Shown: one piece after another, positions 1 to 64,000 of the stretch
Numbering within the stretch: the first letter of the stretch is position 1
Layout: the number at the start of each line of letters is the position of its first letter
From: Mangrovibacterium lignilyticum
GTDB lineage: Bacteria > Bacteroidota > Bacteroidia > Bacteroidales > Prolixibacteraceae
Length of the DNA stretch: 64,000 nucleotides
Direction: 5' to 3'
Assembly: GCF_010882175.1 (NCBI RefSeq)
Contig: NZ_WKLH01000003.1
Coordinates: 310,001-374,000 of the forward strand
Notes under the pieces: generated by a model
What the model was told of the DNA's origin: nothing
The model's database searches: none
What the model saw: the letters and a program-made list of their open reading frames with translations, nothing else
Position numbers and translations under genes: made by a program

Positions 1-2724
1 GATGGCCGAATCATTCTTGTTCTCCTTAATCAGGCTTTCGGCCAGGCGGTTGAAATTATTCCGGATGTTGATCATCATGCGCTGGTTGTTCTCGTCAATA
101 TAAACATTCGGGTTGTTCATATTTCCCCATTTAAACGTTTCCATCATGTTCTCATACATCGTATTGGTGTTGATCGTTCCGATGTACATGCCGTTTGACG
201 GCGTTTTTACAGGCGTGAAACGGTAGGCAAAACCTTCGAGCTGGAAGTAATCCTGCAAGCCCATGTATTTATCGCGGCCAACAGTGATGGCAAAATACAG
301 CGGACGTTCCCAGTTGGAGTTGGCCAGCATGTCAAGTACCATCAACTCATCTTTCACGATGTAGTTTTTGCCACTCAAATCGATGAAGATGGTGTCAACA
401 ATCTGATCGTAGAGTTCCGGCGGAACAACTTTATTGCGAATGACTGCTTCTTTATCAACTTTGATAAATAATTTTTTCGTTGGAATGTAAGCGGCATTAT
501 CTGCTTGGGCCAATTTGGTTCTCGGATCGCTGTCGCGAACAAAGTCCATGGCTTTCGACAATTCAACCGGGCCTTTAATGCGAGGATCATTCATCAGGTA
601 AACCACATCGCGGGTTCCCTGAACATACTGATCGTGGGTAAATTTGATTGGTAGCGGTTCCGATTCGTAAGCTTTGCGCGTCATTTGGTCCACATACCAG
701 TCGGTTTGCAGGTAGCTGAGGTTACAAACACGCATGTCGGTGCGAACGCCTTCAACTTCCTGGTTGTACCAAAGCGGGAATGTATCGTTATCACCATTGG
801 TGAAAATAACGGCATTGGGGGCGCAACTATTCAGGTAGTTGGCACCAAAATCGCGGCAGGTGTAGCGGTCCGACCGATCGTGGTCGTCCCAGTTCTGGGC
901 GGCCATCAATATCGGCACACAAAGCAGTGTGATGAGGGAAACGCCTCCGGCAACAACAGTATCCGGCAGTTTTTTGCTGAGCCACTCGTATAAGGCCAGC
1001 ACGCCCAGCCCAACCCAGATGGCAAAGGCATAGAACGAACCGGCATATGCGTAGTCCCGTTCACGAGGCTGATGCGGCGATTGGTTCAGGTAAATAACGA
1101 TGGCTAATCCAGTCATAATGAACAGGAGCATCACCACCCAAAAATCTTTTTGGTGCCGTTTATAATGAAAGAATGCGCCAATCAATCCCAGCAGTAAGGG
1201 CAGGAAATAATAGGTGTTTCTCGCTTTATTGTTTTTGTATTTATCGGGCAATGTTTTTTGATCTCCAAGGCGGGCCGAATCGATAAAGTTGATCCCGCTG
1301 ATCCAGTTTCCGTTCAGAATATCTCCTTGCCCCTGAATGTCATTTTGGCGACCAACAAAGTTCCACATGAAATAACGGAAATACATGTGAACAACCTGGT
1401 AGCGCAAAAAGAAGGTGAGGTTTTCACCAAAAGTCGGTTGCATGATGGTTTTAGCTTGTCCATCGTCGCCGGTTATTGTCACCGGTTTTCCCTTAATGCC
1501 AGCCCATGCCTTATAATCTTCAATATGGTCGGGTTGTTTGCTGTACATCCTCGGGAAAAAAGTGGTCAGGCTTGAATCGTAATTCGGCGTCTGGCGGACA
1601 TCGGCCACCACATATTTACCATCTTTTTGAATGTAATAGGGTTTACCTTTTGAATAAGGTTCGCGGCTATCGAGTGGCGTGGTGTAATACTGACCAAATA
1701 CCAACGGACGATCGCCGTATTGTTCGCGGTTCAGGTAACCCAGCAGGGCGAAAACGTTGTCCGGGCTGTTTTGATCCATAGGCGTATTGGCCGACGAACG
1801 AATAACAATCATCGCGAATGATGAATAACCAATCAGGATTACGGTAATGGAAACCAGGATGGTGTTGAATAAAGCTTTCTTCTTGATGTAGGTATAATAA
1901 ATTCCGAAAATCAACAGGCCAATTAACAGGATGGCATAAATGATGGCGCCGGTGTTGAATGGTAACCCGAACCCATTGGTGAAGGCCAGCTCGAACCAGG
2001 ACGCCACAGTAATTACGCCGGGGATAATACCATACATCAGCACACCGAGCAATACGATCGAAAGCACGAAACTGATAATAATTCCGTTGCGGGTGGTTTT
2101 ATATTTCCGGAAATAATAAACAAATACAATGGCCGGGATAGCCAGCAGGTTCAGCAGGTGAACCCCGATTGACAGGCCAATCATGTAGGCGATGAAGATA
2201 ATCCATCGGTTGGCATAAGGTTCATCAGCTTCGTTCTCCCACTTCAATATCGCCCAGAATACAATGGCGGTAAACAACGACGAGGTCGCGTAAACTTCAG
2301 CTTCAACAGCCGAGAACCAAAAGGTATCAGAAAAGGTGTAAGCTAAAGCGCCAACGACACCACTACCTAAAATAGCGATTGTTTGCCCCAGGCTGGGTTC
2401 ATTGTCGAACTTCAGCATTTTTTTTGCCAGGTGGGTAATGGACCAGAAGAGGAATAAAATAGTCAATGCACTGGCAACTGCCGACCAGGAGTTCATCAGC
2501 TTTCCGGCTTGACTGGCATCGCCAAACAGGGTGAAGAAACGTCCCAGAATCATGAAGAATGGTGCACCCGGCGGGTGGCCAACTTCTAATTTAAATGAGG
2601 TAGTGATAAACTCGCCGCAATCCCAGAAACTCGCTGTTGGTTCAATGGTTAGCAAATAGGTAATGGCAGCTACGACAAATACCACCCAACCGGTGATATT
2701 ATTCAGCATTTTGTAGTTCTTCAT
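1..2724 (-). CDS. DUF2723 family multi-pass membrane protein (3' end beyond the window)
   Basis: The reading frame is open from an ATG at 2722-2724 to the window edge, giving 908 codons without a stop, so the C-terminus is missing. A first membrane segment (about residues 13-27) is followed by the DUF2723 hallmark FWDCGEF (residues 33-39) and GHPPGAP (49-55). Many hydrophobic segments follow, then a soluble C-terminal part. The acidic pair D35/E38 after the first helix resembles the loop-1 acidic motif of GT-C glycosyltransferases. The family is common in Bacteroidota and is thought to act in envelope or protein glycosylation, but substrate and donor cannot be read from the sequence. The next gene upstream is divergent, 348 bp away. 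Family assignment is secure; the function is inferred. Confidence 0.88.
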   Translation of the reverse strand, partial: MKNYKMLNNITGWVVFVVAAITYLLTIEPTASFWDCGEFITTSFKLEVGHPPGAPFFMILGRFFTLFGDASQAGKLMNSWSAVASALTILFLFWSITHLAKKMLKFDNEPSLGQTIAILGSGVVGALAYTFSDTFWFSAVEAEVYATSSLFTAIVFWAILKWENEADEPYANRWIIFIAYMIGLSIGVHLLNLLAIPAIVFVYYFRKYKTTRNGIIISFVLSIVLLGVLMYGIIPGVITVASWFELAFTNGFGLPFNTGAIIYAILLIGLLIFGIYYTYIKKKALFNTILVSITVILIGYSSFAMIVIRSSANTPMDQNSPDNVFALLGYLNREQYGDRPLVFGQYYTTPLDSREPYSKGKPYYIQKDGKYVVADVRQTPNYDSSLTTFFPRMYSKQPDHIEDYKAWAGIKGKPVTITGDDGQAKTIMQPTFGENLTFFLRYQVVHMYFRYFMWNFVGRQNDIQGQGDILNGNWISGINFIDSARLGDQKTLPDKYKNNKARNTYYFLPLLLGLIGAFFHYKRHQKDFWVVMLLFIMTGLAIVIYLNQSPHQPRERDYAYAGSFYAFAIWVGLGVLALYEWLSKKLPDTVVAGGVSLITLLCVPILMAAQNWDDHDRSDRYTCRDFGANYLNSCAPNAVIFTNGDNDTFPLWYNQEVEGVRTDMRVCNLSYLQTDWYVDQMTRKAYESEPLPIKFTHDQYVQGTRDVVYLMNDPRIKGPVELSKAMDFVRDSDPRTKLAQADNAAYIPTKKLFIKVDKEAVIRNKVVPPELYDQIVDTIFIDLSGKNYIVKDELMVLDMLANSNWERPLYFAITVGRDKYMGLQDYFQLEGFAYRFTPVKTPSNGMYIGTINTNTMYENMMETFKWGNMNNPNVYIDENNQRMMINIRNNFNRLAESLIKENKNDSAI

Positions 2725-3072
2725 TTGCTCAATAATTTCATTTTAAGGTCGCTGACCTGATTCAATATTTTTAAGTCGTTTGATAAGCACGTTTAAAACT
2801 GAAAGCCAAAGCTAGCGGATGCTGTCTGAAATCTCCGGATTTTGGAGCGAAAACCGCATGCTAAGTTTTTGATTCCTAGTGCATGGGTGCTTGTGAGACG
2901 CACGTAGTTTGGCCAATTTCAATTTTTATGTTTGCGAAGATAGTACATTCTTTCAACTGTCGCCAATTCGATCTCCAAATTAAGGCATTTTAACAGCTCC
3001 TTAAACAGGTTTAAATCTTCAGCTTAAAATCGAAATACCGGTATGAATGACTATTTTTAGGGCTGCAAATGG
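2725..3072. other. divergent intergenic region, long leader of the DUF2723 gene
   Basis: These 348 bp separate two divergent genes and contain no ORF of note. On the minus strand a weak Bacteroidota -7-like box, TATCTTCG, lies at 2935-2942 with TTG at 2954-2956. This would give the DUF2723 gene a leader of roughly 200 nt. I see no recognisable riboswitch. The promoter is a weak match because one position of TAnnTTTG is off. Confidence 0.3.
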
Positions 3073-3330
3073 ATGAGAATGGAGATTAAAGTTTTAGGAC
3101 CGGGGTGTGTGCGTTGTCGCGGGTTGGACTCGCGGGTACGCAAGGCGGTTGCCGAAATGCAGCTGGATGCCCTCGTGACCAAAGTCGAAGATCTGGCGGA
3201 GATTATGCGCTACGGAATTCTGCAAACACCCGGTTTGGTGATTGATGAACAAGTGGTCATGACCGGGCAATTGCCGACCTATACCGATTTGAAGTTGTTT
3301 CTGCAAAAATACCTGGACGAGAACCCATGA
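3073..3330 (+). CDS. arsE: small thioredoxin-fold protein, ArsE-like (TM0996/MTH895 type)
   Basis: This 85-residue protein has the redox motif CVRC at residues 12-15 after a short first strand, and a TPGLVID segment where thioredoxins carry the cis-proline. It matches the 'small redox-active disulfide protein' family (Thioredoxin_3). Its stop overlaps the start of the next gene (ATGA), so the two are translationally coupled. With the ArsF-like and ArsG-like genes that follow, the order matches arsEFG, where ArsE and ArsF together reduce nitroaromatic arsenicals. The fold is clear. The arsenic role rests on context. A second in-frame ATG six bases downstream is an alternative start. Confidence 0.8.
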   Translation: MRMEIKVLGPGCVRCRGLDSRVRKAVAEMQLDALVTKVEDLAEIMRYGILQTPGLVIDEQVVMTGQLPTYTDLKLFLQKYLDENP

Positions 3331-3752
3331 AGAATTTCCTCGCAATATTGTTGCTGACCGTTGCTTTGAGCGCTTGCCAGCGGAAACCGGCTTTCGTAGC
3401 CAGCGAGCCGAAAATGCCCGAAGCCGGGCAAACTGCCGTTTATTATTTCCGTACCAACTTTATTTGTGAAACCTGCGAAGCGGTTGAGGACATTGTTCAG
3501 GATGAACTGGATTCCAAATTTGCAGAGGAGCTTAAATCTGGGAAGTTGGTTTTCCGGCAGTTGAACCTGAATGATAAGGAAACCGCCGATTTTGCCCTGC
3601 AGTTCGATGTGGTCTTTAAATCGCTGCTGATTCTGAAACCCGACACAGTGATTAACCTCACCAATGAGGCATTCTTGTACGCACTTCCCAATCCCGGTAA
3701 GCTGCGGCATTTGTTGGTTGAGAGTTTGGAGGCTGTCAATTCGGAGGATTAG
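3327..3752 (+). CDS. arsF: ArsF-like nitroreductase-subunit lipoprotein
   Basis: This 141-residue protein has a lipoprotein signal ending in LSAC (C17), so it should be membrane-anchored on the periplasmic side. A thioredoxin-like body carries CETC at residues 47-50, followed by AVED. The pattern matches the ArsF family (nitrophenyl compound nitroreductase subunit). It overlaps the thioredoxin gene upstream by four bases, which suggests a redox pair. The ArsG-like permease lies 176 bp downstream. Substrate specificity is not visible in the sequence; general periplasmic thiol redox work is the alternative. Confidence 0.75.
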   Translation: MKNFLAILLLTVALSACQRKPAFVASEPKMPEAGQTAVYYFRTNFICETCEAVEDIVQDELDSKFAEELKSGKLVFRQLNLNDKETADFALQFDVVFKSLLILKPDTVINLTNEAFLYALPNPGKLRHLLVESLEAVNSED

Positions 3753-3806
3753 TTTTTCTTGAATTCGTTTCAGAGTCTGTAGATGAGTTGCTGCGAGTTA
3801 ATCGCC

Positions 3807-3836
3807 GGGGCGTTGCCCCAAACCCCACCTGCTTTT
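3807..3836 (+). terminator. GC-rich hairpin between arsF and arsG
   Basis: GGGGC-GTT-GCCCC at 3807-3819 is a five-base-pair stem with a tight loop. It is followed by a C/A-rich stretch and six T residues. It may be a weak terminator or attenuator splitting the cluster, or a dispersed intergenic element. Its sequence is richer in GC than its surroundings. Confidence 0.4.
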
Positions 3837-3928
3837 TTGTCTCTTAAGAAACACGAAATTTTTAGCAAATTTGTTAGCTGTAAGACTAGGCCTTTATGAA
3901 AAATTAGACAAGGCCGATTTAAGCGTTA

Positions 3929-4645
3929 GTGAAACCAATGCAACAATACTTGACCAACTTACTCGATCAATCTGCCTTCCCGTTGTGGTCGGCTTTTTTG
4001 CTGGGGGTGATTACTTCGCTTGGCCCCTGTACGCTGACCACCAACATCTCAGTGGTTGCGTTTATTGGTAAAGAAGCGCAGAGCCGAGGCCGGGTTTTCC
4101 TCGGTGGATTGGTCTACACGCTCGGTCGTGCCGTTAGCTACTTCCTGGTTGCCCTGCCTTTTTACTTTGGAGCCGAAGCGTTGAACCTGACAGCTTTTTT
4201 AACCCATTATGGCGAAATGCTGATCGGGCCGCTGCTGATCGTGGTGGGTGTGGTGATGCTCGACTGGCTGCCGATTCCCTTTCCGGCGTTTTCCGGCTTG
4301 AAAACGAAATTGGAGCATGCCAGTCCCAGCAGCTTCTGGTCGCACTTTTTGCTGGGGTTGGTTTTTGCGCTGGCCTTTTGCTCTTACAGCGGAGTGATGT
4401 ACTTTGGCCTGCTTTTGCCGATGACCATTCAATCCTCGGCGGGCCTGCTTTTACCTGTGGCTTTTGCGGTTGGGACAGGCATCAGCGTCATTCTGTTTGC
4501 TGTGCTTATCGCCTTTGCTTTCCAGGCGGTCAACCGTTGGTTTGTGCGGATCCGGCAAAGCGAGATCTGGTTGCGGCGGGTGGTCGCTGTTGTATTTATC
4601 GGGATTGGGATTTACCAATTGGGGCGGGTACTGGTGTTTTTGTGA
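3929..4645 (+). CDS. arsG: ArsG-like permease (CcdA/DsbD transmembrane family)
   Basis: This integral membrane protein of about 238 residues has roughly six membrane helices. The first contains TSLGPCT with a cysteine at about residue 34, and a later helix carries FCSYSG, the two positions at which CcdA/DsbD proteins keep their redox cysteines. It fits the family annotated as aromatic aminobenzylarsenical efflux permease ArsG. The start is a GTG at 3929; an in-frame ATG at 3938 is equally possible. It follows the thioredoxin/ArsF pair, separated by a hairpin. An electron-transfer role like CcdA is the alternative to efflux. A 21-bp repeat array begins 14 bp after its stop. Confidence 0.72.
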   Translation: MKPMQQYLTNLLDQSAFPLWSAFLLGVITSLGPCTLTTNISVVAFIGKEAQSRGRVFLGGLVYTLGRAVSYFLVALPFYFGAEALNLTAFLTHYGEMLIGPLLIVVGVVMLDWLPIPFPAFSGLKTKLEHASPSSFWSHFLLGLVFALAFCSYSGVMYFGLLLPMTIQSSAGLLLPVAFAVGTGISVILFAVLIAFAFQAVNRWFVRIRQSEIWLRRVVAVVFIGIGIYQLGRVLVFL

Positions 4646-4659
4646 AACCTGAAATTCCC

Positions 4660-5099
4660 GGATGACGCGGCCCCGGAGCAGGTTTGACCCGTCCCTGACG
4701 AGTTTATCTGGTCCCCCGAGCATCGTTGACCGTCCCCTGCGCGATTTGAGCCATCCCCTGTGAAAAATGAGCGTCCCCTGCGGAAAGTGACTCGCTTAAC
4801 GACTAACATTGACCGCTCCATGAGCAATTTCCCACAGTTCATGACGAGCGTTATCCCGTCCCTGAGCAATTTCTCGATTCCAATCGGCACTTTTCGTGCT
4901 GCCCCAAGCCAAATTTTTGACTCAACCGGCTTGGGAAAGGCGCCCATCGGCAATTTTTTTGATTTCATCGGTCAGGTTGGGTTTCCCCGAAGCAGTTTTT
5001 TAGATTTCCGAGCCAAAGGGGAGCCGCCCATCAGCAGTTTTTCTGGTTTCACGAGTCGATTGCTCTGGCGCCGGGGCAGCCTTTTTGGGAAAATAAAAA
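4660..5099. repeat. degenerate 21-bp tandem array A (about 21 units)
   Basis: From 4660 the sequence can be cut into consecutive 21-bp units (4681, 4702, 4723, 4744, 4765 and so on, to 5079) with one 20-bp unit at 4786-4805. In the left half the shared core is close to TTGACC-CGTCCCCTGAGCA. From 4890 the pattern becomes a 42-bp alternation of a T-rich unit and a C/G-rich unit ending in CAGCA or similar. Units differ a good deal, yet the register is kept. Because 21 is seven codons, frames stay open on both strands (a 120-codon ORF at 4760-5122 plus, a 118-codon one at 4612-4968 minus). Neither encodes anything recognisable. There are no spacers, so it is not CRISPR. Confidence 0.85.
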
Positions 5100-5148
5100 A
5101 AGGGGCTGGGAGCATGTCCTGATTTTTTCTAAAATTCTAATCTTTCCC

Positions 5149-5330
5149 TTAAGTCACTAAGCTGGCAAGAGTATCCTCCAAAAACAACTCCTTCTCCGGG
5201 TTGGTGATACCGGCCAGGACAAAGTTCTCAGACACGACTCTGCCTTGGTTTGTCACGAGGCACGCTGGCAGCGTAGGTTGGAGCTAAATATTTTTCACGC
5301 AAGTTAGAGCAGGTCCAGCAACGAAAGCAT
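5149..5330 (-). pseudogene. decayed remnant of an hcp 3' end (copy 1)
   Basis: Translated on the minus strand, this stretch reads VKNI-stop-LQPTLPAC, then VVSENFVLAGIT and ELFLED. It lines up with the C-terminus of the intact Hcp encoded at 8495-10153 ([31 protein letters not shown]). It has an internal stop and a diverged middle. The flank just past its stop (TAAAATTCTAATC) also resembles the sequence past the intact hcp stop. Only the last 60 or so codons can be traced. It cannot make protein. Confidence 0.75.
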
Positions 5331-5653
5331 TTCGAAAGCGCGGGTCTGTGATCCTTTCAGATGGGTAATATCTCCCAAAACAATCACGGTTTGCCGGTTT
5401 TCTGACAATTTATCAAAAAAATGAGCTTGTCGTATGCGGGAATTTACCCATAGATTCTTATTGTATATTATGTCATGTTTCTTAGGCTGCTGGATATTAG
5501 CTCCTTAGTGAGTATTTGTTCAATTTCAGTATAATCACCACTTGATTGAACTCCAAATAAGGAGGAATTTTGGCTTAACGCAATTCGGTAATACTTCAGT
5601 CAAGAAAACTGAGAGGCTTACTACAATAGTTTAAACCCCAAATTCCATTTACC
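5331..5653. other. intergenic stretch between hcp remnant and lipoprotein gene
   Basis: About 320 bp with no convincing gene. On the minus strand a short open stretch just upstream of the hcp remnant encodes IVLGDITHLKGSQTRAFEML, which I cannot assign; it may be another degraded coding fragment. The A/T-rich right part presumably holds the promoter of the lipoprotein gene, but no exact TAnnTTTG box is present. Confidence 0.3.
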
Positions 5654-6067
5654 ATGAAAAAATTATTTTTACTTGCTATCGTTTCTGTATTCCTGTTTGC
5701 CAGCTGTGAAGTCGAAGATTCGGATCCAGGCATGACAGGCAAGTTTCAAGGGAAAATTGCTTCTCTCTTAATTCACGGCGAATATACAATTGACGGAAGT
5801 CGTTGTGCCACGATTAAAGTGACTGCCGGTGCAACCGACAATGAGATTATTTTTAATGACTACTACGGGGCGGCAATTCGCGCCATTTTGGTCAATAGCA
5901 GTTTTACAATTCCTACGCAGGAAGTGACTTATGAAGGGATAACTTACAGCATTTCGGGCAGTGGATATACGACCAAAGACGGTATGTATTTCTCGTCAAG
6001 TGCAATCTTTTACGTTGAAGGAGTACTCTGGGAAAAATCAGAATCAGGAGATTTAAGCAAACTATAA
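5654..6067 (+). CDS. hypothetical lipoprotein
   Basis: This 137-residue protein has a typical lipoprotein signal: KK, a hydrophobic stretch, then FASC with the lipid-modified cysteine at residue 19. The acidic residues EVEDSDPG directly after the cysteine are the kind of lipoprotein export signal that Bacteroidota use for surface display. The mature part is rich in S, T, G and I, suggesting a small beta-sandwich. I recognise no family. It stands alone between a decayed hcp fragment and a strong hairpin terminator. Confidence 0.72.
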   Translation: MKKLFLLAIVSVFLFASCEVEDSDPGMTGKFQGKIASLLIHGEYTIDGSRCATIKVTAGATDNEIIFNDYYGAAIRAILVNSSFTIPTQEVTYEGITYSISGSGYTTKDGMYFSSSAIFYVEGVLWEKSESGDLSKL

Positions 6068-6451
6068 GACGACTGCAATTAACACAATCCGAATTCGCTC
6101 AATGATCGATATTTGGTGCAGCAGTTTACTACGCTGTCGTGGATCTGCAATTTGACAAATTGATGAGAAGGGCACCTCTGAAGGGGGTGCCCTTCTCGTT
6201 TAGCTAAAATTTCAAGCTTAGTCTTTAGCGGAGAAGTTGGGTTTTCAGCGGATAGAGTGTTCAAGGAGCCTCTGAGGCTTAGAATAGCTTGGATGTAATA
6301 CGATTTAACTGGTTGTGATCATCTGTTAGCATAATTCACACGAACGAAATCATTGCCTGCTCATTGTTTATCAAAATAGTAGATGGGTGTATTGCTATTC
6401 TTCCTCATTTCCAGTATCTTTTATTGAAAATCACCTAAAAAGATTCGAATT
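6068..6451. other. intergenic region with terminator, no gene
   Basis: 384 bp between a lipoprotein gene and the interrupted exported-protein gene. The only clear structure is the 12-bp stem at 6165-6197, entered separately. The right-hand part is A/T-rich leader without an exact -7 box. Confidence 0.4.
6165..6197. terminator. strong hairpin, GGGCACC type (copy 1)
   Basis: GAGAAGGGCACC (6165-6176) pairs perfectly with GGTGCCCTTCTC (6186-6197) around a nine-base loop. The stem core GGGCACC/GGTGCCC recurs at 7326-7356 and, damaged, at 8428-8447. The three hairpins look like paralogous copies. Confidence 0.75.
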
Positions 6452-7282
6452 ATGAAAACAGGATTTATTTTATAGGTTGTCGTCTGTCTTATGGTGGCTG
6501 GTTCGGTCCAGGCACAAGAGGAAAGTGTTAACATTGAGATGGAAGATCTTCTTCCAACACTCTGGAATTTATCAACTATTCAGAGTTTCTTTGAAATGCA
6601 TGATGTTACTTATTATCCGGAGATTTTGAATGAGCCGCTGAAGGCTAAAGCTTATGAAGGAGATCATAAGATTGCTGCCAATATGGGGGTTTACATGACT
6701 GATTTAGCCTACACCGTTGGTACAGAAGGTTATGCTGTTGGCAACCCCAGTTATGGTGCTTTAATGGAGTTGGCAGATAAAGAAGGATTAGCCGAGGAAT
6801 TCCCCGATTTAATTATCGAGCGCTATGCGGACAGCGATGCAACGGTTGATTCGCTCATGCAGATGTTCGATAATATGCTGGAAAACGGAGAAAAGGAAAT
6901 GTCGGGAAAAGATATAAAGGAGTTCCACGATTTCATCATCATGGGAAATTATATTGAGAAACTGTATGTCGTAGCTGAGTTGGTGGAGAAAAACAGCCGG
7001 AGCGGTTCCGATTACGAAGCGGCCAAAAACTTAAATCGCGAATTGTTATTATTTATGGCGAAACAGGGGGATAATTTGGATGAATTGTCGAAACTGATGA
7101 TCGGTTACTCGTCGAATGTGGTTGATCACAAAGATCTTCAGAAGCTCGTTGTCGACTACGAGCAATTGAAAGCAAAGAAGGATCAGCTGATTGAGCTTAG
7201 CGCTGATGAAATTTACAAGCATCCACTCGTAAAAGACATCGTTGAAAATATTACCAAAGTAAGAACGCGTGTGGTTGAGTAA
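6452..7282 (+). pseudogene. exported protein of unknown function with a UAG inside its signal peptide
   Basis: The natural start is ATG at 6452. The first codons read MKTGFIL, then UAG (6473-6475), then VVVCLMVAGSVQA, QEES and on for 255 more residues. Without the stop this is an ordinary signal peptide with cleavage after VQA. Reinitiation at ATG 6491 would give 263 residues but only a clipped hydrophobic stretch. The mature part is acidic and alpha-helical with no stops, and resembles hypothetical secreted proteins of Bacteroidota; I cannot name a family. The intact remainder suggests a recent mutation, a sequencing error, or readthrough. It is marked pseudogene because the export signal is broken. 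Confidence 0.65.
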
Positions 7283-7325
7283 GTCGATTGATTCAACCGG
7301 CTTTCCACGTCAGCGAATAATAGAA

Positions 7326-7356
7326 AAAAGGGCACCTGTTGCAAGGGTGCCCTTTT
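7326..7356. terminator. hairpin terminator, GGGCACC type (copy 2)
   Basis: AAAAGGGCACC (7326-7336) pairs with GGTGCCCTTTT (7346-7356). The T-run on the plus strand and the A-run on the left make it bidirectional. It ends the upstream gene and faces the hcp remnant on the other side. Confidence 0.8.
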
Positions 7357-7386
7357 CTGTTAAAATCCCAATCTCCCTTTAGATCG

Positions 7387-7535
7387 TTAACCAGGCAACA
7401 GCGTCCTCCAAAACAGTTTTAGATCTTCATCGATTGATTGTGATCCCGGTAATGGGGAAGTTCTCTACCAGTGCGCTAGCCAAGTTTGGCGACAGGAATG
7501 TGGCGATGTTGGGCGGAGCTGAAAAACGAATAAAT
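7387..7535 (-). pseudogene. decayed remnant of an hcp 3' end (copy 2)
   Basis: On the minus strand it reads PNIATFLSPNLASALVENF, then PITGIT. After a one-base frameshift it continues SIDEDLKLF to a stop at 7387-7389. The intact Hcp has [17 protein letters not shown], then GIAGIT, then SVDEDMKLF at its C-terminus. The flank AAAATCCCAATCTCCC (7362-7377) is also shared with the region past the intact hcp stop (8464-8479). It is less decayed than copy 1. Confidence 0.85.
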
Positions 7536-7676
7536 ACGCTTCGTAGTAGTTGCTATGGCGCCCCACAAAAGCAAATATTATCTGCGCTTATCTGCGTTAA
7601 CCGTGAATTATATCGTACCTTCTATTTTTTAAGGATTCACGAGTATGAATTTTACAGCAATAGAAAGGGCAAGTAC

Positions 7677-8342
7677 ATGTGTTTCTCACCTGAAGCCAGT
7701 TTTGCCAGTGGTGCCATCATCACGGCGATTGGTTTTGCCACGGTAAAAAAAGTGCATCATCCGGCACAGCTCGTCTTTGCAGGGATTCCGTTATTTTTTG
7801 GGGTCCAGCAAATCGCGGAGGGTGTCTTGTGGCTGAGCCTGCTCTCCGGTGGATCTGAAACAATACGGATATTCAGTACTTACTTTTTTCTGATTATGGC
7901 CGAAGTCATTTGGCCGTCTTTAATTCCGCTCTCGGTGTTCCTGATGGAGAAAAATGAAAAACGGAAAAAGATTTTACGTGGATTGTTATTTGCAGGAATG
8001 CTGTTGTCCGGCTATTATGCCTTTTGTTTGCTATCGTATTATGTATCGCCCCGGATCGTTTATTTTCATGTTCAATACAATAATGATTTCCCCACTTCAT
8101 TGGCTCTGCCGGCGTTTTGTTTGTACCTGATTGTAACCATCGTCCCGCTTTTTGTATCCGAAGTTCGAAAAACCAAGTGGCTGGGGATTTTGATGCTTCT
8201 GTCGTGTACGGTGACTATCCTGTTTTTCAGGCAGTATCTCACCTCGGTGTGGTGTTTTTTTGCAGCGTTAATCAGTGGGGTGGTGTACTGGATTCTCCAT
8301 TCGTCAAAGGAAAAATTTAAGTTGGGTAAAATCCAATTTTGA
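7677..8342 (+). CDS. DUF6629-like membrane protein
   Basis: The true start is the ATG at 7677, because the protein then begins MCFSPEASF, the conserved N-terminus of DUF6629 proteins. The longer frame upstream of it runs through the antisense of the hcp remnant. The 221-residue product has about seven hydrophobic segments, with a short charged loop EKNEKRKK, so it lies in the inner membrane. Function is unknown for the family. It sits between two copies of the hcp 3' end, as if it had been caught in a duplication. Base use does not stand out. Confidence 0.72.
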   Translation: MCFSPEASFASGAIITAIGFATVKKVHHPAQLVFAGIPLFFGVQQIAEGVLWLSLLSGGSETIRIFSTYFFLIMAEVIWPSLIPLSVFLMEKNEKRKKILRGLLFAGMLLSGYYAFCLLSYYVSPRIVYFHVQYNNDFPTSLALPAFCLYLIVTIVPLFVSEVRKTKWLGILMLLSCTVTILFFRQYLTSVWCFFAALISGVVYWILHSSKEKFKLGKIQF

Positions 8343-8423
8343 CCGCTATTCCGGTGAGAAAACTGCTTAAATCCGTTATCGTGGATTTACTAGCCGGGCT
8401 TTGTTTTGGAACAAACAAAAGCA

Positions 8424-8447
8424 GAAAGGGCACCCAAGCGGATGCCC
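8424..8447. terminator. degenerate hairpin, GGGCACC type (copy 3)
   Basis: GGGCACCC (8428-8435) faces GGATGCCC (8440-8447) with one mismatch. It has the same position relative to hcp as copy 2 has relative to the hcp remnant, so it is probably the (weakened) hcp terminator. Confidence 0.5.
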
Positions 8448-8494
8448 CATCATTCTTACACTAAAAAATCCCAATCTTCCCAATAATCTAAAAA

Positions 8495-10153
8495 TTATGC
8501 TTCTGATGGTTCCAGGAACAACTTCATATCTTCATCGACTGATGTAATACCGGCAATGCCGAAGTTTTCAACCAGTACGCTGGCTACGTTTGGCGACAGG
8601 AATGCCGGCAATGTTGGTCCGAGGTGAATGTTTTTCACTCCCAGAGAAAGCAGGGCCAACAACACAATCACCGCTTTTTGCTCGTACCAGGCAATGTTGT
8701 AGGCGATTGGCAGGTCGTTTACATCTTCCAGTTCAAAAATCTCTTTTAATTTCAGTGCGACCACTGCCAGTGAATACGAGTCGTTGCACTGTCCGGCGTC
8801 GATCACGCGAGGAATCCCGTTGATGTCGCCCAAAGGCAATTTGTTGTAACGATATTTGGCACATCCTGCAGTCAGGATCACAGTGTCTTGCGGTAGTTTT
8901 TGTGCAAACTCTTCATAGTAGTCGCGGCTCATCATGCGGCCATCGCAACCAGCCATCACAAAGAACTTGCGGATCGCACCGGTTTTCACGGCTTCAACAA
9001 TCGGCTCGGCCAATGCAAAAACCTGGTTGTGTGCAAATCCACCAACGATTTCACCCTCTTCGATTTGAGTAGGAGCGGCACATTTTTTTGCATGCTCAAT
9101 AACTAGCGAGAAGTCTTTCATTTCACCTTCTTTGCGATCCGGAATGTGGATGGCGCCGGTTAATCCGCTGGCTCCTGTTGTGTAAATTCGGTCTTTGTAA
9201 GATGCTTTTTCGAGTGGTGGAACAATACAGTTGGTGGTGAACAGGATCGGTCCGTTGAAGGATTCGAACTCTTCTTTTTGTTTCCACCAGGCGTTTCCGT
9301 AGTTACCAACCAGGTGTTCGTATTTCTTGAATTCAGGGTAGTAGTTGGCCGGCAACATTTCGCTGTGGGTGTACACATCCACGCCGGTGCCTTCAGTTTG
9401 TTTCAGCAGGTCATCCATGTCGCGCAGGTCGTGTCCTGAAATCAGGATAGCTGGCTTGTTCCGAACACCGATGTTTACTTTGCTCACTTCCGGATTTCCG
9501 TATGCGCTGGTATTGGCAGCATCCAGCAGGGCCATCACATCCACACCGAATTTACCGGTTTCCAGCGTCAGGCCAACCAATTCGTCAACCGACAAATCTT
9601 GTGTTGTTTTCGCCAGGGCTTCCATCATAAAGTCGAAAATCTCTTGTTTTTCGTGTTTCAGGTTATAAGCATGTTCGGCATAAGCAGCCAGGCCTTTCAA
9701 ACCATAAATGATCAATTCTTTTAAAGAACGAACATCTTCGTTTGCTTCACTCAATACACCTACTTCTTCGGCTTTCGCTTCAAATTCGTCGCCGGTTGAG
9801 GCGGTCCAGTGCAATGAATCATGGTCGCCGATCAGCAGTCCTGCAGCCGCTACTTTACCTTTCAGTTCGTCACGGAATTTCAAGGTTTTTTTGATGCGAA
9901 TAACGAAGGCTGTGTGATCGAAGTTCGCATTGGTAATGGTGCTGAACAAACCGTCGAATACCACTTTGTTGGCTTTCTTGTCAGCCTGACCAACCGTTTT
10001 TAGCTGGCCGTTCAAAATTGAAACGCCTTTTAGAACGAACAGGAGGGTATCCTGTAAATTCGCTACATCACTGGTTTTTCCGCAAACTCCTTTGATCGTA
10101 CAGCCGATTCCTTTGGCCGCTTCCTGACACTGATAACAAAACATGTTTTCCAT
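8495..10153 (-). CDS. hcp: hydroxylamine reductase / hybrid cluster protein
   Basis: The 552-residue protein has the usual length of an Hcp. The N-terminal cysteines FCYQC (C6, C9) and GCTIKGVC (C18, C24) hold the cubane cluster. Hybrid-cluster segments are present, including [31 protein letters not shown] and AGQCNDSYS. It reduces hydroxylamine and, in other bacteria, acts as a nitric oxide reductase under anaerobic nitrosative stress. A ferredoxin-type gene lies 134 bp upstream on the same strand, and a divergent Crp/Fnr regulator beyond that. Start is MENM or the second M. Two decayed copies of its 3' end lie within 3.4 kb downstream. Confidence 0.96.
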
Positions 10154-10254
10154 TTGATTCGATTTTATATTTTATGATTTTTTTGACAATAGAATTCCAG
10201 GCCTCCCTTTTGAAGGCTTTTAGAGATTCAATAAAATGAATGATTGAAGTGATA

Positions 10255-10279
10255 AAGTCGGGGCCGCGCTCCCCGACTT
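10255..10279. terminator. hairpin between the ferredoxin gene and hcp
   Basis: AAGTCGGGG (10255-10263) pairs with CCCCGACTT (10271-10279) around a seven-base loop. On the minus strand it is followed by TTTATCA, a weak U-tract. It could attenuate readthrough from the ferredoxin gene into hcp or mark an RNA processing site. Confidence 0.55.
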
Positions 10280-10287
10280 ATCTTAGG

Positions 10288-11178
10288 TTAAATCCACTCT
10301 TCAGACAAAATATCTCCGCGAATACCGATCACGATTTCTTTCACCGGAACCTTGCGTTTAGCTCGTTCGGTGGCCATTTGAACCAGGTGACTGAGTCCGC
10401 CGCAGCAAGGGACTTCCATAATGGCGACCGTGATGGTATTGACTTTCGACTCGTCGATGAGTCGTATAATTTTTTCGAGGTAAATCGATTTTCCTTCGTC
10501 CAGCTTCGGACAGGCGATGACTAGTTTCTTGCCTTTGATGAATGATCCGTGGAAATCGCCGTGTGCAAAAGCAGTACAGTCGGCAGCAATCAGCAGGTCG
10601 CTTCCCTGGAAGTAACCCGCAGCCGGGTTGATCAGGTGCATCTGTACCGGCCATTGTTGCAACTGGCTTTGTCCACCTGCAGAAGGAGCCGCTTGGGGTG
10701 CCATCATAAATGCCGGTTTCTCGAAACTCACCGGAGCCGATCCGGGACATCCGCCGCCGCATCCTCCGCTTGTTGCCGCAGCTTCGGGCTTGCTGTTGTG
10801 CACCGCACTGATAATTGTCGGAACATCCAACTCAATGTGATCTTCGTTGGCTTTCAGGTAGCCGACAGCCTCTTTCAGAAAACCTGTTTCGTTGTGATCC
10901 TTCAGGTGTTTCAGGTGAGCAATCACCGTGTTGGCACCTTTGGGAATCATTTGCTGAATGACGATCGTCTCGTCGTATTCATCCGCTTCACGCTTTTCAA
11001 TTTCCAAAGCTCCTTGCGGGCAATGGCCCAGGCAGGCTCCCAGCCCGTCACACATCAGCTCGCTAACCAACCGGGCTTTTCCATCTATAATTTGAAGTGC
11101 TCCTTCGTGGCAGTTTGGTACACAGTCGCCACATCCGTTGCACAAATCTTCGTCTATTTTAATAATTTCGCGTATCAT
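10288..11178 (-). CDS. 4Fe-4S ferredoxin protein, Hcp partner
   Basis: The 296-residue protein begins with two ferredoxin cluster motifs: CNGCGDCVPNC (residues 11-21), then CDGLGACLGHC (43-53). The middle holds a flexible region with GGCGGGCPG, which may be a further metal site. The C-terminal half has ADCTAF, CPKLDEG and EVPCCGG, typical of iron-sulfur proteins found beside hcp in anaerobes. It is the natural electron donor for Hcp in this operon, by context. A TAnnTTTG promoter (11264-11271) and a Crp-type palindrome (11293-11308) lie upstream. Confidence 0.85.
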   Translation of the reverse strand: MIREIIKIDEDLCNGCGDCVPNCHEGALQIIDGKARLVSELMCDGLGACLGHCPQGALEIEKREADEYDETIVIQQMIPKGANTVIAHLKHLKDHNETGFLKEAVGYLKANEDHIELDVPTIISAVHNSKPEAAATSGGCGGGCPGSAPVSFEKPAFMMAPQAAPSAGGQSQLQQWPVQMHLINPAAGYFQGSDLLIAADCTAFAHGDFHGSFIKGKKLVIACPKLDEGKSIYLEKIIRLIDESKVNTITVAIMEVPCCGGLSHLVQMATERAKRKVPVKEIVIGIRGDILSEEWI

Positions 11179-11263
11179 CTTGTTTTGTTTTTCAGGTTAC
11201 TCAATGTGCAATCAATCTTTTCTTCGTCACTAATTCTTCGTTCCTTGCGATTGAATTACAGAA

Positions 11264-11271
11264 CAAAAATA
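11264..11271 (-). promoter_or_regulatory. -7 box of the ferredoxin-hcp operon
   Basis: The minus strand reads TATTTTTG, an exact TAnnTTTG. A TTTG at 11287-11290 lies 15 bp upstream, a little short for the -33 element. The transcript would start near 11258. Confidence 0.6.
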
Positions 11272-11292
11272 GGCTGTTGCTGTTAGCAAAAG

Positions 11293-11308
11293 TGTACCAA
11301 ATGTTACA
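11293..11308. promoter_or_regulatory. Crp/Fnr-type palindrome, probable HcpR operator
   Basis: TGTACC-AAAT-GTTACA is a 16-bp near-perfect palindrome. Its centre is about 42 bp upstream of the inferred ferredoxin-hcp start, the position of a class II Crp-type activator site. It ends 15 bp before the ATG of the regulator gene, so bound regulator could also limit its own synthesis. Confidence 0.6.
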
Positions 11309-11323
11309 AACCGGAACTTTTCT

Positions 11324-11998
11324 ATGCTAAATTTCGAATTACTTATCAAATCCCCGGTTTTTATGGGGCTCAACGCTGTTCAATTGGAAAAAATCATGGA
11401 CGGAATTCATTTTCAGGTCCGTCGTTTCGATAAAAATGAACAAGTGGTATATGCCGGAGATTCTTGTACAGAATTGATGTTGGTACTTTCAGGAAGTGTG
11501 AAAGGCGAGATGGCCGATTATACCGGGAAAACCATTAAAATTGAAGACATTGAAGCCCCCCGCCCTCTGGCTGCTGCTTTTTTGTTTGGAAAGAATAACC
11601 GGTTTCCGGTGAATGTGATTGCCAATGAGGCCGTGAGCCTGCTGTGTATTTCGCGTCCTGAATTCCTGAAAATTTTGCAAAAAGACCAGCGCATTTTGAC
11701 GAATTACCTGAACTCCATTTCGTCGAGGGCCCAGTTTCTGTCGTCTCGTATTAAGTTTTTGTCGTTTAAAACCATTCGCCAGAAGATTGCCCATTACCTG
11801 CTGGAGCTAGCGGGTGACCGTTTGGCTGTCGTTGAATTGCCGCTCTCGCAGGCACAATTGGCCGAGTTCTTTGGTGTAACCCGTCCGGCTTTGGCCCGTG
11901 CCATGGGAGAACTGGTTGCTGAAGGACTGGTCCAAACGCAACGCCGCACCATCCGCATTTTGGACAAGCAAAAGATGAATGACCTGCTGAAGGGATGA
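11324..11998 (+). CDS. hcpR: Crp/Fnr family regulator, HcpR-like
   Basis: The 224-residue protein has an N-terminal cyclic-nucleotide-type beta-roll (about residues 15-110), a long dimer helix, and a C-terminal winged helix with LSQAQLAEFFGVTRPALARA (about 175-194). The beta-roll has none of the four-cysteine signature of Fnr. Divergent orientation to the ferredoxin-hcp genes matches HcpR, which in Porphyromonas gingivalis activates hcp in response to nitrosative stress. Function here is inferred from family and position. Confidence 0.82.
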   Translation: MLNFELLIKSPVFMGLNAVQLEKIMDGIHFQVRRFDKNEQVVYAGDSCTELMLVLSGSVKGEMADYTGKTIKIEDIEAPRPLAAAFLFGKNNRFPVNVIANEAVSLLCISRPEFLKILQKDQRILTNYLNSISSRAQFLSSRIKFLSFKTIRQKIAHYLLELAGDRLAVVELPLSQAQLAEFFGVTRPALARAMGELVAEGLVQTQRRTIRILDKQKMNDLLKG

Positions 11999-12060
11999 TT
12001 GCCGAGTGTTCAGTGATCAGTCTCAGTTTTCAGTAAATATTTGCACTGACGCATTTAAAA

Positions 12061-14424
12061 TCAATTTTCGTTCGTCGAAATCGAATACGGTTTGCTGTCT
12101 TTTGCAATTCCCCATTTTTTATTGGGTTTTGCTGCCATATTGAAAACCAGCTCACCGCCTTTCATCAAATCCTCGTGAGTGATGAAGGTTTTGTCATAGG
12201 ACTTACCGTTCAGCGTTACCGATTGAATATAGATGTTCTTTTCGCTCAGTTTATTGGCTGTAACGGTGAATGTTTTGCTATCGCCAACTTCAATCACAGC
12301 TTCATTTACACAAGGACTTCCAATCACATATTCATTCGTTCCGGGGCAAACAGGGTAGAAGCCCATGCTGCTGAATATATACCAGGCCGACATCTGTCCG
12401 CAGTCGTCGTTGCCGCATAAACCATTGGGTGCCGGATTGTATTTGGTGTTGATAATATGGTGAATCTTCTCTGCGCTTTTCCAGGGGACGCTGGTCCAGG
12501 CATACAGGTAAGGAACATGATGGCTGGGTTCGTTGCCCTGCACATAACCACCAATAATGCCAACCCGGTCAATATCTTCCGATTCTTCAAAAAACTCATC
12601 AGGCAAGTGCATTTCAAAAAGCGAGTCCAGGCGTGAAATGAATTTCTTTTCGCTACCCAGAAGACGAATATAGCCGGCCACATCCTGCGGCTCGTAAAAT
12701 GAGTAGTTCCAGGCATTGCCTTCAATGTAACCTTCACCGGTTGTTTGCAAGGCATTAAAGTTTTCTTTCCAGCTGCCATCGGCATTCTTTGCACGGATAA
12801 AGCCTACTTCCGGATCGAACAATTTTTTATAGGACTGGGCACGTCTAAGGTAGGTTGAAGACTCGTCTGTTTTGCCGAGCGACTGTGCAAATTTGGCAAT
12901 GGTCCAGTCGTCGTACGCATACTCAAGTGTCAGCGATGCCGAGTTGTTCACTTTGTCAAAGGGCACATAGCCGTATTGCATATACTCTCCAATGCCGTCG
13001 TAACTTTTGTGCGTCGACGATTTGATCACGGCTTCGAAAGCTTTGTCGATATCGTAGTCCCGGATTCCTTTCATATAAGCATCGACAATGACAGGCACGG
13101 CATGGTAGCCAATCATGCACCAGTTTTCGTTATTGAAATGTGACCAAACCGGTAGCAGATGATGTACACTTTGCTCGTAATGTTTGATCATGGACACCAC
13201 CATGTCGTTGGCACGTTTAGGTTGAAGAACCGTAAAAAGCGGATGCAGCGCCCTGTATGTATCCCAAAGCGAGAACACCGTGTAGTCGGTAAAGCCGTCC
13301 GCCTGGTAAATATTGCCGTCCAGCCCGCGGTATTTGCCATCCACATCGTTGTAAGTAATCGGGTTGATGAAGGCGTGGTAGATGGAGGTGTAAAAAGCCA
13401 CCATCTTATCATGATCGGCCTTGATCTGAATTTTCTCCAGTTCTGTTTCCCAAGCCAGATGAGCTTCGGCTTTCGTTTTTTCAAAATCCCAGTCCGGGAT
13501 TTCGGTCTGCAAATTATTCAAGGCGCCTTCGGTACTTACAGCTGAAAGCGCAAATTTGATTTTCACCGGTTCTCCGTCGGTCACATCAAAATCAAAGTAG
13601 TTGACCATGTCGCGCGCTTCCATTTGCGGGAAGTTTTTGGTCTCGTCGAACTTGCGCCAAAAACCTTTGTAAAGCAGTTTTTCATCACTTTTCATCCCGT
13701 ATTCTTTTATCGGTTTCGAAAAGCTCATGGCAAAATAAAGGTAGCGGTTCCGGGCCCATCCGCGCGTGATCCGGTAGCCGGTTACAAGCGTATCATTTTC
13801 AACCCGAACTGACGCCCAGATGACTTTGCCCGGGTAGTTGTAGATGTTGTAATTCATATCGAGAATGATATGTCCGGTGTCGGTTTTCGGGAATGAGTAT
13901 TGGTGCAATCCGGTATGGGTGGTCGTGGTCAACTCGGCTGTGATGTCGTAGTCTTCGAGTAAAACTTTGTAGTATCCCGGGGTTGCAGACTCGTTTTCGT
14001 GGCTGAATCGGGAGCGGTAACCGGTTTCCGGATGTTCGGCTGTTCCGGGATTGATTTGTAATTTCCCGGTAGTCGGCATAATCAGAAAATCACCCAGATC
14101 GGAGTGCCCTGTTCCGCTGAAATGCGTGTGTGCAAAGCCAACAATGGTCGGGTCGGTATATTGGTAACCCGCGCAATAGCGGTACACTTCACCATTGTAG
14201 TGACCGTCGGCGCTGTAGGGAATCGTATCCGTTTCGGGACTCAGCTGAACCATGCCGAATGGAACGGTCGCGCCTGGGAAGGTATGCCCCATTTCCTGCG
14301 TACCAATAAAGGGGTCCACATAGTCACAAAGATCATCCGAAGGCTGTGCCTTCAGCATTGCAAAACTTCCAATAATTGCAGCTACAAGTAATAAGGGTTT
14401 TCTCATTCTGTATTGTTTAATCAT
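12061..14424 (-). CDS. GH92 family alpha-mannosidase, secreted
   Basis: The protein of about 787 residues has an N-terminal signal ending near LKAQ, then the GH92 opening YVDPFIGT, followed by GHTFPGATVPFGMVQLSPET. Further GH92 motifs are GTGHSDLGDF and, near the C-terminus, GNDDCGQMSAWYIFSSMG, the catalytic-site signature. GH92 enzymes are calcium-dependent exo-alpha-mannosidases, usually alpha-1,2, acting on glycoprotein mannans in the periplasm or at the surface. Start candidates are ATG 14424 and ATG 14406; the latter puts RKP right before the hydrophobic core. It lies just behind a basic secretory protein gene, so the two may be co-transcribed. No susC/susD pair is nearby. Confidence 0.93.
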   Translation of the reverse strand: MIKQYRMRKPLLLVAAIIGSFAMLKAQPSDDLCDYVDPFIGTQEMGHTFPGATVPFGMVQLSPETDTIPYSADGHYNGEVYRYCAGYQYTDPTIVGFAHTHFSGTGHSDLGDFLIMPTTGKLQINPGTAEHPETGYRSRFSHENESATPGYYKVLLEDYDITAELTTTTHTGLHQYSFPKTDTGHIILDMNYNIYNYPGKVIWASVRVENDTLVTGYRITRGWARNRYLYFAMSFSKPIKEYGMKSDEKLLYKGFWRKFDETKNFPQMEARDMVNYFDFDVTDGEPVKIKFALSAVSTEGALNNLQTEIPDWDFEKTKAEAHLAWETELEKIQIKADHDKMVAFYTSIYHAFINPITYNDVDGKYRGLDGNIYQADGFTDYTVFSLWDTYRALHPLFTVLQPKRANDMVVSMIKHYEQSVHHLLPVWSHFNNENWCMIGYHAVPVIVDAYMKGIRDYDIDKAFEAVIKSSTHKSYDGIGEYMQYGYVPFDKVNNSASLTLEYAYDDWTIAKFAQSLGKTDESSTYLRRAQSYKKLFDPEVGFIRAKNADGSWKENFNALQTTGEGYIEGNAWNYSFYEPQDVAGYIRLLGSEKKFISRLDSLFEMHLPDEFFEESEDIDRVGIIGGYVQGNEPSHHVPYLYAWTSVPWKSAEKIHHIINTKYNPAPNGLCGNDDCGQMSAWYIFSSMGFYPVCPGTNEYVIGSPCVNEAVIEVGDSKTFTVTANKLSEKNIYIQSVTLNGKSYDKTFITHEDLMKGGELVFNMAAKPNKKWGIAKDSKPYSISTNEN

Positions 14425-14459
14425 CAAGTTCAGGCAACCCGGTTGATGGTGTTTCAAAT

Positions 14460-15152
14460 TTAAATTTCAGGATTTGCGGTGTATTCCTTCCACAGTTCGG
14501 ATGGATTTTTTCCGGTTAACTTCACCCAAATATCGGCAGTATATTGGTGACTGCGCATGATTTTATCCATCTTTTCGATAAACCTCCGGTTTTTGTTTTT
14601 GACGATCCACGCAAAGAACCGGGCAGTTACCCGGTACGAATTATCAAAGTTTTGTTTTTCGGTAACTTTCGGAAGCGACCAGTTGGCCCCGGCATTGTCA
14701 AGCCCAAATTTGAAGCGCACGTAATCTGCAATTCCTTCCGTGATCCACCACGGGCCGTTGGTATTTCCGTAGGCTTGAACAATGTGCATCACTTCGTGGG
14801 TGACCACATCAATGTCGCCGGGATGCTGGGCGAACCAACGTGGATTGTAGACCACCCGGGCCTCTGAGGTGGCAGCAACACCATCATATTTTGGATCGAT
14901 AACAAAGGTAACCGTACGGGCCGATTTCGGGTTGAACTTTTTGCACATCGGAGGATACACCTCGAAGAAAGTTTCCTGAAGTATTTCAGCAAGTTCAGGG
15001 TTGAAAGAAGGTTCCTGGTTGATGAAAACCAGCGTGTACCCGGAATGTTGAATGGTCACGCTGTTGCTGGTTGTGTCGGCAGTTTGAGCTGAACCAACAA
15101 GTTGCGAAAGGCTTAAGAAACACAGCAGAACGAATCCAGTTTTTATGCTCAT
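14460..15152 (-). CDS. basic secretory protein family zinc metallopeptidase
   Basis: This 230-residue secreted protein has a signal peptide ending near VGSAQ. The zinc-peptidase motif THEVMHIVQAYGN contains HExxH, followed about 13 residues on by WWITEGIADYVRFK, where the glutamate and tyrosine of this family lie. This is the BSP (plant basic secretory protein) domain, a gluzincin-like fold. It is upstream of the GH92 gene on the same strand with almost no gap, so both may digest glycoprotein. A perfect 9-bp inverted repeat lies 55 bp upstream. Confidence 0.85.
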   Translation of the reverse strand: MSIKTGFVLLCFLSLSQLVGSAQTADTTSNSVTIQHSGYTLVFINQEPSFNPELAEILQETFFEVYPPMCKKFNPKSARTVTFVIDPKYDGVAATSEARVVYNPRWFAQHPGDIDVVTHEVMHIVQAYGNTNGPWWITEGIADYVRFKFGLDNAGANWSLPKVTEKQNFDNSYRVTARFFAWIVKNKNRRFIEKMDKIMRSHQYTADIWVKLTGKNPSELWKEYTANPEI

Positions 15153-15206
15153 GGATGGGTTTGTTTAACGGTTAAAAAGACCGGGACGATCGCCATTGGC
15201 CGAGTT

Positions 15207-15231
15207 CAGTAAAACTAAAAAGGTTTTACTG
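15207..15231. promoter_or_regulatory. palindrome upstream of the BSP/GH92 genes, candidate operator
   Basis: CAGTAAAAC (15207-15215) and GTTTTACTG (15223-15231) are perfect inverted 9-mers with a seven-base A-rich spacer. It sits in the divergent region shared with pgeF, nearer the BSP gene. The symmetry suits a dimeric regulator, but no regulator gene is adjacent. Confidence 0.4.
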
Positions 15232-15371
15232 TTGCGGTTTGTTTTTCGAAACGAATATTGCCGTCCCCGGGGAATTATATTCTCTTTTACAATACGCCTT
15301 GAGGTTTGTTTTTACTCATAAACAGTTCGCACATTTGGAACTTTTACCGGCAGTCGCACTTTTATAATCGG

Positions 15372-15379
15372 TATTTTTG
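15372..15379 (+). promoter_or_regulatory. -7 box of pgeF
   Basis: TATTTTTG is an exact TAnnTTTG. It lies 28 bp before the ATG at 15408 and downstream of the 5'-most possible start, which supports the short pgeF start. Confidence 0.55.
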
Positions 15380-15407
15380 TGTGAAACGATTTTTTAACTT
15401 CGATAAA

Positions 15408-16178
15408 ATGAAGAAACTACAAGCTGGGAAACGACATTTTTACCAATTCGACCAATTCCCCGAGGAAGGGTTGTTAAATTTCTGCTCGAGTAAGTCCGGT
15501 TGGGGAGGTGATGGGAATTGCCGGTTTACCGGGGACTCGCCGACTATTTTTGCCGATTACCGAAGTGAGTTGGCGGAAAGCCTTGGCTTGCAGGAAAAGC
15601 AGTTTGTATTTCCCCGGCAAACACACAGCAACAACGTTGCCGTGGTACGGGAAGCAACAACTGAGGCTGATATTCCCGATACCGATGCTTTGATTACAGA
15701 TGTCCCGGGTTTGTGTATTTGCGTGCAAACAGCCGATTGTGTTCCTGTTCTTCTATACGATCCTAAACAGCGGGTTGTGGCTGCCATTCATGCCGGTTGG
15801 CGTGGAACAGTCGGTAAAATTGTGGCCAAAACCGTGGAGATGATGCAGGATCAGTTTCAGTCGAAAGCTGAAAATCTGCTTGCCGGGATCGGTCCGTCCA
15901 TTTCAGCTCCAAACTACGAAGTTAGCGAAGACGTGATTCAACAGGTGAAAAATGAATTTTCAAATCATGAGGCGTTGTTAACAGCTTCCGGAAACAACGG
16001 AAAAGCTTACCTGGATTTGTGGCACGCCAATAAATCGTTATTGCTCGAAATGGGGGTTCCTTCGCAACAGATTGAGGTGATGGGCTTTTGTTCCTTTGGA
16101 GAGAAGGATGAATTCTATTCCGCGCGAAGAGAAGGTGCTGAAACAGGGCGTATGGTATGTGGAATCATTCTATTTTAA
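15408..16178 (+). CDS. pgeF: peptidoglycan editing factor PgeF (multicopper-laccase-like fold)
   Basis: The 256-residue protein starts at ATG 15408, since the longer frame begins upstream of the likely promoter. Metal-site motifs of the YfiH/PgeF family are present: QTHSNNV, TADCVPVLLYDP and HAGWRGT, with CSFGEKDEFYSARR near the C-terminus. In E. coli PgeF removes wrongly incorporated amino acids from peptidoglycan precursors; other members show purine nucleoside phosphorylase or laccase activity. It is a single-gene unit with a promoter before it and an 11-bp stem after it. Confidence 0.92.
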   Translation: MKKLQAGKRHFYQFDQFPEEGLLNFCSSKSGWGGDGNCRFTGDSPTIFADYRSELAESLGLQEKQFVFPRQTHSNNVAVVREATTEADIPDTDALITDVPGLCICVQTADCVPVLLYDPKQRVVAAIHAGWRGTVGKIVAKTVEMMQDQFQSKAENLLAGIGPSISAPNYEVSEDVIQQVKNEFSNHEALLTASGNNGKAYLDLWHANKSLLLEMGVPSQQIEVMGFCSFGEKDEFYSARREGAETGRMVCGIILF

Positions 16179-16196
16179 TCTCAACATATGTTGATA

Positions 16197-16222
16197 TCTA
16201 TCAATCTTTTTAGATTGATAGA
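16197..16222. terminator. 11-bp perfect hairpin after pgeF
   Basis: TCTATCAATCT (16197-16207) and AGATTGATAGA (16212-16222) pair around a TTTT loop. No T-run follows, so it may be an RNA-stabilising stem or an operator rather than a simple terminator. Confidence 0.5.
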
Positions 16223-16272
16223 GCCATATAACTTGGCTAACTTTCCGCCTCAAAAAATTGACTAATCAACCT

Positions 16273-17529
16273 ATGAGAATTTTAACGTGGAAAAAAATTG
16301 TTTTGGCAGGAAGTTTCTGCCTGGCAATGATTGGGGCGCAGGCAACTGATGGCTACTTTGGAGTTGGATATGGAACCATCAATAAAGGGCTGGCCGGCGC
16401 CGGTATAGCTTACTATCAAGGATCATTAATTAACGGAAACCCGGCAGGGGCTGTTTTCCTGGGGAAAAAGTACCAGGGATCCTTAAACTTCTTCAACCCA
16501 AACCGGAAATTTACTGTTGCTGGAAATCCTTCAGGAATGGATGGGACTTTCGGACTGATGCCCGGAACTGTCGAGAGTGACAGTAAGTTGTTCCTGATGC
16601 CTTCTTTGGGTGCCAATTGGATGATTGGCGAGCAATCGAGTTTATCTGTTGCTATTTTCGGAAATGGAGGGATGAATACAGACTATCCTTCAGCTGTGTT
16701 TTATGACCCAACTTCAGAAACAACAGGAGTGAATCTGGCACAAATGTTCGCTGATGTCACTTATTCGTTCAAAATCGCTGAAAATCACAGTTTAGGTTTG
16801 TCTGGCGTATTGGCTTACCAATATTTCGAAGCCAAAGGGCTGACTGCATTCTCGATGTTTTCATCTGATCCTGCAAACCTGACCAATAACGGTAAAGCCG
16901 GGAGTACAGGTTTTGGTTTTAAAGTGGGTTATATGGGAAAATTAGCTGAAGGGTTCACGATTGGTGCCATGTATCAAAGCAAGGTATTGATGAGTGAGTT
17001 TGATGAATATGCCGGCTTATTTGCTGAGCAGGGGGATTTTGATATTCCTGCCAGTTGGACTGCTGGTTTTGCCTGGGATATTACAGATGCTGTTTCGGTG
17101 ATGGCTGATGTGAAGCAAATTTTCTACGGAAATGTCAAGTCAATCGCGAATAGCATGATGCCTAATCTAATGACCGCTCAACTTGGAGCAAATGAAGGAG
17201 CTGGTTTTGGATGGGAAGATGCAACAATTGTGAAACTGGGTGTTTCTTGTTCGGCACTGGAAAAATGGATCTTCCGTGCCGGTTATTCCATGGGTGACAA
17301 TCCTGTTCCCAAATCGGAAGTGATGTTTAATATTTTAGCGCCCGGGGTAATTAGCAATCAGTTGGCTTTTGGATTCTCCAGAGATTTAGGAGAAAAGGGA
17401 AGTCAGTTTCATATGGCAATAAATTATGCACTAAATAACGACGTGACCGGTTCAAATCCTATGGATCCGGGACAGACGATCAAATTAGAAATGAATCAGC
17501 TTGAAGTGGAATTTGGTTTTTCATTCTAA
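16273..17529 (+). CDS. OmpP1/FadL-type outer membrane transporter
   Basis: The 418-residue protein starts at ATG 16273; a TTG five codons earlier is less likely. A signal peptide ends near IGAQA, followed by TDGYFGVGYGTINKGLAGAG, the N-terminal pattern of FadL/Toluene_X porins (NKGMGGAG-like). Alternating hydrophobic residues and the terminal FGFSF fit a beta-barrel ending in phenylalanine. FadL proteins move hydrophobic compounds across the outer membrane; the substrate here is unknown. A hairpin with seven T residues follows. Confidence 0.87.
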   Translation: MRILTWKKIVLAGSFCLAMIGAQATDGYFGVGYGTINKGLAGAGIAYYQGSLINGNPAGAVFLGKKYQGSLNFFNPNRKFTVAGNPSGMDGTFGLMPGTVESDSKLFLMPSLGANWMIGEQSSLSVAIFGNGGMNTDYPSAVFYDPTSETTGVNLAQMFADVTYSFKIAENHSLGLSGVLAYQYFEAKGLTAFSMFSSDPANLTNNGKAGSTGFGFKVGYMGKLAEGFTIGAMYQSKVLMSEFDEYAGLFAEQGDFDIPASWTAGFAWDITDAVSVMADVKQIFYGNVKSIANSMMPNLMTAQLGANEGAGFGWEDATIVKLGVSCSALEKWIFRAGYSMGDNPVPKSEVMFNILAPGVISNQLAFGFSRDLGEKGSQFHMAINYALNNDVTGSNPMDPGQTIKLEMNQLEVEFGFSF

Positions 17530-17563
17530 GCGTATTTGAAGGGTATATTCGTGAAAGTAAATC

Positions 17564-17593
17564 AGGCTCTGCTGTGCGGCAGGGCCTTTTTTT
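17564..17593 (+). terminator. terminator of the FadL-type gene
   Basis: AGGCTCTGC (17564-17572) pairs with GCAGGGCCT (17579-17587), one G-U pair included, and runs into a T-tract. Confidence 0.85.
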
Positions 17594-17608
17594 GTTCCCG
17601 CGAATCCC

Positions 17609-17616
17609 TACCTTTG
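17609..17616 (+). promoter_or_regulatory. -7 box of the queuosine precursor transporter gene
   Basis: TACCTTTG is an exact TAnnTTTG, 53 bp before the ATG. Transcription would start near 17622, leaving a leader of about 47 nt that is mostly one hairpin. Confidence 0.6.
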
Positions 17617-17631
17617 CGACCATAATATACG

Positions 17632-17667
17632 GGCAGGTGGCATCTCCCTGCCGTAGAAAGTTAAAAA
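17632..17667 (+). promoter_or_regulatory. leader hairpin before yhhQ-type gene, possible preQ1-like element
   Basis: GGCAGG (17632-17637) pairs with CCTGCC (17647-17652) around a nine-base loop. An A-rich tail AGTTAAAAAAA runs to the ATG. Small stem plus A-rich tail before a queuosine precursor transporter recalls a preQ1-I riboswitch, but the loop lacks the usual CUAG core. It may simply be a leader stem. Confidence 0.25.
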
Positions 17668-17668
17668 A

Positions 17669-18403
17669 ATGCACAACGAACTACTTTGGCTGGCCATGCT
17701 GCTGGCAAACTTCCTGTTGATTATTACAGCTTTTAAGGTCTTCGGTAAATGGGGGCTTATCATGTGGATTCCTATTTCCGTCATTGTGGCGAATATACAG
17801 GTTATTCAAACGGTGGAATTATTTGGATTGGCCGCAACACTGGGAAATATTGTTTATGCAACCTCCTTTTTGGTGACTGATATTCTTTCTGAAAATTATG
17901 GGAAAGAAGAAGCGAAGCAAGCGGTCTGGATTGGCTTTTTCAGCTTAATTTCGATGACTTTGTTGATGAATCTGGCGCTTTATTTCTGGCCATTGGCAGG
18001 CGATGAATTCGCTGCAGTTACGCATGAATCGTTAAGTACAATCTTTGAGTTGATGCCACGTATTGCAGTTGCCAGTTTGATTGCCTACTTACTTTCTCAA
18101 CGACACGATGTGTGGGCTTTTCATGTTTGGAAGAAGCGCTTTTCGGAGCCTCATCAGTTGTGGATCCGGAATAATCTGAGCACCATGGTTTCGCAATTGA
18201 TCGACAGTGTGACCTTCACTTTTATCGCTTTTTACGGGGTGTTTGAGTGGCCTGTTTTGTGGGAAATCCTAATCACGACGTATTTCCTGAAATGGATTGT
18301 CGCGGCAGCCGATACACCCTTCGTATATTGGTCACGTCTGATTCACCGCAATGGTAATTTTGTGCTGAAAGAATCAGGTTCGCCAGAACCAGTTGGTGAA
18401 TAG
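17669..18403 (+). CDS. queuosine precursor transporter (YhhQ/Vut_1 family)
   Basis: The 244-residue inner membrane protein has about six helices and the family motif TSFLVTDILSENYGKEEA (residues about 67-84), followed later by DSVTFTFIAFYG and VAAADTPFVYW. Members import preQ0 or preQ1 for queuosine synthesis. It is monocistronic behind its own TAnnTTTG promoter. Its last 30 bp overlap the 3' end of trkH on the other strand. Confidence 0.92.
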   Translation: MHNELLWLAMLLANFLLIITAFKVFGKWGLIMWIPISVIVANIQVIQTVELFGLAATLGNIVYATSFLVTDILSENYGKEEAKQAVWIGFFSLISMTLLMNLALYFWPLAGDEFAAVTHESLSTIFELMPRIAVASLIAYLLSQRHDVWAFHVWKKRFSEPHQLWIRNNLSTMVSQLIDSVTFTFIAFYGVFEWPVLWEILITTYFLKWIVAAADTPFVYWSRLIHRNGNFVLKESGSPEPVGE

Positions 18404-19858
18404 GGAGAGTACCGGGAAGATTTCCAAACGTCCTAACAGCATCGAGAAGGAGAGCAGGTACTTCGAACTGTCGGTGAGCATCGAAAAGTTCGAGGCCGGG
18501 CCTACCAGTCCAAACCCGGGACCAATTCCACCCATTGTGGTTAAGATTGATCCAAATGAGGTGGACCAATTGTTGCCAAGCAGCATCATGATGAACGTTC
18601 CGGCAACGACAACACCGTAATAAATGATGATGAAATTCATCACACTGGCAACCTGCCCGGTGTTCAGAACTTTATTGTTGTACCGCACATTGAACACGGC
18701 ATTCGGATGCAATACCCGTCTGATACTGTTGCGCAAATACTGAAGGTTAATGACGTGACGAATTACTTTCACCCCTCCACCTGTTGATCCGGCACAGGCA
18801 CCGACCAGCATCAGGAAAGCCATTAAAATAATCCCCTGAATCGGCCAGATCAGGTAGTCGGCGGTGGCAAAACCAGTCGCTGTGATTACCGAAACAACCT
18901 GGAAAAACGAATCGCGGAAAGCCTTTTCGAAAGTGATTTGCTGACTGTTGTACAAGATGAAAGTCAGAATAAATCCGACGCCAATAATCACTTTCAGATA
19001 CAGGTGCAGCTCCTGGTTTTTGATCGCCTGTTTAATGCGTCCTCTCAATCCCAGTACGTGCAAGGTAAAGTTGATGCCGGACAGAGCCATAAAAATGATG
19101 ATGACATACTGAATATAGGGCGAGTAGTCAGCGATACTGGTGTTTTTGGTTGAAAAACCTCCGGTGGCGACCGTGGCAAATGAATGACAAATACTATCGA
19201 AAAGCGGCATGCCACCAAATAGCAACAGGATGGTTTCGACGATTGTGAATCCGACATAAATCATCCAGATGTTGCGGGCAACATAGCGCACCTTGGTCGA
19301 TATCTTTTCTTCAACAACCACCGATGCTTCGGAGCTAAACAGTTGCATCCCGGTAATTTTCAAAAAAGGCATGATGGCAATCACCAAGACAATAATCCCC
19401 ATTCCGCCAATCCAGTGCGTCAGACTTCGCCAGAACAAAATGCTTTTGGGAAGCGCTTCAATATCTGTTAAAATTGACGATCCGGTTGTTGTGAATCCGG
19501 ACATCGATTCGAAATAAGCATCAACAAAGTGCGGAATACTTCCTGTTGCCAGGTACGGAAAAGCCCCGAACAGCGCCAGAATTACCCAGCCAAAGGATGC
19601 AATGACCAAACTTTCGCGAACACCCGGTTCTGCAAAGCGGTATTTGCGGGTGGTGATATTTAAAACAGCGCCAATGCAAAGTGTCAGCAAAATGGATCGC
19701 ATGAAATCGCCGCTAATATTTTCTTTGTAGATCAGGGAAATCAGGAGAGCCGGGAGCATGAATAATCCTTCGAACAGAATAATGATCGAAATGATATGCG
19801 AAATAATGAAAATATTTATTTTGCGGTGCTTCAATTTGTTCCCCCGGATTTGTTCCAA
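18374..19858 (-). CDS. trkH: TrkH family potassium uptake channel subunit
   Basis: The roughly 494-residue membrane protein shows the four TrkH selectivity-filter repeats in order: GFTTTGSS, VATGGFST, TATGFATADY and TMGGIGPGF, each with the filter glycine. SLTHWIGGMGIIVL follows the first loop. It imports K+ together with a TrkA subunit, which is not in this window. There is no in-frame ATG at the N-terminus; the frame begins with TTG at 19858, and a second TTG at 19834 sits behind a GGGGG run. It overlaps the transporter gene tail to tail. Confidence 0.93.
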   Translation of the reverse strand: MEQIRGNKLKHRKINIFIISHIISIIILFEGLFMLPALLISLIYKENISGDFMRSILLTLCIGAVLNITTRKYRFAEPGVRESLVIASFGWVILALFGAFPYLATGSIPHFVDAYFESMSGFTTTGSSILTDIEALPKSILFWRSLTHWIGGMGIIVLVIAIMPFLKITGMQLFSSEASVVVEEKISTKVRYVARNIWMIYVGFTIVETILLLFGGMPLFDSICHSFATVATGGFSTKNTSIADYSPYIQYVIIIFMALSGINFTLHVLGLRGRIKQAIKNQELHLYLKVIIGVGFILTFILYNSQQITFEKAFRDSFFQVVSVITATGFATADYLIWPIQGIILMAFLMLVGACAGSTGGGVKVIRHVINLQYLRNSIRRVLHPNAVFNVRYNNKVLNTGQVASVMNFIIIYYGVVVAGTFIMMLLGNNWSTSFGSILTTMGGIGPGFGLVGPASNFSMLTDSSKYLLSFSMLLGRLEIFPVLSLFTNWFWRT

Positions 19859-20060
19859 ATTTATATCAAGCTAATCTAAGCTACACAATTCTACCTGCAA
19901 TCTTAATTTTACTTTAACCCAAACGGTGATAGATGACATGTAGCCCGCTTTTATTTGGCGGGCACGAAATTATAAATTCTGGCTTTGCTCTGTTCGCCGG
20001 ACAAGCTCTTTTCTGATTCAGACGGTTTAATTTAAGAGCACGGTAACATGAAGCCTGATT

Positions 20061-20438
20061 CTAAAAATCGAAATTGTTCGGATCGGGAACGATTCGCTCA
20101 TTTTGATCCAATGCATCAATCTTCAGGATGTCTTCTTCAGACAACTCAAAGTCGAAAGCGTTCAATGTTTGCTGATAGCCTTGGTCCGAGTTCCATACTT
20201 TCGAGGTCAGGAAAATATCTTCGCGGGGAACTCCGCTTTCCTTGATTGCTTGTCCAACGCCATTTTCGTTTTTGTAAACCGTTGCGGTGTCAATGCTCCG
20301 GTAGCCGGTTTCCAGTGCATATTTTACGGCATTGTTGACTTCATCTCCATCTTTCGACAAGAATACGCCGAGCCCAAGTACGGGCATTTCCAAACTATTA
20401 CTCAAGGTAACTGTGGGATGTTTCATGAAATTCAACAT
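20061..20438 (-). pseudogene. aldo/keto reductase with an internal in-frame deletion
   Basis: The 125 residues join two ends of one enzyme. Residues 1-94 are the usual start of an aldo/keto reductase (LEMPVLGLGVF, GYRSIDTATVYKNE, FLTSKVWNSDQGYQQTLNAFD). Residues 95-125 are the usual end (FELSEEDILKIDALDQNERIVPDPNNFDF). Full-length relatives have about 270-280 residues, so some 150 residues of the barrel are gone. The catalytic Asp and Tyr remain, but the Lys and His of the tetrad and the cofactor site are lost. The junction falls at AFD, a short sequence that also occurs before the C-terminal part, so recombination at a short repeat is likely. Confidence 0.85.
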
Positions 20439-20762
20439 TTAATTTTTAAATGGATACTATAGCAAACGAAGTTGAGAGAAAAATGTTTTTCCATCTTTTA
20501 AACACGAAACTTTGAATAACGAAGGTAGAAATGTAATTTCGGCTAATGGCCGGTTTTTTTCTTTAAAAGTAAGTTTTTGAACATCATGGCCGAATGGGTG
20601 AAATAATTACTTTTACCGCCGTTTTTCGGCTTGAATAATTCGTGGCAGTTGAAAAGATAAAGAGGGGTTTGCCACGCCATTTTGAGGCTTTTTAATTTGG
20701 GCTGAAAGACACGAAGACAAACACTGGAAATCGCATTGCAATAACAAACAAATTGAGCATTT
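20439..20762. other. intergenic region before aspartate kinase
   Basis: 324 bp, A/T-rich, without a gene. It contains a 9-bp inverted repeat, TAAAAGTAA (20564-20572) and TTACTTTTA (20607-20615), of unknown meaning. No exact -7 box is found for the aspartate kinase gene. Confidence 0.3.
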
Positions 20763-22010
20763 ATGAAAGTCTTTAAATTCGGAGGGGCATCGGTAAGTTC
20801 GGCTCCTGCAATTAAAAATGTAGCGTCTATTCTTGAGATGCATCCCGGCAAAAAGGTGATGGTTATTTCCGCGATGGGAACAACAACAAACGAGCTGGAG
20901 TTGCTGGTTCGCAGTTATTACAAGAAGGACCAAAAGGCCGGAGCAATCCTGCAGCGAATTAAAGATTATCATACCGGCGTGATTGCCGAACTGGGGATTG
21001 AGGCGAAAAACCTCGGCCAGGTTAGCCAGTTGTTTGCAGTGCTGGAAGAACGAATCAAAAAGATGCCCTCGCTGCATTTCGATTACGAATACGACCAGGT
21101 GGTTTGTTTCGGAGAGCTGATCTCCACCGCAATTGTGTCGGCCTATCTGAATCAAAACGGGACGCCCAACAAATGGCTCGATGTCCGCGACAGCCTTCGT
21201 ACCGACGATACTTACCGCGAGGCACTGGTCGACTGGAAGTGGTCGGGCATGCTGGTCAACAACAGTTTCACCTTCAATGGCGTTGATTTGTACGTTACGC
21301 AAGGGTTTATCGGATCAACAACGACCAACCAAACGACAACGCTCGGGCGCGAAGGATCTGATTTTTCGGCGGCTATTTTAGCCAATTTGCTGAATGCCGA
21401 GAGTGTGACCATCTGGAAGAATGTACCCGGTGTTTTGAATGCCGATCCGAACGATTTTACCGATACCGAAAAGCTTGAGGAGCTGTCTTACAAAGAAGCC
21501 ATTGAGTTGGCTTATTCCGGTGCGAAGGTCATTCACCCGAAAACGATTAAACCGCTTCGAAATAAAAATATTCCGCTCTTTGTTCGTCCGTTCGATTTCC
21601 CCGAGCAGGCAGGGACGGTCATCAAGGAGATTGATTACCAACTGGACCTGGTGCCGGTGTACATTCTGAAGAAAAAGCAGGCGCTGATCACTCTTTCACC
21701 CGACGACTTCTCGTTCGTTGGCATTGATGAGTTGTCGGAAGTGTTTAGCTTTTTCAAATCGAACCGCATTAAAGTGAACCTCATACAGCAATCGGCCATC
21801 GACCTGTCGTTGTGTGTTGATGAACCGGAAGTGGGGCTGGAATCGCTGGTAATGGAGTTGCGCAAGAAGTTCGATGTACGTTACAATACCGGGCTGGTGT
21901 TGGCGACTATTCGCTTTTACGACGATGAGTCGTTAGCGAAAATTGCGAAAGACCGGGAAGTGCTGATGGAGCAGAAAAGCCGCCGTACGGTGCGGATGGT
22001 TTTGAAATAG
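20763..22010 (+). CDS. lysC: aspartate kinase (monofunctional)
   Basis: The 415-residue protein opens with VFKFGGASV, the ATP/aspartate site of aspartokinases. It has TTTLGREGSDFSAA (about residues 190-203) and WKNVPGVLNADP, then EAIELAYSGAKVIHPKT. The C-terminal third has the length of two ACT domains, so feedback control by lysine or threonine is likely. It catalyses the first step from aspartate to Lys, Thr, Met and diaminopimelate. The next enzyme, asd, is 39 kb away in this window. lysC is a naming convenience; the feedback class is not determined. Confidence 0.95.
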   Translation: MKVFKFGGASVSSAPAIKNVASILEMHPGKKVMVISAMGTTTNELELLVRSYYKKDQKAGAILQRIKDYHTGVIAELGIEAKNLGQVSQLFAVLEERIKKMPSLHFDYEYDQVVCFGELISTAIVSAYLNQNGTPNKWLDVRDSLRTDDTYREALVDWKWSGMLVNNSFTFNGVDLYVTQGFIGSTTTNQTTTLGREGSDFSAAILANLLNAESVTIWKNVPGVLNADPNDFTDTEKLEELSYKEAIELAYSGAKVIHPKTIKPLRNKNIPLFVRPFDFPEQAGTVIKEIDYQLDLVPVYILKKKQALITLSPDDFSFVGIDELSEVFSFFKSNRIKVNLIQQSAIDLSLCVDEPEVGLESLVMELRKKFDVRYNTGLVLATIRFYDDESLAKIAKDREVLMEQKSRRTVRMVLK

Positions 22011-22106
22011 TTTGCGAACATCGGGCCATTCAACTTAAAAAGTAGTGAATTATATTGTAAATTTAGAGGCACAAAAATCATCTTTTCAACTAGCAAAGAC
22101 CCAACT

Positions 22107-23405
22107 ATGCAACACCGAAAAAAGAAAAAGAATAAGCTTCTTCCGATTTTAATTGTTCTGACCATCGTTGTCATCATTGTGCTGATTGTCGGCAAAAAGA
22201 AAGGATGGTTTGGCGCCGATTTTCAGGTGAGCGTTGTTTCGCAGAAGGTTGAAAGCAGAACCATTACCGAGTTGATTACCGCCAACGGTAAAGTACAGCC
22301 CAAGATTGAAATCAAAATTAGCCCCGATGTGTCGGGCGAGATTATTCAGCTGAATGTGGCTGAAGGCGACGATGTGAAAAAAGGGCAGTTGCTCTTGATC
22401 ATCAAACCCGATATTTACATTCAGACGCTGAACCGGGCCGAAGCCGGTTTAAACTCGGCTAAAGCGATGCAGGCACAGGCCGAGGCGCGCTTGATGGAAA
22501 GCGAACTGGCTTACAAACGTTCCAAACAATTATACGATCAGCAAACCATCGCCCAGTCGGAGTTTGAGTCGGCCGATGCAGCCTATAAAATTGCACAGGC
22601 TGAAGTTCGCTCGGCCGAATTCTCGGTGAAATCGAACGAAGCTTCGGTAGCCGAAGCACAGGAACAGCTGGTAAAAACCAAGATTTACGCGCCGATGGAC
22701 GGTACTGTTTCGCAGCTGAATGTGGAGCAGGGCGAACGCGTGGTTGGAACCAACATGTACGAAGGAACCGTGATGATGGTGATCGCCGATTTGGAACAAA
22801 TGGAAGTGAAAGTTGAGGTGAATGAAAACGACATTGTGAAAGTGTCGAAAAACGATACGGCGCTGGTTGAGGTCGATGCTTACCTGAAGCGCAAATTCAA
22901 AGGCATTGTCACCGAGATTGCCAATTCGGCCAATACTGTTGGGACATCGGGCGACCAGGTGACCAATTTCGATGTGAAAGTGTTGCTGCTGAAATCATCT
23001 TATGAAGATCTGGTTGAAAGCGAAGGCATGAAACGCTATCCCTTCCGTCCCGGAATGTCGGCCACTGTTGATGTGCAAACCGATACGCGTAACGATGTGA
23101 TTGCTGTTCCGATTCAGGCGGTGACGACCCGCATGCCCGAGGATACCGCAAAGGACAGCCTGCAGACAACCGAGCAAAAAGGCGCCGAAAAGCAGGAAGT
23201 CGTTTTTGTTATGCGCGATGGCAGGGCTTATAGCCAGCCTGTTGAAACCGGTATTCAGGATAATATGAGTATCGAAATTGAAAGCGGTCTGAAAGCCGGC
23301 GACGAAATTATTACCGGCCCTTTCATCGTGGTGAGCCGCACACTGAAAGACAGTATGCAGGTGAAACCCGTAGACGAGAAAGAGCTGTTTAGCGCCAAAA
23401 AATAA
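22107..23405 (+). CDS. periplasmic adaptor (membrane fusion protein) of an efflux system
   Basis: The 432-residue protein has an N-terminal membrane anchor after a very basic start (HRKKKKNK). A lipoyl/barrel domain (ANGKVQPKIEIKISPDVSGEI), a long coiled-coil hairpin (about residues 110-195) and a second barrel half follow. The architecture matches MacA/HlyD-type adaptors. Such genes are normally followed by an ABC permease (MacB) or pump plus TolC, but here a terminator and a repeat array follow instead. It may work with a transporter elsewhere or be a leftover of a reduced operon. The gap to lysC is 96 bp. Confidence 0.88.
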   Translation: MQHRKKKKNKLLPILIVLTIVVIIVLIVGKKKGWFGADFQVSVVSQKVESRTITELITANGKVQPKIEIKISPDVSGEIIQLNVAEGDDVKKGQLLLIIKPDIYIQTLNRAEAGLNSAKAMQAQAEARLMESELAYKRSKQLYDQQTIAQSEFESADAAYKIAQAEVRSAEFSVKSNEASVAEAQEQLVKTKIYAPMDGTVSQLNVEQGERVVGTNMYEGTVMMVIADLEQMEVKVEVNENDIVKVSKNDTALVEVDAYLKRKFKGIVTEIANSANTVGTSGDQVTNFDVKVLLLKSSYEDLVESEGMKRYPFRPGMSATVDVQTDTRNDVIAVPIQAVTTRMPEDTAKDSLQTTEQKGAEKQEVVFVMRDGRAYSQPVETGIQDNMSIEIESGLKAGDEIITGPFIVVSRTLKDSMQVKPVDEKELFSAKK

Positions 23406-23430
23406 GAAGTTGATTGACTAAAACAAATAG

Positions 23431-23464
23431 CCGCCGGCCCGATTGGGTTGGCGGTTTTTTTTTT
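23431..23464 (+). terminator. terminator of the adaptor gene
   Basis: CCGCC (23431-23435) pairs with GGCGG (23450-23454), with an inner CCC/GGG, followed by ten T residues. Confidence 0.85.
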
Positions 23465-23654
23465 GAAGGTGACCGGTGGCTCCCAGGGTTCGGTTATTTG
23501 TCCGTTGTAACCGGCTATATTAATCGGCCAGTTCAATTCGGTTTTATTCGATACTCGTTCAGTTTAAAGTGAGAATGGGAAGCTTTCGGATCGGGTTTGG
23601 GAGAAACACAAGCGGGAACATCTGTCCGGAAAACCGGGGAAACATCGGTAAGGC

Positions 23655-23961
23655 TCTTGACGAATGATAAGCAGTTGGTCTCTGGTTGATGTTGGCTTGA
23701 ATATGAACCGTAGTTGTGGTTCCGCTCATCGATAAAAGGCGAATGTAAACCGTGGAAGAGGTCTCTTTCATTGATGGGGTCGCAACTTCGGTTTAAAAAA
23801 GCTTTTTTGTATTTAAGATGTCTCTACTTAGATTGAAGAAACGATTTTTTAGACTAAAGATGGCGCGACTTCTGTTTAAGAAATGATATTTTGTACTTAA
23901 GACGTCTCAACTTAGACCTAAGTTGACACAACTTAGATCTATAAAATGGGTTTATTGTTCA
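23655..23961. repeat. degenerate 21-bp tandem array C (about 15 units)
   Basis: The best part is 23776-23961, nine consecutive 21-bp units (23776, 23797, 23818, 23839, 23860, 23881, 23902, 23923, 23944), most ending in TTAAG, TAAAG or GAAG. Alternate units resemble each other more (TTTTTTGTA-type against CTCAACTTAGA-type), a 42-bp higher order. The same register can be followed leftwards to about 23655, with alternating units ending in GATG and CCGT, and more weakly to about 23590. On the plus strand the in-register frame meets stops at 23794 and 23884, so it is not a gene. The array lies between two convergent genes. Confidence 0.78.
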
Positions 23962-24136
23962 ATAGGAGCTCTTTTTAGGCTGTTTTTGGGTCGAAAAGCC
24001 CAAAATCGGACTCGGGTAAGCAACAAGCCTACACGAAAGGGGAGCCGCTAGCCGGCACATGGTCCAAATGGGCCGGATTCTTTGTTTATCACCCTGTTCG
24101 GAAGCAATGGTTTCCTTTGGTTTGTGATTCGGTTGT

Positions 24137-24592
24137 TTAGCGCCATTTGGGTTCTACCGGAATCCGTTCGCCGTCTTCGGTGGTATGTTCCTCCAGCGAG
24201 TTTGCTTTAGACTGGATGACGATATAAACCATGGTTTCATCAGACGAATTCCGGATGCCGCGTTTCCCCGGCGGAGCGACACGGATCACACTGCCTTCTT
24301 TGATTTCAAGGCAGTTATCGTCGACCTGGAAAAAACCGGAACCACGGAGAATAATGTAGGTCTCTTCGTTTTTATAATGAATATGAAAATAAGGTTGCTC
24401 GGTTTGTGGCGGAAGCGAGTTAAACGAAATCTGCGTTCCGGTCGCGTTGGTCGCGTCTTTTAAAAACACTTTGCCTTCCACAAGCTTTTTAGTCTTGGGA
24501 TGAACAAGAGAGTAGTCTGCCAGGTCGTTTAAACTGCCCAGATCTACGGCACTGTAGTGTTGGTTTTCCGATCGTTTTTCAATTGTTTTCAT
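24137..24592 (-). CDS. cupin domain protein
   Basis: The 151-residue single-domain protein has the two cupin motifs: PYFHIHYKNEETYIILRGSG (about residues 67-86, metal ligands H70, H72, E76), and later the second strand pair around SVIRVAPPGKRGIRN, where the usual histidine is replaced. The weak second motif makes an enzyme less certain than a sugar- or ligand-binding role. Monocistronic; it faces array C and follows a strong hairpin. Confidence 0.85.
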   Translation of the reverse strand: MKTIEKRSENQHYSAVDLGSLNDLADYSLVHPKTKKLVEGKVFLKDATNATGTQISFNSLPPQTEQPYFHIHYKNEETYIILRGSGFFQVDDNCLEIKEGSVIRVAPPGKRGIRNSSDETMVYIVIQSKANSLEEHTTEDGERIPVEPKWR

Positions 24593-24625
24593 CGCTAAAA
24601 TCGTTATTTATTTAGTGTGTTTACT

Positions 24626-24662
24626 AAAGGATCCGATCTTTCCAAAAAAGACCGGATCCTTT
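24626..24662. terminator. bidirectional hairpin terminator
   Basis: AAAGGATCCG plus TCTT (24626-24640) pairs with AAGA plus CGGATCCTTT (24648-24662), one mismatch inside. It ends the minus-strand gene 24696-25853. Confidence 0.85.
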
Positions 24663-24695
24663 AGGTTTCAAACGCTTTAAAGCATGCCGCTCGAG

Positions 24696-25853
24696 TTACA
24701 ATTTTTTGCCGGTGTGGAAACTGTTCCAGAATTTCTCGTCGTAGCTGGTATCTTCAAAGTAGCTGCGTCCCGAAATCGGTTGGGGATATTTCTCCAGGTC
24801 GAGCAGCGCTGCTTTCCGCGAAAGGCTGATTGTTGCTCCGTCGGCATTGGTAAACGATTTGTCCTGGTCCATATAACTCAGCAGGTACATGCCACCTTGT
24901 TTTTGGTAAATGGTGGTGAAATGGTAGCTAACGTTTTGCTGTGCATTTCCGGTTGTATACAAGCTGCGGTTTTGTGGGTTGTTCTTGCTGGCTTCAATCA
25001 TGCATTCGTGGCGAACCAAGGCGTAGTTGGTTTTCAGAATGTATAATTTGCCTTCCATTTTCGTGGCATAATAGTCGCCGCTGTGTGCTACGTCGGGTTT
25101 CGCTGTTTTGTATGAAATAACCCAAACGGAATCGCCTTCGTACGAGCTGACGCCTTCCAGGTGCAAATCGTAATCGTTGAGCAGCTTCTCGTTGAAGACG
25201 GTGTTTGCCTGGCGGGCAATATCCTGATCAATCAACTCATCAAAACCGGTTTGCCCTTCAGCAAACGACAATGATTCGAAGTTCTTATTCACCTCGGTGA
25301 ACTTGTAATTGCGGTTGTTATAAGCGTCTTTCAAATTGGGCGAGCTGTATCCGCTTTGGTCGGTCATCTCAACAATGGCTTCGCGTACTTCACTGGTCGA
25401 GTCGTTCAGGATTGCTTTCCCCAGGTAGTGGTATTTCATCCCGATTGGCCCGGCGTGGTAGTTGTCCGGTACCTTTTCAGCAGCCGTCCGGATTACCCGA
25501 AACAGGACCCGCGACTGTGCTGCCACATCAATCCCTTCAATGCTGTAGGTTTGCTCAACCAGCGCGATGCGTGCAAATTCCTTTTGCATCAATTCGGATA
25601 CCGGGTAACTTTGGTTCTCATAGCCCACCGCCGACACAAACAACATTTTGCCGGCAAATTCATCGGGAATCTTCAATTCAAAAAAACCATCCGCGTCACT
25701 GGCGGTTCCGTAAAAAGTCCCTTCAATTCCGATGTTGGTGTAGGCTATGCCCGATTGGTTGTTCGAGTCAACAATCCGTCCTTTTATTAATTTGGTTTGA
25801 GCCTGTAGTGTTATTGTGAGAAACAGACATGCGATAATGAGAATGTGTTTCAT
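24696..25853 (-). CDS. secreted protein with N-terminal carboxypeptidase-regulatory-like domain
   Basis: The 385-residue protein has a signal peptide ending near LQAQ. A CarboxypepD_reg-like beta-sandwich follows (KGRIVDSNNQSGIAYTNIGIEGT through GTASDADGFFELKIP, about residues 23-65). This domain opens many TonB-linked and surface proteins of Bacteroidota. The rest, about 270 residues, shows no plug or barrel and no family I can name, so it is probably a periplasmic or outer-membrane-attached protein. It is not a SusC. Confidence 0.78.
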   Translation of the reverse strand: MKHILIIACLFLTITLQAQTKLIKGRIVDSNNQSGIAYTNIGIEGTFYGTASDADGFFELKIPDEFAGKMLFVSAVGYENQSYPVSELMQKEFARIALVEQTYSIEGIDVAAQSRVLFRVIRTAAEKVPDNYHAGPIGMKYHYLGKAILNDSTSEVREAIVEMTDQSGYSSPNLKDAYNNRNYKFTEVNKNFESLSFAEGQTGFDELIDQDIARQANTVFNEKLLNDYDLHLEGVSSYEGDSVWVISYKTAKPDVAHSGDYYATKMEGKLYILKTNYALVRHECMIEASKNNPQNRSLYTTGNAQQNVSYHFTTIYQKQGGMYLLSYMDQDKSFTNADGATISLSRKAALLDLEKYPQPISGRSYFEDTSYDEKFWNSFHTGKKL

Positions 25854-26059
25854 GGTTTACTGTTTTTGTTTTCTGAGATTCACTATTTTGGGCCAGCCTT
25901 TGTCGAACGCTTTCTTTGGCCTCATATTTGATAGAATTTTTATACTTTAGATAACTCTTGAACAACGCCTAAGTTCGTTAAAAATTATTAATCGGATAAC
26001 ATCTATACCTGCAAGGCGTTGTTATTTTGTAATTCGAACTTAGAATAATTCGTAGAAAC

Positions 26060-26716
26060 ATGAAAACAAACAGAATCCTCCTTTTTTCAACCATATTGGC
26101 TGTCGGTCTATCAGCTTGTGTTTCCAAAAAGAAATATCTTGATATGGAGTCTTCCAAAATGCGTGCCGAACAGCGCGTGCGGGATTTGACCAACGAAAAT
26201 GAAGCCAAAGACAGCCGCATTTCTAAAATGATTGCTGATTTTGAAAGCATGAAACAAGACCTGATGGCGAGCAATGCCGAGAAAGATCAGCAAATTGGTG
26301 ATTTGAATGGACAGATTAACGGGTTGAAGTCGAACGTGCAGGAAAAAGATGCGACCATCGAGGAAAAACTCTACGCTTTTGAGTTTGAAAAGCGTCAGAT
26401 GAAAGAGACGTTGGAGAAAGGTAGCCAGACCAATTTGGAATTGAAACAGGAAAACACGAACCTGTCGAACGAGCTTTCGGGTACGAAGAATGAATTGACG
26501 GATTTGAAATTCAGCTATAATCGCCAGAAGGAAACGGTTGAAAGCCTGAATAAGCAACTGGAACAGAAGAATGGACTTTATGAAGCGCAGATGCAGCAAA
26601 TTGCGTCGCTGAAAGCCGATATCCAAAAGCTGAAGGTTGAATCGAAAGAAAAAGATGAAACCATCGAGCGGCTGAAAAATAATGTCAATCTGCTGAAAGG
26701 CGAAATAGGCAAATAG
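26060..26716 (+). CDS. coiled-coil lipoprotein, OmpA-associated type without an OmpA domain
   Basis: The 218-residue protein has a lipobox LSAC (C20) followed by VSKKKYLDMESSKMRAEQ, the usual N-terminal linker of OmpA-family lipoproteins in this phylum. From residue 40 to the end it is almost continuous coiled coil, rich in E, K, Q and N. The peptidoglycan-binding OmpA domain expected at the C-terminus is absent; a stop follows GEIGK directly. It may be a spacer or tether of the periplasm. It is monocistronic, and a hairpin-forming inverted repeat follows. Confidence 0.78.
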   Translation: MKTNRILLFSTILAVGLSACVSKKKYLDMESSKMRAEQRVRDLTNENEAKDSRISKMIADFESMKQDLMASNAEKDQQIGDLNGQINGLKSNVQEKDATIEEKLYAFEFEKRQMKETLEKGSQTNLELKQENTNLSNELSGTKNELTDLKFSYNRQKETVESLNKQLEQKNGLYEAQMQQIASLKADIQKLKVESKEKDETIERLKNNVNLLKGEIGK

Positions 26717-26736
26717 TTCGCCAGAGACAGGAAGAT

Positions 26737-26801
26737 ACCAGACGTTAGCGATTAGACCAGCTGAAAATTTAGCTGAGAATGTATAAGAGCTAACGTCTGG
26801 T
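26737..26801. terminator. 13-bp inverted repeat between convergent genes
   Basis: ACCAGACGTTAGC (26737-26749) and GCTAACGTCTGGT (26789-26801) are perfect inverted copies 39 bp apart; the spacer has its own AGCT-loop-AGCT hairpin. It probably acts as a two-way terminator for the lipoprotein gene and dgt, though no strong T-run is attached. Confidence 0.5.
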
Positions 26802-26816
26802 TTCTGAAAGCTGTTT

Positions 26817-28151
26817 TTATCCGATTCCCGGTAAATTAATTCCTTTAATCTTGCGGTACAAGTCGAGGGCAAACAGGTCGGTCATTCCCGACACAAAATC
26901 AATCACCGACTGGATCTTTTCGTAATCCGTTTGATGATCGCCTTTGTATTGCGCCGGTATCAGCGACAAGATTCGTTTTGATAGCCCGGCTTTGGGTTCC
27001 AAAACAGCCTGGATAAACTCGTCGAGTAGCGTGCCCAGGATTTTGTAACCTGCCACCTCAATTTCAATCACCGAGCGGTCTTTGTAAATCTTCTCAACCG
27101 ATAGCGGAATAATCGCATCCATAGCGGCTTTCGACGATCCTGTTACTTGGTTGATCAGTGCTGTTTGGAAAGTTCCCGCCATGATCTGGTCGGCATTGTT
27201 CTCAAAAACTTCAACACATTCCTTCACCAGTTTATTAATGACTGAAGCCCGAAGGTAGGCAACCCGCTCGTTTGGATCGGTGACAATTTTGAAGTTCTCG
27301 TCCATCTTCGAAAGAATGGCCTTGTCGGCCACCGGATCGTAGAAATTCCGGAACAACTCAACGACCGTATCGTAAGAAACGATTTTCAATTTGTGCGCAT
27401 CTTCCATGTCCATGATCTGGTAGCAGATATCATCAGCTGCTTCAACCATGTAAACCAGTGGGTGACGAACGAATTTCAACGGATTGCTGCTGCTTTGTTC
27501 CAGTCCAAGTTCTTCCGCGATTCCGGTGTACAGTTCTTTTTCGGATTGAAAGAACCCGAATTTGGGTTTGGTTACGTCAATCGATTCGTAAGGGTACTTT
27601 ACGATGGAGGACAACATGGTATAGGTTAGCGCAAAGCCACCGTCTCGTCGTCCTTTAAACTGATGGCCCAGCAGTCGCAGGGCGTTGGCATTTCCGTCGA
27701 AATAAACAAAGTCGGTCCATTCGGCAGGGCTCACTTTTTCTTTCAGGTACTTGCCGTTTCCGGAGGTGAAATAGTTTGAAATCGCTTCTTCTCCGGCATG
27801 CCCGAAAGGGGGATTTCCCATGTCGTGAGCCAGGCATCCTGCGGAAACGACTGCTCCAAGTTCTGCCAATAACGGATGGGTTTCGCCTTTTTTGATCAAG
27901 CGGTCTGAGAGCATGCTGCCCAATGTTCGGCCAACGCTGGCCACCTCCAGCGAATGGGTCAGGCGGTTGTGTACGAAAATGCTTCCCGGCAGCGGGAAGA
28001 CCTGTGTCTTATTCTGCAAACGCCGGAAAGGTGATGAGAAAATCAGGCGGTCGTAATCGCGCTGAAATTGTGTTCGGTTGTAACGGTCACCTTCGTCGGT
28101 TGGCGCTAATGATCCCAGTCGTCGGGTTGATATGAGTTTATTCCAATTCAT
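26817..28151 (-). CDS. dgt: dGTP triphosphohydrolase
   Basis: The 444-residue HD-superfamily enzyme has RRLQNKTQVFP, then NRLTHSLEVASVGR (first histidine), and AHDMGNPPFGHAGEEAI with the HD pair of the metal site. Later it has EAADDICYQIMDMEDAHKL with the distal aspartate. It cleaves dGTP to deoxyguanosine and triphosphate and influences dNTP pools; relatives defend against phages. The length is right for the Bacteroidota type. It starts with MNWNKLIS, typical of the family. It stands 25 bp from the end of a YgjP-type peptidase gene, on the same strand. Confidence 0.95.
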   Translation of the reverse strand: MNWNKLISTRRLGSLAPTDEGDRYNRTQFQRDYDRLIFSSPFRRLQNKTQVFPLPGSIFVHNRLTHSLEVASVGRTLGSMLSDRLIKKGETHPLLAELGAVVSAGCLAHDMGNPPFGHAGEEAISNYFTSGNGKYLKEKVSPAEWTDFVYFDGNANALRLLGHQFKGRRDGGFALTYTMLSSIVKYPYESIDVTKPKFGFFQSEKELYTGIAEELGLEQSSSNPLKFVRHPLVYMVEAADDICYQIMDMEDAHKLKIVSYDTVVELFRNFYDPVADKAILSKMDENFKIVTDPNERVAYLRASVINKLVKECVEVFENNADQIMAGTFQTALINQVTGSSKAAMDAIIPLSVEKIYKDRSVIEIEVAGYKILGTLLDEFIQAVLEPKAGLSKRILSLIPAQYKGDHQTDYEKIQSVIDFVSGMTDLFALDLYRKIKGINLPGIG

Positions 28152-28175
28152 GTTTTTTCATTCTTCTTCAATCAG

Positions 28176-28892
28176 CTAATAAGTGTCTACGTGATACTGA
28201 TTGAGTTCTTTATCTAATTTTTTTGATCCGGGACAGATTTGTTCCAACAATTGCCAAAAACCCGGACCATGATTCTTCTCTACCGTGTGTGCCAGTTCAT
28301 GCAGAATTACATAATCAGCAAGGTGGTTGGGTAAGCGCATCAGGTGCAAATTCAGGTTGATGTTATTGACAGATGAGCAACTACCCCAGCGACTCTTAAC
28401 ATGTTTTACATACACGTTCTGAACACTCAACTGATGGTGTTGAGCCAATTCTTTTAGCCGGGAAGGCAGATAAACCTTGGCTTCCTGGCGCATAACCTGT
28501 ATGATCACTTTTCGTATAAACTGTTGAATTTCGGGCTGTTGGTGGTTTCTGGTTGAGGGAATGTTAATTTGAATAATCCCTTTCCCAACCATCGCTGAAA
28601 CTTTATTCTGGTCAACAGGAACAATTTTTAATTCATGAAATTTTGTTTTAAAACACTTGTCCGGACTGAAGATAGTTAAACCAGCTTTAATATCTTGTTG
28701 TTGTCTAAGTATCCAATCCACTTTGCTTTTGACAAAATCGATTGCTTTTTGTTCAGAAACGAGTAGCGGCATAGACACCTGAACCTTTCCATCGGGTTTT
28801 ACCCGAAGGCGAATACGGCGGGAGCGCGAATTTTTACGGATGTGTATCGCACCGATAGGTTCTAAATGAAAGTAATTGTCAGCTGTCATCAT
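28176..28892 (-). CDS. YgjP-type M48-like metallopeptidase (DUF45)
   Basis: From ATG 28892 the product has 238 residues. The longer frame would add a hydrophobic-looking tail that overlaps the next gene, so it is rejected. RIRLRVKPDGKVQVSMP is the common start of the YgjP/DUF45 family. VKSRWGSCSS and VILHELAHTVEKNHGPGFW give the zinc site HELAH and the third ligand region. Cytosolic; the physiological substrate is unknown. The divergent gene upstream begins 45 bp away. Confidence 0.9.
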   Translation of the reverse strand: MMTADNYFHLEPIGAIHIRKNSRSRRIRLRVKPDGKVQVSMPLLVSEQKAIDFVKSKVDWILRQQQDIKAGLTIFSPDKCFKTKFHELKIVPVDQNKVSAMVGKGIIQINIPSTRNHQQPEIQQFIRKVIIQVMRQEAKVYLPSRLKELAQHHQLSVQNVYVKHVKSRWGSCSSVNNINLNLHLMRLPNHLADYVILHELAHTVEKNHGPGFWQLLEQICPGSKKLDKELNQYHVDTY

Positions 28893-28937
28893 TGGATATC
28901 TGCTGACGAAGATAAGCAATCCCCTAAATTTTGAGAT

Positions 28938-29642
28938 ATGGAACCAAAAAATGCAATTGAAGTTTTCGGAACGATTAGGAAACAGGAAACTGTGATGACG
29001 ATCGACGATAAAGTTCAAACCGGGACCTTGGTTTTCGAAGCCTTGTCACCGTTCCCGGGTTATTATCATGAAACCCCTTTTGGTGCAAATCCGATTTATA
29101 TGTATTTGGCATTGCAAACACAATACCCGTTAATGGATATCATTCGCGCGACACAGAAGGTTGAGAAAGTGTTTAATGAGAAATTTGATGCCGGGAAAGG
29201 TTTCATCGAATTGGTCGATACAACCTACAATGTTTTGCGTATTCGTCATTTAAACCGCTACGATTTGATTGGTGATTTGCAAAAAGCCTACAATGATCAG
29301 GGTATCTATTTTATGGTGAAAAGTAAAAAAGGATTAGAGGCGACGGCACAAATAAAAGTGGTGAAGTTTTTCAACCTGACTCAGATTGATGAGGGAATTT
29401 ACCTGGACAATAAAGAAGATTTTCACGCTTATGTAGAATTACCCAAAGAGCTTAGCTGGGAAGATTTTAATGCCCTTTCGAACCGGGTGAGTTATAATTG
29501 GGAAGAAAGTAAGTTCGATGCGGCGCAGGGGGCATTTATTCACAATGGTGTGCTGCACGAGTTTGTACGGATCTATTCAACGAAATTGAATTTGGAATAT
29601 TTACAGGCGCTGCGTAAGCTTTACCTGGAAAAATTGAAGTAG
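28938..29642 (+). CDS. conserved protein of unknown function
   Basis: A 234-residue soluble protein, without signal peptide or membrane segments and without cysteines. It is well formed: codon use matches its neighbours, the frame is clean, and a bidirectional terminator follows at once. Aromatic residues are many (FPGYYHETPFGANPIYMYLAL). I recognise no family. It starts at ATG 28938 in a tight divergent arrangement with the YgjP-type peptidase. Confidence 0.75.
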   Translation: MEPKNAIEVFGTIRKQETVMTIDDKVQTGTLVFEALSPFPGYYHETPFGANPIYMYLALQTQYPLMDIIRATQKVEKVFNEKFDAGKGFIELVDTTYNVLRIRHLNRYDLIGDLQKAYNDQGIYFMVKSKKGLEATAQIKVVKFFNLTQIDEGIYLDNKEDFHAYVELPKELSWEDFNALSNRVSYNWEESKFDAAQGAFIHNGVLHEFVRIYSTKLNLEYLQALRKLYLEKLK

Positions 29643-29666
29643 TATTTTTTTGACATAGTGGAAAAA

Positions 29667-29704
29667 AAAAGATGTCAGTCCCTTTGAAGGAGCTGGCATC
29701 TTTT
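29667..29704. terminator. bidirectional terminator between convergent genes
   Basis: AAAAGATGTCAG (29667-29678) pairs with CTGGCATCTTTT (29693-29704), one G-U pair, with A-run to the left and T-run to the right. Serves the unknown gene and gltX. Confidence 0.85.
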
Positions 29705-29734
29705 GTTTTGGATCCTTTCGATACGAAAGGTATT

Positions 29735-31258
29735 TTATTTGATCGTCGCAATTGCTTTTTCGATTCGGGCAATGGTTTCGTCTTTTCCGATCAGTTCGCA
29801 CATGTCGAACAGGTCAATTCCCTGGCTGCTGCCAACCAGGGCCAAACGAATGGGCACCATCACAACACCGAATCCCCAGCCTTTATCACTCATGAAAGCT
29901 GAGAATTCTTCTTTGATCGCGGAAGCATTCCATTCTTCGGTTCCTTTAAAAAGAGTTACAATTTCCGAAAGCATAGCCGGAGAGTCTTCCTTCCATTTCT
30001 TTTTAACGGTTTTCTCGTCGTAGCTTTCCGGGGCCTGGAAGAAGTAACTGCCTTGCTCCCACAATTCGCTGACAAATTCGCAGCGTTCTTTAATCAGCCC
30101 GATAATGCGGGTGACTTTTGTATCTTCCAAGGTGATTGCCTTTTTCGCCAATATTGGTTTGAAAAGCTCGGTCAACTCTTCGTCCGACTTTTCCTGCAGG
30201 TAGTGGCGGTTGAACCATTTGGCTTTTTCGGGGTCGAAACGGGCGCCTGATTTGACAACGCGGTCGAGGCTGAAGCTTTCGATCAGTTCTTCCATGCTGA
30301 AGAATTCCTGCTCTGTTCCGGCATTCCATCCCAGTAAGGCCAGCAAGTTCACAAAAGCTTCAGGGAAATAGCCATCCTCGCGGTAACCACGGGAAATTTC
30401 ACCGCTTTTAGGATCGGTCCACAGTAACGGGAATACCGGGAAGCCTAATTTATCGCCATCGCGTTTGCTTAGTTTTCCTTTTCCTGTTGGTTTTAAAATC
30501 AAGGGTAAATGCGCAAATTGGGGACGGTTTTCAGCCCAGCCCAGTGCTTCGTATAATAATACGTGAAGCGGCATGGATGGTAACCATTCTTCGCCACGGA
30601 TCACATGCGAGATTTTCATCAGGTGGTCGTCCACCACGTTTGCCAGGTGATAGGTTGGCATTCCGTCGGCTTTAAACAACACTTTATCATCAAGCTGATT
30701 CGTGTTGAATTTAACTTCCCCACGGATCAAATCTTTTTCAGCAACATCGGTGTTCTCCGGCATTTTAAAACGGATAACCCACGATTCTCCGTTGGCAATC
30801 TTTTGTTGCACTTCCTCGGCTGACAGTGTCAGTGAGTTTTTCAACTGATTGCGTGTATGTAAGTCGTATGAGAAGACTGTTTTGTTTTCTTCAGCAGCTT
30901 TTCGAATTTCATCCAGTTCCTCGGGTGTGTCAAAAGCATAGTAAGCATTGCCGCTTTCAATCAGCTGATCGGCATACTGGCGGTACATTGCTTTGCGCTC
31001 ACTTTGACGGTAAGGGCCATATTCTCCACCAACGCCGGCACCTTCATCAGGCATCAGTCCGCACCATTGCAAGGCTTCGATAATATAGTCTTCAGCACCC
31101 GGCACATAGCGGGTCTGATCGGTGTCTTCAATCCGTAATAAAAAGTCGCCACCTAATTTTTTGGCAAATAAGTAATTGAACAGGGCTGTGCGAACACCTC
31201 CCATATGTAATGGTCCCGTTGGACTCGGTGCAAAACGTACCCTCACTTTAGCTTCCAT
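29735..31258 (-). CDS. gltX: glutamate--tRNA ligase
   Basis: The 507-residue class I synthetase has the HIGH-type motif PSPTGPLHMGGVRTALFNYL (residues about 11-30) and KLSKRDGDK (KMSKS type), plus RIEDTDQTR. It charges tRNA-Glu, and the length fits a discriminating bacterial GluRS. A well-formed promoter lies upstream and a terminator directly after the gene. Confidence 0.97.
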   Translation of the reverse strand: MEAKVRVRFAPSPTGPLHMGGVRTALFNYLFAKKLGGDFLLRIEDTDQTRYVPGAEDYIIEALQWCGLMPDEGAGVGGEYGPYRQSERKAMYRQYADQLIESGNAYYAFDTPEELDEIRKAAEENKTVFSYDLHTRNQLKNSLTLSAEEVQQKIANGESWVIRFKMPENTDVAEKDLIRGEVKFNTNQLDDKVLFKADGMPTYHLANVVDDHLMKISHVIRGEEWLPSMPLHVLLYEALGWAENRPQFAHLPLILKPTGKGKLSKRDGDKLGFPVFPLLWTDPKSGEISRGYREDGYFPEAFVNLLALLGWNAGTEQEFFSMEELIESFSLDRVVKSGARFDPEKAKWFNRHYLQEKSDEELTELFKPILAKKAITLEDTKVTRIIGLIKERCEFVSELWEQGSYFFQAPESYDEKTVKKKWKEDSPAMLSEIVTLFKGTEEWNASAIKEEFSAFMSDKGWGFGVVMVPIRLALVGSSQGIDLFDMCELIGKDETIARIEKAIATIK

Positions 31259-31283
31259 GTCTGTAATAATTCAGTTTTGCCCG

Positions 31284-31312
31284 CAAAGATAGGTATTTTT
31301 GAAGCGGTCAAA
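31284..31312 (-). promoter_or_regulatory. promoter of gltX
   Basis: On the minus strand the -7 box TATCTTTG (31284-31291) and a -33 TTTG (31309-31312) are 17 bp apart, a textbook Bacteroidota promoter. The leader is about 20 nt. Confidence 0.8.
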
Positions 31313-31515
31313 AACGGTTTTGAAAAAACTAAATTCAGGAAAGCCAAAATCATGTGAATAAGCGGAGTGTAGCGTGCAATAACGTGAACCCCGGACAACC
31401 AAAAACAAAAAAAAATAGTCGGGATTTGTAATTCTTGCGAATTATCGGGACAAATCGGATAGGTGATTTAAAATCGATCTATGTTTTTAAACTCACTCGA
31501 ATAGGCAATTAAGTT

Positions 31516-31523
31516 TAACTTTG
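31516..31523 (+). promoter_or_regulatory. -7 box of the S46 peptidase gene
   Basis: TAACTTTG is an exact TAnnTTTG, 40 bp before the ATG. No clear -33 element is seen. The 304 bp between gltX and this gene hold nothing else I can identify. Confidence 0.55.
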
Positions 31524-31562
31524 CAAAATTTCGAAAGCTATTTATATTTTAACAGATAAAGG

Positions 31563-33758
31563 ATGAAGAGAATATTTCTTTTTGTAGTCACTCTTGGATT
31601 GTTGTGGCAGGGTAATGTCCGTGCGGATGAGGGAATGTGGCTACCGGCGCTTGTTCAGAAATTGAACATCGCTGATATGCAGAAAATGGGATGCGAGTTG
31701 AGTGCAGATGATATCTATAGTATCAATCATTCAAGTTTGAAAGATGCTGTGGTTGCTTTAGATCATGGTTCTTGTACTGCGGAACTGGTTTCACCCAAAG
31801 GGTTATTGCTAACCAATCACCACTGTGGTTTTGGCGAAATTCAGGCTCACAGTTCTGTGGAGCACGATTACCTCCGCGATGGTTTTTGGGCAAAATCATA
31901 TGAAGAAGAATTACCGAATCCGGGTAAAACGGTTTCATTTTTAATTCGTGTTGAAGACGTTACTGCGAAAGTGCTTGAAGGCGTTGATTTCAAAACGTCA
32001 GAAGACGACCGGAAAGAAAAAATCCAGAAAGCTTCTTTTGAAATTCAAAAAGCAGCAACTGAAGGCAACGATTACGAAGCACGGGTACAGCCGCTTTTCG
32101 AAGGTAACCAGTACTTCTTGTTTATTTACGAGACTTTCCGCGATGTACGTTTAGTAGGTACACCTCCGGCATCAATCGGAAAATTTGGTGGCGATACAGA
32201 TAACTGGATGTGGCCCCGTCATACCGGCGATTTCTCCATGTTCCGCGTATATTGCAGTCCCGATGGCAAACCGGCTGAATACTCAGAAGACAATGTTCCT
32301 TACGAACCAAAGCACCATTTACCCATCTCGCTGGATGGTTATGAAGATGGCGATTTTGCCATGGTCATGGGATATCCCGGACGTACGAACCGCTACAAAT
32401 CTTCTTTCGGTGTGGAATACACCATGAACGTAACCAACCCGGTTCGCATCAAAGCGCGTTCGGTGAAATTGGCGATTTTGAAAGATTATATGGCAAGCAG
32501 CCAGAAAGCGCACATTCAATATGCGTCGAAATATGCCCGTAGTTCAAACTATTACAAATACAGTATTGGTCAAAACAAAGGATTGAATGCCTTGAACGTG
32601 GTGGCCAAGAAGAAAGAACTGGAAGCTAAATTTACGCAATGGGTTAGCGAAAGCCCCGAGCGCCAGGAAAAATACGGTGACGCTTTAAGTATCATCGAAG
32701 ATTCGTACAAAGAACAACGGGACGATTTGGCATCGGAATACCTCATGGAAACCATGTTCAGAGGACCCGAGCTTTTTGCATTCTGTATGAATCTGAAAGG
32801 TTTGCACGAAGCACTTAAATCAGGTAGCAGCGAAGACCGCATTCAGTTAAATGTGGCCCGTGTTGAGTCTCGTTTGGATGAGTTCTTCAAAGACTACGAT
32901 GCCGCGACTGATGAAAAGGTAGCCGGAGCATTGATTGATGTTTTCAAAGAAAATGTTGATCCGGCTTTTTACCCGTCTTTCTTCGCTGAAATGACCAAGA
33001 AATACAAAGGTGATGCGAAGGCATTCATGGCCGATGTGTACAGCAAAACCATCTTTGCCGATCAGGTTAAACTGGAAGCCTTCCTGGCAAAACCAAATCT
33101 GAAAACCATTGATAAAGACCCGGCTTTCCAGATTGCTGAAAGTATCTTCCGCCAGGCAACTATTTTGGGAGAGATTGTCAACCGTACGTCGGGTGATGTG
33201 GTCAAAGGTCGTCGGTTGTTTGTTGCCGGTTTGATGGAGATGGAGAAAGATCGCAAATTTTATCCCGATGCGAACAGCTCCATGCGTTTGACTTACGGAA
33301 CTGTTGGCGACTACATTCCGCGCGATGGTGTGAAATATGATTTCTACACGACCCTGAAAGGTTATATCGAGAAAGAAATCCCCGGTGATGATGAGTTCGA
33401 TGTTCCTGCTCGCCTGAAGGATTTGTACTATGCCAAAGACTATGGCGATTATGCCGATGCGAGCGGCGAGTTACGGACTTGCTTTACTTCCAATAACGAC
33501 ATTACCGGCGGTAACTCGGGTAGCCCTGTAATCAACAGTAAAGGTCAGTTGATGGGGATTGCGTTCGATGGCAACTGGGAAGCGATGAGCGGTGATATCG
33601 CTTTTGAACCGGAATTGCAAAAGTGTATTTCTGTTGATATTCGTTTTGTGCTGTGGACAATCGACAAGTTTGCCGGAGCGAAAAACCTGATCGACGAAAT
33701 GACCGTAGTGAAATCGGATAAAAAGGTAGAAAGAGATATTGCGTCGACTGAGAAATAA
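31563..33758 (+). CDS. S46 family dipeptidyl peptidase, DPP7-like
   Basis: The 731-residue protein has a signal peptide ending near VRA. Catalytic elements of the S46 family are present: TNHHCGF (H86/H87), the Asp region FGGDTDNWMWPRH, and TGGNSGSP with the nucleophile S652. Eighteen residues after the serine is G670 in AFDGNWEAMSGDI. P. gingivalis DPP7 has Gly at that spacing and DPP11 has Arg, so a preference for hydrophobic rather than acidic P1 residues is inferred. It removes N-terminal dipeptides from oligopeptides in the periplasm during amino acid feeding. A hairpin terminator follows. Confidence 0.93.
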   Translation: MKRIFLFVVTLGLLWQGNVRADEGMWLPALVQKLNIADMQKMGCELSADDIYSINHSSLKDAVVALDHGSCTAELVSPKGLLLTNHHCGFGEIQAHSSVEHDYLRDGFWAKSYEEELPNPGKTVSFLIRVEDVTAKVLEGVDFKTSEDDRKEKIQKASFEIQKAATEGNDYEARVQPLFEGNQYFLFIYETFRDVRLVGTPPASIGKFGGDTDNWMWPRHTGDFSMFRVYCSPDGKPAEYSEDNVPYEPKHHLPISLDGYEDGDFAMVMGYPGRTNRYKSSFGVEYTMNVTNPVRIKARSVKLAILKDYMASSQKAHIQYASKYARSSNYYKYSIGQNKGLNALNVVAKKKELEAKFTQWVSESPERQEKYGDALSIIEDSYKEQRDDLASEYLMETMFRGPELFAFCMNLKGLHEALKSGSSEDRIQLNVARVESRLDEFFKDYDAATDEKVAGALIDVFKENVDPAFYPSFFAEMTKKYKGDAKAFMADVYSKTIFADQVKLEAFLAKPNLKTIDKDPAFQIAESIFRQATILGEIVNRTSGDVVKGRRLFVAGLMEMEKDRKFYPDANSSMRLTYGTVGDYIPRDGVKYDFYTTLKGYIEKEIPGDDEFDVPARLKDLYYAKDYGDYADASGELRTCFTSNNDITGGNSGSPVINSKGQLMGIAFDGNWEAMSGDIAFEPELQKCISVDIRFVLWTIDKFAGAKNLIDEMTVVKSDKKVERDIASTEK

Positions 33759-33782
33759 ACGCCGATGCATCCGATGATATTC

Positions 33783-33817
33783 AAGGCTGTTCCTTTCCGG
33801 GAGCAGCCTTTTGTTTT
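33783..33817 (+). terminator. terminator of the S46 peptidase gene
   Basis: AAGGCTGTTC (33783-33792) pairs with GAGCAGCCTT (33801-33810) with one G-U pair, then T-rich DNA. Confidence 0.8.
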
Positions 33818-33910
33818 TTTGCCTGCCGTTCATCCTAATTTAGCCGGATAACTCTATATTTATTCCTTCGAATCACAAGTTGGCTTTGTCGGCTTTCAAT
33901 TTTGAAATTC

Positions 33911-35251
33911 ATGAAGAGAAGAATCGCGCTGTTTGTCGTTCTGCTGATTATCTTATCGGCGGGTTTCTACCTGAACCTGGTCTTGCCCGTGATAACCGGC
34001 TATGCGGCTAAAAATCTCGCATCCGGGGTATTTGTGGCTGGTCGGTCGCAAGAGTCGCTGGAATCGGAAGATCTGAACTTCTCGGTTATCAAGTTCACCG
34101 AGAATAAAGTCGATTTTGAAAATAAGGAAGTGACTTCCCGGTTTTTGTGGGGCAAGTCAACGGCTGTTTATATTGAAGGGTACGGTTGCACCCTGGTTGA
34201 GGATTATACCGCTGATGAGATTCGCAACCGTCATTATCCGCAAACGCATGTTTTACCGACAAATCCCGACAGCATTGCCTGGCCAATGGGGGCGGCGACG
34301 GCTGATAGCCTTCCGGCAGGAATTGATATCCCGAAGTTGAATCATGCGGTAGCGAAGGTCATGTCCGACAGTATTCCGTTTAAAGGAACCTTTGCCTTGA
34401 TGGTGGTTTACAAAGGGCAAGCTGTAGCCGAAGTTTACCGCAACGACTTCACCCGTAATACGCGTTTCCTGGGCTGGTCGATGGGCAAGAGCTTTGTCAA
34501 TACATTGGTTGGTATTCGCGAAAAACAAGGAATGATAGACATTAATGCGCCGCTGTCGTTTTCGACCTGGGATGCGGGCGATCCCCGGCAGATCACAACG
34601 AATAACCTCATGCACATGAATTCGGGCCTGGAATGGGATGAAAGTTACGGCACCCTGTCGGATGTAACGGTTATGCTGCATAAAGAGGGTGATATGGCCA
34701 GCTACGCCCTGGAACACGACGTTGCCTATCCGGCTGATTCGGTCTGGGCATACTCGTCCGGAACCACCAATATTGCCTGCCTGGCGCTGCGGCAGACGTT
34801 TGCCTCGGATGCCGACTACTGGCGGTTTCCCCGCGAACAACTCTTCAATAAAATCGGTATGAGAAGCGCAGTGCTTGAAATGGACGCTTCTGGTACTTTC
34901 GTCGGTTCGTCGTATGTGTATGCAACCCTGCGCGACTATGCCCGTTTTGGCTTGCTGTATCTGAAAAACGGGAACTGGCTCGGCGAGCAAATTCTGCCCG
35001 ACAATTGGGTGTCATACACCACAACTCCGGCGAAAGGCTCTGATGGCAACTATGGCGCTTTCTTTTGGCTCAACCTGTCGGGCGACCAACCCGATGCGCC
35101 TGCCGATACCTACATGAGTAAAGGGCACGACGGACAGTTTATAATCATCATCCCTTCAAAAGACCTGGTGGTGGTGCGTACCGGCTATTCGAAAAAAGGT
35201 GAGTTCAGTACCAACGAAATGTTGAAGGAAATTCTGAAGAGTTTGGAGTAA
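33911..35251 (+). CDS. serine hydrolase of the class C beta-lactamase/S12 family
   Basis: The 446-residue protein starts at ATG 33911 (a TTG three codons earlier is also in frame). One N-terminal membrane anchor lies at about residues 7-25, with a periplasmic domain behind it. The SxxK motif is S190-M-G-K193. The second motif is YSSGTTN, where YxN is expected, and KGHDGQ takes the place of KTG. This places it among esterase or D-amino peptidase relatives rather than true beta-lactamases. It is monocistronic; a 21-bp repeat array starts 40 bp after its stop. Confidence 0.88.
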   Translation: MKRRIALFVVLLIILSAGFYLNLVLPVITGYAAKNLASGVFVAGRSQESLESEDLNFSVIKFTENKVDFENKEVTSRFLWGKSTAVYIEGYGCTLVEDYTADEIRNRHYPQTHVLPTNPDSIAWPMGAATADSLPAGIDIPKLNHAVAKVMSDSIPFKGTFALMVVYKGQAVAEVYRNDFTRNTRFLGWSMGKSFVNTLVGIREKQGMIDINAPLSFSTWDAGDPRQITTNNLMHMNSGLEWDESYGTLSDVTVMLHKEGDMASYALEHDVAYPADSVWAYSSGTTNIACLALRQTFASDADYWRFPREQLFNKIGMRSAVLEMDASGTFVGSSYVYATLRDYARFGLLYLKNGNWLGEQILPDNWVSYTTTPAKGSDGNYGAFFWLNLSGDQPDAPADTYMSKGHDGQFIIIIPSKDLVVVRTGYSKKGEFSTNEMLKEILKSLE

Positions 35252-35290
35252 TATCGCAGTTAGCGGCTTTTTTTTCAACCGAAATTACCT

Positions 35291-35563
35291 GACGGGACGA
35301 CTTTCCGGCCAATTTATTGGCCAGTTTTTATGAAAGTGTACAACGACCTAAAAAAACCGCGCATAGATTTAATGAATTCGTACAGTGTCCTAAAAAGACC
35401 GCGCACAGTTTTTATAAAATGGGATAGCGGCCTAAAAACCTTGCGCACAGATTTAATGAATCCGTACAAGGGCCTAAAAACATGGCGCGCAGATTTAATC
35501 AATTGGAGCAGTTTGGTAAAAACTAAATTTTACTTTTTACCAAACCGTACTGTTTCCTAAAAA
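35291..35563. repeat. degenerate 21-bp tandem array B (13 units)
   Basis: Units of exactly 21 bp begin at 35291, 35312, 35333, 35354 and so on to 35543. Two types alternate. One carries a CGCGCACAGATTTAATG-like core (35354, 35396, 35438, 35480). The other carries a GTACA core and ends in CCTAAAA (35333, 35375, 35417, 35459). This makes a 42-bp higher-order unit. Both strands stay open through much of it (62 codons minus, 76 plus), the minus reading being FIK-rich and FRPL-rich heptads. Neither has an established start or relatives I know. It lies between convergent genes, before the manC terminator. Confidence 0.88.
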
Positions 35564-35678
35564 CTCGCTAGTAGGATCAGTCTCTTTGTAATCGATTCGA
35601 AAGAAAGCGTCCGACTTTTCTTTCAAACACATCCGGGTATCTGCGGTTGCTTAAAATGATTGCGTAAAGACGCACAAA

Positions 35679-35713
35679 AAAAGGTGTCTTCACTGCTTGC
35701 AAAGACACCTTTT
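35679..35713. terminator. terminator of manC
   Basis: AAAAGGTGTCTT (35679-35690) pairs with AAGACACCTTTT (35702-35713) around an eleven-base loop. A- and T-runs make it bidirectional. Confidence 0.85.
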
Positions 35714-35735
35714 CCGGCTTTATGGTGATGGTAGT

Positions 35736-36824
35736 TTAAACGAATTTATTGCCTTTTTGTAAGCGAACATCATTCACAAAATGGCGGATGTGTTGTTCAT
35801 CTTCTTTGCGGCAAATCAGCAGCACTTCTTCCGAATCAACTACGATGTAGCCATCAAGGCCCTGCAAAATAGCCACTTTTCCATCGGGCATATTAACGAT
35901 GCTATTCTGCGTATCGTACAGGAACACACTGTCGCCTTTCACAACATTGTCTTCTTCCGTTTTTGGCTGCTGGCCATATAAAGCACCCCAGGTTCCTACA
36001 TCGCTCCAGCCAAAGTCGGCGCACAGTACATACACATTATCGGCTTTCTCCATAATACCGTAATCGATGGACGTATTTTGGCACTCCGAGTAAGTTTTGT
36101 TGATGAAAAAAACTTCGTCAGCCGTGCCGTACATTTTTTCACCTTTCGAAAACAGTTCGTGAATGTCGGGTAAGTGCTTTTTAAACGCTTCGCAAATCGA
36201 TTGGATTGACCAGATGAAGATGCCCGAGTTCCAGTAAAATTCGCCGCTTTCGAGGAAAATTTTGGCCATCTCGAGATTGGGCTTTTCGGTGAATGTCTTC
36301 ACTTTGTACAACGAATCGCTTTCACCATTGGCGACCTCGTTCTCAATTTGGATGTATCCGAAGCCGGTTTCAGGGCGGCTGGGCGGAATGCCTAAAGTTA
36401 ACAGGGCGTTGTTCTTGCTGGCAAACGCAATTCCCTTTTGCAGTTGCGATTGAAACTCCGGTTCGTTCAGAATCAGGTGATCTGACGGAGCGACAACCAT
36501 GGTGGCATCGGGGTTCATTTTTCTTACCCGGTTACTCGCATAAGCAATACAGGGTGCGGTATTTCGGCGTAGGGGTTCCAGCAAAATCTGGCTTTCCTGA
36601 ATCTCGGGTAACTGCTCGAGAACTAATTCCTTGTAATCTTGATTGGTAACAATAATAAAGTTTTCAACAGGGCAAATGTGCTTAAACCGGTCGAAAGTCA
36701 TTTGAATAAATGTGCGACCAGTACCGAGAATATCTAAAAATTGTTTCGGCATGGTGCTTTTGCTCAAGGGCCAAAAACGACTTCCAATACCTCCGGCCAT
36801 AATCACACAATACGTATTTTCCAT
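35736..36824 (-). CDS. manC: mannose-1-phosphate guanylyltransferase
   Basis: The 362-residue nucleotidyltransferase begins with VIMAGGIGSRFWPLSKSTMPKQF, the GTP-binding and catalytic signature. FTEKPNLEMAKIFL and WNSGIFIWS complete the sugar site. It makes GDP-mannose for glycans and exopolysaccharide. It lacks the C-terminal isomerase domain of the bifunctional AlgA/ManC type. An exact TAnnTTTG box precedes it; the divergent neighbour is mlaE. Confidence 0.95.
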   Translation of the reverse strand: MENTYCVIMAGGIGSRFWPLSKSTMPKQFLDILGTGRTFIQMTFDRFKHICPVENFIIVTNQDYKELVLEQLPEIQESQILLEPLRRNTAPCIAYASNRVRKMNPDATMVVAPSDHLILNEPEFQSQLQKGIAFASKNNALLTLGIPPSRPETGFGYIQIENEVANGESDSLYKVKTFTEKPNLEMAKIFLESGEFYWNSGIFIWSIQSICEAFKKHLPDIHELFSKGEKMYGTADEVFFINKTYSECQNTSIDYGIMEKADNVYVLCADFGWSDVGTWGALYGQQPKTEEDNVVKGDSVFLYDTQNSIVNMPDGKVAILQGLDGYIVVDSEEVLLICRKEDEQHIRHFVNDVRLQKGNKFV

Positions 36825-36850
36825 TCGTAAATCATTTGTACATTACAGAC

Positions 36851-36858
36851 CAAAGATA
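36851..36858 (-). promoter_or_regulatory. -7 box of manC
   Basis: The minus strand reads TATCTTTG, an exact TAnnTTTG, 26 bp before the ATG. No well-spaced -33 box. Confidence 0.55.
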
Positions 36859-37065
36859 CCATAATTCAAAACGGATTTTGGGGTGCCGGGTAGGTATTTC
36901 AGAACATGCCGGGGCGCAGAAAGGGGCGAATTTGTTGGAAACGCTCGTTCTTCTCGGATAATTTGTACCTTTAGCATGACTTGAGAAGCCAAAGTAGGGT
37001 GACGATTGAACACGAAAAAGCTTCCTTTTTGAAATTGAAAACCGAAACAAACAGATAACTGTAGC

Positions 37066-37803
37066 ATGAATTTCTTTTATCACGCCGGACGATATTTCTC
37101 CCTTTTAGCGAAAGTGTTTTCGCGGCCGGAAAGACATCGGATTTATTTGAAGCGCTTGTTTACAGAAATTGAAGCATTGGGGCTGGATTCCGTAGGGATT
37201 GTTGTTGTTATTTCCATCTTTATGGGTGGAATTATTACCCTGCAGCTGGCCTATAACATGGTCAATCCTTTTTTGCCGACCTACCTGGTCGGATTGGGAA
37301 ACCGGGATACCCAGATCCTTGAATTTTCGTCGACCATTATGGCTTTAATTATGGCGGGGAAAATCGGTTCCAATATTACGTCCGAAATCGGAAGTATGCG
37401 GGTAACCGAGCAGATCGATTCACTGGAGATCATGGGTGTGAATCCGGCGAGCTACCTGATTCTTCCTAAAATTATAGCGGTCGTATTTATTTTCCCTTTC
37501 CTGTATGTCCTCAGTGTGTTCTTCGGGATCATTGGCGGGCTGCTTGTCGGACCCGGGGTAGGTGCGATTACGGCTGCTGAGTACCTGAATGGGGTTCAGT
37601 ATTCGTTTGTTCCCTATTATGTTACCTTCTCGTTGATCAAGTCGCTGTTTTTTGGATTCCTGGTTGCTTCGGTTCCGGCCTATTTCGGTTATTTTGTTGA
37701 AGGAGGCGCTTTTGAGGTCGGAGCTGCCAGTACGCGAGCCGTTGTTAGCACCAACATACTAATTTTGGTGTTCGATCTAATTTTAACTCAATTGTTGCTG
37801 TAA
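37066..37803 (+). CDS. mlaE: MlaE family lipid ABC transporter permease
   Basis: The 245-residue inner membrane protein has about five to six helices and the MlaE motifs ALGLDSVGIVVVISIFMGGIIT, then SEIGSMRVTEQIDSLEIMGVNP, the coupling-helix region. It forms the membrane part of a phospholipid transport complex between the membranes. Its stop overlaps the start of mlaF by one base. The MCE-domain (MlaD) gene that usually follows is not here; porX lies next on the other strand. Confidence 0.94.
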   Translation: MNFFYHAGRYFSLLAKVFSRPERHRIYLKRLFTEIEALGLDSVGIVVVISIFMGGIITLQLAYNMVNPFLPTYLVGLGNRDTQILEFSSTIMALIMAGKIGSNITSEIGSMRVTEQIDSLEIMGVNPASYLILPKIIAVVFIFPFLYVLSVFFGIIGGLLVGPGVGAITAAEYLNGVQYSFVPYYVTFSLIKSLFFGFLVASVPAYFGYFVEGGAFEVGAASTRAVVSTNILILVFDLILTQLLL

Positions 37804-38573
37804 TGATCCGTGTTGAAAGTATCTATAAATCATTTGAAGGAAAGTCGGTTCTGCGGAATATCTCCACCGAATTTCTGAAAGGACAGACCAACCTGATTAT
37901 CGGGCGAAGTGGCTCGGGGAAAACGGTTTTGTTAAAATCGATTGTTGGCTTGCACGAAGTTGATGAAGGGAATATCTTCTACGACGATCGGAACTTCACA
38001 ATCATGAAGCCCAAGGTCCGGAAGAAACTTCGCCAGGAAATGGGCATGGTTTTTCAGGGGGGCGCTTTGTTCGATTCGCTGTCGGTGGCCGAAAATGTTC
38101 GTTTCCCGCTCGATATGTTTACGAACCAAACGCATGCTGAAAAGGAAAAACAAGTTGCTTTCTGCCTGGAACGAGTCAACATTAGCCCGGAAGCTTTCAA
38201 CCTTTCACCTGCCGAAATTTCAGGTGGTATGCAAAAGCGGGTGGCTATTGCCCGGGCGATTTCTCTGAACCCAAAATATTTGTTTTGTGATGAACCCAAT
38301 TCCGGTCTCGATCCGGAAACATCAATCGTGATTGACAGCCTGATTCATGAGATCACAACAGATCTGAATATTACCACCATTATCAACACCCACGATATGA
38401 ACTCGGTGATGGAGATTGGTGATAAAATTCTGTTCATCAGCGAGGGTGAGATGTGCTGGGAAGGTAACAAAACAGAAATCCTGCATGCTGAAAATAAAAA
38501 GCTTCAGGAATTTGTGTTCGCTAACCGCCAATATAAAGAAATGCGCGATGCGCGTTTAGGAAATGAAGCTTAG
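37803..38573 (+). CDS. mlaF: MlaF family lipid ABC transporter ATPase
   Basis: The 256-residue ATPase has Walker A GRSGSGKT (about residues 35-42), the signature ISGGMQKRVAIARAI, Walker B YLFCDEPNSGLDP and a switch histidine in NTHDM. It couples ATP use to the MlaE permease. It starts inside the stop codon of mlaE, so the two are translationally coupled. Two bases separate its stop from that of porX on the opposite strand. Confidence 0.94.
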   Translation: MIRVESIYKSFEGKSVLRNISTEFLKGQTNLIIGRSGSGKTVLLKSIVGLHEVDEGNIFYDDRNFTIMKPKVRKKLRQEMGMVFQGGALFDSLSVAENVRFPLDMFTNQTHAEKEKQVAFCLERVNISPEAFNLSPAEISGGMQKRVAIARAISLNPKYLFCDEPNSGLDPETSIVIDSLIHEITTDLNITTIINTHDMNSVMEIGDKILFISEGEMCWEGNKTEILHAENKKLQEFVFANRQYKEMRDARLGNEA

Positions 38574-38575
38574 CT

Positions 38576-40132
38576 TTATCCTTTCGGCGACAGTGTAATT
38601 ACCGGTACAATCATCTCTTCCATTGATACACCTCCGTGCTGGAAGGTGTCGCGGTAATACTGCACGTAATAATTGTAGTTATTCGGATAAGCCAGAAAAT
38701 CGTCTTTGCAGGCGAAAATAAACTTCGAGCTGACATTTCGGCCCGGCAAAAAAGCCTTCTCCGGTTGCGTAATTTCAAATACTTCCTTAGGATTGTAGTT
38801 CAGGTTTCGGCCCAGTTTGTAACGTAAATTGGTAACTGTTTCGCGGTCGCCCACTACTTTCAGGGCATTGTTTACCCGCACAGTTCCGTGGTCGGTCGTG
38901 ACCACCACCTTAATCTTGTTTTCGGCAAGGCTTTTCAACAGGTCAAACAGAAAGGAATGGTTGAACCAGCTAAGTGTCAACGATCGGTAGGCTTTTTCAT
39001 CGCTGGCCAGCTCTTTCATCACTTCCATCTCCGTGCGGGCATGCGAAATCATATCCACAAAGTTGAAGACCATGACCGACAAATCATTTTGCAGAATATT
39101 CGAAAGGGTCTCCTGTGATTTACGGATCGATTTCAGGCTGCCTACCTTTTCAAAATACAGCTTCTCTGTTCTTCCCATCCGGCTCATCTGTGCTTCGAGT
39201 AGTTCCCGTTCATGCGCATTTTTGTGTCCTTCATTGTCATCGTCGTCCCAATATTTCGGGTAAATGCGGGCGATCTCCGACGGCATTAAGCCGGCAAAAA
39301 TAGCATTGCGGGCATACATGGTTGCCGTTGGCAAAATACTGTAATAAAGCTCTTCCTCTTCGGTAACGAAATATTGGTTGATCACTTTGCTGAGCACGCG
39401 GAACTGGTCGTAGCGCAGGTTGTCGACAACCAACACAAAGACTTTTTCATTTTTATTCAGCAAAGGAAAAACCTTATTGCGGAACAGATCGGGCGACAAC
39501 AGCGGACGGTCGGCGTTATCCTTCTGAAACCAGCTGAGGTAATTGCTTTTGATGAAACGCGCAAAGTTACTGTTAGCCTCCAACTTCTGCATTTGGAGGA
39601 TTTCGTCCATGGCTGAGTCCTGCGATTCGCTCAATTCCAATTCCCAAAATACCAGTTTGCGGTAGACTTCTTTCCATTCCTCGTGGCTGAGGCGTTCGTT
39701 CAGCAACATACCGATTTTGCCAAATTCGCTTTGGTAGGCCGATGTTGTTTTGCGGGTCACCAACTCGTTCGAATCAACATTCTTTTTGATCGATAACAGG
39801 ATTTGTTTGGGGTTGACGGGCTTGATGAGGTAGTCTGCAATCTTCGATCCGATGGCCTGATCCATGATATCTTCTTCTTCACTTTTGGTGATCATCACTA
39901 CAGGAACATTCGGCTCAATGGTTTTAATTTCGTTGAGGGTTTGCAGGCCGGTCAGACCCGGCATATTCTCGTCCAGAAATATGATGTCGAAATGATTGGT
40001 TCTCACTAAATCGATGGCATCGGAGCCGTTGGTCGATGTGGCTACGTCGTAGCCTTTTTGTTCCAGGAATATGATGTGTGGACGTAAAAGATCTATTTCA
40101 TCATCTGTCCATAAAATTCGGATTGTCTTCAT
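38576..40132 (-). CDS. porX: PorX, T9SS response regulator with PglZ domain
   Basis: The 518-residue protein has an N-terminal receiver domain (residues 1-120; acidic D10/D11, phospho-acceptor D54 in FLDENMPG, K103 region IKPVNP). A helical linker follows, then a PglZ/alkaline-phosphatase-like domain with VVDNLRYDQFR, LPTATMYARNAIF and TTDHGTVRV as metal and nucleophile motifs. PorX controls type IX secretion genes together with the kinase PorY and sigma factor SigP in P. gingivalis, and its effector domain hydrolyses oligonucleotides. The PorW-like gene lies directly upstream on the same strand. Confidence 0.95.
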   Translation of the reverse strand: MKTIRILWTDDEIDLLRPHIIFLEQKGYDVATSTNGSDAIDLVRTNHFDIIFLDENMPGLTGLQTLNEIKTIEPNVPVVMITKSEEEDIMDQAIGSKIADYLIKPVNPKQILLSIKKNVDSNELVTRKTTSAYQSEFGKIGMLLNERLSHEEWKEVYRKLVFWELELSESQDSAMDEILQMQKLEANSNFARFIKSNYLSWFQKDNADRPLLSPDLFRNKVFPLLNKNEKVFVLVVDNLRYDQFRVLSKVINQYFVTEEEELYYSILPTATMYARNAIFAGLMPSEIARIYPKYWDDDDNEGHKNAHERELLEAQMSRMGRTEKLYFEKVGSLKSIRKSQETLSNILQNDLSVMVFNFVDMISHARTEMEVMKELASDEKAYRSLTLSWFNHSFLFDLLKSLAENKIKVVVTTDHGTVRVNNALKVVGDRETVTNLRYKLGRNLNYNPKEVFEITQPEKAFLPGRNVSSKFIFACKDDFLAYPNNYNYYVQYYRDTFQHGGVSMEEMIVPVITLSPKG

Positions 40133-40311
40133 ACAGCTTCAATCTAGATGAGGTAGGATCTTTTCCAATAACAAGATGCCCTACATTAATTTCGTTATTA
40201 AATGATGTATCCCTTCATCATATTCCGAATAATTGGTATTCGTAACCCCTCGAATCCCTTAATAATAACAAAATAATGCGAGCTATGCCGATACTTAACA
40301 AAGATTAACCC

Positions 40312-43300
40312 TTAATTCGCCAGGTAAACAGCTTTGTATAATTTCAGATAATCAGTTAAATCGGTGTTTTTAAGAAGGATGTCGTAGTTTGTTTTCGTTA
40401 TTATAAAGTTTCGGTATTCCAATTCTCCCAGTGGCCCGTAAACATTGCTGTCGCGTACCATCCCTTTCAGGTAATCCATGGCCGAATCTTTTCCCGCGAA
40501 GGCAAAAACACGGATGATTAAATGTCCTGAATCGAATGGACGGGACTCAATTTTTAAGTTGCCTGAGGGGTCGGCTGCGCTGTTGTGCGCTTCAATGGCA
40601 TCAAGCAATTTATCCTGATCAACAGCCTCAGGAACGAGCAGAATGAATTCATGTTCACCTTGTGTATCGGTGTTGAATGCTCCAGCATAAGCCGGTTTTT
40701 CTTCAACGGCTTCAACCGTTGTTTCCACTTGAGCTGCCGGTTGTGCCTGGTTGCTGATTGCCTGTCCGCTGATGTAATATTCGCGGAAGAAATCCATATA
40801 GTCGTCCACCGTCTTACCTCCCATCACTTTGATCAGGTTTTCGTCGCTGACAATAAAGTTACGATAGCTACGCTCACCCAGGTCGTTAAACAGGCTGCGG
40901 TCCGTAATTACCTTCCGGAAATAAGCCATCGCCTGTTTGGCCGAATTCAGTGGACTGACAGCCAATAACTGATATTCACCGAAGGCTTTCGTTGTTACAG
41001 TTAGATCCTGGTCCGAAAATTCATCTTTATTGAATTTACTGAACTGGCTGATCATACTTTTCAGGTTGAACTCCGTGTCTTTGACAGCGATGACAAAATT
41101 GTGCGGCGCGTCCGGCGTCCGGCTGTATAATTCTTGGCGGGTGTCAGGTTTCACCATCACAAAGCTGCCCCGTTCTTCCAATTGGAGTTCTTCCTCCAGT
41201 GCTTTAGCCATCAACTCTTCCGGTTCCGGAAGTTCATCTTCAGGGAAGTCTCCGCCAATGAAACGGCTATAGTTTTTCAGGAAGAACTTGAGGTAATCTT
41301 CGGTGTTGTGATCTGCTTTCAATTCCCGGTAATTGTATGTTGAGGTCACAAAGTTCACATAGTCAACACCTGTCAATGTTTTATAAACCTCTCGTTTGCG
41401 AATAATGGAACGGAAGTAAATGAGTGCCTGTTCTTTGTTTTGCAGCGAACGAACCGTCAGTAAGGTGGTGTTGGCATTCAGGTATTCTGTTTCAATATCG
41501 AAGTCGGTTTTCATGTAATGGTCGATGTTGTAATTGGCAATATCGAACTTCAACCGGTTGATATCAACATCGGCTGAACGATCAAATGCAATCACAAAAT
41601 AGTGGATCAGTTCCTGGTCGTAGGAGAACTTGCCGTTAAACTCATCCTGAGCTGAAAGATCTTCAGCAAGCAACTCATCGTTGACAATTTCATTATTCAG
41701 GTATCCCGAGGCCACCAGCTTTTGGTAGTCGACCAGGGTACTATCAGAAATAAGTTTGCGAATTCGTTCCGCAACCGGTTTCACCGGTGATTTTGGGTAA
41801 TCGGCCATATATTGATCCAGCAGCTGGCCAAAACGGTTGAAGTCGCTGCTTTCGCCCTGACCAATGGTTTCGATGAAGGCGATTTTCGGAATCAAGGTGC
41901 TGTCGGGTTCCATGGTCCTGGCTTGGGCGGCCAGTTGTCCGGCCTGGGCATAACTACCGGTTTGGTATAGGTTGAAAGCCTGCTGGTACAACCGGTTGAT
42001 GCTGTCTTTGTGAGCTTCCAGTTCGATGAAATAATTCGGATTCACGAGGTATTGCGCATACTTGCTATCCGGATATTGATTGACAATCAGGTTCCGGTAA
42101 TAATTGGATTTGCTGTCTTTACCGATTTTTGCGTACAAATCCCACAGTTCGAAATAAGTTGACAGTTGGTAAATATTGTTGTCGTAACGGTTCAGCAGTT
42201 CCTCGTATTCATCAATAGCCATCTGGTAATTCTGATAGTCAGTTTTGAATATGCGTCCTGCGTTAAACAAGGCATCGCGGATTAGGATGTTCGAAGCCCG
42301 CATGGACTCTTCAGTCAGCGGTAGATCCTGCAGGTAATATTCCCGGCTCAATTTGTCATTGATTCGCGGAACTTCGGCAACTTTTTGGGTGGTGTCCTCG
42401 GCTGCTTCAGCTAATTCATCAGATGGAAGTTCCGAAATCTGGCTCTTGTTTTTTCGTCTCCAGTTGTCTTCCAGTTTCCGTTTCCCCCAAGTTTGTTCAA
42501 ATTCGTTTTTTCCGAGCGTCACCGTCGACGGGTTATAAAAGTACCAGCCCGAACCTTGTTTTTGGCTCAGTCCCAATCGCGATTGGTTCATCCGGTAAAA
42601 GTTGCGATCCATCTGTTCCTGGTTCTCCTGCTGTTTTCGACGCAGTTCCGCATCACGCTCTTCCTGAATCCAACCGGCAATCTTACTGTTTCGATCTGCA
42701 TCGCTCATCAAAGCCAGCGTCTGCAAACTATCTTCCCGTTCAATGGTGAGTAAATTGTCGGTGAGCATGGTCAGACTTTGGTGACGATCAGAAATGAAGG
42801 CATAGTTCGGGTAATCGTCGTCGATGACCGACATGGCGCTGTCGTAATAAGCCCGTGAATCCCGGTAATTCTCTTCTTCAAAATAGATATCAGCCAGGGT
42901 GAGGCAGGAGAGCGCCCGTTGGAAATCGTTCGAAACACTGACTGCAGCTGATTTCCGGTAGTTGTCGACGGCTGAACTTTTGTCGCCGTGGCGGCTGTCG
43001 ATTTTAGCCAGCGCATAATAGATTTGATCCTGGAACTCGACATTTTTTTCGTCCCGGAGCATCTTGTGCAAGGTCTTTTTCAGCTTTTCAATATCTTCCG
43101 ATTCGGTGAATACGCCGGCAGCATTAATGCGGGCATTGAAGGCCATGATGTACGACGGATTCAGTTTGGCAACCTCCAGAAATGTTGCGACGGCCAGTTC
43201 GTTGTTCCCCGTTTCTTTGTATAACTGGGCCAATATGTATTTGTAGCGGGCCTTCTCTTGTTTTTTGAGCGGTTTGTTCAGGACACTCTTGAGTGCCGGA

Positions 43301-43995
43301 ATGGTTTCTTCGTATTCGTATTGTTTCAAATGAAAATCAGCCATGGCCAACGAAAAGTCCTGATCCAGGTTTTTCGGGAAATCCATGCTGCCATCAATCT
43401 CTTTAATCACTTCCTGCGCTTCGGTGTAGCGTTCCTGTTCCGAGTAACAACGGATTAACCAAACTAAAGCTTCGTAGCGGGTTGGCTCTTCGGGGTATTT
43501 GCGAATTACATAATTGAAATTCTCCATGGCCTGGGGAAACTTCTTCTGGTAGAAATAGGCAACTCCCATCATGATGTAGCTATCGTCAACCCATACATTG
43601 TATTCATCTTTGCTGGCCAGGTTTTTATAGGCAGCAGTCCGGTTTTTTCGCCGCTTTGGCTTTTGCGTAACGGAGTGTATTTTGATGAGTTTCGAGGCTT
43701 TCTGAATGGCGTAGTCCATCTCGGAAGAAGCAATGAGTTCCGTTCCGCTCATGCTCGATTTGTAGACCGGAAGAATTTGGGTGAAGTCGTCATCAACCGA
43801 TTGATCCATGCGCATTAATCCGGATTTGATGCTTTCTTTGCCATTAAAATAAATGTTGTAACGGGAAGTGACATTGTGATACGCACGGGTTACTGCCGTG
43901 TTTTTTTCAGTCGAACATCCGGCCAGGACGACGAACGTTAAAAGCAGCAAGAATTTATTTGAAAGAATCTTCTTCAATCCGGATTGTTTTAGCAC
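40312..43995 (-). CDS. porW: PorW/SprE-type TPR lipoprotein of the type IX secretion system
   Basis: The 1227-residue protein has a lipoprotein signal ending LAGC, followed by STEKNTAVTRAYHNVTSRYNIYFNGKES, the conserved start of PorW/SprE proteins. TPR-type helical repeats fill residues 100 to about 750. The C-terminal third has repeated alpha-beta modules (FVIAVKDTEFN, FILLVPEAVD, HLIIRVFAF). PorW/SprE is required for T9SS assembly and gliding in other Bacteroidota. The start is GTG 43995, or TTG 43977; no ATG is available. It lies 179 bp upstream of porX on the same strand, with a TAnnTTTG box at 44112-44119. Confidence 0.88.
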   Translation of the reverse strand: MLKQSGLKKILSNKFLLLLTFVVLAGCSTEKNTAVTRAYHNVTSRYNIYFNGKESIKSGLMRMDQSVDDDFTQILPVYKSSMSGTELIASSEMDYAIQKASKLIKIHSVTQKPKRRKNRTAAYKNLASKDEYNVWVDDSYIMMGVAYFYQKKFPQAMENFNYVIRKYPEEPTRYEALVWLIRCYSEQERYTEAQEVIKEIDGSMDFPKNLDQDFSLAMADFHLKQYEYEETIPALKSVLNKPLKKQEKARYKYILAQLYKETGNNELAVATFLEVAKLNPSYIMAFNARINAAGVFTESEDIEKLKKTLHKMLRDEKNVEFQDQIYYALAKIDSRHGDKSSAVDNYRKSAAVSVSNDFQRALSCLTLADIYFEEENYRDSRAYYDSAMSVIDDDYPNYAFISDRHQSLTMLTDNLLTIEREDSLQTLALMSDADRNSKIAGWIQEERDAELRRKQQENQEQMDRNFYRMNQSRLGLSQKQGSGWYFYNPSTVTLGKNEFEQTWGKRKLEDNWRRKNKSQISELPSDELAEAAEDTTQKVAEVPRINDKLSREYYLQDLPLTEESMRASNILIRDALFNAGRIFKTDYQNYQMAIDEYEELLNRYDNNIYQLSTYFELWDLYAKIGKDSKSNYYRNLIVNQYPDSKYAQYLVNPNYFIELEAHKDSINRLYQQAFNLYQTGSYAQAGQLAAQARTMEPDSTLIPKIAFIETIGQGESSDFNRFGQLLDQYMADYPKSPVKPVAERIRKLISDSTLVDYQKLVASGYLNNEIVNDELLAEDLSAQDEFNGKFSYDQELIHYFVIAFDRSADVDINRLKFDIANYNIDHYMKTDFDIETEYLNANTTLLTVRSLQNKEQALIYFRSIIRKREVYKTLTGVDYVNFVTSTYNYRELKADHNTEDYLKFFLKNYSRFIGGDFPEDELPEPEELMAKALEEELQLEERGSFVMVKPDTRQELYSRTPDAPHNFVIAVKDTEFNLKSMISQFSKFNKDEFSDQDLTVTTKAFGEYQLLAVSPLNSAKQAMAYFRKVITDRSLFNDLGERSYRNFIVSDENLIKVMGGKTVDDYMDFFREYYISGQAISNQAQPAAQVETTVEAVEEKPAYAGAFNTDTQGEHEFILLVPEAVDQDKLLDAIEAHNSAADPSGNLKIESRPFDSGHLIIRVFAFAGKDSAMDYLKGMVRDSNVYGPLGELEYRNFIITKTNYDILLKNTDLTDYLKLYKAVYLAN

Positions 43996-44111
43996 TTTAG
44001 GATAAACTGAATATTGCTGATATTATTGCTTGTTACAGGCTAAAAACCGAATGAATTCCCCACCTTGTTTTCCCTTTGCCACTCGTCTTTTTGCTTGCTT
44101 ACACAATAATA

Positions 44112-44119
44112 CAAAAATA
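44112..44119 (-). promoter_or_regulatory. -7 box of porW
   Basis: The minus strand reads TATTTTTG, an exact TAnnTTTG. It predicts a leader of about 110 nt. Confidence 0.5.
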
Positions 44120-44369
44120 GGGTGAAAATGCAGGCTTTTTTATGTCCGGTTACGCTCGGGCAGTTCCTGGAATAGCCATCCTTCCCCGGAAGCTATGAAC
44201 GGGTAATGTTCATTAAACTGTGTCAATTGCTTTTGCAGCGTTCTGCGAATTTAATAATCAACTCTTGCTTAACTTGCCCCCAGTAGGCTGGTTTAGCTGA
44301 CTGAACAGGCAATGCTTAGATATTGCCCTGTTTTAACGAAGGTGATGCCGGTATTTTCGGAAACAAAAA

Positions 44370-44402
44370 CTCCCGCAACCAACTTATCGCGGGTTGCGGG
44401 AG
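44370..44402 (-). terminator. terminator of the holB-ricT-gldH-trmB-mrp gene row
   Basis: CTCCCGCAACC (44370-44380) pairs perfectly with GGTTGCGGGAG (44392-44402). On the minus strand it is followed by TTTTTGTTT. Confidence 0.9.
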
Positions 44403-44433
44403 TGCTGTAGTGCTATTTTAAGTTGAAGTGTCC

Positions 44434-45549
44434 TTATTTGCGGCTTACCTTCACTTTTTTAGTCGGATCTTGTTCGGCATTGCGGCGTTCAACTTCCCGA
44501 ATGGTATTGGCTGCCAGTTCAAGGAAGGCTTTGCCCATCGGTGAATGCTCGTCTGAAGCAACGGGGGTACCTTCGTCGCCACCTTCGCGGATGCCCTGTA
44601 CAATGGGGATTTGTCCGAGTAATGGGATTTGCAGTGCTTCGGCTAAATCTTTTCCGCCATCCTGTCCGAAAATGTAGTATTTGTTATCGGGCAGTTCTTC
44701 GGGGGTAAACCAAGCCATGTTTTCAACCAAACCTAATACAGGTACATCGACCGATTTACTGCGGAACATGCTCACGCCTTTCACGACGTCGGCCAGCGCC
44801 ACATCCTGCGGTGTGGTTACGATGATGGCGCCCGTAACCGGAACGGTTTGTACCAGGGTAAGGTGAATGTCGCTGGTACCCGGAGGAAGATCGATGAGCA
44901 GGTAATCGAGCTCGTCCCAAAAACCATCTTTGATTAGTTGTTTTAAGGCATTCGAAGCCATCGGGCCGCGCCAAACCAAAGCGTCCTCTTGTGAGACGAA
45001 GAAGCCGATCGACAACATCTTCACGCCAAACTGCTCAACCGGGTGAATCATTTCTTTGCCATCGACAACCAATCCTGCCGGACGCTCGCCTTCAACCCCA
45101 AACATTTTAGGGATAGACGGACCGTAAATATCGGCATCGATTAAGCCAACTTTAGCGCCTGTTTTGGCTAAAGAGACAGCCAGGTTAACCGAGATGGTTG
45201 ATTTTCCGACACCACCCTTACCAGATGATACGGCTATAATATTTTTTACTTTGGGCAAAATGGGGCGTTCCATCTGGTGAATTGCTTTTGCCGTGATGTT
45301 TCCTCTAATTTCAATATCGGAACCCAGTTCCTGCATCAAAATGTCTTCGCAGGCTTTGATGACCACTGGAATATTCTGATCGTCGGAACGCTGAAAGACC
45401 AGTGAAAAAGTGATTTTTTTCCCGGCGAGACGGATTTCCTGAACCATATCCATGCTGACGATATCTTCTTTCGAGCCCGGATAGAGCACCTTGCGTAAGG
45501 TGTCGGTTACATTTTTCGGAACAATTATTTTGCGTGGTGCTTCACTCAT
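44434..45549 (-). CDS. mrp: Mrp/NBP35 family iron-sulfur carrier ATPase
   Basis: The 371-residue protein has an N-terminal MIP18-like domain (residues about 1-90) and a P-loop domain with the deviant Walker A SSGKGGVGKST (about 108-118). DADIYGPSIPKMFG and DLPPGTSDIHLTL follow. It loads and transfers Fe-S clusters. The CxxC pair often found near the C-terminus is not seen. It is last in a six-gene row read from holB. Confidence 0.94.
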   Translation of the reverse strand: MSEAPRKIIVPKNVTDTLRKVLYPGSKEDIVSMDMVQEIRLAGKKITFSLVFQRSDDQNIPVVIKACEDILMQELGSDIEIRGNITAKAIHQMERPILPKVKNIIAVSSGKGGVGKSTISVNLAVSLAKTGAKVGLIDADIYGPSIPKMFGVEGERPAGLVVDGKEMIHPVEQFGVKMLSIGFFVSQEDALVWRGPMASNALKQLIKDGFWDELDYLLIDLPPGTSDIHLTLVQTVPVTGAIIVTTPQDVALADVVKGVSMFRSKSVDVPVLGLVENMAWFTPEELPDNKYYIFGQDGGKDLAEALQIPLLGQIPIVQGIREGGDEGTPVASDEHSPMGKAFLELAANTIREVERRNAEQDPTKKVKVSRK

Positions 45550-45622
45550 ACTAGTTTATTTTGCGATGTCGCTTATGCGGCAAAATTTATTATCAATTTG
45601 CTGCGATTGCTTTTGCAGCTAT

Positions 45623-45955
45623 TTATTCCATTTCCAGTTCTTTCACAGGATCCCAAAACACCTGTTCAAAGTTGACGATCTGGTTGTCTTCGACCCGGAT
45701 TCCTTCGCTTGCCAAAAGGTCTTCCATGGTTGAGGATCCGCCGAAGTGGTGTTTCCCGGTCAGCAGGCCTTTGGAGTTCACAACCCGGTGTGCAGGAACA
45801 TAAACTGACTGCGAGCCGGCTTTGTTCATTGCCCACCCCACCATTCGGGCCGATTGTCCGGTACCCAGGTAGCGGGCAATTGCGCCATAGCTGGTTACCC
45901 GTCCTTCAGGAATCAGGCGCGCTACCTGGTAAACCATGTCGAAGAAATCACTCAT
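45623..45955 (-). CDS. alkyltransferase-like (ATL) protein, MGMT family without the catalytic cysteine
   Basis: The 110-residue protein has the MGMT DNA-binding half: PEGRVTSYGAIARYLG, then ARMVGWAMNK, and PAHRVVNSKG. The last is the active-site loop, PCHRV in true methyltransferases, where A55 replaces the cysteine. It can therefore bind but not repair O6-alkylguanine. ATL proteins mark such lesions for nucleotide excision repair. Its start is two bases from the end of trmB. Confidence 0.9.
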   Translation of the reverse strand: MSDFFDMVYQVARLIPEGRVTSYGAIARYLGTGQSARMVGWAMNKAGSQSVYVPAHRVVNSKGLLTGKHHFGGSSTMEDLLASEGIRVEDNQIVNFEQVFWDPVKELEME

Positions 45956-45957
45956 GC

Positions 45958-46698
45958 CTATTCGCGTGCCGATCTTCCGAAACTTCGGTAAGGATCTTTT
46001 TCAATTTCAACGTCGGGCTCGCGCAAAGGCTCGTTATGATTGATTTTGAAAGCCAGGTATTTGATGTCGATTCCACGTTCGCGCCATTGTTTTTCGTAAA
46101 AGGTTTGAATGGAAAGAACATCAGTCAGCAGTTCGGATTGGTAAATGTTTTCGATGTTCGAGATGATCTCGAACCCATTTTCCTTCACCATCTCAAGCGT
46201 ATATTGGTATTGAAAATTACTGTCTGTTTTCAGGTGAATGATACCACCCGGAGCCAGAATTTCCCGGTATTTCTCCATGAAGTTTGTGGCTGTCAACCGG
46301 CGGCGGGTGCTTTTCATTTGCGGATCTGGAAAGGTGATCCAGATCTCCTGCACTTCGCCCGCTGCAAAAAACTTGTCGATGATTTCGATGCTTGTTCGCA
46401 GAAAGCAAACATTGGAAACCTGATTTTCGATGGCTTTCTTGGCCCCGTTCCACATACGGGAGCCTTTAACGTCGACTCCGATGAAATTATTTTGCGGCAG
46501 AAAGCGAGCCAGCGAAACAGCGTATTCGCCTTTACCACAACCCAGCTCAAGAATCAGAGGCTGGTTATTTTTAAAAAAGTCGGTGTTCCATTTGCCTTTC
46601 AACTCGTGATCGGCCTGGTCGGGATGCTTCATGGGTGATTGCACCACATTGGTGAAACGCTCCATGTCGGCAAATTTCTTCAGTTTATTCTTTCCCAC
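45958..46698 (-). CDS. trmB: tRNA (guanine-N7-)-methyltransferase
   Basis: The 246-residue Rossmann methyltransferase has LELGCGKGEYAVSLA (SAM motif I), GVDVKGSRMW, and WITFPDPQMKSTRRRLT, the TrmB substrate signature. It makes m7G46 in tRNA. The start is a GTG at 46698, supported by the family N-terminus MGKNKLKKFADM. It lies between gldH (14 bp) and the ATL gene (2 bp). Confidence 0.95.
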   Translation of the reverse strand: MGKNKLKKFADMERFTNVVQSPMKHPDQADHELKGKWNTDFFKNNQPLILELGCGKGEYAVSLARFLPQNNFIGVDVKGSRMWNGAKKAIENQVSNVCFLRTSIEIIDKFFAAGEVQEIWITFPDPQMKSTRRRLTATNFMEKYREILAPGGIIHLKTDSNFQYQYTLEMVKENGFEIISNIENIYQSELLTDVLSIQTFYEKQWRERGIDIKYLAFKINHNEPLREPDVEIEKDPYRSFGRSARE

Positions 46699-46712
46699 AA
46701 CTCGTGTCTAAT

Positions 46713-47180
46713 TTAGTCCCTTTTTTCAATTCGAATGCCAATGTCCCTGATTCCCTTGAGCGTTTCGGATCGCATGCCTTGCTGGATCGAAAACTCGTAT
46801 TTGCCGGGAAGCGGGAAGTAAATGTTGTCCTTGTAGGTAAATTGGTTGTCAAACAAATCACCGATTCCGCTTCCGGTCCATTTCCCGGAAGGATCGGCCA
46901 GCTGAAATTCCAGCGTGTCAGTCAACAAGGTCCCGTCGGGCGATTTGATGTGTACAAAAAGCCAGAGGTTGCTGAATTGATAATCCCCGCTATTGCGAAC
47001 GTTCAGGTAGAGATTGTGGCTACTTAGGGTATCTTCAAACTCAACAGTGAATACAACCAGCGAGTCTTTGTTCCAGCCGGAAGTGTCGAGCGATTGATAC
47101 GCTTCGAATTCCTTTTGGCGATCGCAAGCGAGTAATACCGCGAAAAATAGGACGATAATTAACCAGAATTTGAACTTCAT
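46713..47180 (-). CDS. gldH: gliding motility lipoprotein GldH
   Basis: The 155-residue lipoprotein has a signal ending LLAC. The mature part is a GldH beta-sandwich with the family pattern around YLNVRNSGDYQFSNLWLFV and PSGKWTGSGIGDLFDNQF. In Flavobacterium GldH is needed for gliding; in non-gliding relatives it is kept together with T9SS genes. The order holB-ricT-gldH is typical of the phylum. Confidence 0.9.
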   Translation of the reverse strand: MKFKFWLIIVLFFAVLLACDRQKEFEAYQSLDTSGWNKDSLVVFTVEFEDTLSSHNLYLNVRNSGDYQFSNLWLFVHIKSPDGTLLTDTLEFQLADPSGKWTGSGIGDLFDNQFTYKDNIYFPLPGKYEFSIQQGMRSETLKGIRDIGIRIEKRD

Positions 47181-47219
47181 GGAAAAATCTAATGTGTTTT
47201 TTGTGTTGAAATGTCGGAA

Positions 47220-48470
47220 TTAAGCTTTCGGATTTCTATTTCTACGTCGGTTACCCGATGAACGCCGGCTTCTGTTTGCGTCGCTGCCGGTATTCTCCGT
47301 TTTTTCAGCAACATTCTTGTTACCATTACTGCGCTCATTTCGAGGACCACCCGTATGCTCTGGTCTCCTTGGTCCGGAGGTCCGTTTCTTTTTCCGGCTT
47401 CTTTTGGGCTGGTCGAAACGGGTAAGACTGTCTTCTGACAACACATCCGCAAACTCTTTTGGTTTGGCGGCAGCTTTCAGCGCTTCAGTTCCGTCAAGCA
47501 GCGTTTCGGGGCGGCGACCTTTCTTATTCTGCAGAATAATCTCCTTCACTCGGTCTACGGGTACAGCTTGCGGACCGGTAGCGTTTTGTCCGCTACCGAT
47601 GTAGTACATGATCCGGTTGAAAATATCTGTTTTAAAGAAGTAGTATTGTCCGGCTTCGGTTTCCAGCGGAATATTGTTTGGCGGGAAATCCCTTTGTGCG
47701 TCAATGTATGAATCGACCTCGTAGTTGAGGCAGCATTTCAATTTACCACATTGGCCTGCCAATTTCTGCGGGTTAAGCGATATTTCCTGGTAACGGGCAG
47801 CGTTAGTTGTTACCGAAACAAAGTTGCTCATCCAGGTGGCACAGCAAAGTTCGCGTCCGCAAGGTCCAATACCTCCGATACGACCGGCTTCCTGGCGTGC
47901 ACCGATTTGTTTCATTTCGATCCGGATCCGGAAATTCTCGGCCAACACTCTAATCAGCTGGCGAAAATCAACACGGCCTTCAGCGATGTAATAAAAAATA
48001 GCTTTGGTTTTGTCACCCTGGTATTCCACATCACCAATCTTCATGTCCAGCTGTAAGTCGAATGCGAGTTGGCGCGAGCGGATCATGGTCTGGTGCTCCA
48101 TGCTGATGGCTTCTTTCCACTTTTCGATATCGACCTGCTTGGCCTTGCGATAAATTTTGCGGAAATCACCGTTTATCAGCTTCACCTTGTGCTTCTTCAC
48201 CTGGTGTTTAACCAATTCACCTGTTAGGCTTACAACACCAATATCGTGACCGGGACTGGCTTCAACAGCAACAATGTCACCGATTTTCAGTTTCAGGTTG
48301 TTGCCGTTTCTGAAATATTCTTTGCGGGTATTTTTAAATCGAACCTCAACAATGTTGTCAGCAGTAGCCATATGAACTACATCGCTCAGCCAGTCCCGAA
48401 CTTCGAGCTTGGAGCAAGTTCCGGCAGAACCTTTGCAACATCCGCGGTTGATTGAATAATTATCTTCCAT
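47220..48470 (-). CDS. ricT: PSP1 domain protein, RicT-like
   Basis: From ATG 48470 the product has 416 residues and begins MEDNYSINRGCCKG. PSP1 motifs follow: DNIVEVRFKNTRKEYF, IVAVEASPGHDIG, then RELCCATWMSNF, with further cysteines CGKLKCCLNYE. In Bacillus RicT works with RicA and RicF in a Fe-S complex that aids RNA maturation. The C-terminal 80 residues are basic and disordered (RRSRKKKRTSG, NRSRRSSGNRRRN), suggesting RNA or DNA contact. It lies 154 bp downstream of holB on the same strand. Confidence 0.88.
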   Translation of the reverse strand: MEDNYSINRGCCKGSAGTCSKLEVRDWLSDVVHMATADNIVEVRFKNTRKEYFRNGNNLKLKIGDIVAVEASPGHDIGVVSLTGELVKHQVKKHKVKLINGDFRKIYRKAKQVDIEKWKEAISMEHQTMIRSRQLAFDLQLDMKIGDVEYQGDKTKAIFYYIAEGRVDFRQLIRVLAENFRIRIEMKQIGARQEAGRIGGIGPCGRELCCATWMSNFVSVTTNAARYQEISLNPQKLAGQCGKLKCCLNYEVDSYIDAQRDFPPNNIPLETEAGQYYFFKTDIFNRIMYYIGSGQNATGPQAVPVDRVKEIILQNKKGRRPETLLDGTEALKAAAKPKEFADVLSEDSLTRFDQPKRSRKKKRTSGPRRPEHTGGPRNERSNGNKNVAEKTENTGSDANRSRRSSGNRRRNRNPKA

Positions 48471-48624
48471 AGTTGATTTATTAGTTCTGAACGCCTTAGG
48501 CAATAATAGATGCCTATGACAAACAGGCTTCAAAAATAATCATAATTGCTGACAAACAAGCCGCAAATTCGATGCTTTGCATTTTATACAGCATGATACT
48601 TGTCAGCGTGGGCTGGCCCGGGAA

Positions 48625-49749
48625 TTATTTTCGGATGAGTTTAACGATGCGCAGTGCCATATCGGTGAAAATAATTTTGGGATTGCCATTCATGCTGATG
48701 TGTAAGATCGACCGTTCAATCTCTTCGGTAATGGGCATGATGTTCCGTTCGTTAATGAAGGGTGAAAAGCGCGAGGAGAAGGCTTGTTCTTCTTCGTCCA
48801 TGTATACCAGTTGCGGGTTGTTCAGGTTGTTGATGAAGTTTTCGCGAACCTGCCCCAGGGTGTATTGCAGGAAACTTTTTTGGCGTTCGCGACCAATGTT
48901 TGACAGTTCTGTCACCCACGAAAATAAGTCGAGAAACTTACGTCCATAGGTGAGGCGCATGAGTTCTTTAAATTTTTCGAGGTTGTACCGGTCCTGATTT
49001 TCCGGATTCAGCAGTTGCAAGGCTTTCCGGTAGTTGCCTCGACTCAGATGGGCAATGCGTGTCGTGTTTTTTCCTTCAGCGTCTGGGAGTTCGTTCAGGC
49101 GTTCAACCAACTCATGCTCATCTATAGCCGGAACTTTGGTGAGTTGGCAACGCGAACGAATGGTCGAGATGAGCTGTTCTTCATTCTCGGAAACAAGTAT
49201 GAAGAGCGTTTTGGATGGCGGTTCCTCAATCATTTTCAGGAGCTTGTTCGAACACGACTGGTGCATTTTTTCAGGCATCCAGATGATCATCACTTTGTAT
49301 TCCGATTCGTAGGATTTCAAATTCAGCTTCCGGATGATTTCATCACTTTCCTGGGTGTAGATCATGCCCTGAGCGTTATCGGTTCCAATGAAATTAAACC
49401 AGTCTTCCTGGCTAAAATAGGCACCGTTGAGAATCATTTTCCGCCATTCTTCAATATAGTCGGTACTAACCGGATCTTTGAATTTGGGCGATTTGACAAC
49501 CGGATAAACAAAGTGAAGGTCGGGGTGGGCCAGACGCGCATATTTTTTGCACGACGGGCAGCTACCACACGAATCGTCGGCCTGCTTGTTGGTACACGAC
49601 ACATATTGGGCATAAGCCAACGCCAACGCCAGGTTTCCGGATCCCTCGGGCCCGGCATATAGCTGAGCATGACTAATCCGTGATTCGTTGATGGTTTGAA
49701 TAAACCGCTTCTTGATTGCTGACTGGCCAATAATATCGCGAAAAAACAT
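48625..49749 (-). CDS. holB: DNA polymerase III subunit delta'
   Basis: The 374-residue AAA+ clamp-loader subunit has HAQLYAGPEGSGNLALALAYA (a degenerate P-loop; G-S-G-N without the Walker lysine) and CGSCPSCKKYARLAHPDLHFVYP, the zinc module. LIDEPPS-like MIEEPPSKTLFIL and STIRSRCQLT (SRC motif) follow. This is the pattern of delta', which does not hydrolyse ATP. It is the first gene of the row that runs to mrp. Confidence 0.93.
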   Translation of the reverse strand: MFFRDIIGQSAIKKRFIQTINESRISHAQLYAGPEGSGNLALALAYAQYVSCTNKQADDSCGSCPSCKKYARLAHPDLHFVYPVVKSPKFKDPVSTDYIEEWRKMILNGAYFSQEDWFNFIGTDNAQGMIYTQESDEIIRKLNLKSYESEYKVMIIWMPEKMHQSCSNKLLKMIEEPPSKTLFILVSENEEQLISTIRSRCQLTKVPAIDEHELVERLNELPDAEGKNTTRIAHLSRGNYRKALQLLNPENQDRYNLEKFKELMRLTYGRKFLDLFSWVTELSNIGRERQKSFLQYTLGQVRENFINNLNNPQLVYMDEEEQAFSSRFSPFINERNIMPITEEIERSILHISMNGNPKIIFTDMALRIVKLIRK

Positions 49750-49999
49750 AGGCTGATTTTAGAGTGCAAGCAAAAATAAGAAAATTAAACAAGGCAAAAG
49801 GAAAAACGTAGAAAGGCAAAAAGAAATTGCGGCCCACTGATTGAATCCTTCGTTTGACAAGCGATGACAACTGAGCGATGATCCGTGAAAGCAAAATAGT
49901 CACCGGACAAGAGCATATCGGCTGTTTGCTTTCATTACCTCATTATTAATAAATGACCAATTAGAAGATGGAGCCGAAAGCGCAAACTTTTCTTTTTTG

Positions 50000-50007
50000 T
50001 ATCTTTG
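50000..50007 (+). promoter_or_regulatory. -7 box of pgk
   Basis: TATCTTTG is an exact TAnnTTTG, 35 bp before the pgk ATG. The rest of the 293-bp divergent region with holB shows no other signal. Confidence 0.65.
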
Positions 50008-50042
50008 GAGCCGTATCAAAAAGAACCTAAAAATAATCTATT

Positions 50043-51233
50043 ATGCAGACAATTGAATCGTATGATTTCAAAGGCAAAAAGGCGTTAATCCGTGTTGACT
50101 TTAACGTTCCTTTGAATGAAAATTTCGAGATCACTGATGATACCCGTATGACTGCTGCGGTACCTACTATTAAAAAAGTAATTGAAGCTGGTGGTTCTCC
50201 TATTATCATGTCTCACTTTGGTCGTCCGAAAAACGGTCCGGAAGATAAATTCTCCATGAAACACCTGGTTGCCCATTTGGCCGAATTGTTGGGTGTGGAT
50301 GTGAAATTGGCTCCTGATTGTGTTGGTGCAGAAGTTAAAGCTTTGGCTGAAGCATTGAAACCGGGTGAAGTATTGTTGCTGGAAAACCTGCGTTTCCACA
50401 AAGAAGAAGAAAAAGGTGACGAAGCTTTTGCCGGTCAGTTAGCTGAATTGGGTGACTGCTGGGTAAACGATGCTTTCGGAACAGCTCACCGTGCTCACGC
50501 ATCAACTGCTGTGATCGCTAAATTCTTCCCAAATGATAAATTGTTCGGTTATTTGGTGAACGACGAAGTGTCGAACCTCGATAAAGTAGTTGCTAACCCT
50601 GCACGTCCGATGACTGCAATCATGGGTGGTGCTAAAGTTTCGACTAAAATTACAATCATCGAAAACATGTTGGATACGGTAGACAACCTGATTATCGGTG
50701 GTGGTATGATCTTTACTTTCGTGAAAGCTATGGGTGGTAACATCGGTGCTTCATTGTGTGAAGATGATTACCTGGAAATGGCAAAAACGATTATCGCAAA
50801 AGCTGAAGCTAAAGGTGTGAACCTGGTGATTGCTGAAGACTGTGTTGCAGCCGATAAATTTGCCAACGACGCAAACACCGAAGTTTGCCTGACTAAAAAC
50901 ATCAAAGATGGTTGGTTAGGTTTGGATGTTGGTCCTAAAACAATCGCTACTTTCAAAGAAGTGATCGGTAACTCAAAAACTGTTCTTTGGAACGGTCCTG
51001 CCGGAGTATTCGAAATGGATGCTTTTGCTGCCGGTACTAAAGCGATTGGTGATGCCGTTGTTGAAGCAACTAAAAACGGTGCTTTCACCCTTGTGGGTGG
51101 TGGTGATTCTGTTGCTGCTGTTAACAAATTTGGTATTGCTGATCAGGTTTCTTACATCTCTACCGCTGGTGGTGCTATGTTGGAAACATTGGAAGGAAAA
51201 GTTCTTCCTGGTATTGCTGCTGTTCGCGGTTAA
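50043..51233 (+). CDS. pgk: phosphoglycerate kinase
   Basis: The 396-residue glycolytic enzyme has RVDFNVPLN (residues about 17-25), [32 protein letters not shown] and the C-terminal [13 protein letters not shown] nucleotide loop. Codon choice is strongly biased towards a few codons, unlike the neighbours, which fits a highly expressed gene. It has its own promoter and a strong terminator. Confidence 0.98.
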
Positions 51234-51260
51234 TTCAAACAAACATGACAATCGATATAG

Positions 51261-51292
51261 AAGGTTCGGGCTTTGGCCCGGACCTTTTTTTG
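51261..51292 (+). terminator. terminator of pgk
   Basis: AAGGTTCGGG (51261-51270) pairs with CCCGGACCTT (51277-51286) and leads into a T-run. Confidence 0.88.
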
Positions 51293-51408
51293 TTTGGGAG
51301 GTCGATGTCGTAGCGTAATTGATTTAGACCTTCAGTTAAATAAGCTTACTGTTTGTTAAATACTCCCGGATTTACAGAACAGTGGTTTACCTTTAGTAGA
51401 AAAATGTG

Positions 51409-52065
51409 ATGATTAGACCTTTGTTGATCCTGTTGATCTGCGTCTTCTCTTCTATTGAATTGAAGGCGCAAATAGAATCGACCGGAATTCAGAACGACAG
51501 CATCAGGATTCCAATTGGCGGGAATTTATTGCCGGTTCACAGTTTAACTATCCCATCGGGTACTGGAGTTGATTTGTCGGCCCAGTTTAGCCTGTTGCCT
51601 TCAGCCAGTGTCCAAACATCGTTTTCAATGGCTGATTTGTCAGAGCGCTCAGTCGCTGGTTGGCCCGTTTATCCGGGTTTGGCCGACCTTAAGAATTATG
51701 GGGGAACGATAGGGGAATGGTATTATAAGCAGCAATTCGGTTTCGCCTATGGTGTATTTTTAAGCCAGCAATCGGGTTATTCCTTTTCTTCTACTGAGTT
51801 GGGAATTGGGACAAGCATCCTGTTGCGATACCGGCTGGCCGAGCAACTTCAGTTCTTGGTGTGGGGGCAGTATTTTACACCATTAGCGGAACGGGATCCT
51901 GTACTCAAATTGCCTTTCATGTTCAACCAGTCGAAAGCTGGATCGGCTATACAGTATTCACCAGACGACAAGTCGAAATTTCAAATCGGAGTAGAATATG
52001 AGTACGATCCACAGGATAAATCCTGGAAGGCGGAGTCAGGAGGAAAGGTGCAATTTAAGTTTTAG
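51409..52065 (+). CDS. hypothetical secreted protein, probably outer membrane barrel
   Basis: The 218-residue product starts at ATG 51409 (a GTG one codon earlier is also in frame). A signal peptide ends near LKAQ. The rest alternates polar and hydrophobic residues, with aromatic belts (WYYKQQFGFAYGVFLS, LQFLVWGQYFTP), and ends in KFKF-like VQFKF. This suits a small beta-barrel with C-terminal phenylalanine. I recognise no family. It is monocistronic; array D follows 140 bp later. Confidence 0.7.
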   Translation: MIRPLLILLICVFSSIELKAQIESTGIQNDSIRIPIGGNLLPVHSLTIPSGTGVDLSAQFSLLPSASVQTSFSMADLSERSVAGWPVYPGLADLKNYGGTIGEWYYKQQFGFAYGVFLSQQSGYSFSSTELGIGTSILLRYRLAEQLQFLVWGQYFTPLAERDPVLKLPFMFNQSKAGSAIQYSPDDKSKFQIGVEYEYDPQDKSWKAESGGKVQFKF

Positions 52066-52225
52066 TTTGCGATCCGGTTTGACAGCTGTCTGAGTTTCAA
52101 TGGAACAAAGACAATAAAGTCAGCGCCCGTTAACCGGAACGCTGATTCATATCTTATTGGCCTATTGACCGGGTGACTTCGAATAAGACAACTGACACAG
52201 TTTAATGAACATTACCGAACATTCC

Positions 52226-52435
52226 CGTGAGTTAAGCGACATTACTCGCAAATCAAATGACAAAACTCGTGAGTTAAACGACAAAACTCGTGAGTTAAAC
52301 GACATTACTCGTGAATCAAATGACATTACTCGTGAATCAAATGACAAAACTCGTGAGTAAAGCGACATTACTCGCGAGTTAAGTGACAAAACTCGTGAGT
52401 TAAGTGACATTACCCGCGAATAAAGTGACAAATCC
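52226..52435. repeat. 21-bp tandem array D (10 clear units)
   Basis: Ten consecutive units of exactly 21 bp start at 52226 and run to 52435, with one diverged unit before (52205). Each begins CGTGAGTTAA or a close variant and ends GACATTACT or GACAAAACT, these two endings roughly alternating. It is the least diverged of the four arrays. Plus-strand translation gives RELNDIT-type heptads after an ATG at 52205, but TAA interrupts at 52358 and 52421. The minus strand stays open for 110 codons as SRVMSLN-type heptads. Neither is a convincing gene. The array is inside a 497-bp gap before a C_GCAxxG gene. Confidence 0.92.
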
Positions 52436-52562
52436 GGACGTAAAAAAGCTGAAGCGAGAAAGCAAAAAGGAAGCGTTGTATATGAAAAGGTCAAATTCTA
52501 GCTATTATACTTTCATAAAGTAAATATTCTGGCCGAAAAATGATAACTTGTAAACAAAAACC

Positions 52563-53009
52563 ATGAATAAGACAGAGAGAGCATTAACGTGTTTTAATCA
52601 CTTTAACTGTTGTCAGGCCGTTTTAAGTGCCTTTAATGAGGAATTAGGATTGGATGATTCGATGAGTTTGAAGTTGGGTGCCGGATTTGGCGGTGGCATG
52701 AATTGCGGTGAGACCTGCGGGGCCGTAACCGGAGCTTACCTGGTTTTGGGAATGGCGCTGGGCGAACCGACCAGCGACGCGGAAGCGAAAGCCCGGACCC
52801 GCCAGCACATCTTACATTTCAATGATCAGTTTTGCAAAGAGCAGGGGAGTTTACTCTGTAAGGAATTGCTCGGTGTTAATATTTCGTTGGACGAAGGTCG
52901 CCAGTTTGCAACCGAGAATAACCTGTTTGAAATCCGTTGCCCGAACTTTGTAAGCACTTCAGTCGGGATACTGGAAGAACAATTGGCAGGAAAAAAGAAA
53001 GGTGTTTAA
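52563..53009 (+). CDS. C_GCAxxG_C_C family redox protein
   Basis: The 148-residue protein has the family pattern: FNCCQAVLSAF, then GAGFGGGMNCGETCGAVTGA and DQFCKEQGSLLCKELL, with further conserved cysteines near the end (IRCPNFV). The family is found in anaerobes, sometimes next to redox or metal genes, and is thought to bind a cluster or metal. The function is unproven. It follows array D and faces the efflux operon. Confidence 0.9.
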   Translation: MNKTERALTCFNHFNCCQAVLSAFNEELGLDDSMSLKLGAGFGGGMNCGETCGAVTGAYLVLGMALGEPTSDAEAKARTRQHILHFNDQFCKEQGSLLCKELLGVNISLDEGRQFATENNLFEIRCPNFVSTSVGILEEQLAGKKKGV

Positions 53010-53031
53010 GTACGAATATCTAAACACCCTT
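52998..53031. terminator. shared terminator of convergent genes
   Basis: AAAGGTGTTTA (52998-53008) pairs with TAAACACCCTT (53021-53031), one mismatch. The left arm includes the stop codon of the C_GCAxxG gene. It also ends the RND operon on the minus strand. Confidence 0.7.
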
Positions 53032-53050
53032 CAAACATGCTATTTCAGGA

Positions 53051-56000
53051 TTATTCTTCTATTTCGGCTTTGTCACGCAAGCTGTCTTCCGGTAACATGC
53101 CCAACAGTTTTTTCACGCGGTAGTTAATGCGAATCGTCAGCATGTACATGACCGGCGAAATAATCAGCGTCAGGAAGGTTGCGAAAGTGAGCCCGAAAAT
53201 AACGGTCCACGACATTGGTCCCCAGAAAGCTACGGTCTCGCCACCGACTGAGAAATCGGGTTTGAAATCGGTAAACAAGGTGAAGAAGTCGAAATTGAGG
53301 CCTACAGCCAACGGAATCAATCCGAGTACTGTTGTAATTGCCGTGAGCAACACCGGGCGTAGCCTGGTTTTTCCGGCATGCACGATACACTCCACTTCAT
53401 CATGAATACTCAGGAAGGCTTTTTCTGAAAGTCCGAGTTCTTCGCGCCTCCGTTTGCGCAGTAAGTCGATGTAATCGACCAGCACAATCCCGTTGTTTAC
53501 GACGATTCCTGCCAGCGAAATAATTCCGATTCCGGTCATGATCACCACGAATTCCATGTGGAAGATACCCAGGCCAAGGAATACCCCAATGGTACTGAAG
53601 AGTACGGTCGTCATAATGATCAATGGCCGGATGAAAGAGTTGAACTGCGTAACCAGGATCAAGGTAATCGACGCCAGTGCAATCAACAGAGCCATGATCA
53701 GGAAGTTGCTGCTTTCGGCCTGCTCTTCCTGCTCCCCGGTAAACTTCAGCGTGTACCCGCGGGGAAGTTCATAATTGCTCAATACCTGGCGGATTCGGGC
53801 GTTAATTTCGTTGGCATTGTAGCCTTCGAGCACATTCGACGAAACGGTGATTGTCCGTTTGTTGTTGATTCGGTTGATCTTGTCGTAAGTTGTCGAATAT
53901 TCGAAAGATGCTACAGCAGAGATCGGAATTTTGTTGCCTTCAGAAATAATTTTCTGGTTCATCAGGGTCGATACGTCATTGCGGTATTTTTCGTCGAGAC
54001 GAATGAAGATGTCGTATTCATCCTCGCCATCTTTATAGTCGCCCACATCGTAGCCGTAAAGCGCATGACGAAGTGCCAGGCCAATTTGGCTGGTCGACAG
54101 TTCGTATAGCCGTGCTTTCTCCCGGTTGATTTTGACAAGCATTTCCGGTTGACTGGTGTTGATGTCTAATTTCAGTCCTTCAATGCCAGGGATGCGGTCA
54201 GCATCGATCTGTTGAATCACTTCGTCCGTAATTTTCAGCAGTTGGTCAAACTTGTCACCGCTCACCTCAATGTTAATTGGCGCGCCAACCGGTGGACCGT
54301 CATCTTGCTTTTCAACATAGACTTTGGCGCCGACAAAGCCTTTCAGGTTTTTCGACAAAAGTGCCATGATATCAGTGGTGTTGATGCCATGACGAAGTTT
54401 AAATTCTTCAAATGAAATCGAGATCAGTGATTTGTTCGGGCTTGAGCTTGAAGAGCTTTCAAACATGGTGCCTTTGCCGCTACCCACATTTGTGGTCACC
54501 GATTTCACGATATCCTGGTACGGTTCGAGCGTCTCCTTTACAATTTCCTCAACCTTCCGGGTCAGCTGATCTGTCTTTTCAATGGATGAACCCAAGGGTA
54601 ACTCGGAGGTCACAAAAATGGTTTGCGGTTCGGTTGAAGGGAAGAAGACGAGTTCGGGATTGGTTGTGTAATAGAAGCCGATTGACAGGAACATCAGCAA
54701 GACTGTTCCCGTGAAATACACCAGTGGTTTCTTTCCGGTGATGGCAAATTTGAGTTGTTTTTCGTAGAAGTTTTCGAGCCATACCAGGAATTTATTCTGA
54801 AACCAGCGCGCCAGTCCCCTCAGGGCGATGGCGTTCAGGATCATCAGCAGGGCAACTAAAGCCAGTATGTTGGCGAACCAAAATACGCGCAAAAAGTAAA
54901 ATGGAAGTGAAAGAAGCACGATGATTCCGGCATTGCGCAGAATTCGTTTAACGTTGGCTTTGCGGTCAATATCTTCAATTTTCATGAAGCCTGCGATGAA
55001 GGGAGGAGTTAGCACCAAAGCGACAAACAAAGAGGAAGCCAGTACGATGATCAGCGTTTCGGGCAGGATCTTCATGAATTCACCCATAATTCCTTCCCAG
55101 AAAATAAGGGGAAAGAAGGCGGCCAGCGTCGTTAAGGTGGAGGAGATAATGGGGAAGGCAATTTCACTTACACCTCGTTTCGTTGCGGTTAATGCAGAGT
55201 AGCCTTGCGAGTGCAGGCGGTAGACGTTTTCAACAACAACAATCGAGTTGTCGACCAACATCCCCAAAGCCAAAATCAGACTGAACAGAACCATGTTGTT
55301 CAGCGAAATCCCCATTTGCTGAAGGATAACGAACGACAGGAACATGGACATGGGGATAGAAAGTCCCGAAAACAACGCATTTCGGAAACCAAGGAACAGG
55401 AACAAGACGAAAATTACGAGCAGCATCCCCAAAATGATACTGTTCTCCAGGTTGGCAATCTGGTTGCGGATGTACAAGGAGTTGTCGTCAGTAATCCGCA
55501 CATCGAGGTTGGCAGGCAAATAGCCGCTTTTTTGATGTTCCTTGATTAGTTCGCTTACTTTATCGGTAGCTGCCAGGATGTTTTCACCACTTTTTTTCGT
55601 GATCGAAAGCGTCACAACCGGCTTTTCATCCAGCCGCGATTCGGTCGATCGCTCTTTGTAACCATCAACGACATTGGCGACGTCGCGGATGTAAACCGGT
55701 TTGCCGCTATTCACCTTGATGATGGTGTTGGCAATCTGGTTCATGTTGGTATAATCGGCCTGTGTGCGAATGACCCGCCGAATTTCGTCCGATGTAAATT
55801 CACCGGCACCCATGGTCAGGTTTTCCATTTGGATGGCTGTGGCTACATCCTGAAAAGTCAGTCCGCTGGCTTCCAGTTTGTAGGGGTCAACATTGATCTG
55901 AATTTCACGCTCATCCACCCCTTTCAGGGTAGCTTCCGAAATTTCGTTTAGTCCTTCAAATTCATCCTGTAAGGTTTCGGCGAATTTTCGAAGGTCGCGC

Positions 56001-56503
56001 AAGCTGAAGTCTCCACTTAAGTTGACGTTCATGATCGGGAAGGCTGAAAAATCGAGATCTTGTACCAATGGTTCAATATCTAAATCGTTGGGTAGTTCCG
56101 TTTTCGATTTATCGACGCGGTCCTTTACATCCTGCAGTGCTTGTTTAACTTCCACACCGGTATTAAATTCCACGATGATAATACTGACATCCTGGTACGA
56201 TGCCGACGAGACTTTCTTCACACCTTGCAAACCTTTGAGTTCTTTCTCAATGGGGCGGGTAATAAAGTTTTCAATATCGACCGGCGAATTACCGGGGTAT
56301 ATCGTCTGTACAAAAATGGTAGGAATCACGATCTCGGGGAAGAGTTCGCGAGGCATTTTGTTGTAGGAAAATATGCCGGCAAATACCAAAAGGGCAGTAA
56401 GAATATAAACCGTGGTTTTGTTCTTAATGGCCAGGTAGGTCGGCTTAAATTTCCGGGTGATATGCTGACTGTTGTCAGCTTGTTTTTCCTTATCCTTAGA
56501 CAT
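53051..56503 (-). CDS. RND efflux pump, inner membrane transporter (HAE1/AcrB type)
   Basis: From ATG 56503 the protein has 1150 residues. It shows the RND plan: first helix, large periplasmic loop (IQTIYPGNSPVDIENFITRPIEKEL), helices 2-6 with LALGMLVDNSIVVVENVYR (the charged helix 4 motif), then a second half of the same design (NNGIVLVDYIDLLRKRRREE). An extra cytoplasmic and helical insert around residues 520-580 is longer than in AcrB. It is the last gene of tetR-tolC-MFP-RND. The substrate is unknown. A TTG five codons upstream is the alternative start. Confidence 0.96.
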   Translation of the reverse strand: MSKDKEKQADNSQHITRKFKPTYLAIKNKTTVYILTALLVFAGIFSYNKMPRELFPEIVIPTIFVQTIYPGNSPVDIENFITRPIEKELKGLQGVKKVSSASYQDVSIIIVEFNTGVEVKQALQDVKDRVDKSKTELPNDLDIEPLVQDLDFSAFPIMNVNLSGDFSLRDLRKFAETLQDEFEGLNEISEATLKGVDEREIQINVDPYKLEASGLTFQDVATAIQMENLTMGAGEFTSDEIRRVIRTQADYTNMNQIANTIIKVNSGKPVYIRDVANVVDGYKERSTESRLDEKPVVTLSITKKSGENILAATDKVSELIKEHQKSGYLPANLDVRITDDNSLYIRNQIANLENSIILGMLLVIFVLFLFLGFRNALFSGLSIPMSMFLSFVILQQMGISLNNMVLFSLILALGMLVDNSIVVVENVYRLHSQGYSALTATKRGVSEIAFPIISSTLTTLAAFFPLIFWEGIMGEFMKILPETLIIVLASSLFVALVLTPPFIAGFMKIEDIDRKANVKRILRNAGIIVLLSLPFYFLRVFWFANILALVALLMILNAIALRGLARWFQNKFLVWLENFYEKQLKFAITGKKPLVYFTGTVLLMFLSIGFYYTTNPELVFFPSTEPQTIFVTSELPLGSSIEKTDQLTRKVEEIVKETLEPYQDIVKSVTTNVGSGKGTMFESSSSSSPNKSLISISFEEFKLRHGINTTDIMALLSKNLKGFVGAKVYVEKQDDGPPVGAPINIEVSGDKFDQLLKITDEVIQQIDADRIPGIEGLKLDINTSQPEMLVKINREKARLYELSTSQIGLALRHALYGYDVGDYKDGEDEYDIFIRLDEKYRNDVSTLMNQKIISEGNKIPISAVASFEYSTTYDKINRINNKRTITVSSNVLEGYNANEINARIRQVLSNYELPRGYTLKFTGEQEEQAESSNFLIMALLIALASITLILVTQFNSFIRPLIIMTTVLFSTIGVFLGLGIFHMEFVVIMTGIGIISLAGIVVNNGIVLVDYIDLLRKRRREELGLSEKAFLSIHDEVECIVHAGKTRLRPVLLTAITTVLGLIPLAVGLNFDFFTLFTDFKPDFSVGGETVAFWGPMSWTVIFGLTFATFLTLIISPVMYMLTIRINYRVKKLLGMLPEDSLRDKAEIEE

Positions 56504-56541
56504 ATGCTGAGATTTCAAGATTGAATCAGGTTGATAAATGC

Positions 56542-57666
56542 TTAGTATTTTACAGGAGTGCCGTCAATGACCTGATCAAATCCTTCAGAGATAACCAGCA
56601 TTCCTGCTGCGATTCCTTCGGTAATTTCAGTCATGTTGTTGTTTGAAACACCAGTCTTGATGTACACTTTTTTCGCTTTTTTCACGTCTTGCGAATCGTC
56701 AACAACAAAAGTGTATTCTCCTTTAAAGTCATGTTTCACTAAAAGCGAAGGCATAACAATGGCTGAATCGGCCACATAGTCCCGGATTTTCAGAATCGAG
56801 ATCATGTTGGGTTTAATCAGGTTATCCTTATTGTCTACATTGAGGCGAACACGAAAGGTGCGGTTGTTGGGATCGATGTAGTTTCCAATCTGATCGATCT
56901 TTGAGGTGAGTTGACGGTCGATAGCCGGAAATTCAACCACGACGTTTTCTTTTTTGTCGACCTTGGTCAGATAGGTTTCAGCAATGTCGCCGTAGATTTT
57001 TATTTTGTTGATGTTGACAACCCGGGCAAAAGGGATCTGTGGTCCTGCAATCTCGCCATTCTTCAGGAAGATCATATCAACAGTTCCGTCAACAGGAGAT
57101 TTGACCTGAGCCATGTCTTTTTGTGCCAGCAGGCTTTCCAAACGACGTTCCATCGACTCCTTATTACTTTTCGCCTGAATGAATTGAATCTCGGAACCAA
57201 TTTTCTGATCCCACAGGTTCTTTTGACGATCGAAAGTGGTTTGTGCGAGCTCCAGACTGATTTTGGCCTCTTCAATGTTTTGTTCCAACATGTCTGTATT
57301 TAGCGATGCCAGTTTCGTGCCTTTCGTGACGAACTGTCCTTCTTTCACCAGTATTTCAGTGATAATTCCGCTACCTTCCGGGCTAACATTAACTTCCTGA
57401 TCAGCTTCAACTTTTCCGGTAACTTCGATAAAGTGTTCGAAAAGTTGCTGCTGCGCTGTAGTGGTTTTTATGTTGATGTACTCAATGTCACGATCGGCAT
57501 CCAATTCATCTTCCAGTTGCGTGATTTCTATTTCCAGCTGTTGTTTTTGTTGTTTCAACTCAGACAATTGCTTGCGTTTGGCTTCGGGGCTGTTGTCAAC
57601 TGTTCCGGAGCAGGAAGCCATAAGCAGGCTGATTCCGGCAATAAACAGCAGGTTAATGTTTTTCAT
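56542..57666 (-). CDS. RND efflux periplasmic adaptor, lipoprotein
   Basis: The best start is ATG 57666, which gives 374 residues beginning MKNINLLFIAGISLLMASC, a clean lipobox. ATG 57690 and TTG 57705 lie upstream in frame. A coiled-coil hairpin (about residues 25-60 and 120-170) and lipoyl and barrel domains (VKEGQFVTKGTKLASLN, KSPVDGTVDMIFLKNGE) are visible. It joins the TolC-type channel and RND pump, with gaps of 28 and 38 bp to its neighbours. Confidence 0.92.
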   Translation of the reverse strand: MKNINLLFIAGISLLMASCSGTVDNSPEAKRKQLSELKQQKQQLEIEITQLEDELDADRDIEYINIKTTTAQQQLFEHFIEVTGKVEADQEVNVSPEGSGIITEILVKEGQFVTKGTKLASLNTDMLEQNIEEAKISLELAQTTFDRQKNLWDQKIGSEIQFIQAKSNKESMERRLESLLAQKDMAQVKSPVDGTVDMIFLKNGEIAGPQIPFARVVNINKIKIYGDIAETYLTKVDKKENVVVEFPAIDRQLTSKIDQIGNYIDPNNRTFRVRLNVDNKDNLIKPNMISILKIRDYVADSAIVMPSLLVKHDFKGEYTFVVDDSQDVKKAKKVYIKTGVSNNNMTEITEGIAAGMLVISEGFDQVIDGTPVKY

Positions 57667-57694
57667 GGTGTAAGATGTATTTGTTTTCATGTTT

Positions 57695-59038
57695 CTAATT
57701 TCCAATAGCAGTGTCTAAATTAATTTTAGCATTAAAGAGTTGCATGGCTGAAGCAACCCAGTCTGATTGTGCAGTGATGAATTGACTTTCGGTAACTGCC
57801 AGATCGGAGCTGGTTATAATTCCGTTAGCATATTTAATTTTGGACTTTTCGAAGATCCTTTCGGCCAGTTCTTTATTGTCGGCAGTGTTGACAAATTGGT
57901 CAACAGCGCTTTCCAGGTCTGCAACTGCCGTGAGGTATTCCATTTGCAATGATTGAGCAGCCTGGAGCTGATCATTTTCTGCCTTTTCCAGTTCGAAGCG
58001 GGCTTGTTTCACTTTAGCCATTCTCATGCCGGAAGAAAAGATCGGGACAGAAATATTGAGTCCCCACATAGAGGATGGGAACCAGGGAACGTTACTTTTG
58101 AACAGGTTCCAGCTGTTTCCGTAAGCGGTCTTGTTATAAGTATAAAATGCGCTGACTGTTGGCATATAAGCCGATTGTTCCAATTTCAACAATTTGTCCT
58201 GGCTTAGTCTTTGCGAATCCAGTAAGCGGTAGTCGATGTGATTGGTGTAGTCGAAAACAGTTGTGTCTTCTTTTTCCAATAGAAGCGGATTCAGGAAAGT
58301 GGCGATATCGTCAGTCAACCCAATCGGCGTATTGACATCAACGCCCATCGTGTATTTTAAAACCATTTCGGCAACCCGAATTTCGCGTTCCGCTTTGATA
58401 ATTGCGTTTTGCGAATTTTGAACAATCAATTTAAACTGCTCGACATCCTGCTCTTCAACCAAACCATTTTCAAACATCGCTTTTGTGTCAGCATATTGTT
58501 TCTCGTTATTAGCCAGGTTTTCCGATAGAATGCTCGAATTTTCATGGGCAACCATGGCGCCGTAATACGCCTGTTCAACCGCATGTAGTATTTCTATTTC
58601 TGTTTTCTCTTTAGCCTGATCTGACAGTTGCAGATAAAGCTTTGCTGAGCTCACCCCGACAATGTAAGATCCGTCGAATATCTTTTGATCAACGGTGAAG
58701 CCGAAGTCGGAGTTGAATTTTTGTCCGAAAGTAACTTCAATGTAGTCACCGGATTCACCGCCGACAAAATCAGCCGGGATTAGCTGAACAGGTAAGTTCA
58801 GGTAATTGGTGTAGTGCGCCGATCCCGAAACCTGCGGAAGACCCGAGGCAATGGTTTCCCATACTTTTTTCTTCGCTGACTCAACGTCGAGCGAACTGTT
58901 GCGAATCGTATAGGAGTTTTGCCTGGCATATTCCTTCGCTTCGAACAGCGAGAACCTGAGTGTGTCCTGCGCCGACGCTGCTCCCGCCGTGATGAGTAAA
59001 ATGGCAATCAAAAGAGATTGTCGAACTCTAGTTTTCAT
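57695..59038 (-). CDS. TolC family outer membrane efflux protein
   Basis: The 447-residue protein has a signal peptide ending near GAASA. Two repeats of long helices and short strands are typical of TolC (SYTIRNSSLDVESAKKKVWETIASGLPQVSGSA at the start). It is the outer membrane exit channel of the operon. Its start overlaps the end of the tetR-type gene by 11 bp. Confidence 0.93.
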   Translation of the reverse strand: MKTRVRQSLLIAILLITAGAASAQDTLRFSLFEAKEYARQNSYTIRNSSLDVESAKKKVWETIASGLPQVSGSAHYTNYLNLPVQLIPADFVGGESGDYIEVTFGQKFNSDFGFTVDQKIFDGSYIVGVSSAKLYLQLSDQAKEKTEIEILHAVEQAYYGAMVAHENSSILSENLANNEKQYADTKAMFENGLVEEQDVEQFKLIVQNSQNAIIKAEREIRVAEMVLKYTMGVDVNTPIGLTDDIATFLNPLLLEKEDTTVFDYTNHIDYRLLDSQRLSQDKLLKLEQSAYMPTVSAFYTYNKTAYGNSWNLFKSNVPWFPSSMWGLNISVPIFSSGMRMAKVKQARFELEKAENDQLQAAQSLQMEYLTAVADLESAVDQFVNTADNKELAERIFEKSKIKYANGIITSSDLAVTESQFITAQSDWVASAMQLFNAKINLDTAIGN

Positions 59039-59654
59039 TTTGAATGTTGTTTAATTGTTGTTTGTAGTATTTCAGTCCGTATTCTGTGCAAATAGCATGA
59101 AATTGATAATCAATTACTTTATCGAAAAGGTCAATGCTGTGTATCTCTTCTTCCGAAAATAAACCCAAATCAGGGTTGAATAGAAACAAGAAACGTCCAA
59201 CAGCCAGGCGCGCCACAAAATGAGCGTCAATTTCTTCCCTGAAAATGCCCTCTTCTTTGCCTTGTTTAATCAATGCCAGGTTGTCCTCATAGATCTTACC
59301 GCGTTTAAATTGTTGGATCTTTTCATTGATTTTTGGGTAAAACCGGCGAAGGTCATGCTCAAGGTTATTTTGAAGCAATTTGTTCAGGTTGAGCATGTGT
59401 GCCCTGATTTTGATCACTTTGTCGATCGCATTTAGTCCGTCGTATTCCAGGAGGTTGAACTTTGGATTACAGACAAAGAACCTGTCTGTGAATTGATCAA
59501 TCAGTGTCTCTTTATCCTTGAAATTTTGGTAAAGCGTTTTTTTTGAGATACCTACTTCATTGGCGATATCGTCCATTGTAACACTCTTTATTCCGTATTT
59601 GAAGAATAAATCAGCTGCTTTTTCAAGAATCAATTCTCTTTTTTCGTCAATCAT
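59028..59654 (-). CDS. TetR/AcrR family regulator of the efflux operon
   Basis: From ATG 59654 the protein has 208 residues. The longer frame crosses the -7 box, so it is rejected. The DNA-binding head has AADLFFKYGIKSVTMDDIANEVGISKKTLYQNFKDKETLI (about residues 12-51), the classic TetR helix-turn-helix. The ligand domain is not related to any I know. It overlaps tolC by 11 bp and leads the operon, so it most likely represses its own transcript, including the pump genes. Confidence 0.92.
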   Translation of the reverse strand: MIDEKRELILEKAADLFFKYGIKSVTMDDIANEVGISKKTLYQNFKDKETLIDQFTDRFFVCNPKFNLLEYDGLNAIDKVIKIRAHMLNLNKLLQNNLEHDLRRFYPKINEKIQQFKRGKIYEDNLALIKQGKEEGIFREEIDAHFVARLAVGRFLFLFNPDLGLFSEEEIHSIDLFDKVIDYQFHAICTEYGLKYYKQQLNNIQNEN

Positions 59655-59659
59655 AGCTG

Positions 59660-59667
59660 CAAATATA
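59660..59667 (-). promoter_or_regulatory. -7 box of the tetR-led efflux operon
   Basis: The minus strand reads TATATTTG, an exact TAnnTTTG, a few bases before the ATG at 59654; the leader is nearly absent. Confidence 0.6.
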
Positions 59668-59682
59668 GGAGCAAATTTCGAT

Positions 59683-59716
59683 TTTGGAAACTCCAAGAAC
59701 GTTAAAAGTTTCCAAA
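59683..59716. promoter_or_regulatory. inverted repeat over the efflux operon promoter, candidate TetR operator
   Basis: TTTGGAAACT (59683-59692) and AGTTTCCAAA (59707-59716) are perfect inverted 10-mers with a 14-bp spacer. They cover the -33 side of the -7 box at 59660-59667. A smaller TTGGA-AAC-TCCAA palindrome sits in the left half. The location fits autorepression by the adjacent TetR-type protein. Confidence 0.65.
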
Positions 59717-59860
59717 GTTTTTGTAAATTTTATGTTCGTGTACTTGTTCGAATCCGAAAGCAAACTTAGGTTGATTTAGCTGTTGAATACGTGCATGAAT
59801 CGGCTAACGACGAAATAAATCGAGGAGAGAAAGAAATGTGGTGGTTTAAGGATTTTGTTC

Positions 59861-60532
59861 CTAAACGAGGGAGGATAGTAAGAATTCAGCAATCTTAAGG
59901 TCTGACGGCTGAGTAATCTTGATATTTTCCGGATTTCCTTCGACCAGGTTAATGGTTACACCCATGGCTTCGCATACCGAAGCATCATCGGTAAAAAATG
60001 AAGATTCCTCCTGCTCGAATGCCTGTTTGATCAGATCGATTTTGAACGTTTGGGGCGTTTGCACCAGGCGGAAGTTATTTCTGTCAGCGTGTTTACTGCC
60101 CGTCGTCGAAATTTCACGGATCGATTCAATGACCGGAGTAACCGGCAATGCATTTCCTGATTTTAGGGCTGTCTTCTCACAATTGGAAATTGTTTGGTTG
60201 GAAACCAGGGGCCGAACGCCGTCGTGGATAAACACAATACCACTATTCGGTAGCTTGTTGAGTCCGTTTTTCACGGATTGGAAACGCGTGTTTCCCCCCG
60301 CAGTAAGTTTATGCGGAATGGAAAAATGATGTTGAGTGCAAAGGTTCTCCCAATACGAAAATTGGGCTTCCGGCAGAACTAAGCATATCTGGATGCTATC
60401 GTCGTAGTTTTTAAAGCGTTCAATCGTATGCATGAGTGTCGGTTTCCCATTCAATAAAAGAAATTGTTTCGGAATATCGGAGCCCATTCGTGAGCCGCTT
60501 CCACCGGCAACTATTAATGCAAACTTTTCCAT
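59861..60532 (-). CDS. ispD: 2-C-methyl-D-erythritol 4-phosphate cytidylyltransferase
   Basis: From ATG 60532 the enzyme has 223 residues and begins MEKFALIVAGGSGSRMGSDIPKQF, the nucleotide-binding signature. VFIHDGVRPLVS and TPQTFKIDLI follow. It is the third step of the MEP isoprenoid pathway. The longer frame adds a hydrophobic tail from the intergenic region and is rejected. Divergent from the DUF2461 gene. Confidence 0.95.
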   Translation of the reverse strand: MEKFALIVAGGSGSRMGSDIPKQFLLLNGKPTLMHTIERFKNYDDSIQICLVLPEAQFSYWENLCTQHHFSIPHKLTAGGNTRFQSVKNGLNKLPNSGIVFIHDGVRPLVSNQTISNCEKTALKSGNALPVTPVIESIREISTTGSKHADRNNFRLVQTPQTFKIDLIKQAFEQEESSFFTDDASVCEAMGVTINLVEGNPENIKITQPSDLKIAEFLLSSLV

Positions 60533-60616
60533 CGTTGTAAATGTTGCAAGCAAAAATAGCAATACATTTAGAGTTCGCTTCACGATTGCTGAATTAAAAT
60601 AAATACAAACAAGAAC

Positions 60617-61276
60617 ATGCAAACACTACTTCAATTTTTAAAAGAGCTTAAGCAGAACAATAACAAGGAGTGGTTCAATGATCACCGGAAGGAATACGAA
60701 ACGGCGAAAGAGCAGATGCTTTTCTTTACTGATCTTATGATTCAGGAGCTTCGAAAGATTGACTCGGATATTCCGGCCTTGAGCCCGAAAGATTGTCTTT
60801 TCCGAATTTTTAGAGATGTTCGTTTTTCCAAAGATAAGAGCCCTTATAAAACTAACATGGGAAGTTTTATCGCTCCCGGAGGGCGTAAAAGTGAGCTGGC
60901 CGGGTATTACGTTCATTTCGAACCGGGAGCTTCTTTCATTGGAGGCGGGGTTTGGTGTCCTGGGCCTGAAATACTTCGGTCGATTCGTTTGGAAATATAT
61001 AATCATCCGGAGAGTTTCAAAGAAGTGTTGTATGATGAGGACTTTAGGCGTGTGTTTCCGGAGGTGATGGGCGAAAAGTTGAAAACAGCACCGAAAGGGT
61101 TTGATAAGGAGTTTGAAGACATCGCTCTTCTTCGCTATAAATCGTATGCCTTCGGCTGTTCGTTGTCGGACGAACAGGTTTTGTCGGCCGATTTAATTGA
61201 TGAAACTGTTGAGGTGTTTCGCCAGCTGAGCCATATGAACCGATTCTTGAATGATGTCATCGGAAAAAAGAAGTGA
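60617..61276 (+). CDS. DUF2461 family protein
   Basis: The 219-residue protein opens with LLQFLKELKQNNNKEWFNDHRKEYE, the DUF2461 start, then IFRDVRFSKDKSPYKTNMG, the most conserved segment, and GGGVWCPGPEIL. It is cytosolic and of unknown function. Some relatives are described as toxin-system-like, but nothing here indicates a partner gene. It is monocistronic. Confidence 0.92.
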   Translation: MQTLLQFLKELKQNNNKEWFNDHRKEYETAKEQMLFFTDLMIQELRKIDSDIPALSPKDCLFRIFRDVRFSKDKSPYKTNMGSFIAPGGRKSELAGYYVHFEPGASFIGGGVWCPGPEILRSIRLEIYNHPESFKEVLYDEDFRRVFPEVMGEKLKTAPKGFDKEFEDIALLRYKSYAFGCSLSDEQVLSADLIDETVEVFRQLSHMNRFLNDVIGKKK

Positions 61277-61442
61277 AAAAAGGTGGTGAACAATAAAAAA
61301 AGACCCGTTCATCATGTGAAATGGACAAAAAGAGGGGTCAAAAGCATTCGTTCATGATATTTTTGGGAGGGAAGGGTTACAAAATCTGAGATCTGCGTAT
61401 TAACAAGTAGATTAGTTTCTTCCCAATCAACCCATTTTCATA

Positions 61443-61477
61443 GAAAAGCCGGAAAAGTAATTTTCCCGGCTTTTTTT
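61443..61477. terminator. bidirectional terminator, end of asd
   Basis: GAAAAGCCGG plus AAAA (61443-61456) pairs with TTTTCCCGGCTTTT (61461-61474) with one bulge, followed by T residues. It lies 28 bp after the asd stop and also faces the DUF2461 gene. Confidence 0.8.
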
Positions 61478-61501
61478 CTGTTATATGGTTTTCTGGTTAT
61501 G

Positions 61502-62512
61502 CTATTTCACTTCACCATTTTTGATGAGCCATTCCGCAATTTGAACCGCGTTCAGGGCAGCACCTTTTTTGATTTGATCACCCACGCACCAAAAAGTTAA
61601 ACCTTTGGGGTTGGTGATGTCTTTCCGCAGGCGTCCTACATAAACATCATCCTTGCCGGCAACAAACAATGGCATTGGGTATTCATTTCTTTGCGGCGCG
61701 TCAATTACGGTCAACCCTTCAAATTGGCTGAATGCTTCGCGCACTTGTTCCACGCTCAAGGCTTCTTCTGTTTCCAGCCAAATCGCTTCAGAGTGAGAAC
61801 GGGCTACGGGTACACGCACACAAGTTGCACTAACTTCGGCATCGGTGTGCATAATTTTTTTGGTTTCCCAGTTCATTTTCATTTCCTCCTTGGTATAATC
61901 GTTATCCAGGAAAACATCGATGTGAGGAATGATATTCATCGCCAATTGATGAGAGAACTTGCTCACAGTCGCTTCGTCACCGTTCGCAATTTGGCGGGTT
62001 TGCTCTTCAAGCTCGGCAATACCTTGAGCACCGGCACCACTGGCTGCCTGGTATGTTGCTACTTGTACCTTGGTGATTTTAGATAAATCGTTGATCGGTT
62101 TCAGTGCAACCACCATCTGGATCGTTGAGCAGTTCGGATTAGCAATAATGTTGCGGGGACGCACCAAAGCATCTTCCGGGTTAACTTCAGGAACAACCAA
62201 AGGCACGTCGTTATCGTAACGGAATGCACTGGAGTTATCAATCATGATCGCCCCGTATTTTGTGATGGTTTCAGCATAGTCTTTCGAAATTGAGCCACCA
62301 GCCGACGTCAGTGCAATATCAATACCTTTAAAATCGTCATTGTGCTTCAGTTCTTTAACAGTTAGCTTTTTGCCTTTGAATTCATATTCTTTTCCGGCAC
62401 TTCTTGCTGAACCAAATAAAACCAACTCATCGAGCGGAAAGTTTCTTTCGACCAATACTTTCAGGAATTCCTGGCCAACCGCTCCACTTGCACCAACAAT
62501 GGCAACTTTCAT
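61502..62512 (-). CDS. asd: aspartate-semialdehyde dehydrogenase
   Basis: The 336-residue enzyme has [18 protein letters not shown] (NADP-binding loop), [21 protein letters not shown] with the catalytic cysteine, and the active-site histidine region [15 protein letters not shown]. It makes the semialdehyde for Lys, Thr, Met and cell wall diaminopimelate, using the product of the aspartate kinase at 20763-22010. It is monocistronic. Confidence 0.97.
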
Positions 62513-62612
62513 AATTTCAAAAATTTTGTTAACTTAATTGATCAATTGTCAGTTAATTCTGACGTTATATAAAGGCCCCAAAATTAGTTGTTTACTTTTA
62601 AATTCTAAGCCG

Positions 62613-64000
62613 ATGAAAGCGAATTCTTGTTATTTTCTTTTGATCGGAATCATCTTGTTAACAATTGATACTTATGGAAGGCCAATTTGGTTTGAAAATT
62701 TTGATACTTCTGAGAAAGGATTTTGGGGAGATGAGGATGGAGTAACAATTCATTCGGATTTGGCCGGGATTACAAAATGGTTCCTGAATGTCGACAATTG
62801 TACCTTTTCTGCCGACAACGATTACGTAAAAACAGTTTCAACTTCCGGTGGGCGGTTTGAAGCGATGGACTGCGACGGAGAAGCAGTTTGGCACTCCGAA
62901 TGGATTCCGATCAACGGCGAAAGCAGCGTGAGCTGCCGTTTGATCGCCAAAGAAACAGGAAGCGGAAAAACCGTGACCAGCAAATATATTCATGTTTATT
63001 ACAGGTTGAATGATAGCCCTGAACAGCTTTTCGGACTGAATGGAATGAGCGAAGGGAACTGGGGCGAAGCTGAAGTTTTTCAGGAAGACCTGGCTGGAGA
63101 TTCACTGCAAATCGTCATTCGGTTAAACAGCAAATACGCGTCAGATAAGGTAATTGTGGATGACATCCTGGTTGAATCACAGGAACCACCTTTATTGCCG
63201 GAAAATTTAGCCTCCGCAGGGGATGTACTAATCAATGAAGTCTTGTTCAACCCGTATCCGGATTGCTCCGATTTTGTGGAAGTCGTCAATGTGTCCGACA
63301 AAAACTTGCGAACCGACCATCTTTTCATTGCGTCGCGCGATGGAGAAGGGAATCTGAAAAAGATCAGTCCGTTTACCACATCTGCTGAATATTTCGAGGG
63401 TGGGGCCTATCTGTTGTTGAGTGAACAGCCTGATACGCTTGTCATGCTCTACCCACAAACTTGTCCGGAGAATTTCCTGAGGGCTGAATTGCCCGGTTTT
63501 TCGAATGATGGTGGAACAGTGGTCCTTGTTGATGATTCGTTGAATGTCATCGACGAGTTTACTTATTCCGACAAGATGCATCATCCTCTGTTAGCGGATG
63601 AAAATGGTGTTTCATTGGAGCGTAAATCACTTCTGAAGGAAACCAACGATATTTCCAATTGGGCATCGGCTGCTGTTGTTGTCGGCTTTGCTACTCCCGG
63701 TTGTCCGAATTCGATGCAGGAAGAAACGGACGCGAAAGGCAATTCCATTACGTTCGAACCCAAGGTAATCTCTCCCAATAACGACGGATACAATGATTTT
63801 ATGACCATCCATTTTGAACTTTCGGAGCCCGAGTGGATGATTACTGTTTTGGTTTTTGATGGCGCTGGTCATCTTGTTGACCAACCCATGAAAAATGCAA
63901 CAGTCGGGCAAATCGGCGATCTAAAATGGGAAGGCAAGCGGTCCAACGGGCAGCAGTTGGCAGCCGGTATTTATGTGTTCTATCTTGAAATGATAAACTT
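62613..64000 (+). CDS. secreted protein with lamin-tail domain (3' end beyond the window)
   Basis: The frame is open from ATG 62613 to the window edge, 462 codons. A signal peptide ends near TYGRP. A jelly-roll-like first domain (about residues 20-185) is followed by a lamin-tail domain (DVLINEVLFNPYPDCSDFVEV, then GGAYLLLSE and GVSLERKS). Near the edge EPKVISPNNDGYNDF begins a FlgD/CHU_C-like segment typical of proteins exported by type IX secretion. It is likely surface-bound or secreted, possibly a T9SS substrate. The C-terminal signal is not in the window. Confidence 0.85.
   Translation, partial: MKANSCYFLLIGIILLTIDTYGRPIWFENFDTSEKGFWGDEDGVTIHSDLAGITKWFLNVDNCTFSADNDYVKTVSTSGGRFEAMDCDGEAVWHSEWIPINGESSVSCRLIAKETGSGKTVTSKYIHVYYRLNDSPEQLFGLNGMSEGNWGEAEVFQEDLAGDSLQIVIRLNSKYASDKVIVDDILVESQEPPLLPENLASAGDVLINEVLFNPYPDCSDFVEVVNVSDKNLRTDHLFIASRDGEGNLKKISPFTTSAEYFEGGAYLLLSEQPDTLVMLYPQTCPENFLRAELPGFSNDGGTVVLVDDSLNVIDEFTYSDKMHHPLLADENGVSLERKSLLKETNDISNWASAAVVVGFATPGCPNSMQEETDAKGNSITFEPKVISPNNDGYNDFMTIHFELSEPEWMITVLVFDGAGHLVDQPMKNATVGQIGDLKWEGKRSNGQQLAAGIYVFYLEMIN

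What the first reader, a model, noticed from the sequence alone, without database searches (positions are those of the whole stretch)
4660..52435. Four unrelated intergenic repeat arrays share one exact period of 21 bp
Arrays A (4660-5099), C (23655-23961), B (35291-35563) and D (52226-52435) have different sequences, yet all can be cut into consecutive 21-bp units with almost no slip (one 20-bp unit in A). A, B and C also show a 42-bp alternation, and D a mild one. Units within an array diverge a lot while the register stays fixed, which simple slippage would not maintain. No strand, frame or peptide is shared; C and D carry stops in the in-register plus frame. The common feature is the spacing: two turns of B-DNA or seven codons. 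Three of four lie between convergent genes. A motif TTATTGGCC or close variant sits just left of B (35314), C (23520) and D (52154). This points to a repeat-making process or a DNA-binding or structural role that I cannot match to anything described.
Basis: partly seen in the sequence, partly recalled or inferred. Interest (0 to 1): 0.85.

Follow-up and report, generated by a model that had tools for sequence, protein, structure and literature searches.

The report
Two-turn DNA repeat arrays between genes

Summary
The four arrays have period 21/42. In 1.264 Mb of this genome (22%), 35 of 36 intergenic tandem arrays have period 20-22 or 41-42, against 1 of 12 arrays in genes; scaled up, about 150 arrays. 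Several sequence families recur at separate loci. There is no 3-bp signal, no excess of slips by 3 and no strand bias; strong RNA folding occurs in 9 of 31 only.

One family shows what is kept: a CCTGTT word every 20-21 bp with near-random spacers in this genome, inverted about a fixed central dyad, between convergent genes. Its three-word pattern occurs in 36 of 120 genomes of the bacterial family (backward control 12), against 6 and 5 at 16-17 and 23-24 bp spacing. At order level it does not clearly exceed its control.

Best reading: helically phased arrays of protein-binding words near gene 3' ends. Protein and function are not shown. A mobile minisatellite, like BrickBuilt of Porphyromonas gingivalis, is the main rival, strongest for array A's family.

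The parts
4649..5099 (+). Array A, family F2; period 42 (21+21). Its left end (4649-4689) resembles the left ends of copies in related genomes; it starts 3 bases after the stop of the DsbD-like gene
   Evidence: ends compared by eye
23655..23961 (.). Array C; period 42, units partly palindromic (P=0.010); between convergent genes, about 0.2 kb beyond a predicted terminator of the plus-strand gene
35291..35563 (.). Array B; period 42; between convergent genes; 484-bp gap, against 244 bp (G001) and 135 bp (G003) without an array
52212..52435 (.). Array D, family F1; period 21 with core ACTCGYGAGT; kin at two other loci of this genome, none in 119 other genomes of the family searched with its relative L023
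3938..4645 (+). DsbD_2-family gene upstream of array A
22107..23405 (+). HlyD-family gene upstream of array C
33902..35251 (+). gene of the PF00144 (beta-lactamase-fold) family upstream of array B
35736..36824 (-). nucleotidyl transferase gene convergent to array B
51460..52065 (+). gene without a Pfam match upstream of array D
52563..53009 (+). C_GCAxxG_C_C protein gene downstream of array D

Best explanation
The arrays are DNA elements: rows of short words (about 6-10 bp, or two half-words forming a palindrome) placed every two helical turns so that the words lie on one face of the double helix. Proteins bind one word per two turns, side by side, and form a lattice on about 150-500 bp of DNA near gene 3' ends, most often between convergent genes. 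There they would act as a topological or road-block element, for example holding or resolving the positive supercoils that collect between convergent genes. Units arise by tandem copying and drift, while word and spacing are kept by selection. Shown here: the spacing and its independence of sequence; in family F3 the kept words with near-random spacers and a fixed central dyad; the recurrence of the F3 pattern in the bacterial family at this spacing; the convergent/3'-end placement; no codon or strand signal. Inferred: that a protein binds, which protein, selection rather than a mutational step for most arrays, and the topological function.
For: Intergenic arrays in 1.264 Mb: 35 of 36 have period 20-22 or 41-42; in genes 1 of 12. 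F3: three loci with 8-10 regularly spaced forward and 8-9 reverse words at 20/21 bp (one skip of 40); first reverse word starts 8 bases after the last forward word in all three; CCTG+CAGG occur 20, 20 and 18 times against a shuffled mean of 3.2-4.0 and maximum of 12 or less; 13-bp spacers are 25-34% identical. Words were picked by the CCTG core, so only positions outside it test conservation: consensus share 0.62-1.0 there. Spacing test in the same 120 genomes: 20-21 bp 177 hits in 36 genomes (11 of 23 genera); 16-17 bp 15 in 6; 23-24 bp 8 in 5; backward pattern at 20-21 bp 38 in 12 (hits summed by me). The switch from + to - words with one base between matches is seen at two G000 loci and in another genus, G069. 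Column conservation is more uneven than uniform drift at p<0.05 in 15 of 38 arrays (arrays under five units and one F2 array left out). Palindromic units at P<=0.05 in 12 of 26 arrays. A/T-G/C column signal at 10.5 bp p=0.003 in 20 arrays. Arrays in 11 of 36 convergent gaps of 150 bp or more against 24 of 306 other gaps (p=2.7e-4); in tandem gaps 16 of 21 (18 G000, 2 G001, 1 G005) lie nearer the upstream 3' end, p=0.027. A predicted terminator lies before the array at 20 of 54 flanking 3' ends, inside only at 1. Positive supercoils gather between convergent genes in E. coli and yeast (PMC8360656, passages).
Against: No binding protein was identified or looked for. The families have different words, so several proteins are needed or the sequence matters little. 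F3 is one family; the other arrays have not been shown to be word arrays with random spacers, and 23 of 38 show no uneven column conservation. At order level the F3 pattern occurs in 13 genomes besides G000 (45 hits) against 12 (32 hits) for the backward control, so no clear excess (summed by me). The 10.5-bp A/T signal is absent in the ten 41-bp arrays, and 2.33 bp scored almost as well (p=0.007; 30 tests, uncorrected). Gyrase enrichment downstream of operons is said not to be hard-wired in sequence (PMC6379681, passages). Array A's family has shared ends and dispersed copies like a mobile element. G003 has no arrays in 220 kb where 6.1 are expected, so they are dispensable. Placement may reflect tolerance of insertions; array D itself lies nearer the downstream gene. 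29 of 54 flanking 3' ends show no predicted terminator. A, B and D are not significantly palindromic.
Confidence: 0.48

Rival explanations
1. Mobile minisatellites: each family is a MITE-like element with internal tandem repeats, spread by an outside transposase; the period reflects the element's own make-up, or transposase contacts every two turns.
For: Family F2 (array A) has similar left ends and differing unit numbers (by eye) and 7 matches at 6 loci in G001, 5 matches on 4 contigs in G002, 1 in G023, 2 in G053, 1 in G102, i.e. two other genera. In four of six printed G001 copies the left end lies beside the same further sequence, directly or with up to about 60 bases between. BrickBuilt of P. 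gingivalis is a MITE with 23-nt repeats, leader and tail, and the PgRS/464 element has 41-nt repeats (PMC4596501, sections 5, 8, 9 and part 1 of section 7). Families recur at several loci.
Against: No target-site duplication or terminal inverted repeat was established here. It does not explain why many unrelated families share the spacing, nor F3 with its near-random spacers.
Confidence: 0.27
2. A mutational process with a two-turn step: duplication of about 20-21 or 41-42 bp set by a helically phased enzyme or template switch, then drift, without function.
For: Exact integer periods held across many units and 42-bp alternation look like copying of fixed blocks; array B is absent from three congeners; 23 of 38 arrays fit uniform drift.
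Against: F3 keeps word and spacing while spacers do not resemble each other, and its pattern and dyad recur in other genera. Uneven column conservation in 15 of 38 arrays.
Confidence: 0.15
3. RNA elements: arrays are transcribed 3' regions that fold into long hairpins acting as terminators or stabilisers.
For: 9 of 31 arrays fold better than shuffles at z below -5 on both strands; the window arrays reach z -1.3 to -4.5 (25 shuffles each, arrays cut at 300 nt).
Against: Others do not fold better than shuffles (L093 z +2.1/+4.0; L005, L009, L090b near zero). No base skew relative to the upstream gene. No Rfam match in the window. Self-complementarity also follows from palindromic protein sites.
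Confidence: 0.08
4. Decayed or live coding repeats with a seven-residue (heptad) period.
For: 21 bp is seven codons; 15 of 35 G000 arrays lie mostly under an open frame of 100 aa or more, and 4 under a weak gene call.
Against: Periods 20, 22 and 41 occur; no 3-bp harmonic (p 0.983, 0.369, 0.947 for three codings); no excess of slips by 3; stops in nearly all frames of the window arrays; open frames repeat trivially when the unit is a multiple of 3.
Confidence: 0.02

Closest known systems
BrickBuilt MITE and PgRS/464 element of Porphyromonas gingivalis (PMC4596501)
   Same: Bacteroidota; intergenic imperfect tandem repeats of 23 nt (BrickBuilt) and 41 nt (PgRS), 22-nt repeats also reported; multiple loci; unit number varies
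   Different: Each is one sequence family with inverted-repeat ends; here many unrelated families share only the spacing, and one has near-random spacers and a central dyad
REP/BIME elements of enterobacteria (recalled; gyrase sites in BIME-2 as in PMC6379681, passages)
   Same: 3'-end and convergent placement, palindromic units in part, paired units, suggested topological role
   Different: REPs share a conserved sequence; no fixed two-turn period across unrelated families
Plasmid iterons and ParR/parC-type centromere repeats (recalled)
   Same: Direct repeats about 20-22 bp apart placing bound proteins on one face of DNA
   Different: Few loci at an origin or centromere; here about 150 chromosomal loci by extrapolation, with many words
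BldC direct-repeat operators of Streptomyces (PMC5859096, passages)
   Same: Head-to-tail protein multimers on a variable number of direct repeats
   Different: 9-bp sites in promoters, one protein
TAACTGA heptamer direct repeats of Beggiatoaceae, Cyanobacteria and five Bacteroidetes (PMC4679880, abstract)
   Same: Many intergenic short-word repeats in one genome
   Different: One heptamer; in BOGUAY mostly just upstream of start codons; no two-turn spacing stated in the abstract

Membership tests
MITE with internal minisatellite (BrickBuilt type) | short terminal inverted repeats | not tested
   F2 copies have similar left ends (by eye); no systematic search for an inverted right end
MITE with internal minisatellite (BrickBuilt type) | target-site duplication at filled sites | not tested
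   gaps A, B and D were printed beside G003 (B also G001), but no duplication test was run
MITE with internal minisatellite (BrickBuilt type) | same element at several intergenic loci | tested here: met
   14 pairs related at E<1e-3 among 44 arrays, 3 in shuffled controls; F2 at six loci of G001. Not met by arrays without kin in the sample
REP/BIME | one conserved palindromic sequence shared by the copies | tested here: not met
   several unrelated families and many singletons; palindromic at P<=0.05 in 12 of 26
REP/BIME | extragenic, mostly 3' of genes or between convergent genes | tested here: met
   6 of 35 G000 arrays lie in divergent gaps
Iterons / phased binding-site arrays | word repeated at about two helical turns | tested here: met
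   words with random spacers shown for F3 only
Iterons / phased binding-site arrays | a cognate protein binds the word | not testable with these tools
   needs binding assay or ChIP
Heptad coding repeat | one open frame with codon-level constraint | tested here: not met
   open frames exist in 15 of 35
Structured RNA (Rfam) | match to a described family | tested here: not met
   no gathering-score match in the window; relatives not scanned

The most novel reading that the evidence does not exclude
Part of the Bacteroidota has a chromatin-like system in which DNA proteins assemble in two-turn steps near gene 3' ends, and intergenic DNA has been shaped into sequence-diverse arrays that share only this step, much as eukaryotic satellite lengths follow the nucleosome. 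The step, not the sequence, is the heritable feature.
Probability: 0.2. Interest if true: 0.95.

Novelty: new variant of a known kind. Interest (0 to 1): 0.8.

Why it matters
Bacterial repeat classes are usually defined by sequence. Here the class is defined by spacing and covers 35 of the 36 intergenic tandem arrays that the scan found in the sampled part of one genome. If a protein lattice sets that spacing, it would be a readable genomic footprint of a bacterial chromatin or topology system, and F3 (one word, one spacing, a central dyad, several genera) gives a ready probe to fish out the protein. It might also give a reason for the 41-, 23- and 22-nt repeats reported in P. gingivalis.

Tried and rejected
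Indel count by profile Viterbi gave 8 indels against 3108 substitutions, all 8 in one array; a sensitivity test recovered 30 of 258 planted indels, so that ratio is withdrawn. The lag-decay measure (23 arrays) replaced it; no indel-to-substitution ratio is claimed.

Rho-type or other strand-specific signal: no C or T skew in the sense of the upstream gene (21 tandem, 17 convergent arrays). Gyrase wrapping as general cause: the A/T 10.5-bp signal is absent in 41-bp arrays. Heptad coding: see rivals. TTATTGGCC as a shared mark: rejected. Array B has no counterpart in G001, G003 or the Sunxiuqinia MAG locus L026. F2 search outside the family: of five loci looked at, L201 and L206 (both G639) and L204 (G617) show 21-bp repeats, L205 (G601) has short repeats with lags 12 and 21, and L199 (G255) is not such an array. 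F3 at order level: no clear excess over its control.

Paper searches that found no account of a genome-wide two-turn period; only open-licence PMC papers are held, only listings were seen except where named, and PMC5771137 (passages) did not mention such repeats in the passages shown.

Limits. Stretches were not a random sample: C9:280-300 kb and 780-800 kb were taken because one search pointed there (2 of the 36 two-turn arrays). In G001, C1:250-370 kb was taken for synteny, and 3 of the 6 arrays are F2 copies already known. The G001 count includes one heptamer array. Gene calls are my own; calls scoring under 25 or shorter than 150 bases were dropped, which removed weak calls over 4 of the 35 arrays; the 5th percentile of scores for calls of 100-233 aa is 22, so a few real genes may be lost. 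The crude caller had placed many arrays under open frames. The place list was cut, so not all of its 177 hits were seen; some seen are simple CCTGTCT repeats (G057, G095) or plain 21-bp repeats.
Full report
WHAT WAS CHECKED. The four arrays are real and their period is 21/42: lag profiles peak at 21, 42, 63 and 84, and comb scores exceed all 1000 base shuffles for each. A, B and C are stronger at 42, D equal at 21 and 42. B and C lie between convergent genes; A and D in tandem gaps.

THE GENOME. The window lies in a 5.63-Mb genome. The best named relatives of a window protein are Mangrovibacterium marinum (76%) and a Sunxiuqinia MAG (75%). G001 has a contig of the same length (458741) as the M. 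marinum contig and is probably that species (inference). The family name Prolixibacteraceae is recalled.

GENOME-WIDE TEST. I scanned 1.264 Mb (window plus 60 stretches of 20 kb) at lags 8-129. Of 48 arrays, 36 have period 20, 21, 22, 41 or 42 (1, 16, 2, 7, 10). With the gene calls, 35 of the 36 intergenic arrays are of this kind and 11 of the 12 arrays in genes are not. Fifteen of the 35 lie mostly under an open frame of 100 aa or more without coding score; an open frame is cheap when the unit is a multiple of 3. Pooled intergenic DNA shows lag 42 z 11.9, lag 21 z 8.6, then 126, 84, 63, 105 and 41. Scaling 35 arrays gives about 156 in the genome. G001: 7 of 10 arrays in 220 kb and 6 of 9 in a further 400 kb. 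G003, syntenic with the window and more alike than G001 in 31 of the 36 window proteins with orthologs in both (counted by me), has none in 220 kb where 6.1 are expected (P 0.0023); G005 has 1 in 200 kb (5.5 expected); G023 0 in 100 kb (2.8 expected). G004 has one 42-bp array and a 22-bp one that belongs to a heptamer lattice in 60 kb. Samples of eight other genomes (40-80 kb each) had none with these periods.

NOT CODONS. Periods 20, 22 and 41 break a reading frame. The unit columns show no 3-bp component (p 0.983, 0.369 and 0.947 for the three codings); A/T against G/C shows 10.5 bp (p=0.003), 2.33 bp (p=0.007) and 21 bp (p=0.040), in 20 arrays, 30 tests, uncorrected. There is no excess at 21k plus or minus 3. 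Register is kept: matches above background are 0.304 at lag 42, 0.164 at lag 168 and 0.117 at lag 189, with 21k+-1 averaging 0.019 for k=4-6; planting 2% indels per unit raised that to 0.023 and 5% to 0.040.

RNA OR DNA. RNA folding is strong on both strands in 9 of 31 arrays and absent in others. Arrays show no base skew relative to the upstream gene. A predicted terminator lies before the array at 20 of 54 flanking 3' ends, inside only at 1, only after at 4, none at 29; control 68 of 250. DNA-level action fits better, but transcription was not measured.

PLACEMENT. Arrays occupy 11 of 36 convergent gaps of at least 150 bp against 24 of 306 others (p=2.7e-4); in tandem gaps 16 of 21 (18 G000, 2 G001, 1 G005) are closer to the upstream gene's 3' end (p=0.027); six G000 arrays lie in divergent gaps. 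Convergent gaps collect positive supercoils in E. coli and yeast (PMC8360656, passages), and gyrase cleavage is enriched downstream of highly transcribed operons with a motif of 10.75-bp GC waves (PMC6379681, passages); the same paper says this enrichment seems not hard-wired in sequence.

FAMILIES. Among 44 arrays, 14 pairs are related at E<1e-3; column-shuffled copies in five-fold number gave 3. F1 is D plus two loci, only in this genome among 120 searched. F2 is A plus two G000 loci, with 7 matches at 6 loci in G001, 5 matches on 4 contigs in G002, and copies in G023, G053 and G102. F2 copies have similar left ends and differ in unit number (by eye). 21-bp repeats with a GGGGAYG core occur in two other families of the order (G639, G617); whether they are homologous is open. 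F4 has three loci, all in this genome among 120; F5 has two.

THE KEY FAMILY. F3 (L140, L076, L007) is a word array. CCTG-containing words recur 8-10 times at 20 or 21 bp, then the inverse word 8-9 times (one skip of 40); the first inverse word starts 8 bases after the last forward word in all three; all three lie between convergent genes. CCTG plus CAGG occur 18-20 times against shuffled means of 3.2-4.0. Since words were picked by CCTG, the outer positions are the test: consensus share 0.62-1.0. The 13-bp spacers are 25-34% identical, so copying of a long unit is unlikely to be the whole story. Across 120 genomes of the bacterial family the three-word pattern at 20-21 bp gives 177 hits in 36 genomes (11 of 23 genera), against 15 in 6 at 16-17 bp and 8 in 5 at 23-24 bp (those mostly simple repeats), and 38 in 12 for the backward pattern, 22 of them in two genomes. 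Two G000 loci and one in another genus (G069) show the same switch with one base between the + and - matches. In other genera the spacer is not fully random: TTTTT and GGC recur in the listing. In the order the stricter word gives 14 of 242 genomes (13 besides G000, 45 hits) against 12 (32 hits) for the control, so the pattern is not shown to extend beyond the family.

CONSERVED COLUMNS. Uneven conservation beyond a uniform-rate simulation occurs at p<0.05 in 15 of 38 arrays where about 2 are expected. Palindromic register beyond column permutation at P<=0.05 in 12 of 26, C among the window arrays.

READING. The economical account is a set of DNA elements with binding words on one helix face. 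What binds is unknown. A mobile origin is likely for F2 and compatible with a binding role. P. gingivalis has 41-, 23- and 22-nt tandem repeats, the 41- and 23-nt ones inside MITE-like elements (PMC4596501, sections 5, 8, 9 and part 1 of 7); these periods fall near the same step, which is suggestive and untested.

WHAT IS NOT SHOWN. No protein, no expression, no function, no population data, no indel rate. The sample is not random (see Tried and rejected). On recheck I lowered the main confidence from 0.50 to 0.48 and raised the mobile rival from 0.25 to 0.27 and the RNA rival from 0.07 to 0.08, because the order-level control and the share of arrays fitting uniform drift weigh against the main reading.

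Noticed in passing
G001:C1:320860-321200 (L093, L150): An F2 array sits at the junction of a rearrangement: its neighbours are orthologs of window genes 24696-25853 and 8495-10153, about 15 kb apart in the window.
   Followed up: partly
window 23655-23961 and 52212-52435; G001 L093 and L092:2998-3314: The two G001 arrays in the syntenic block lie near where the window has arrays C and D, but with different sequences; hotspots or positional conservation.
   Followed up: no
L107:3198-3495, L109:14016-14178 (G004); L050:9353-9456 (G001): Heptamer-lattice arrays (units of 7 bp; lags such as 14, 29, 36, 43, 50, 57, 64 in L107), a different repeat type in relatives.
   Followed up: no
L095:8342-9022 (G001): A 41-bp array of 16 units (mean identity 0.75) that changes sequence type after about four units, with what look like two palindromes per unit.
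   Followed up: no
L155 (G053:C8:42516): An F2 copy lies beside a short ORF that looks to me like the start of an IS21-type IstA cut by an early stop; read by eye from memory of the family, no search.
   Followed up: no
L150, L159, L161, L163 (G001): Four of six printed F2 copies lie beside the same further sequence (..CTATTTTAGGAAAAG..), perhaps a leader or a neighbouring MITE.
   Followed up: no
L201:1402-1902 (G639) and L204:1169-1459 (G617): 21-bp repeats with a GGGGAYG core in two other families of the order, found with F2-like queries.
   Followed up: partly
L089:6825-7094: Units carry one of two interchangeable half-words (CCCC/GGGG or GTAC) at fixed places, as if two site types were mixed (by eye).
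   Followed up: no
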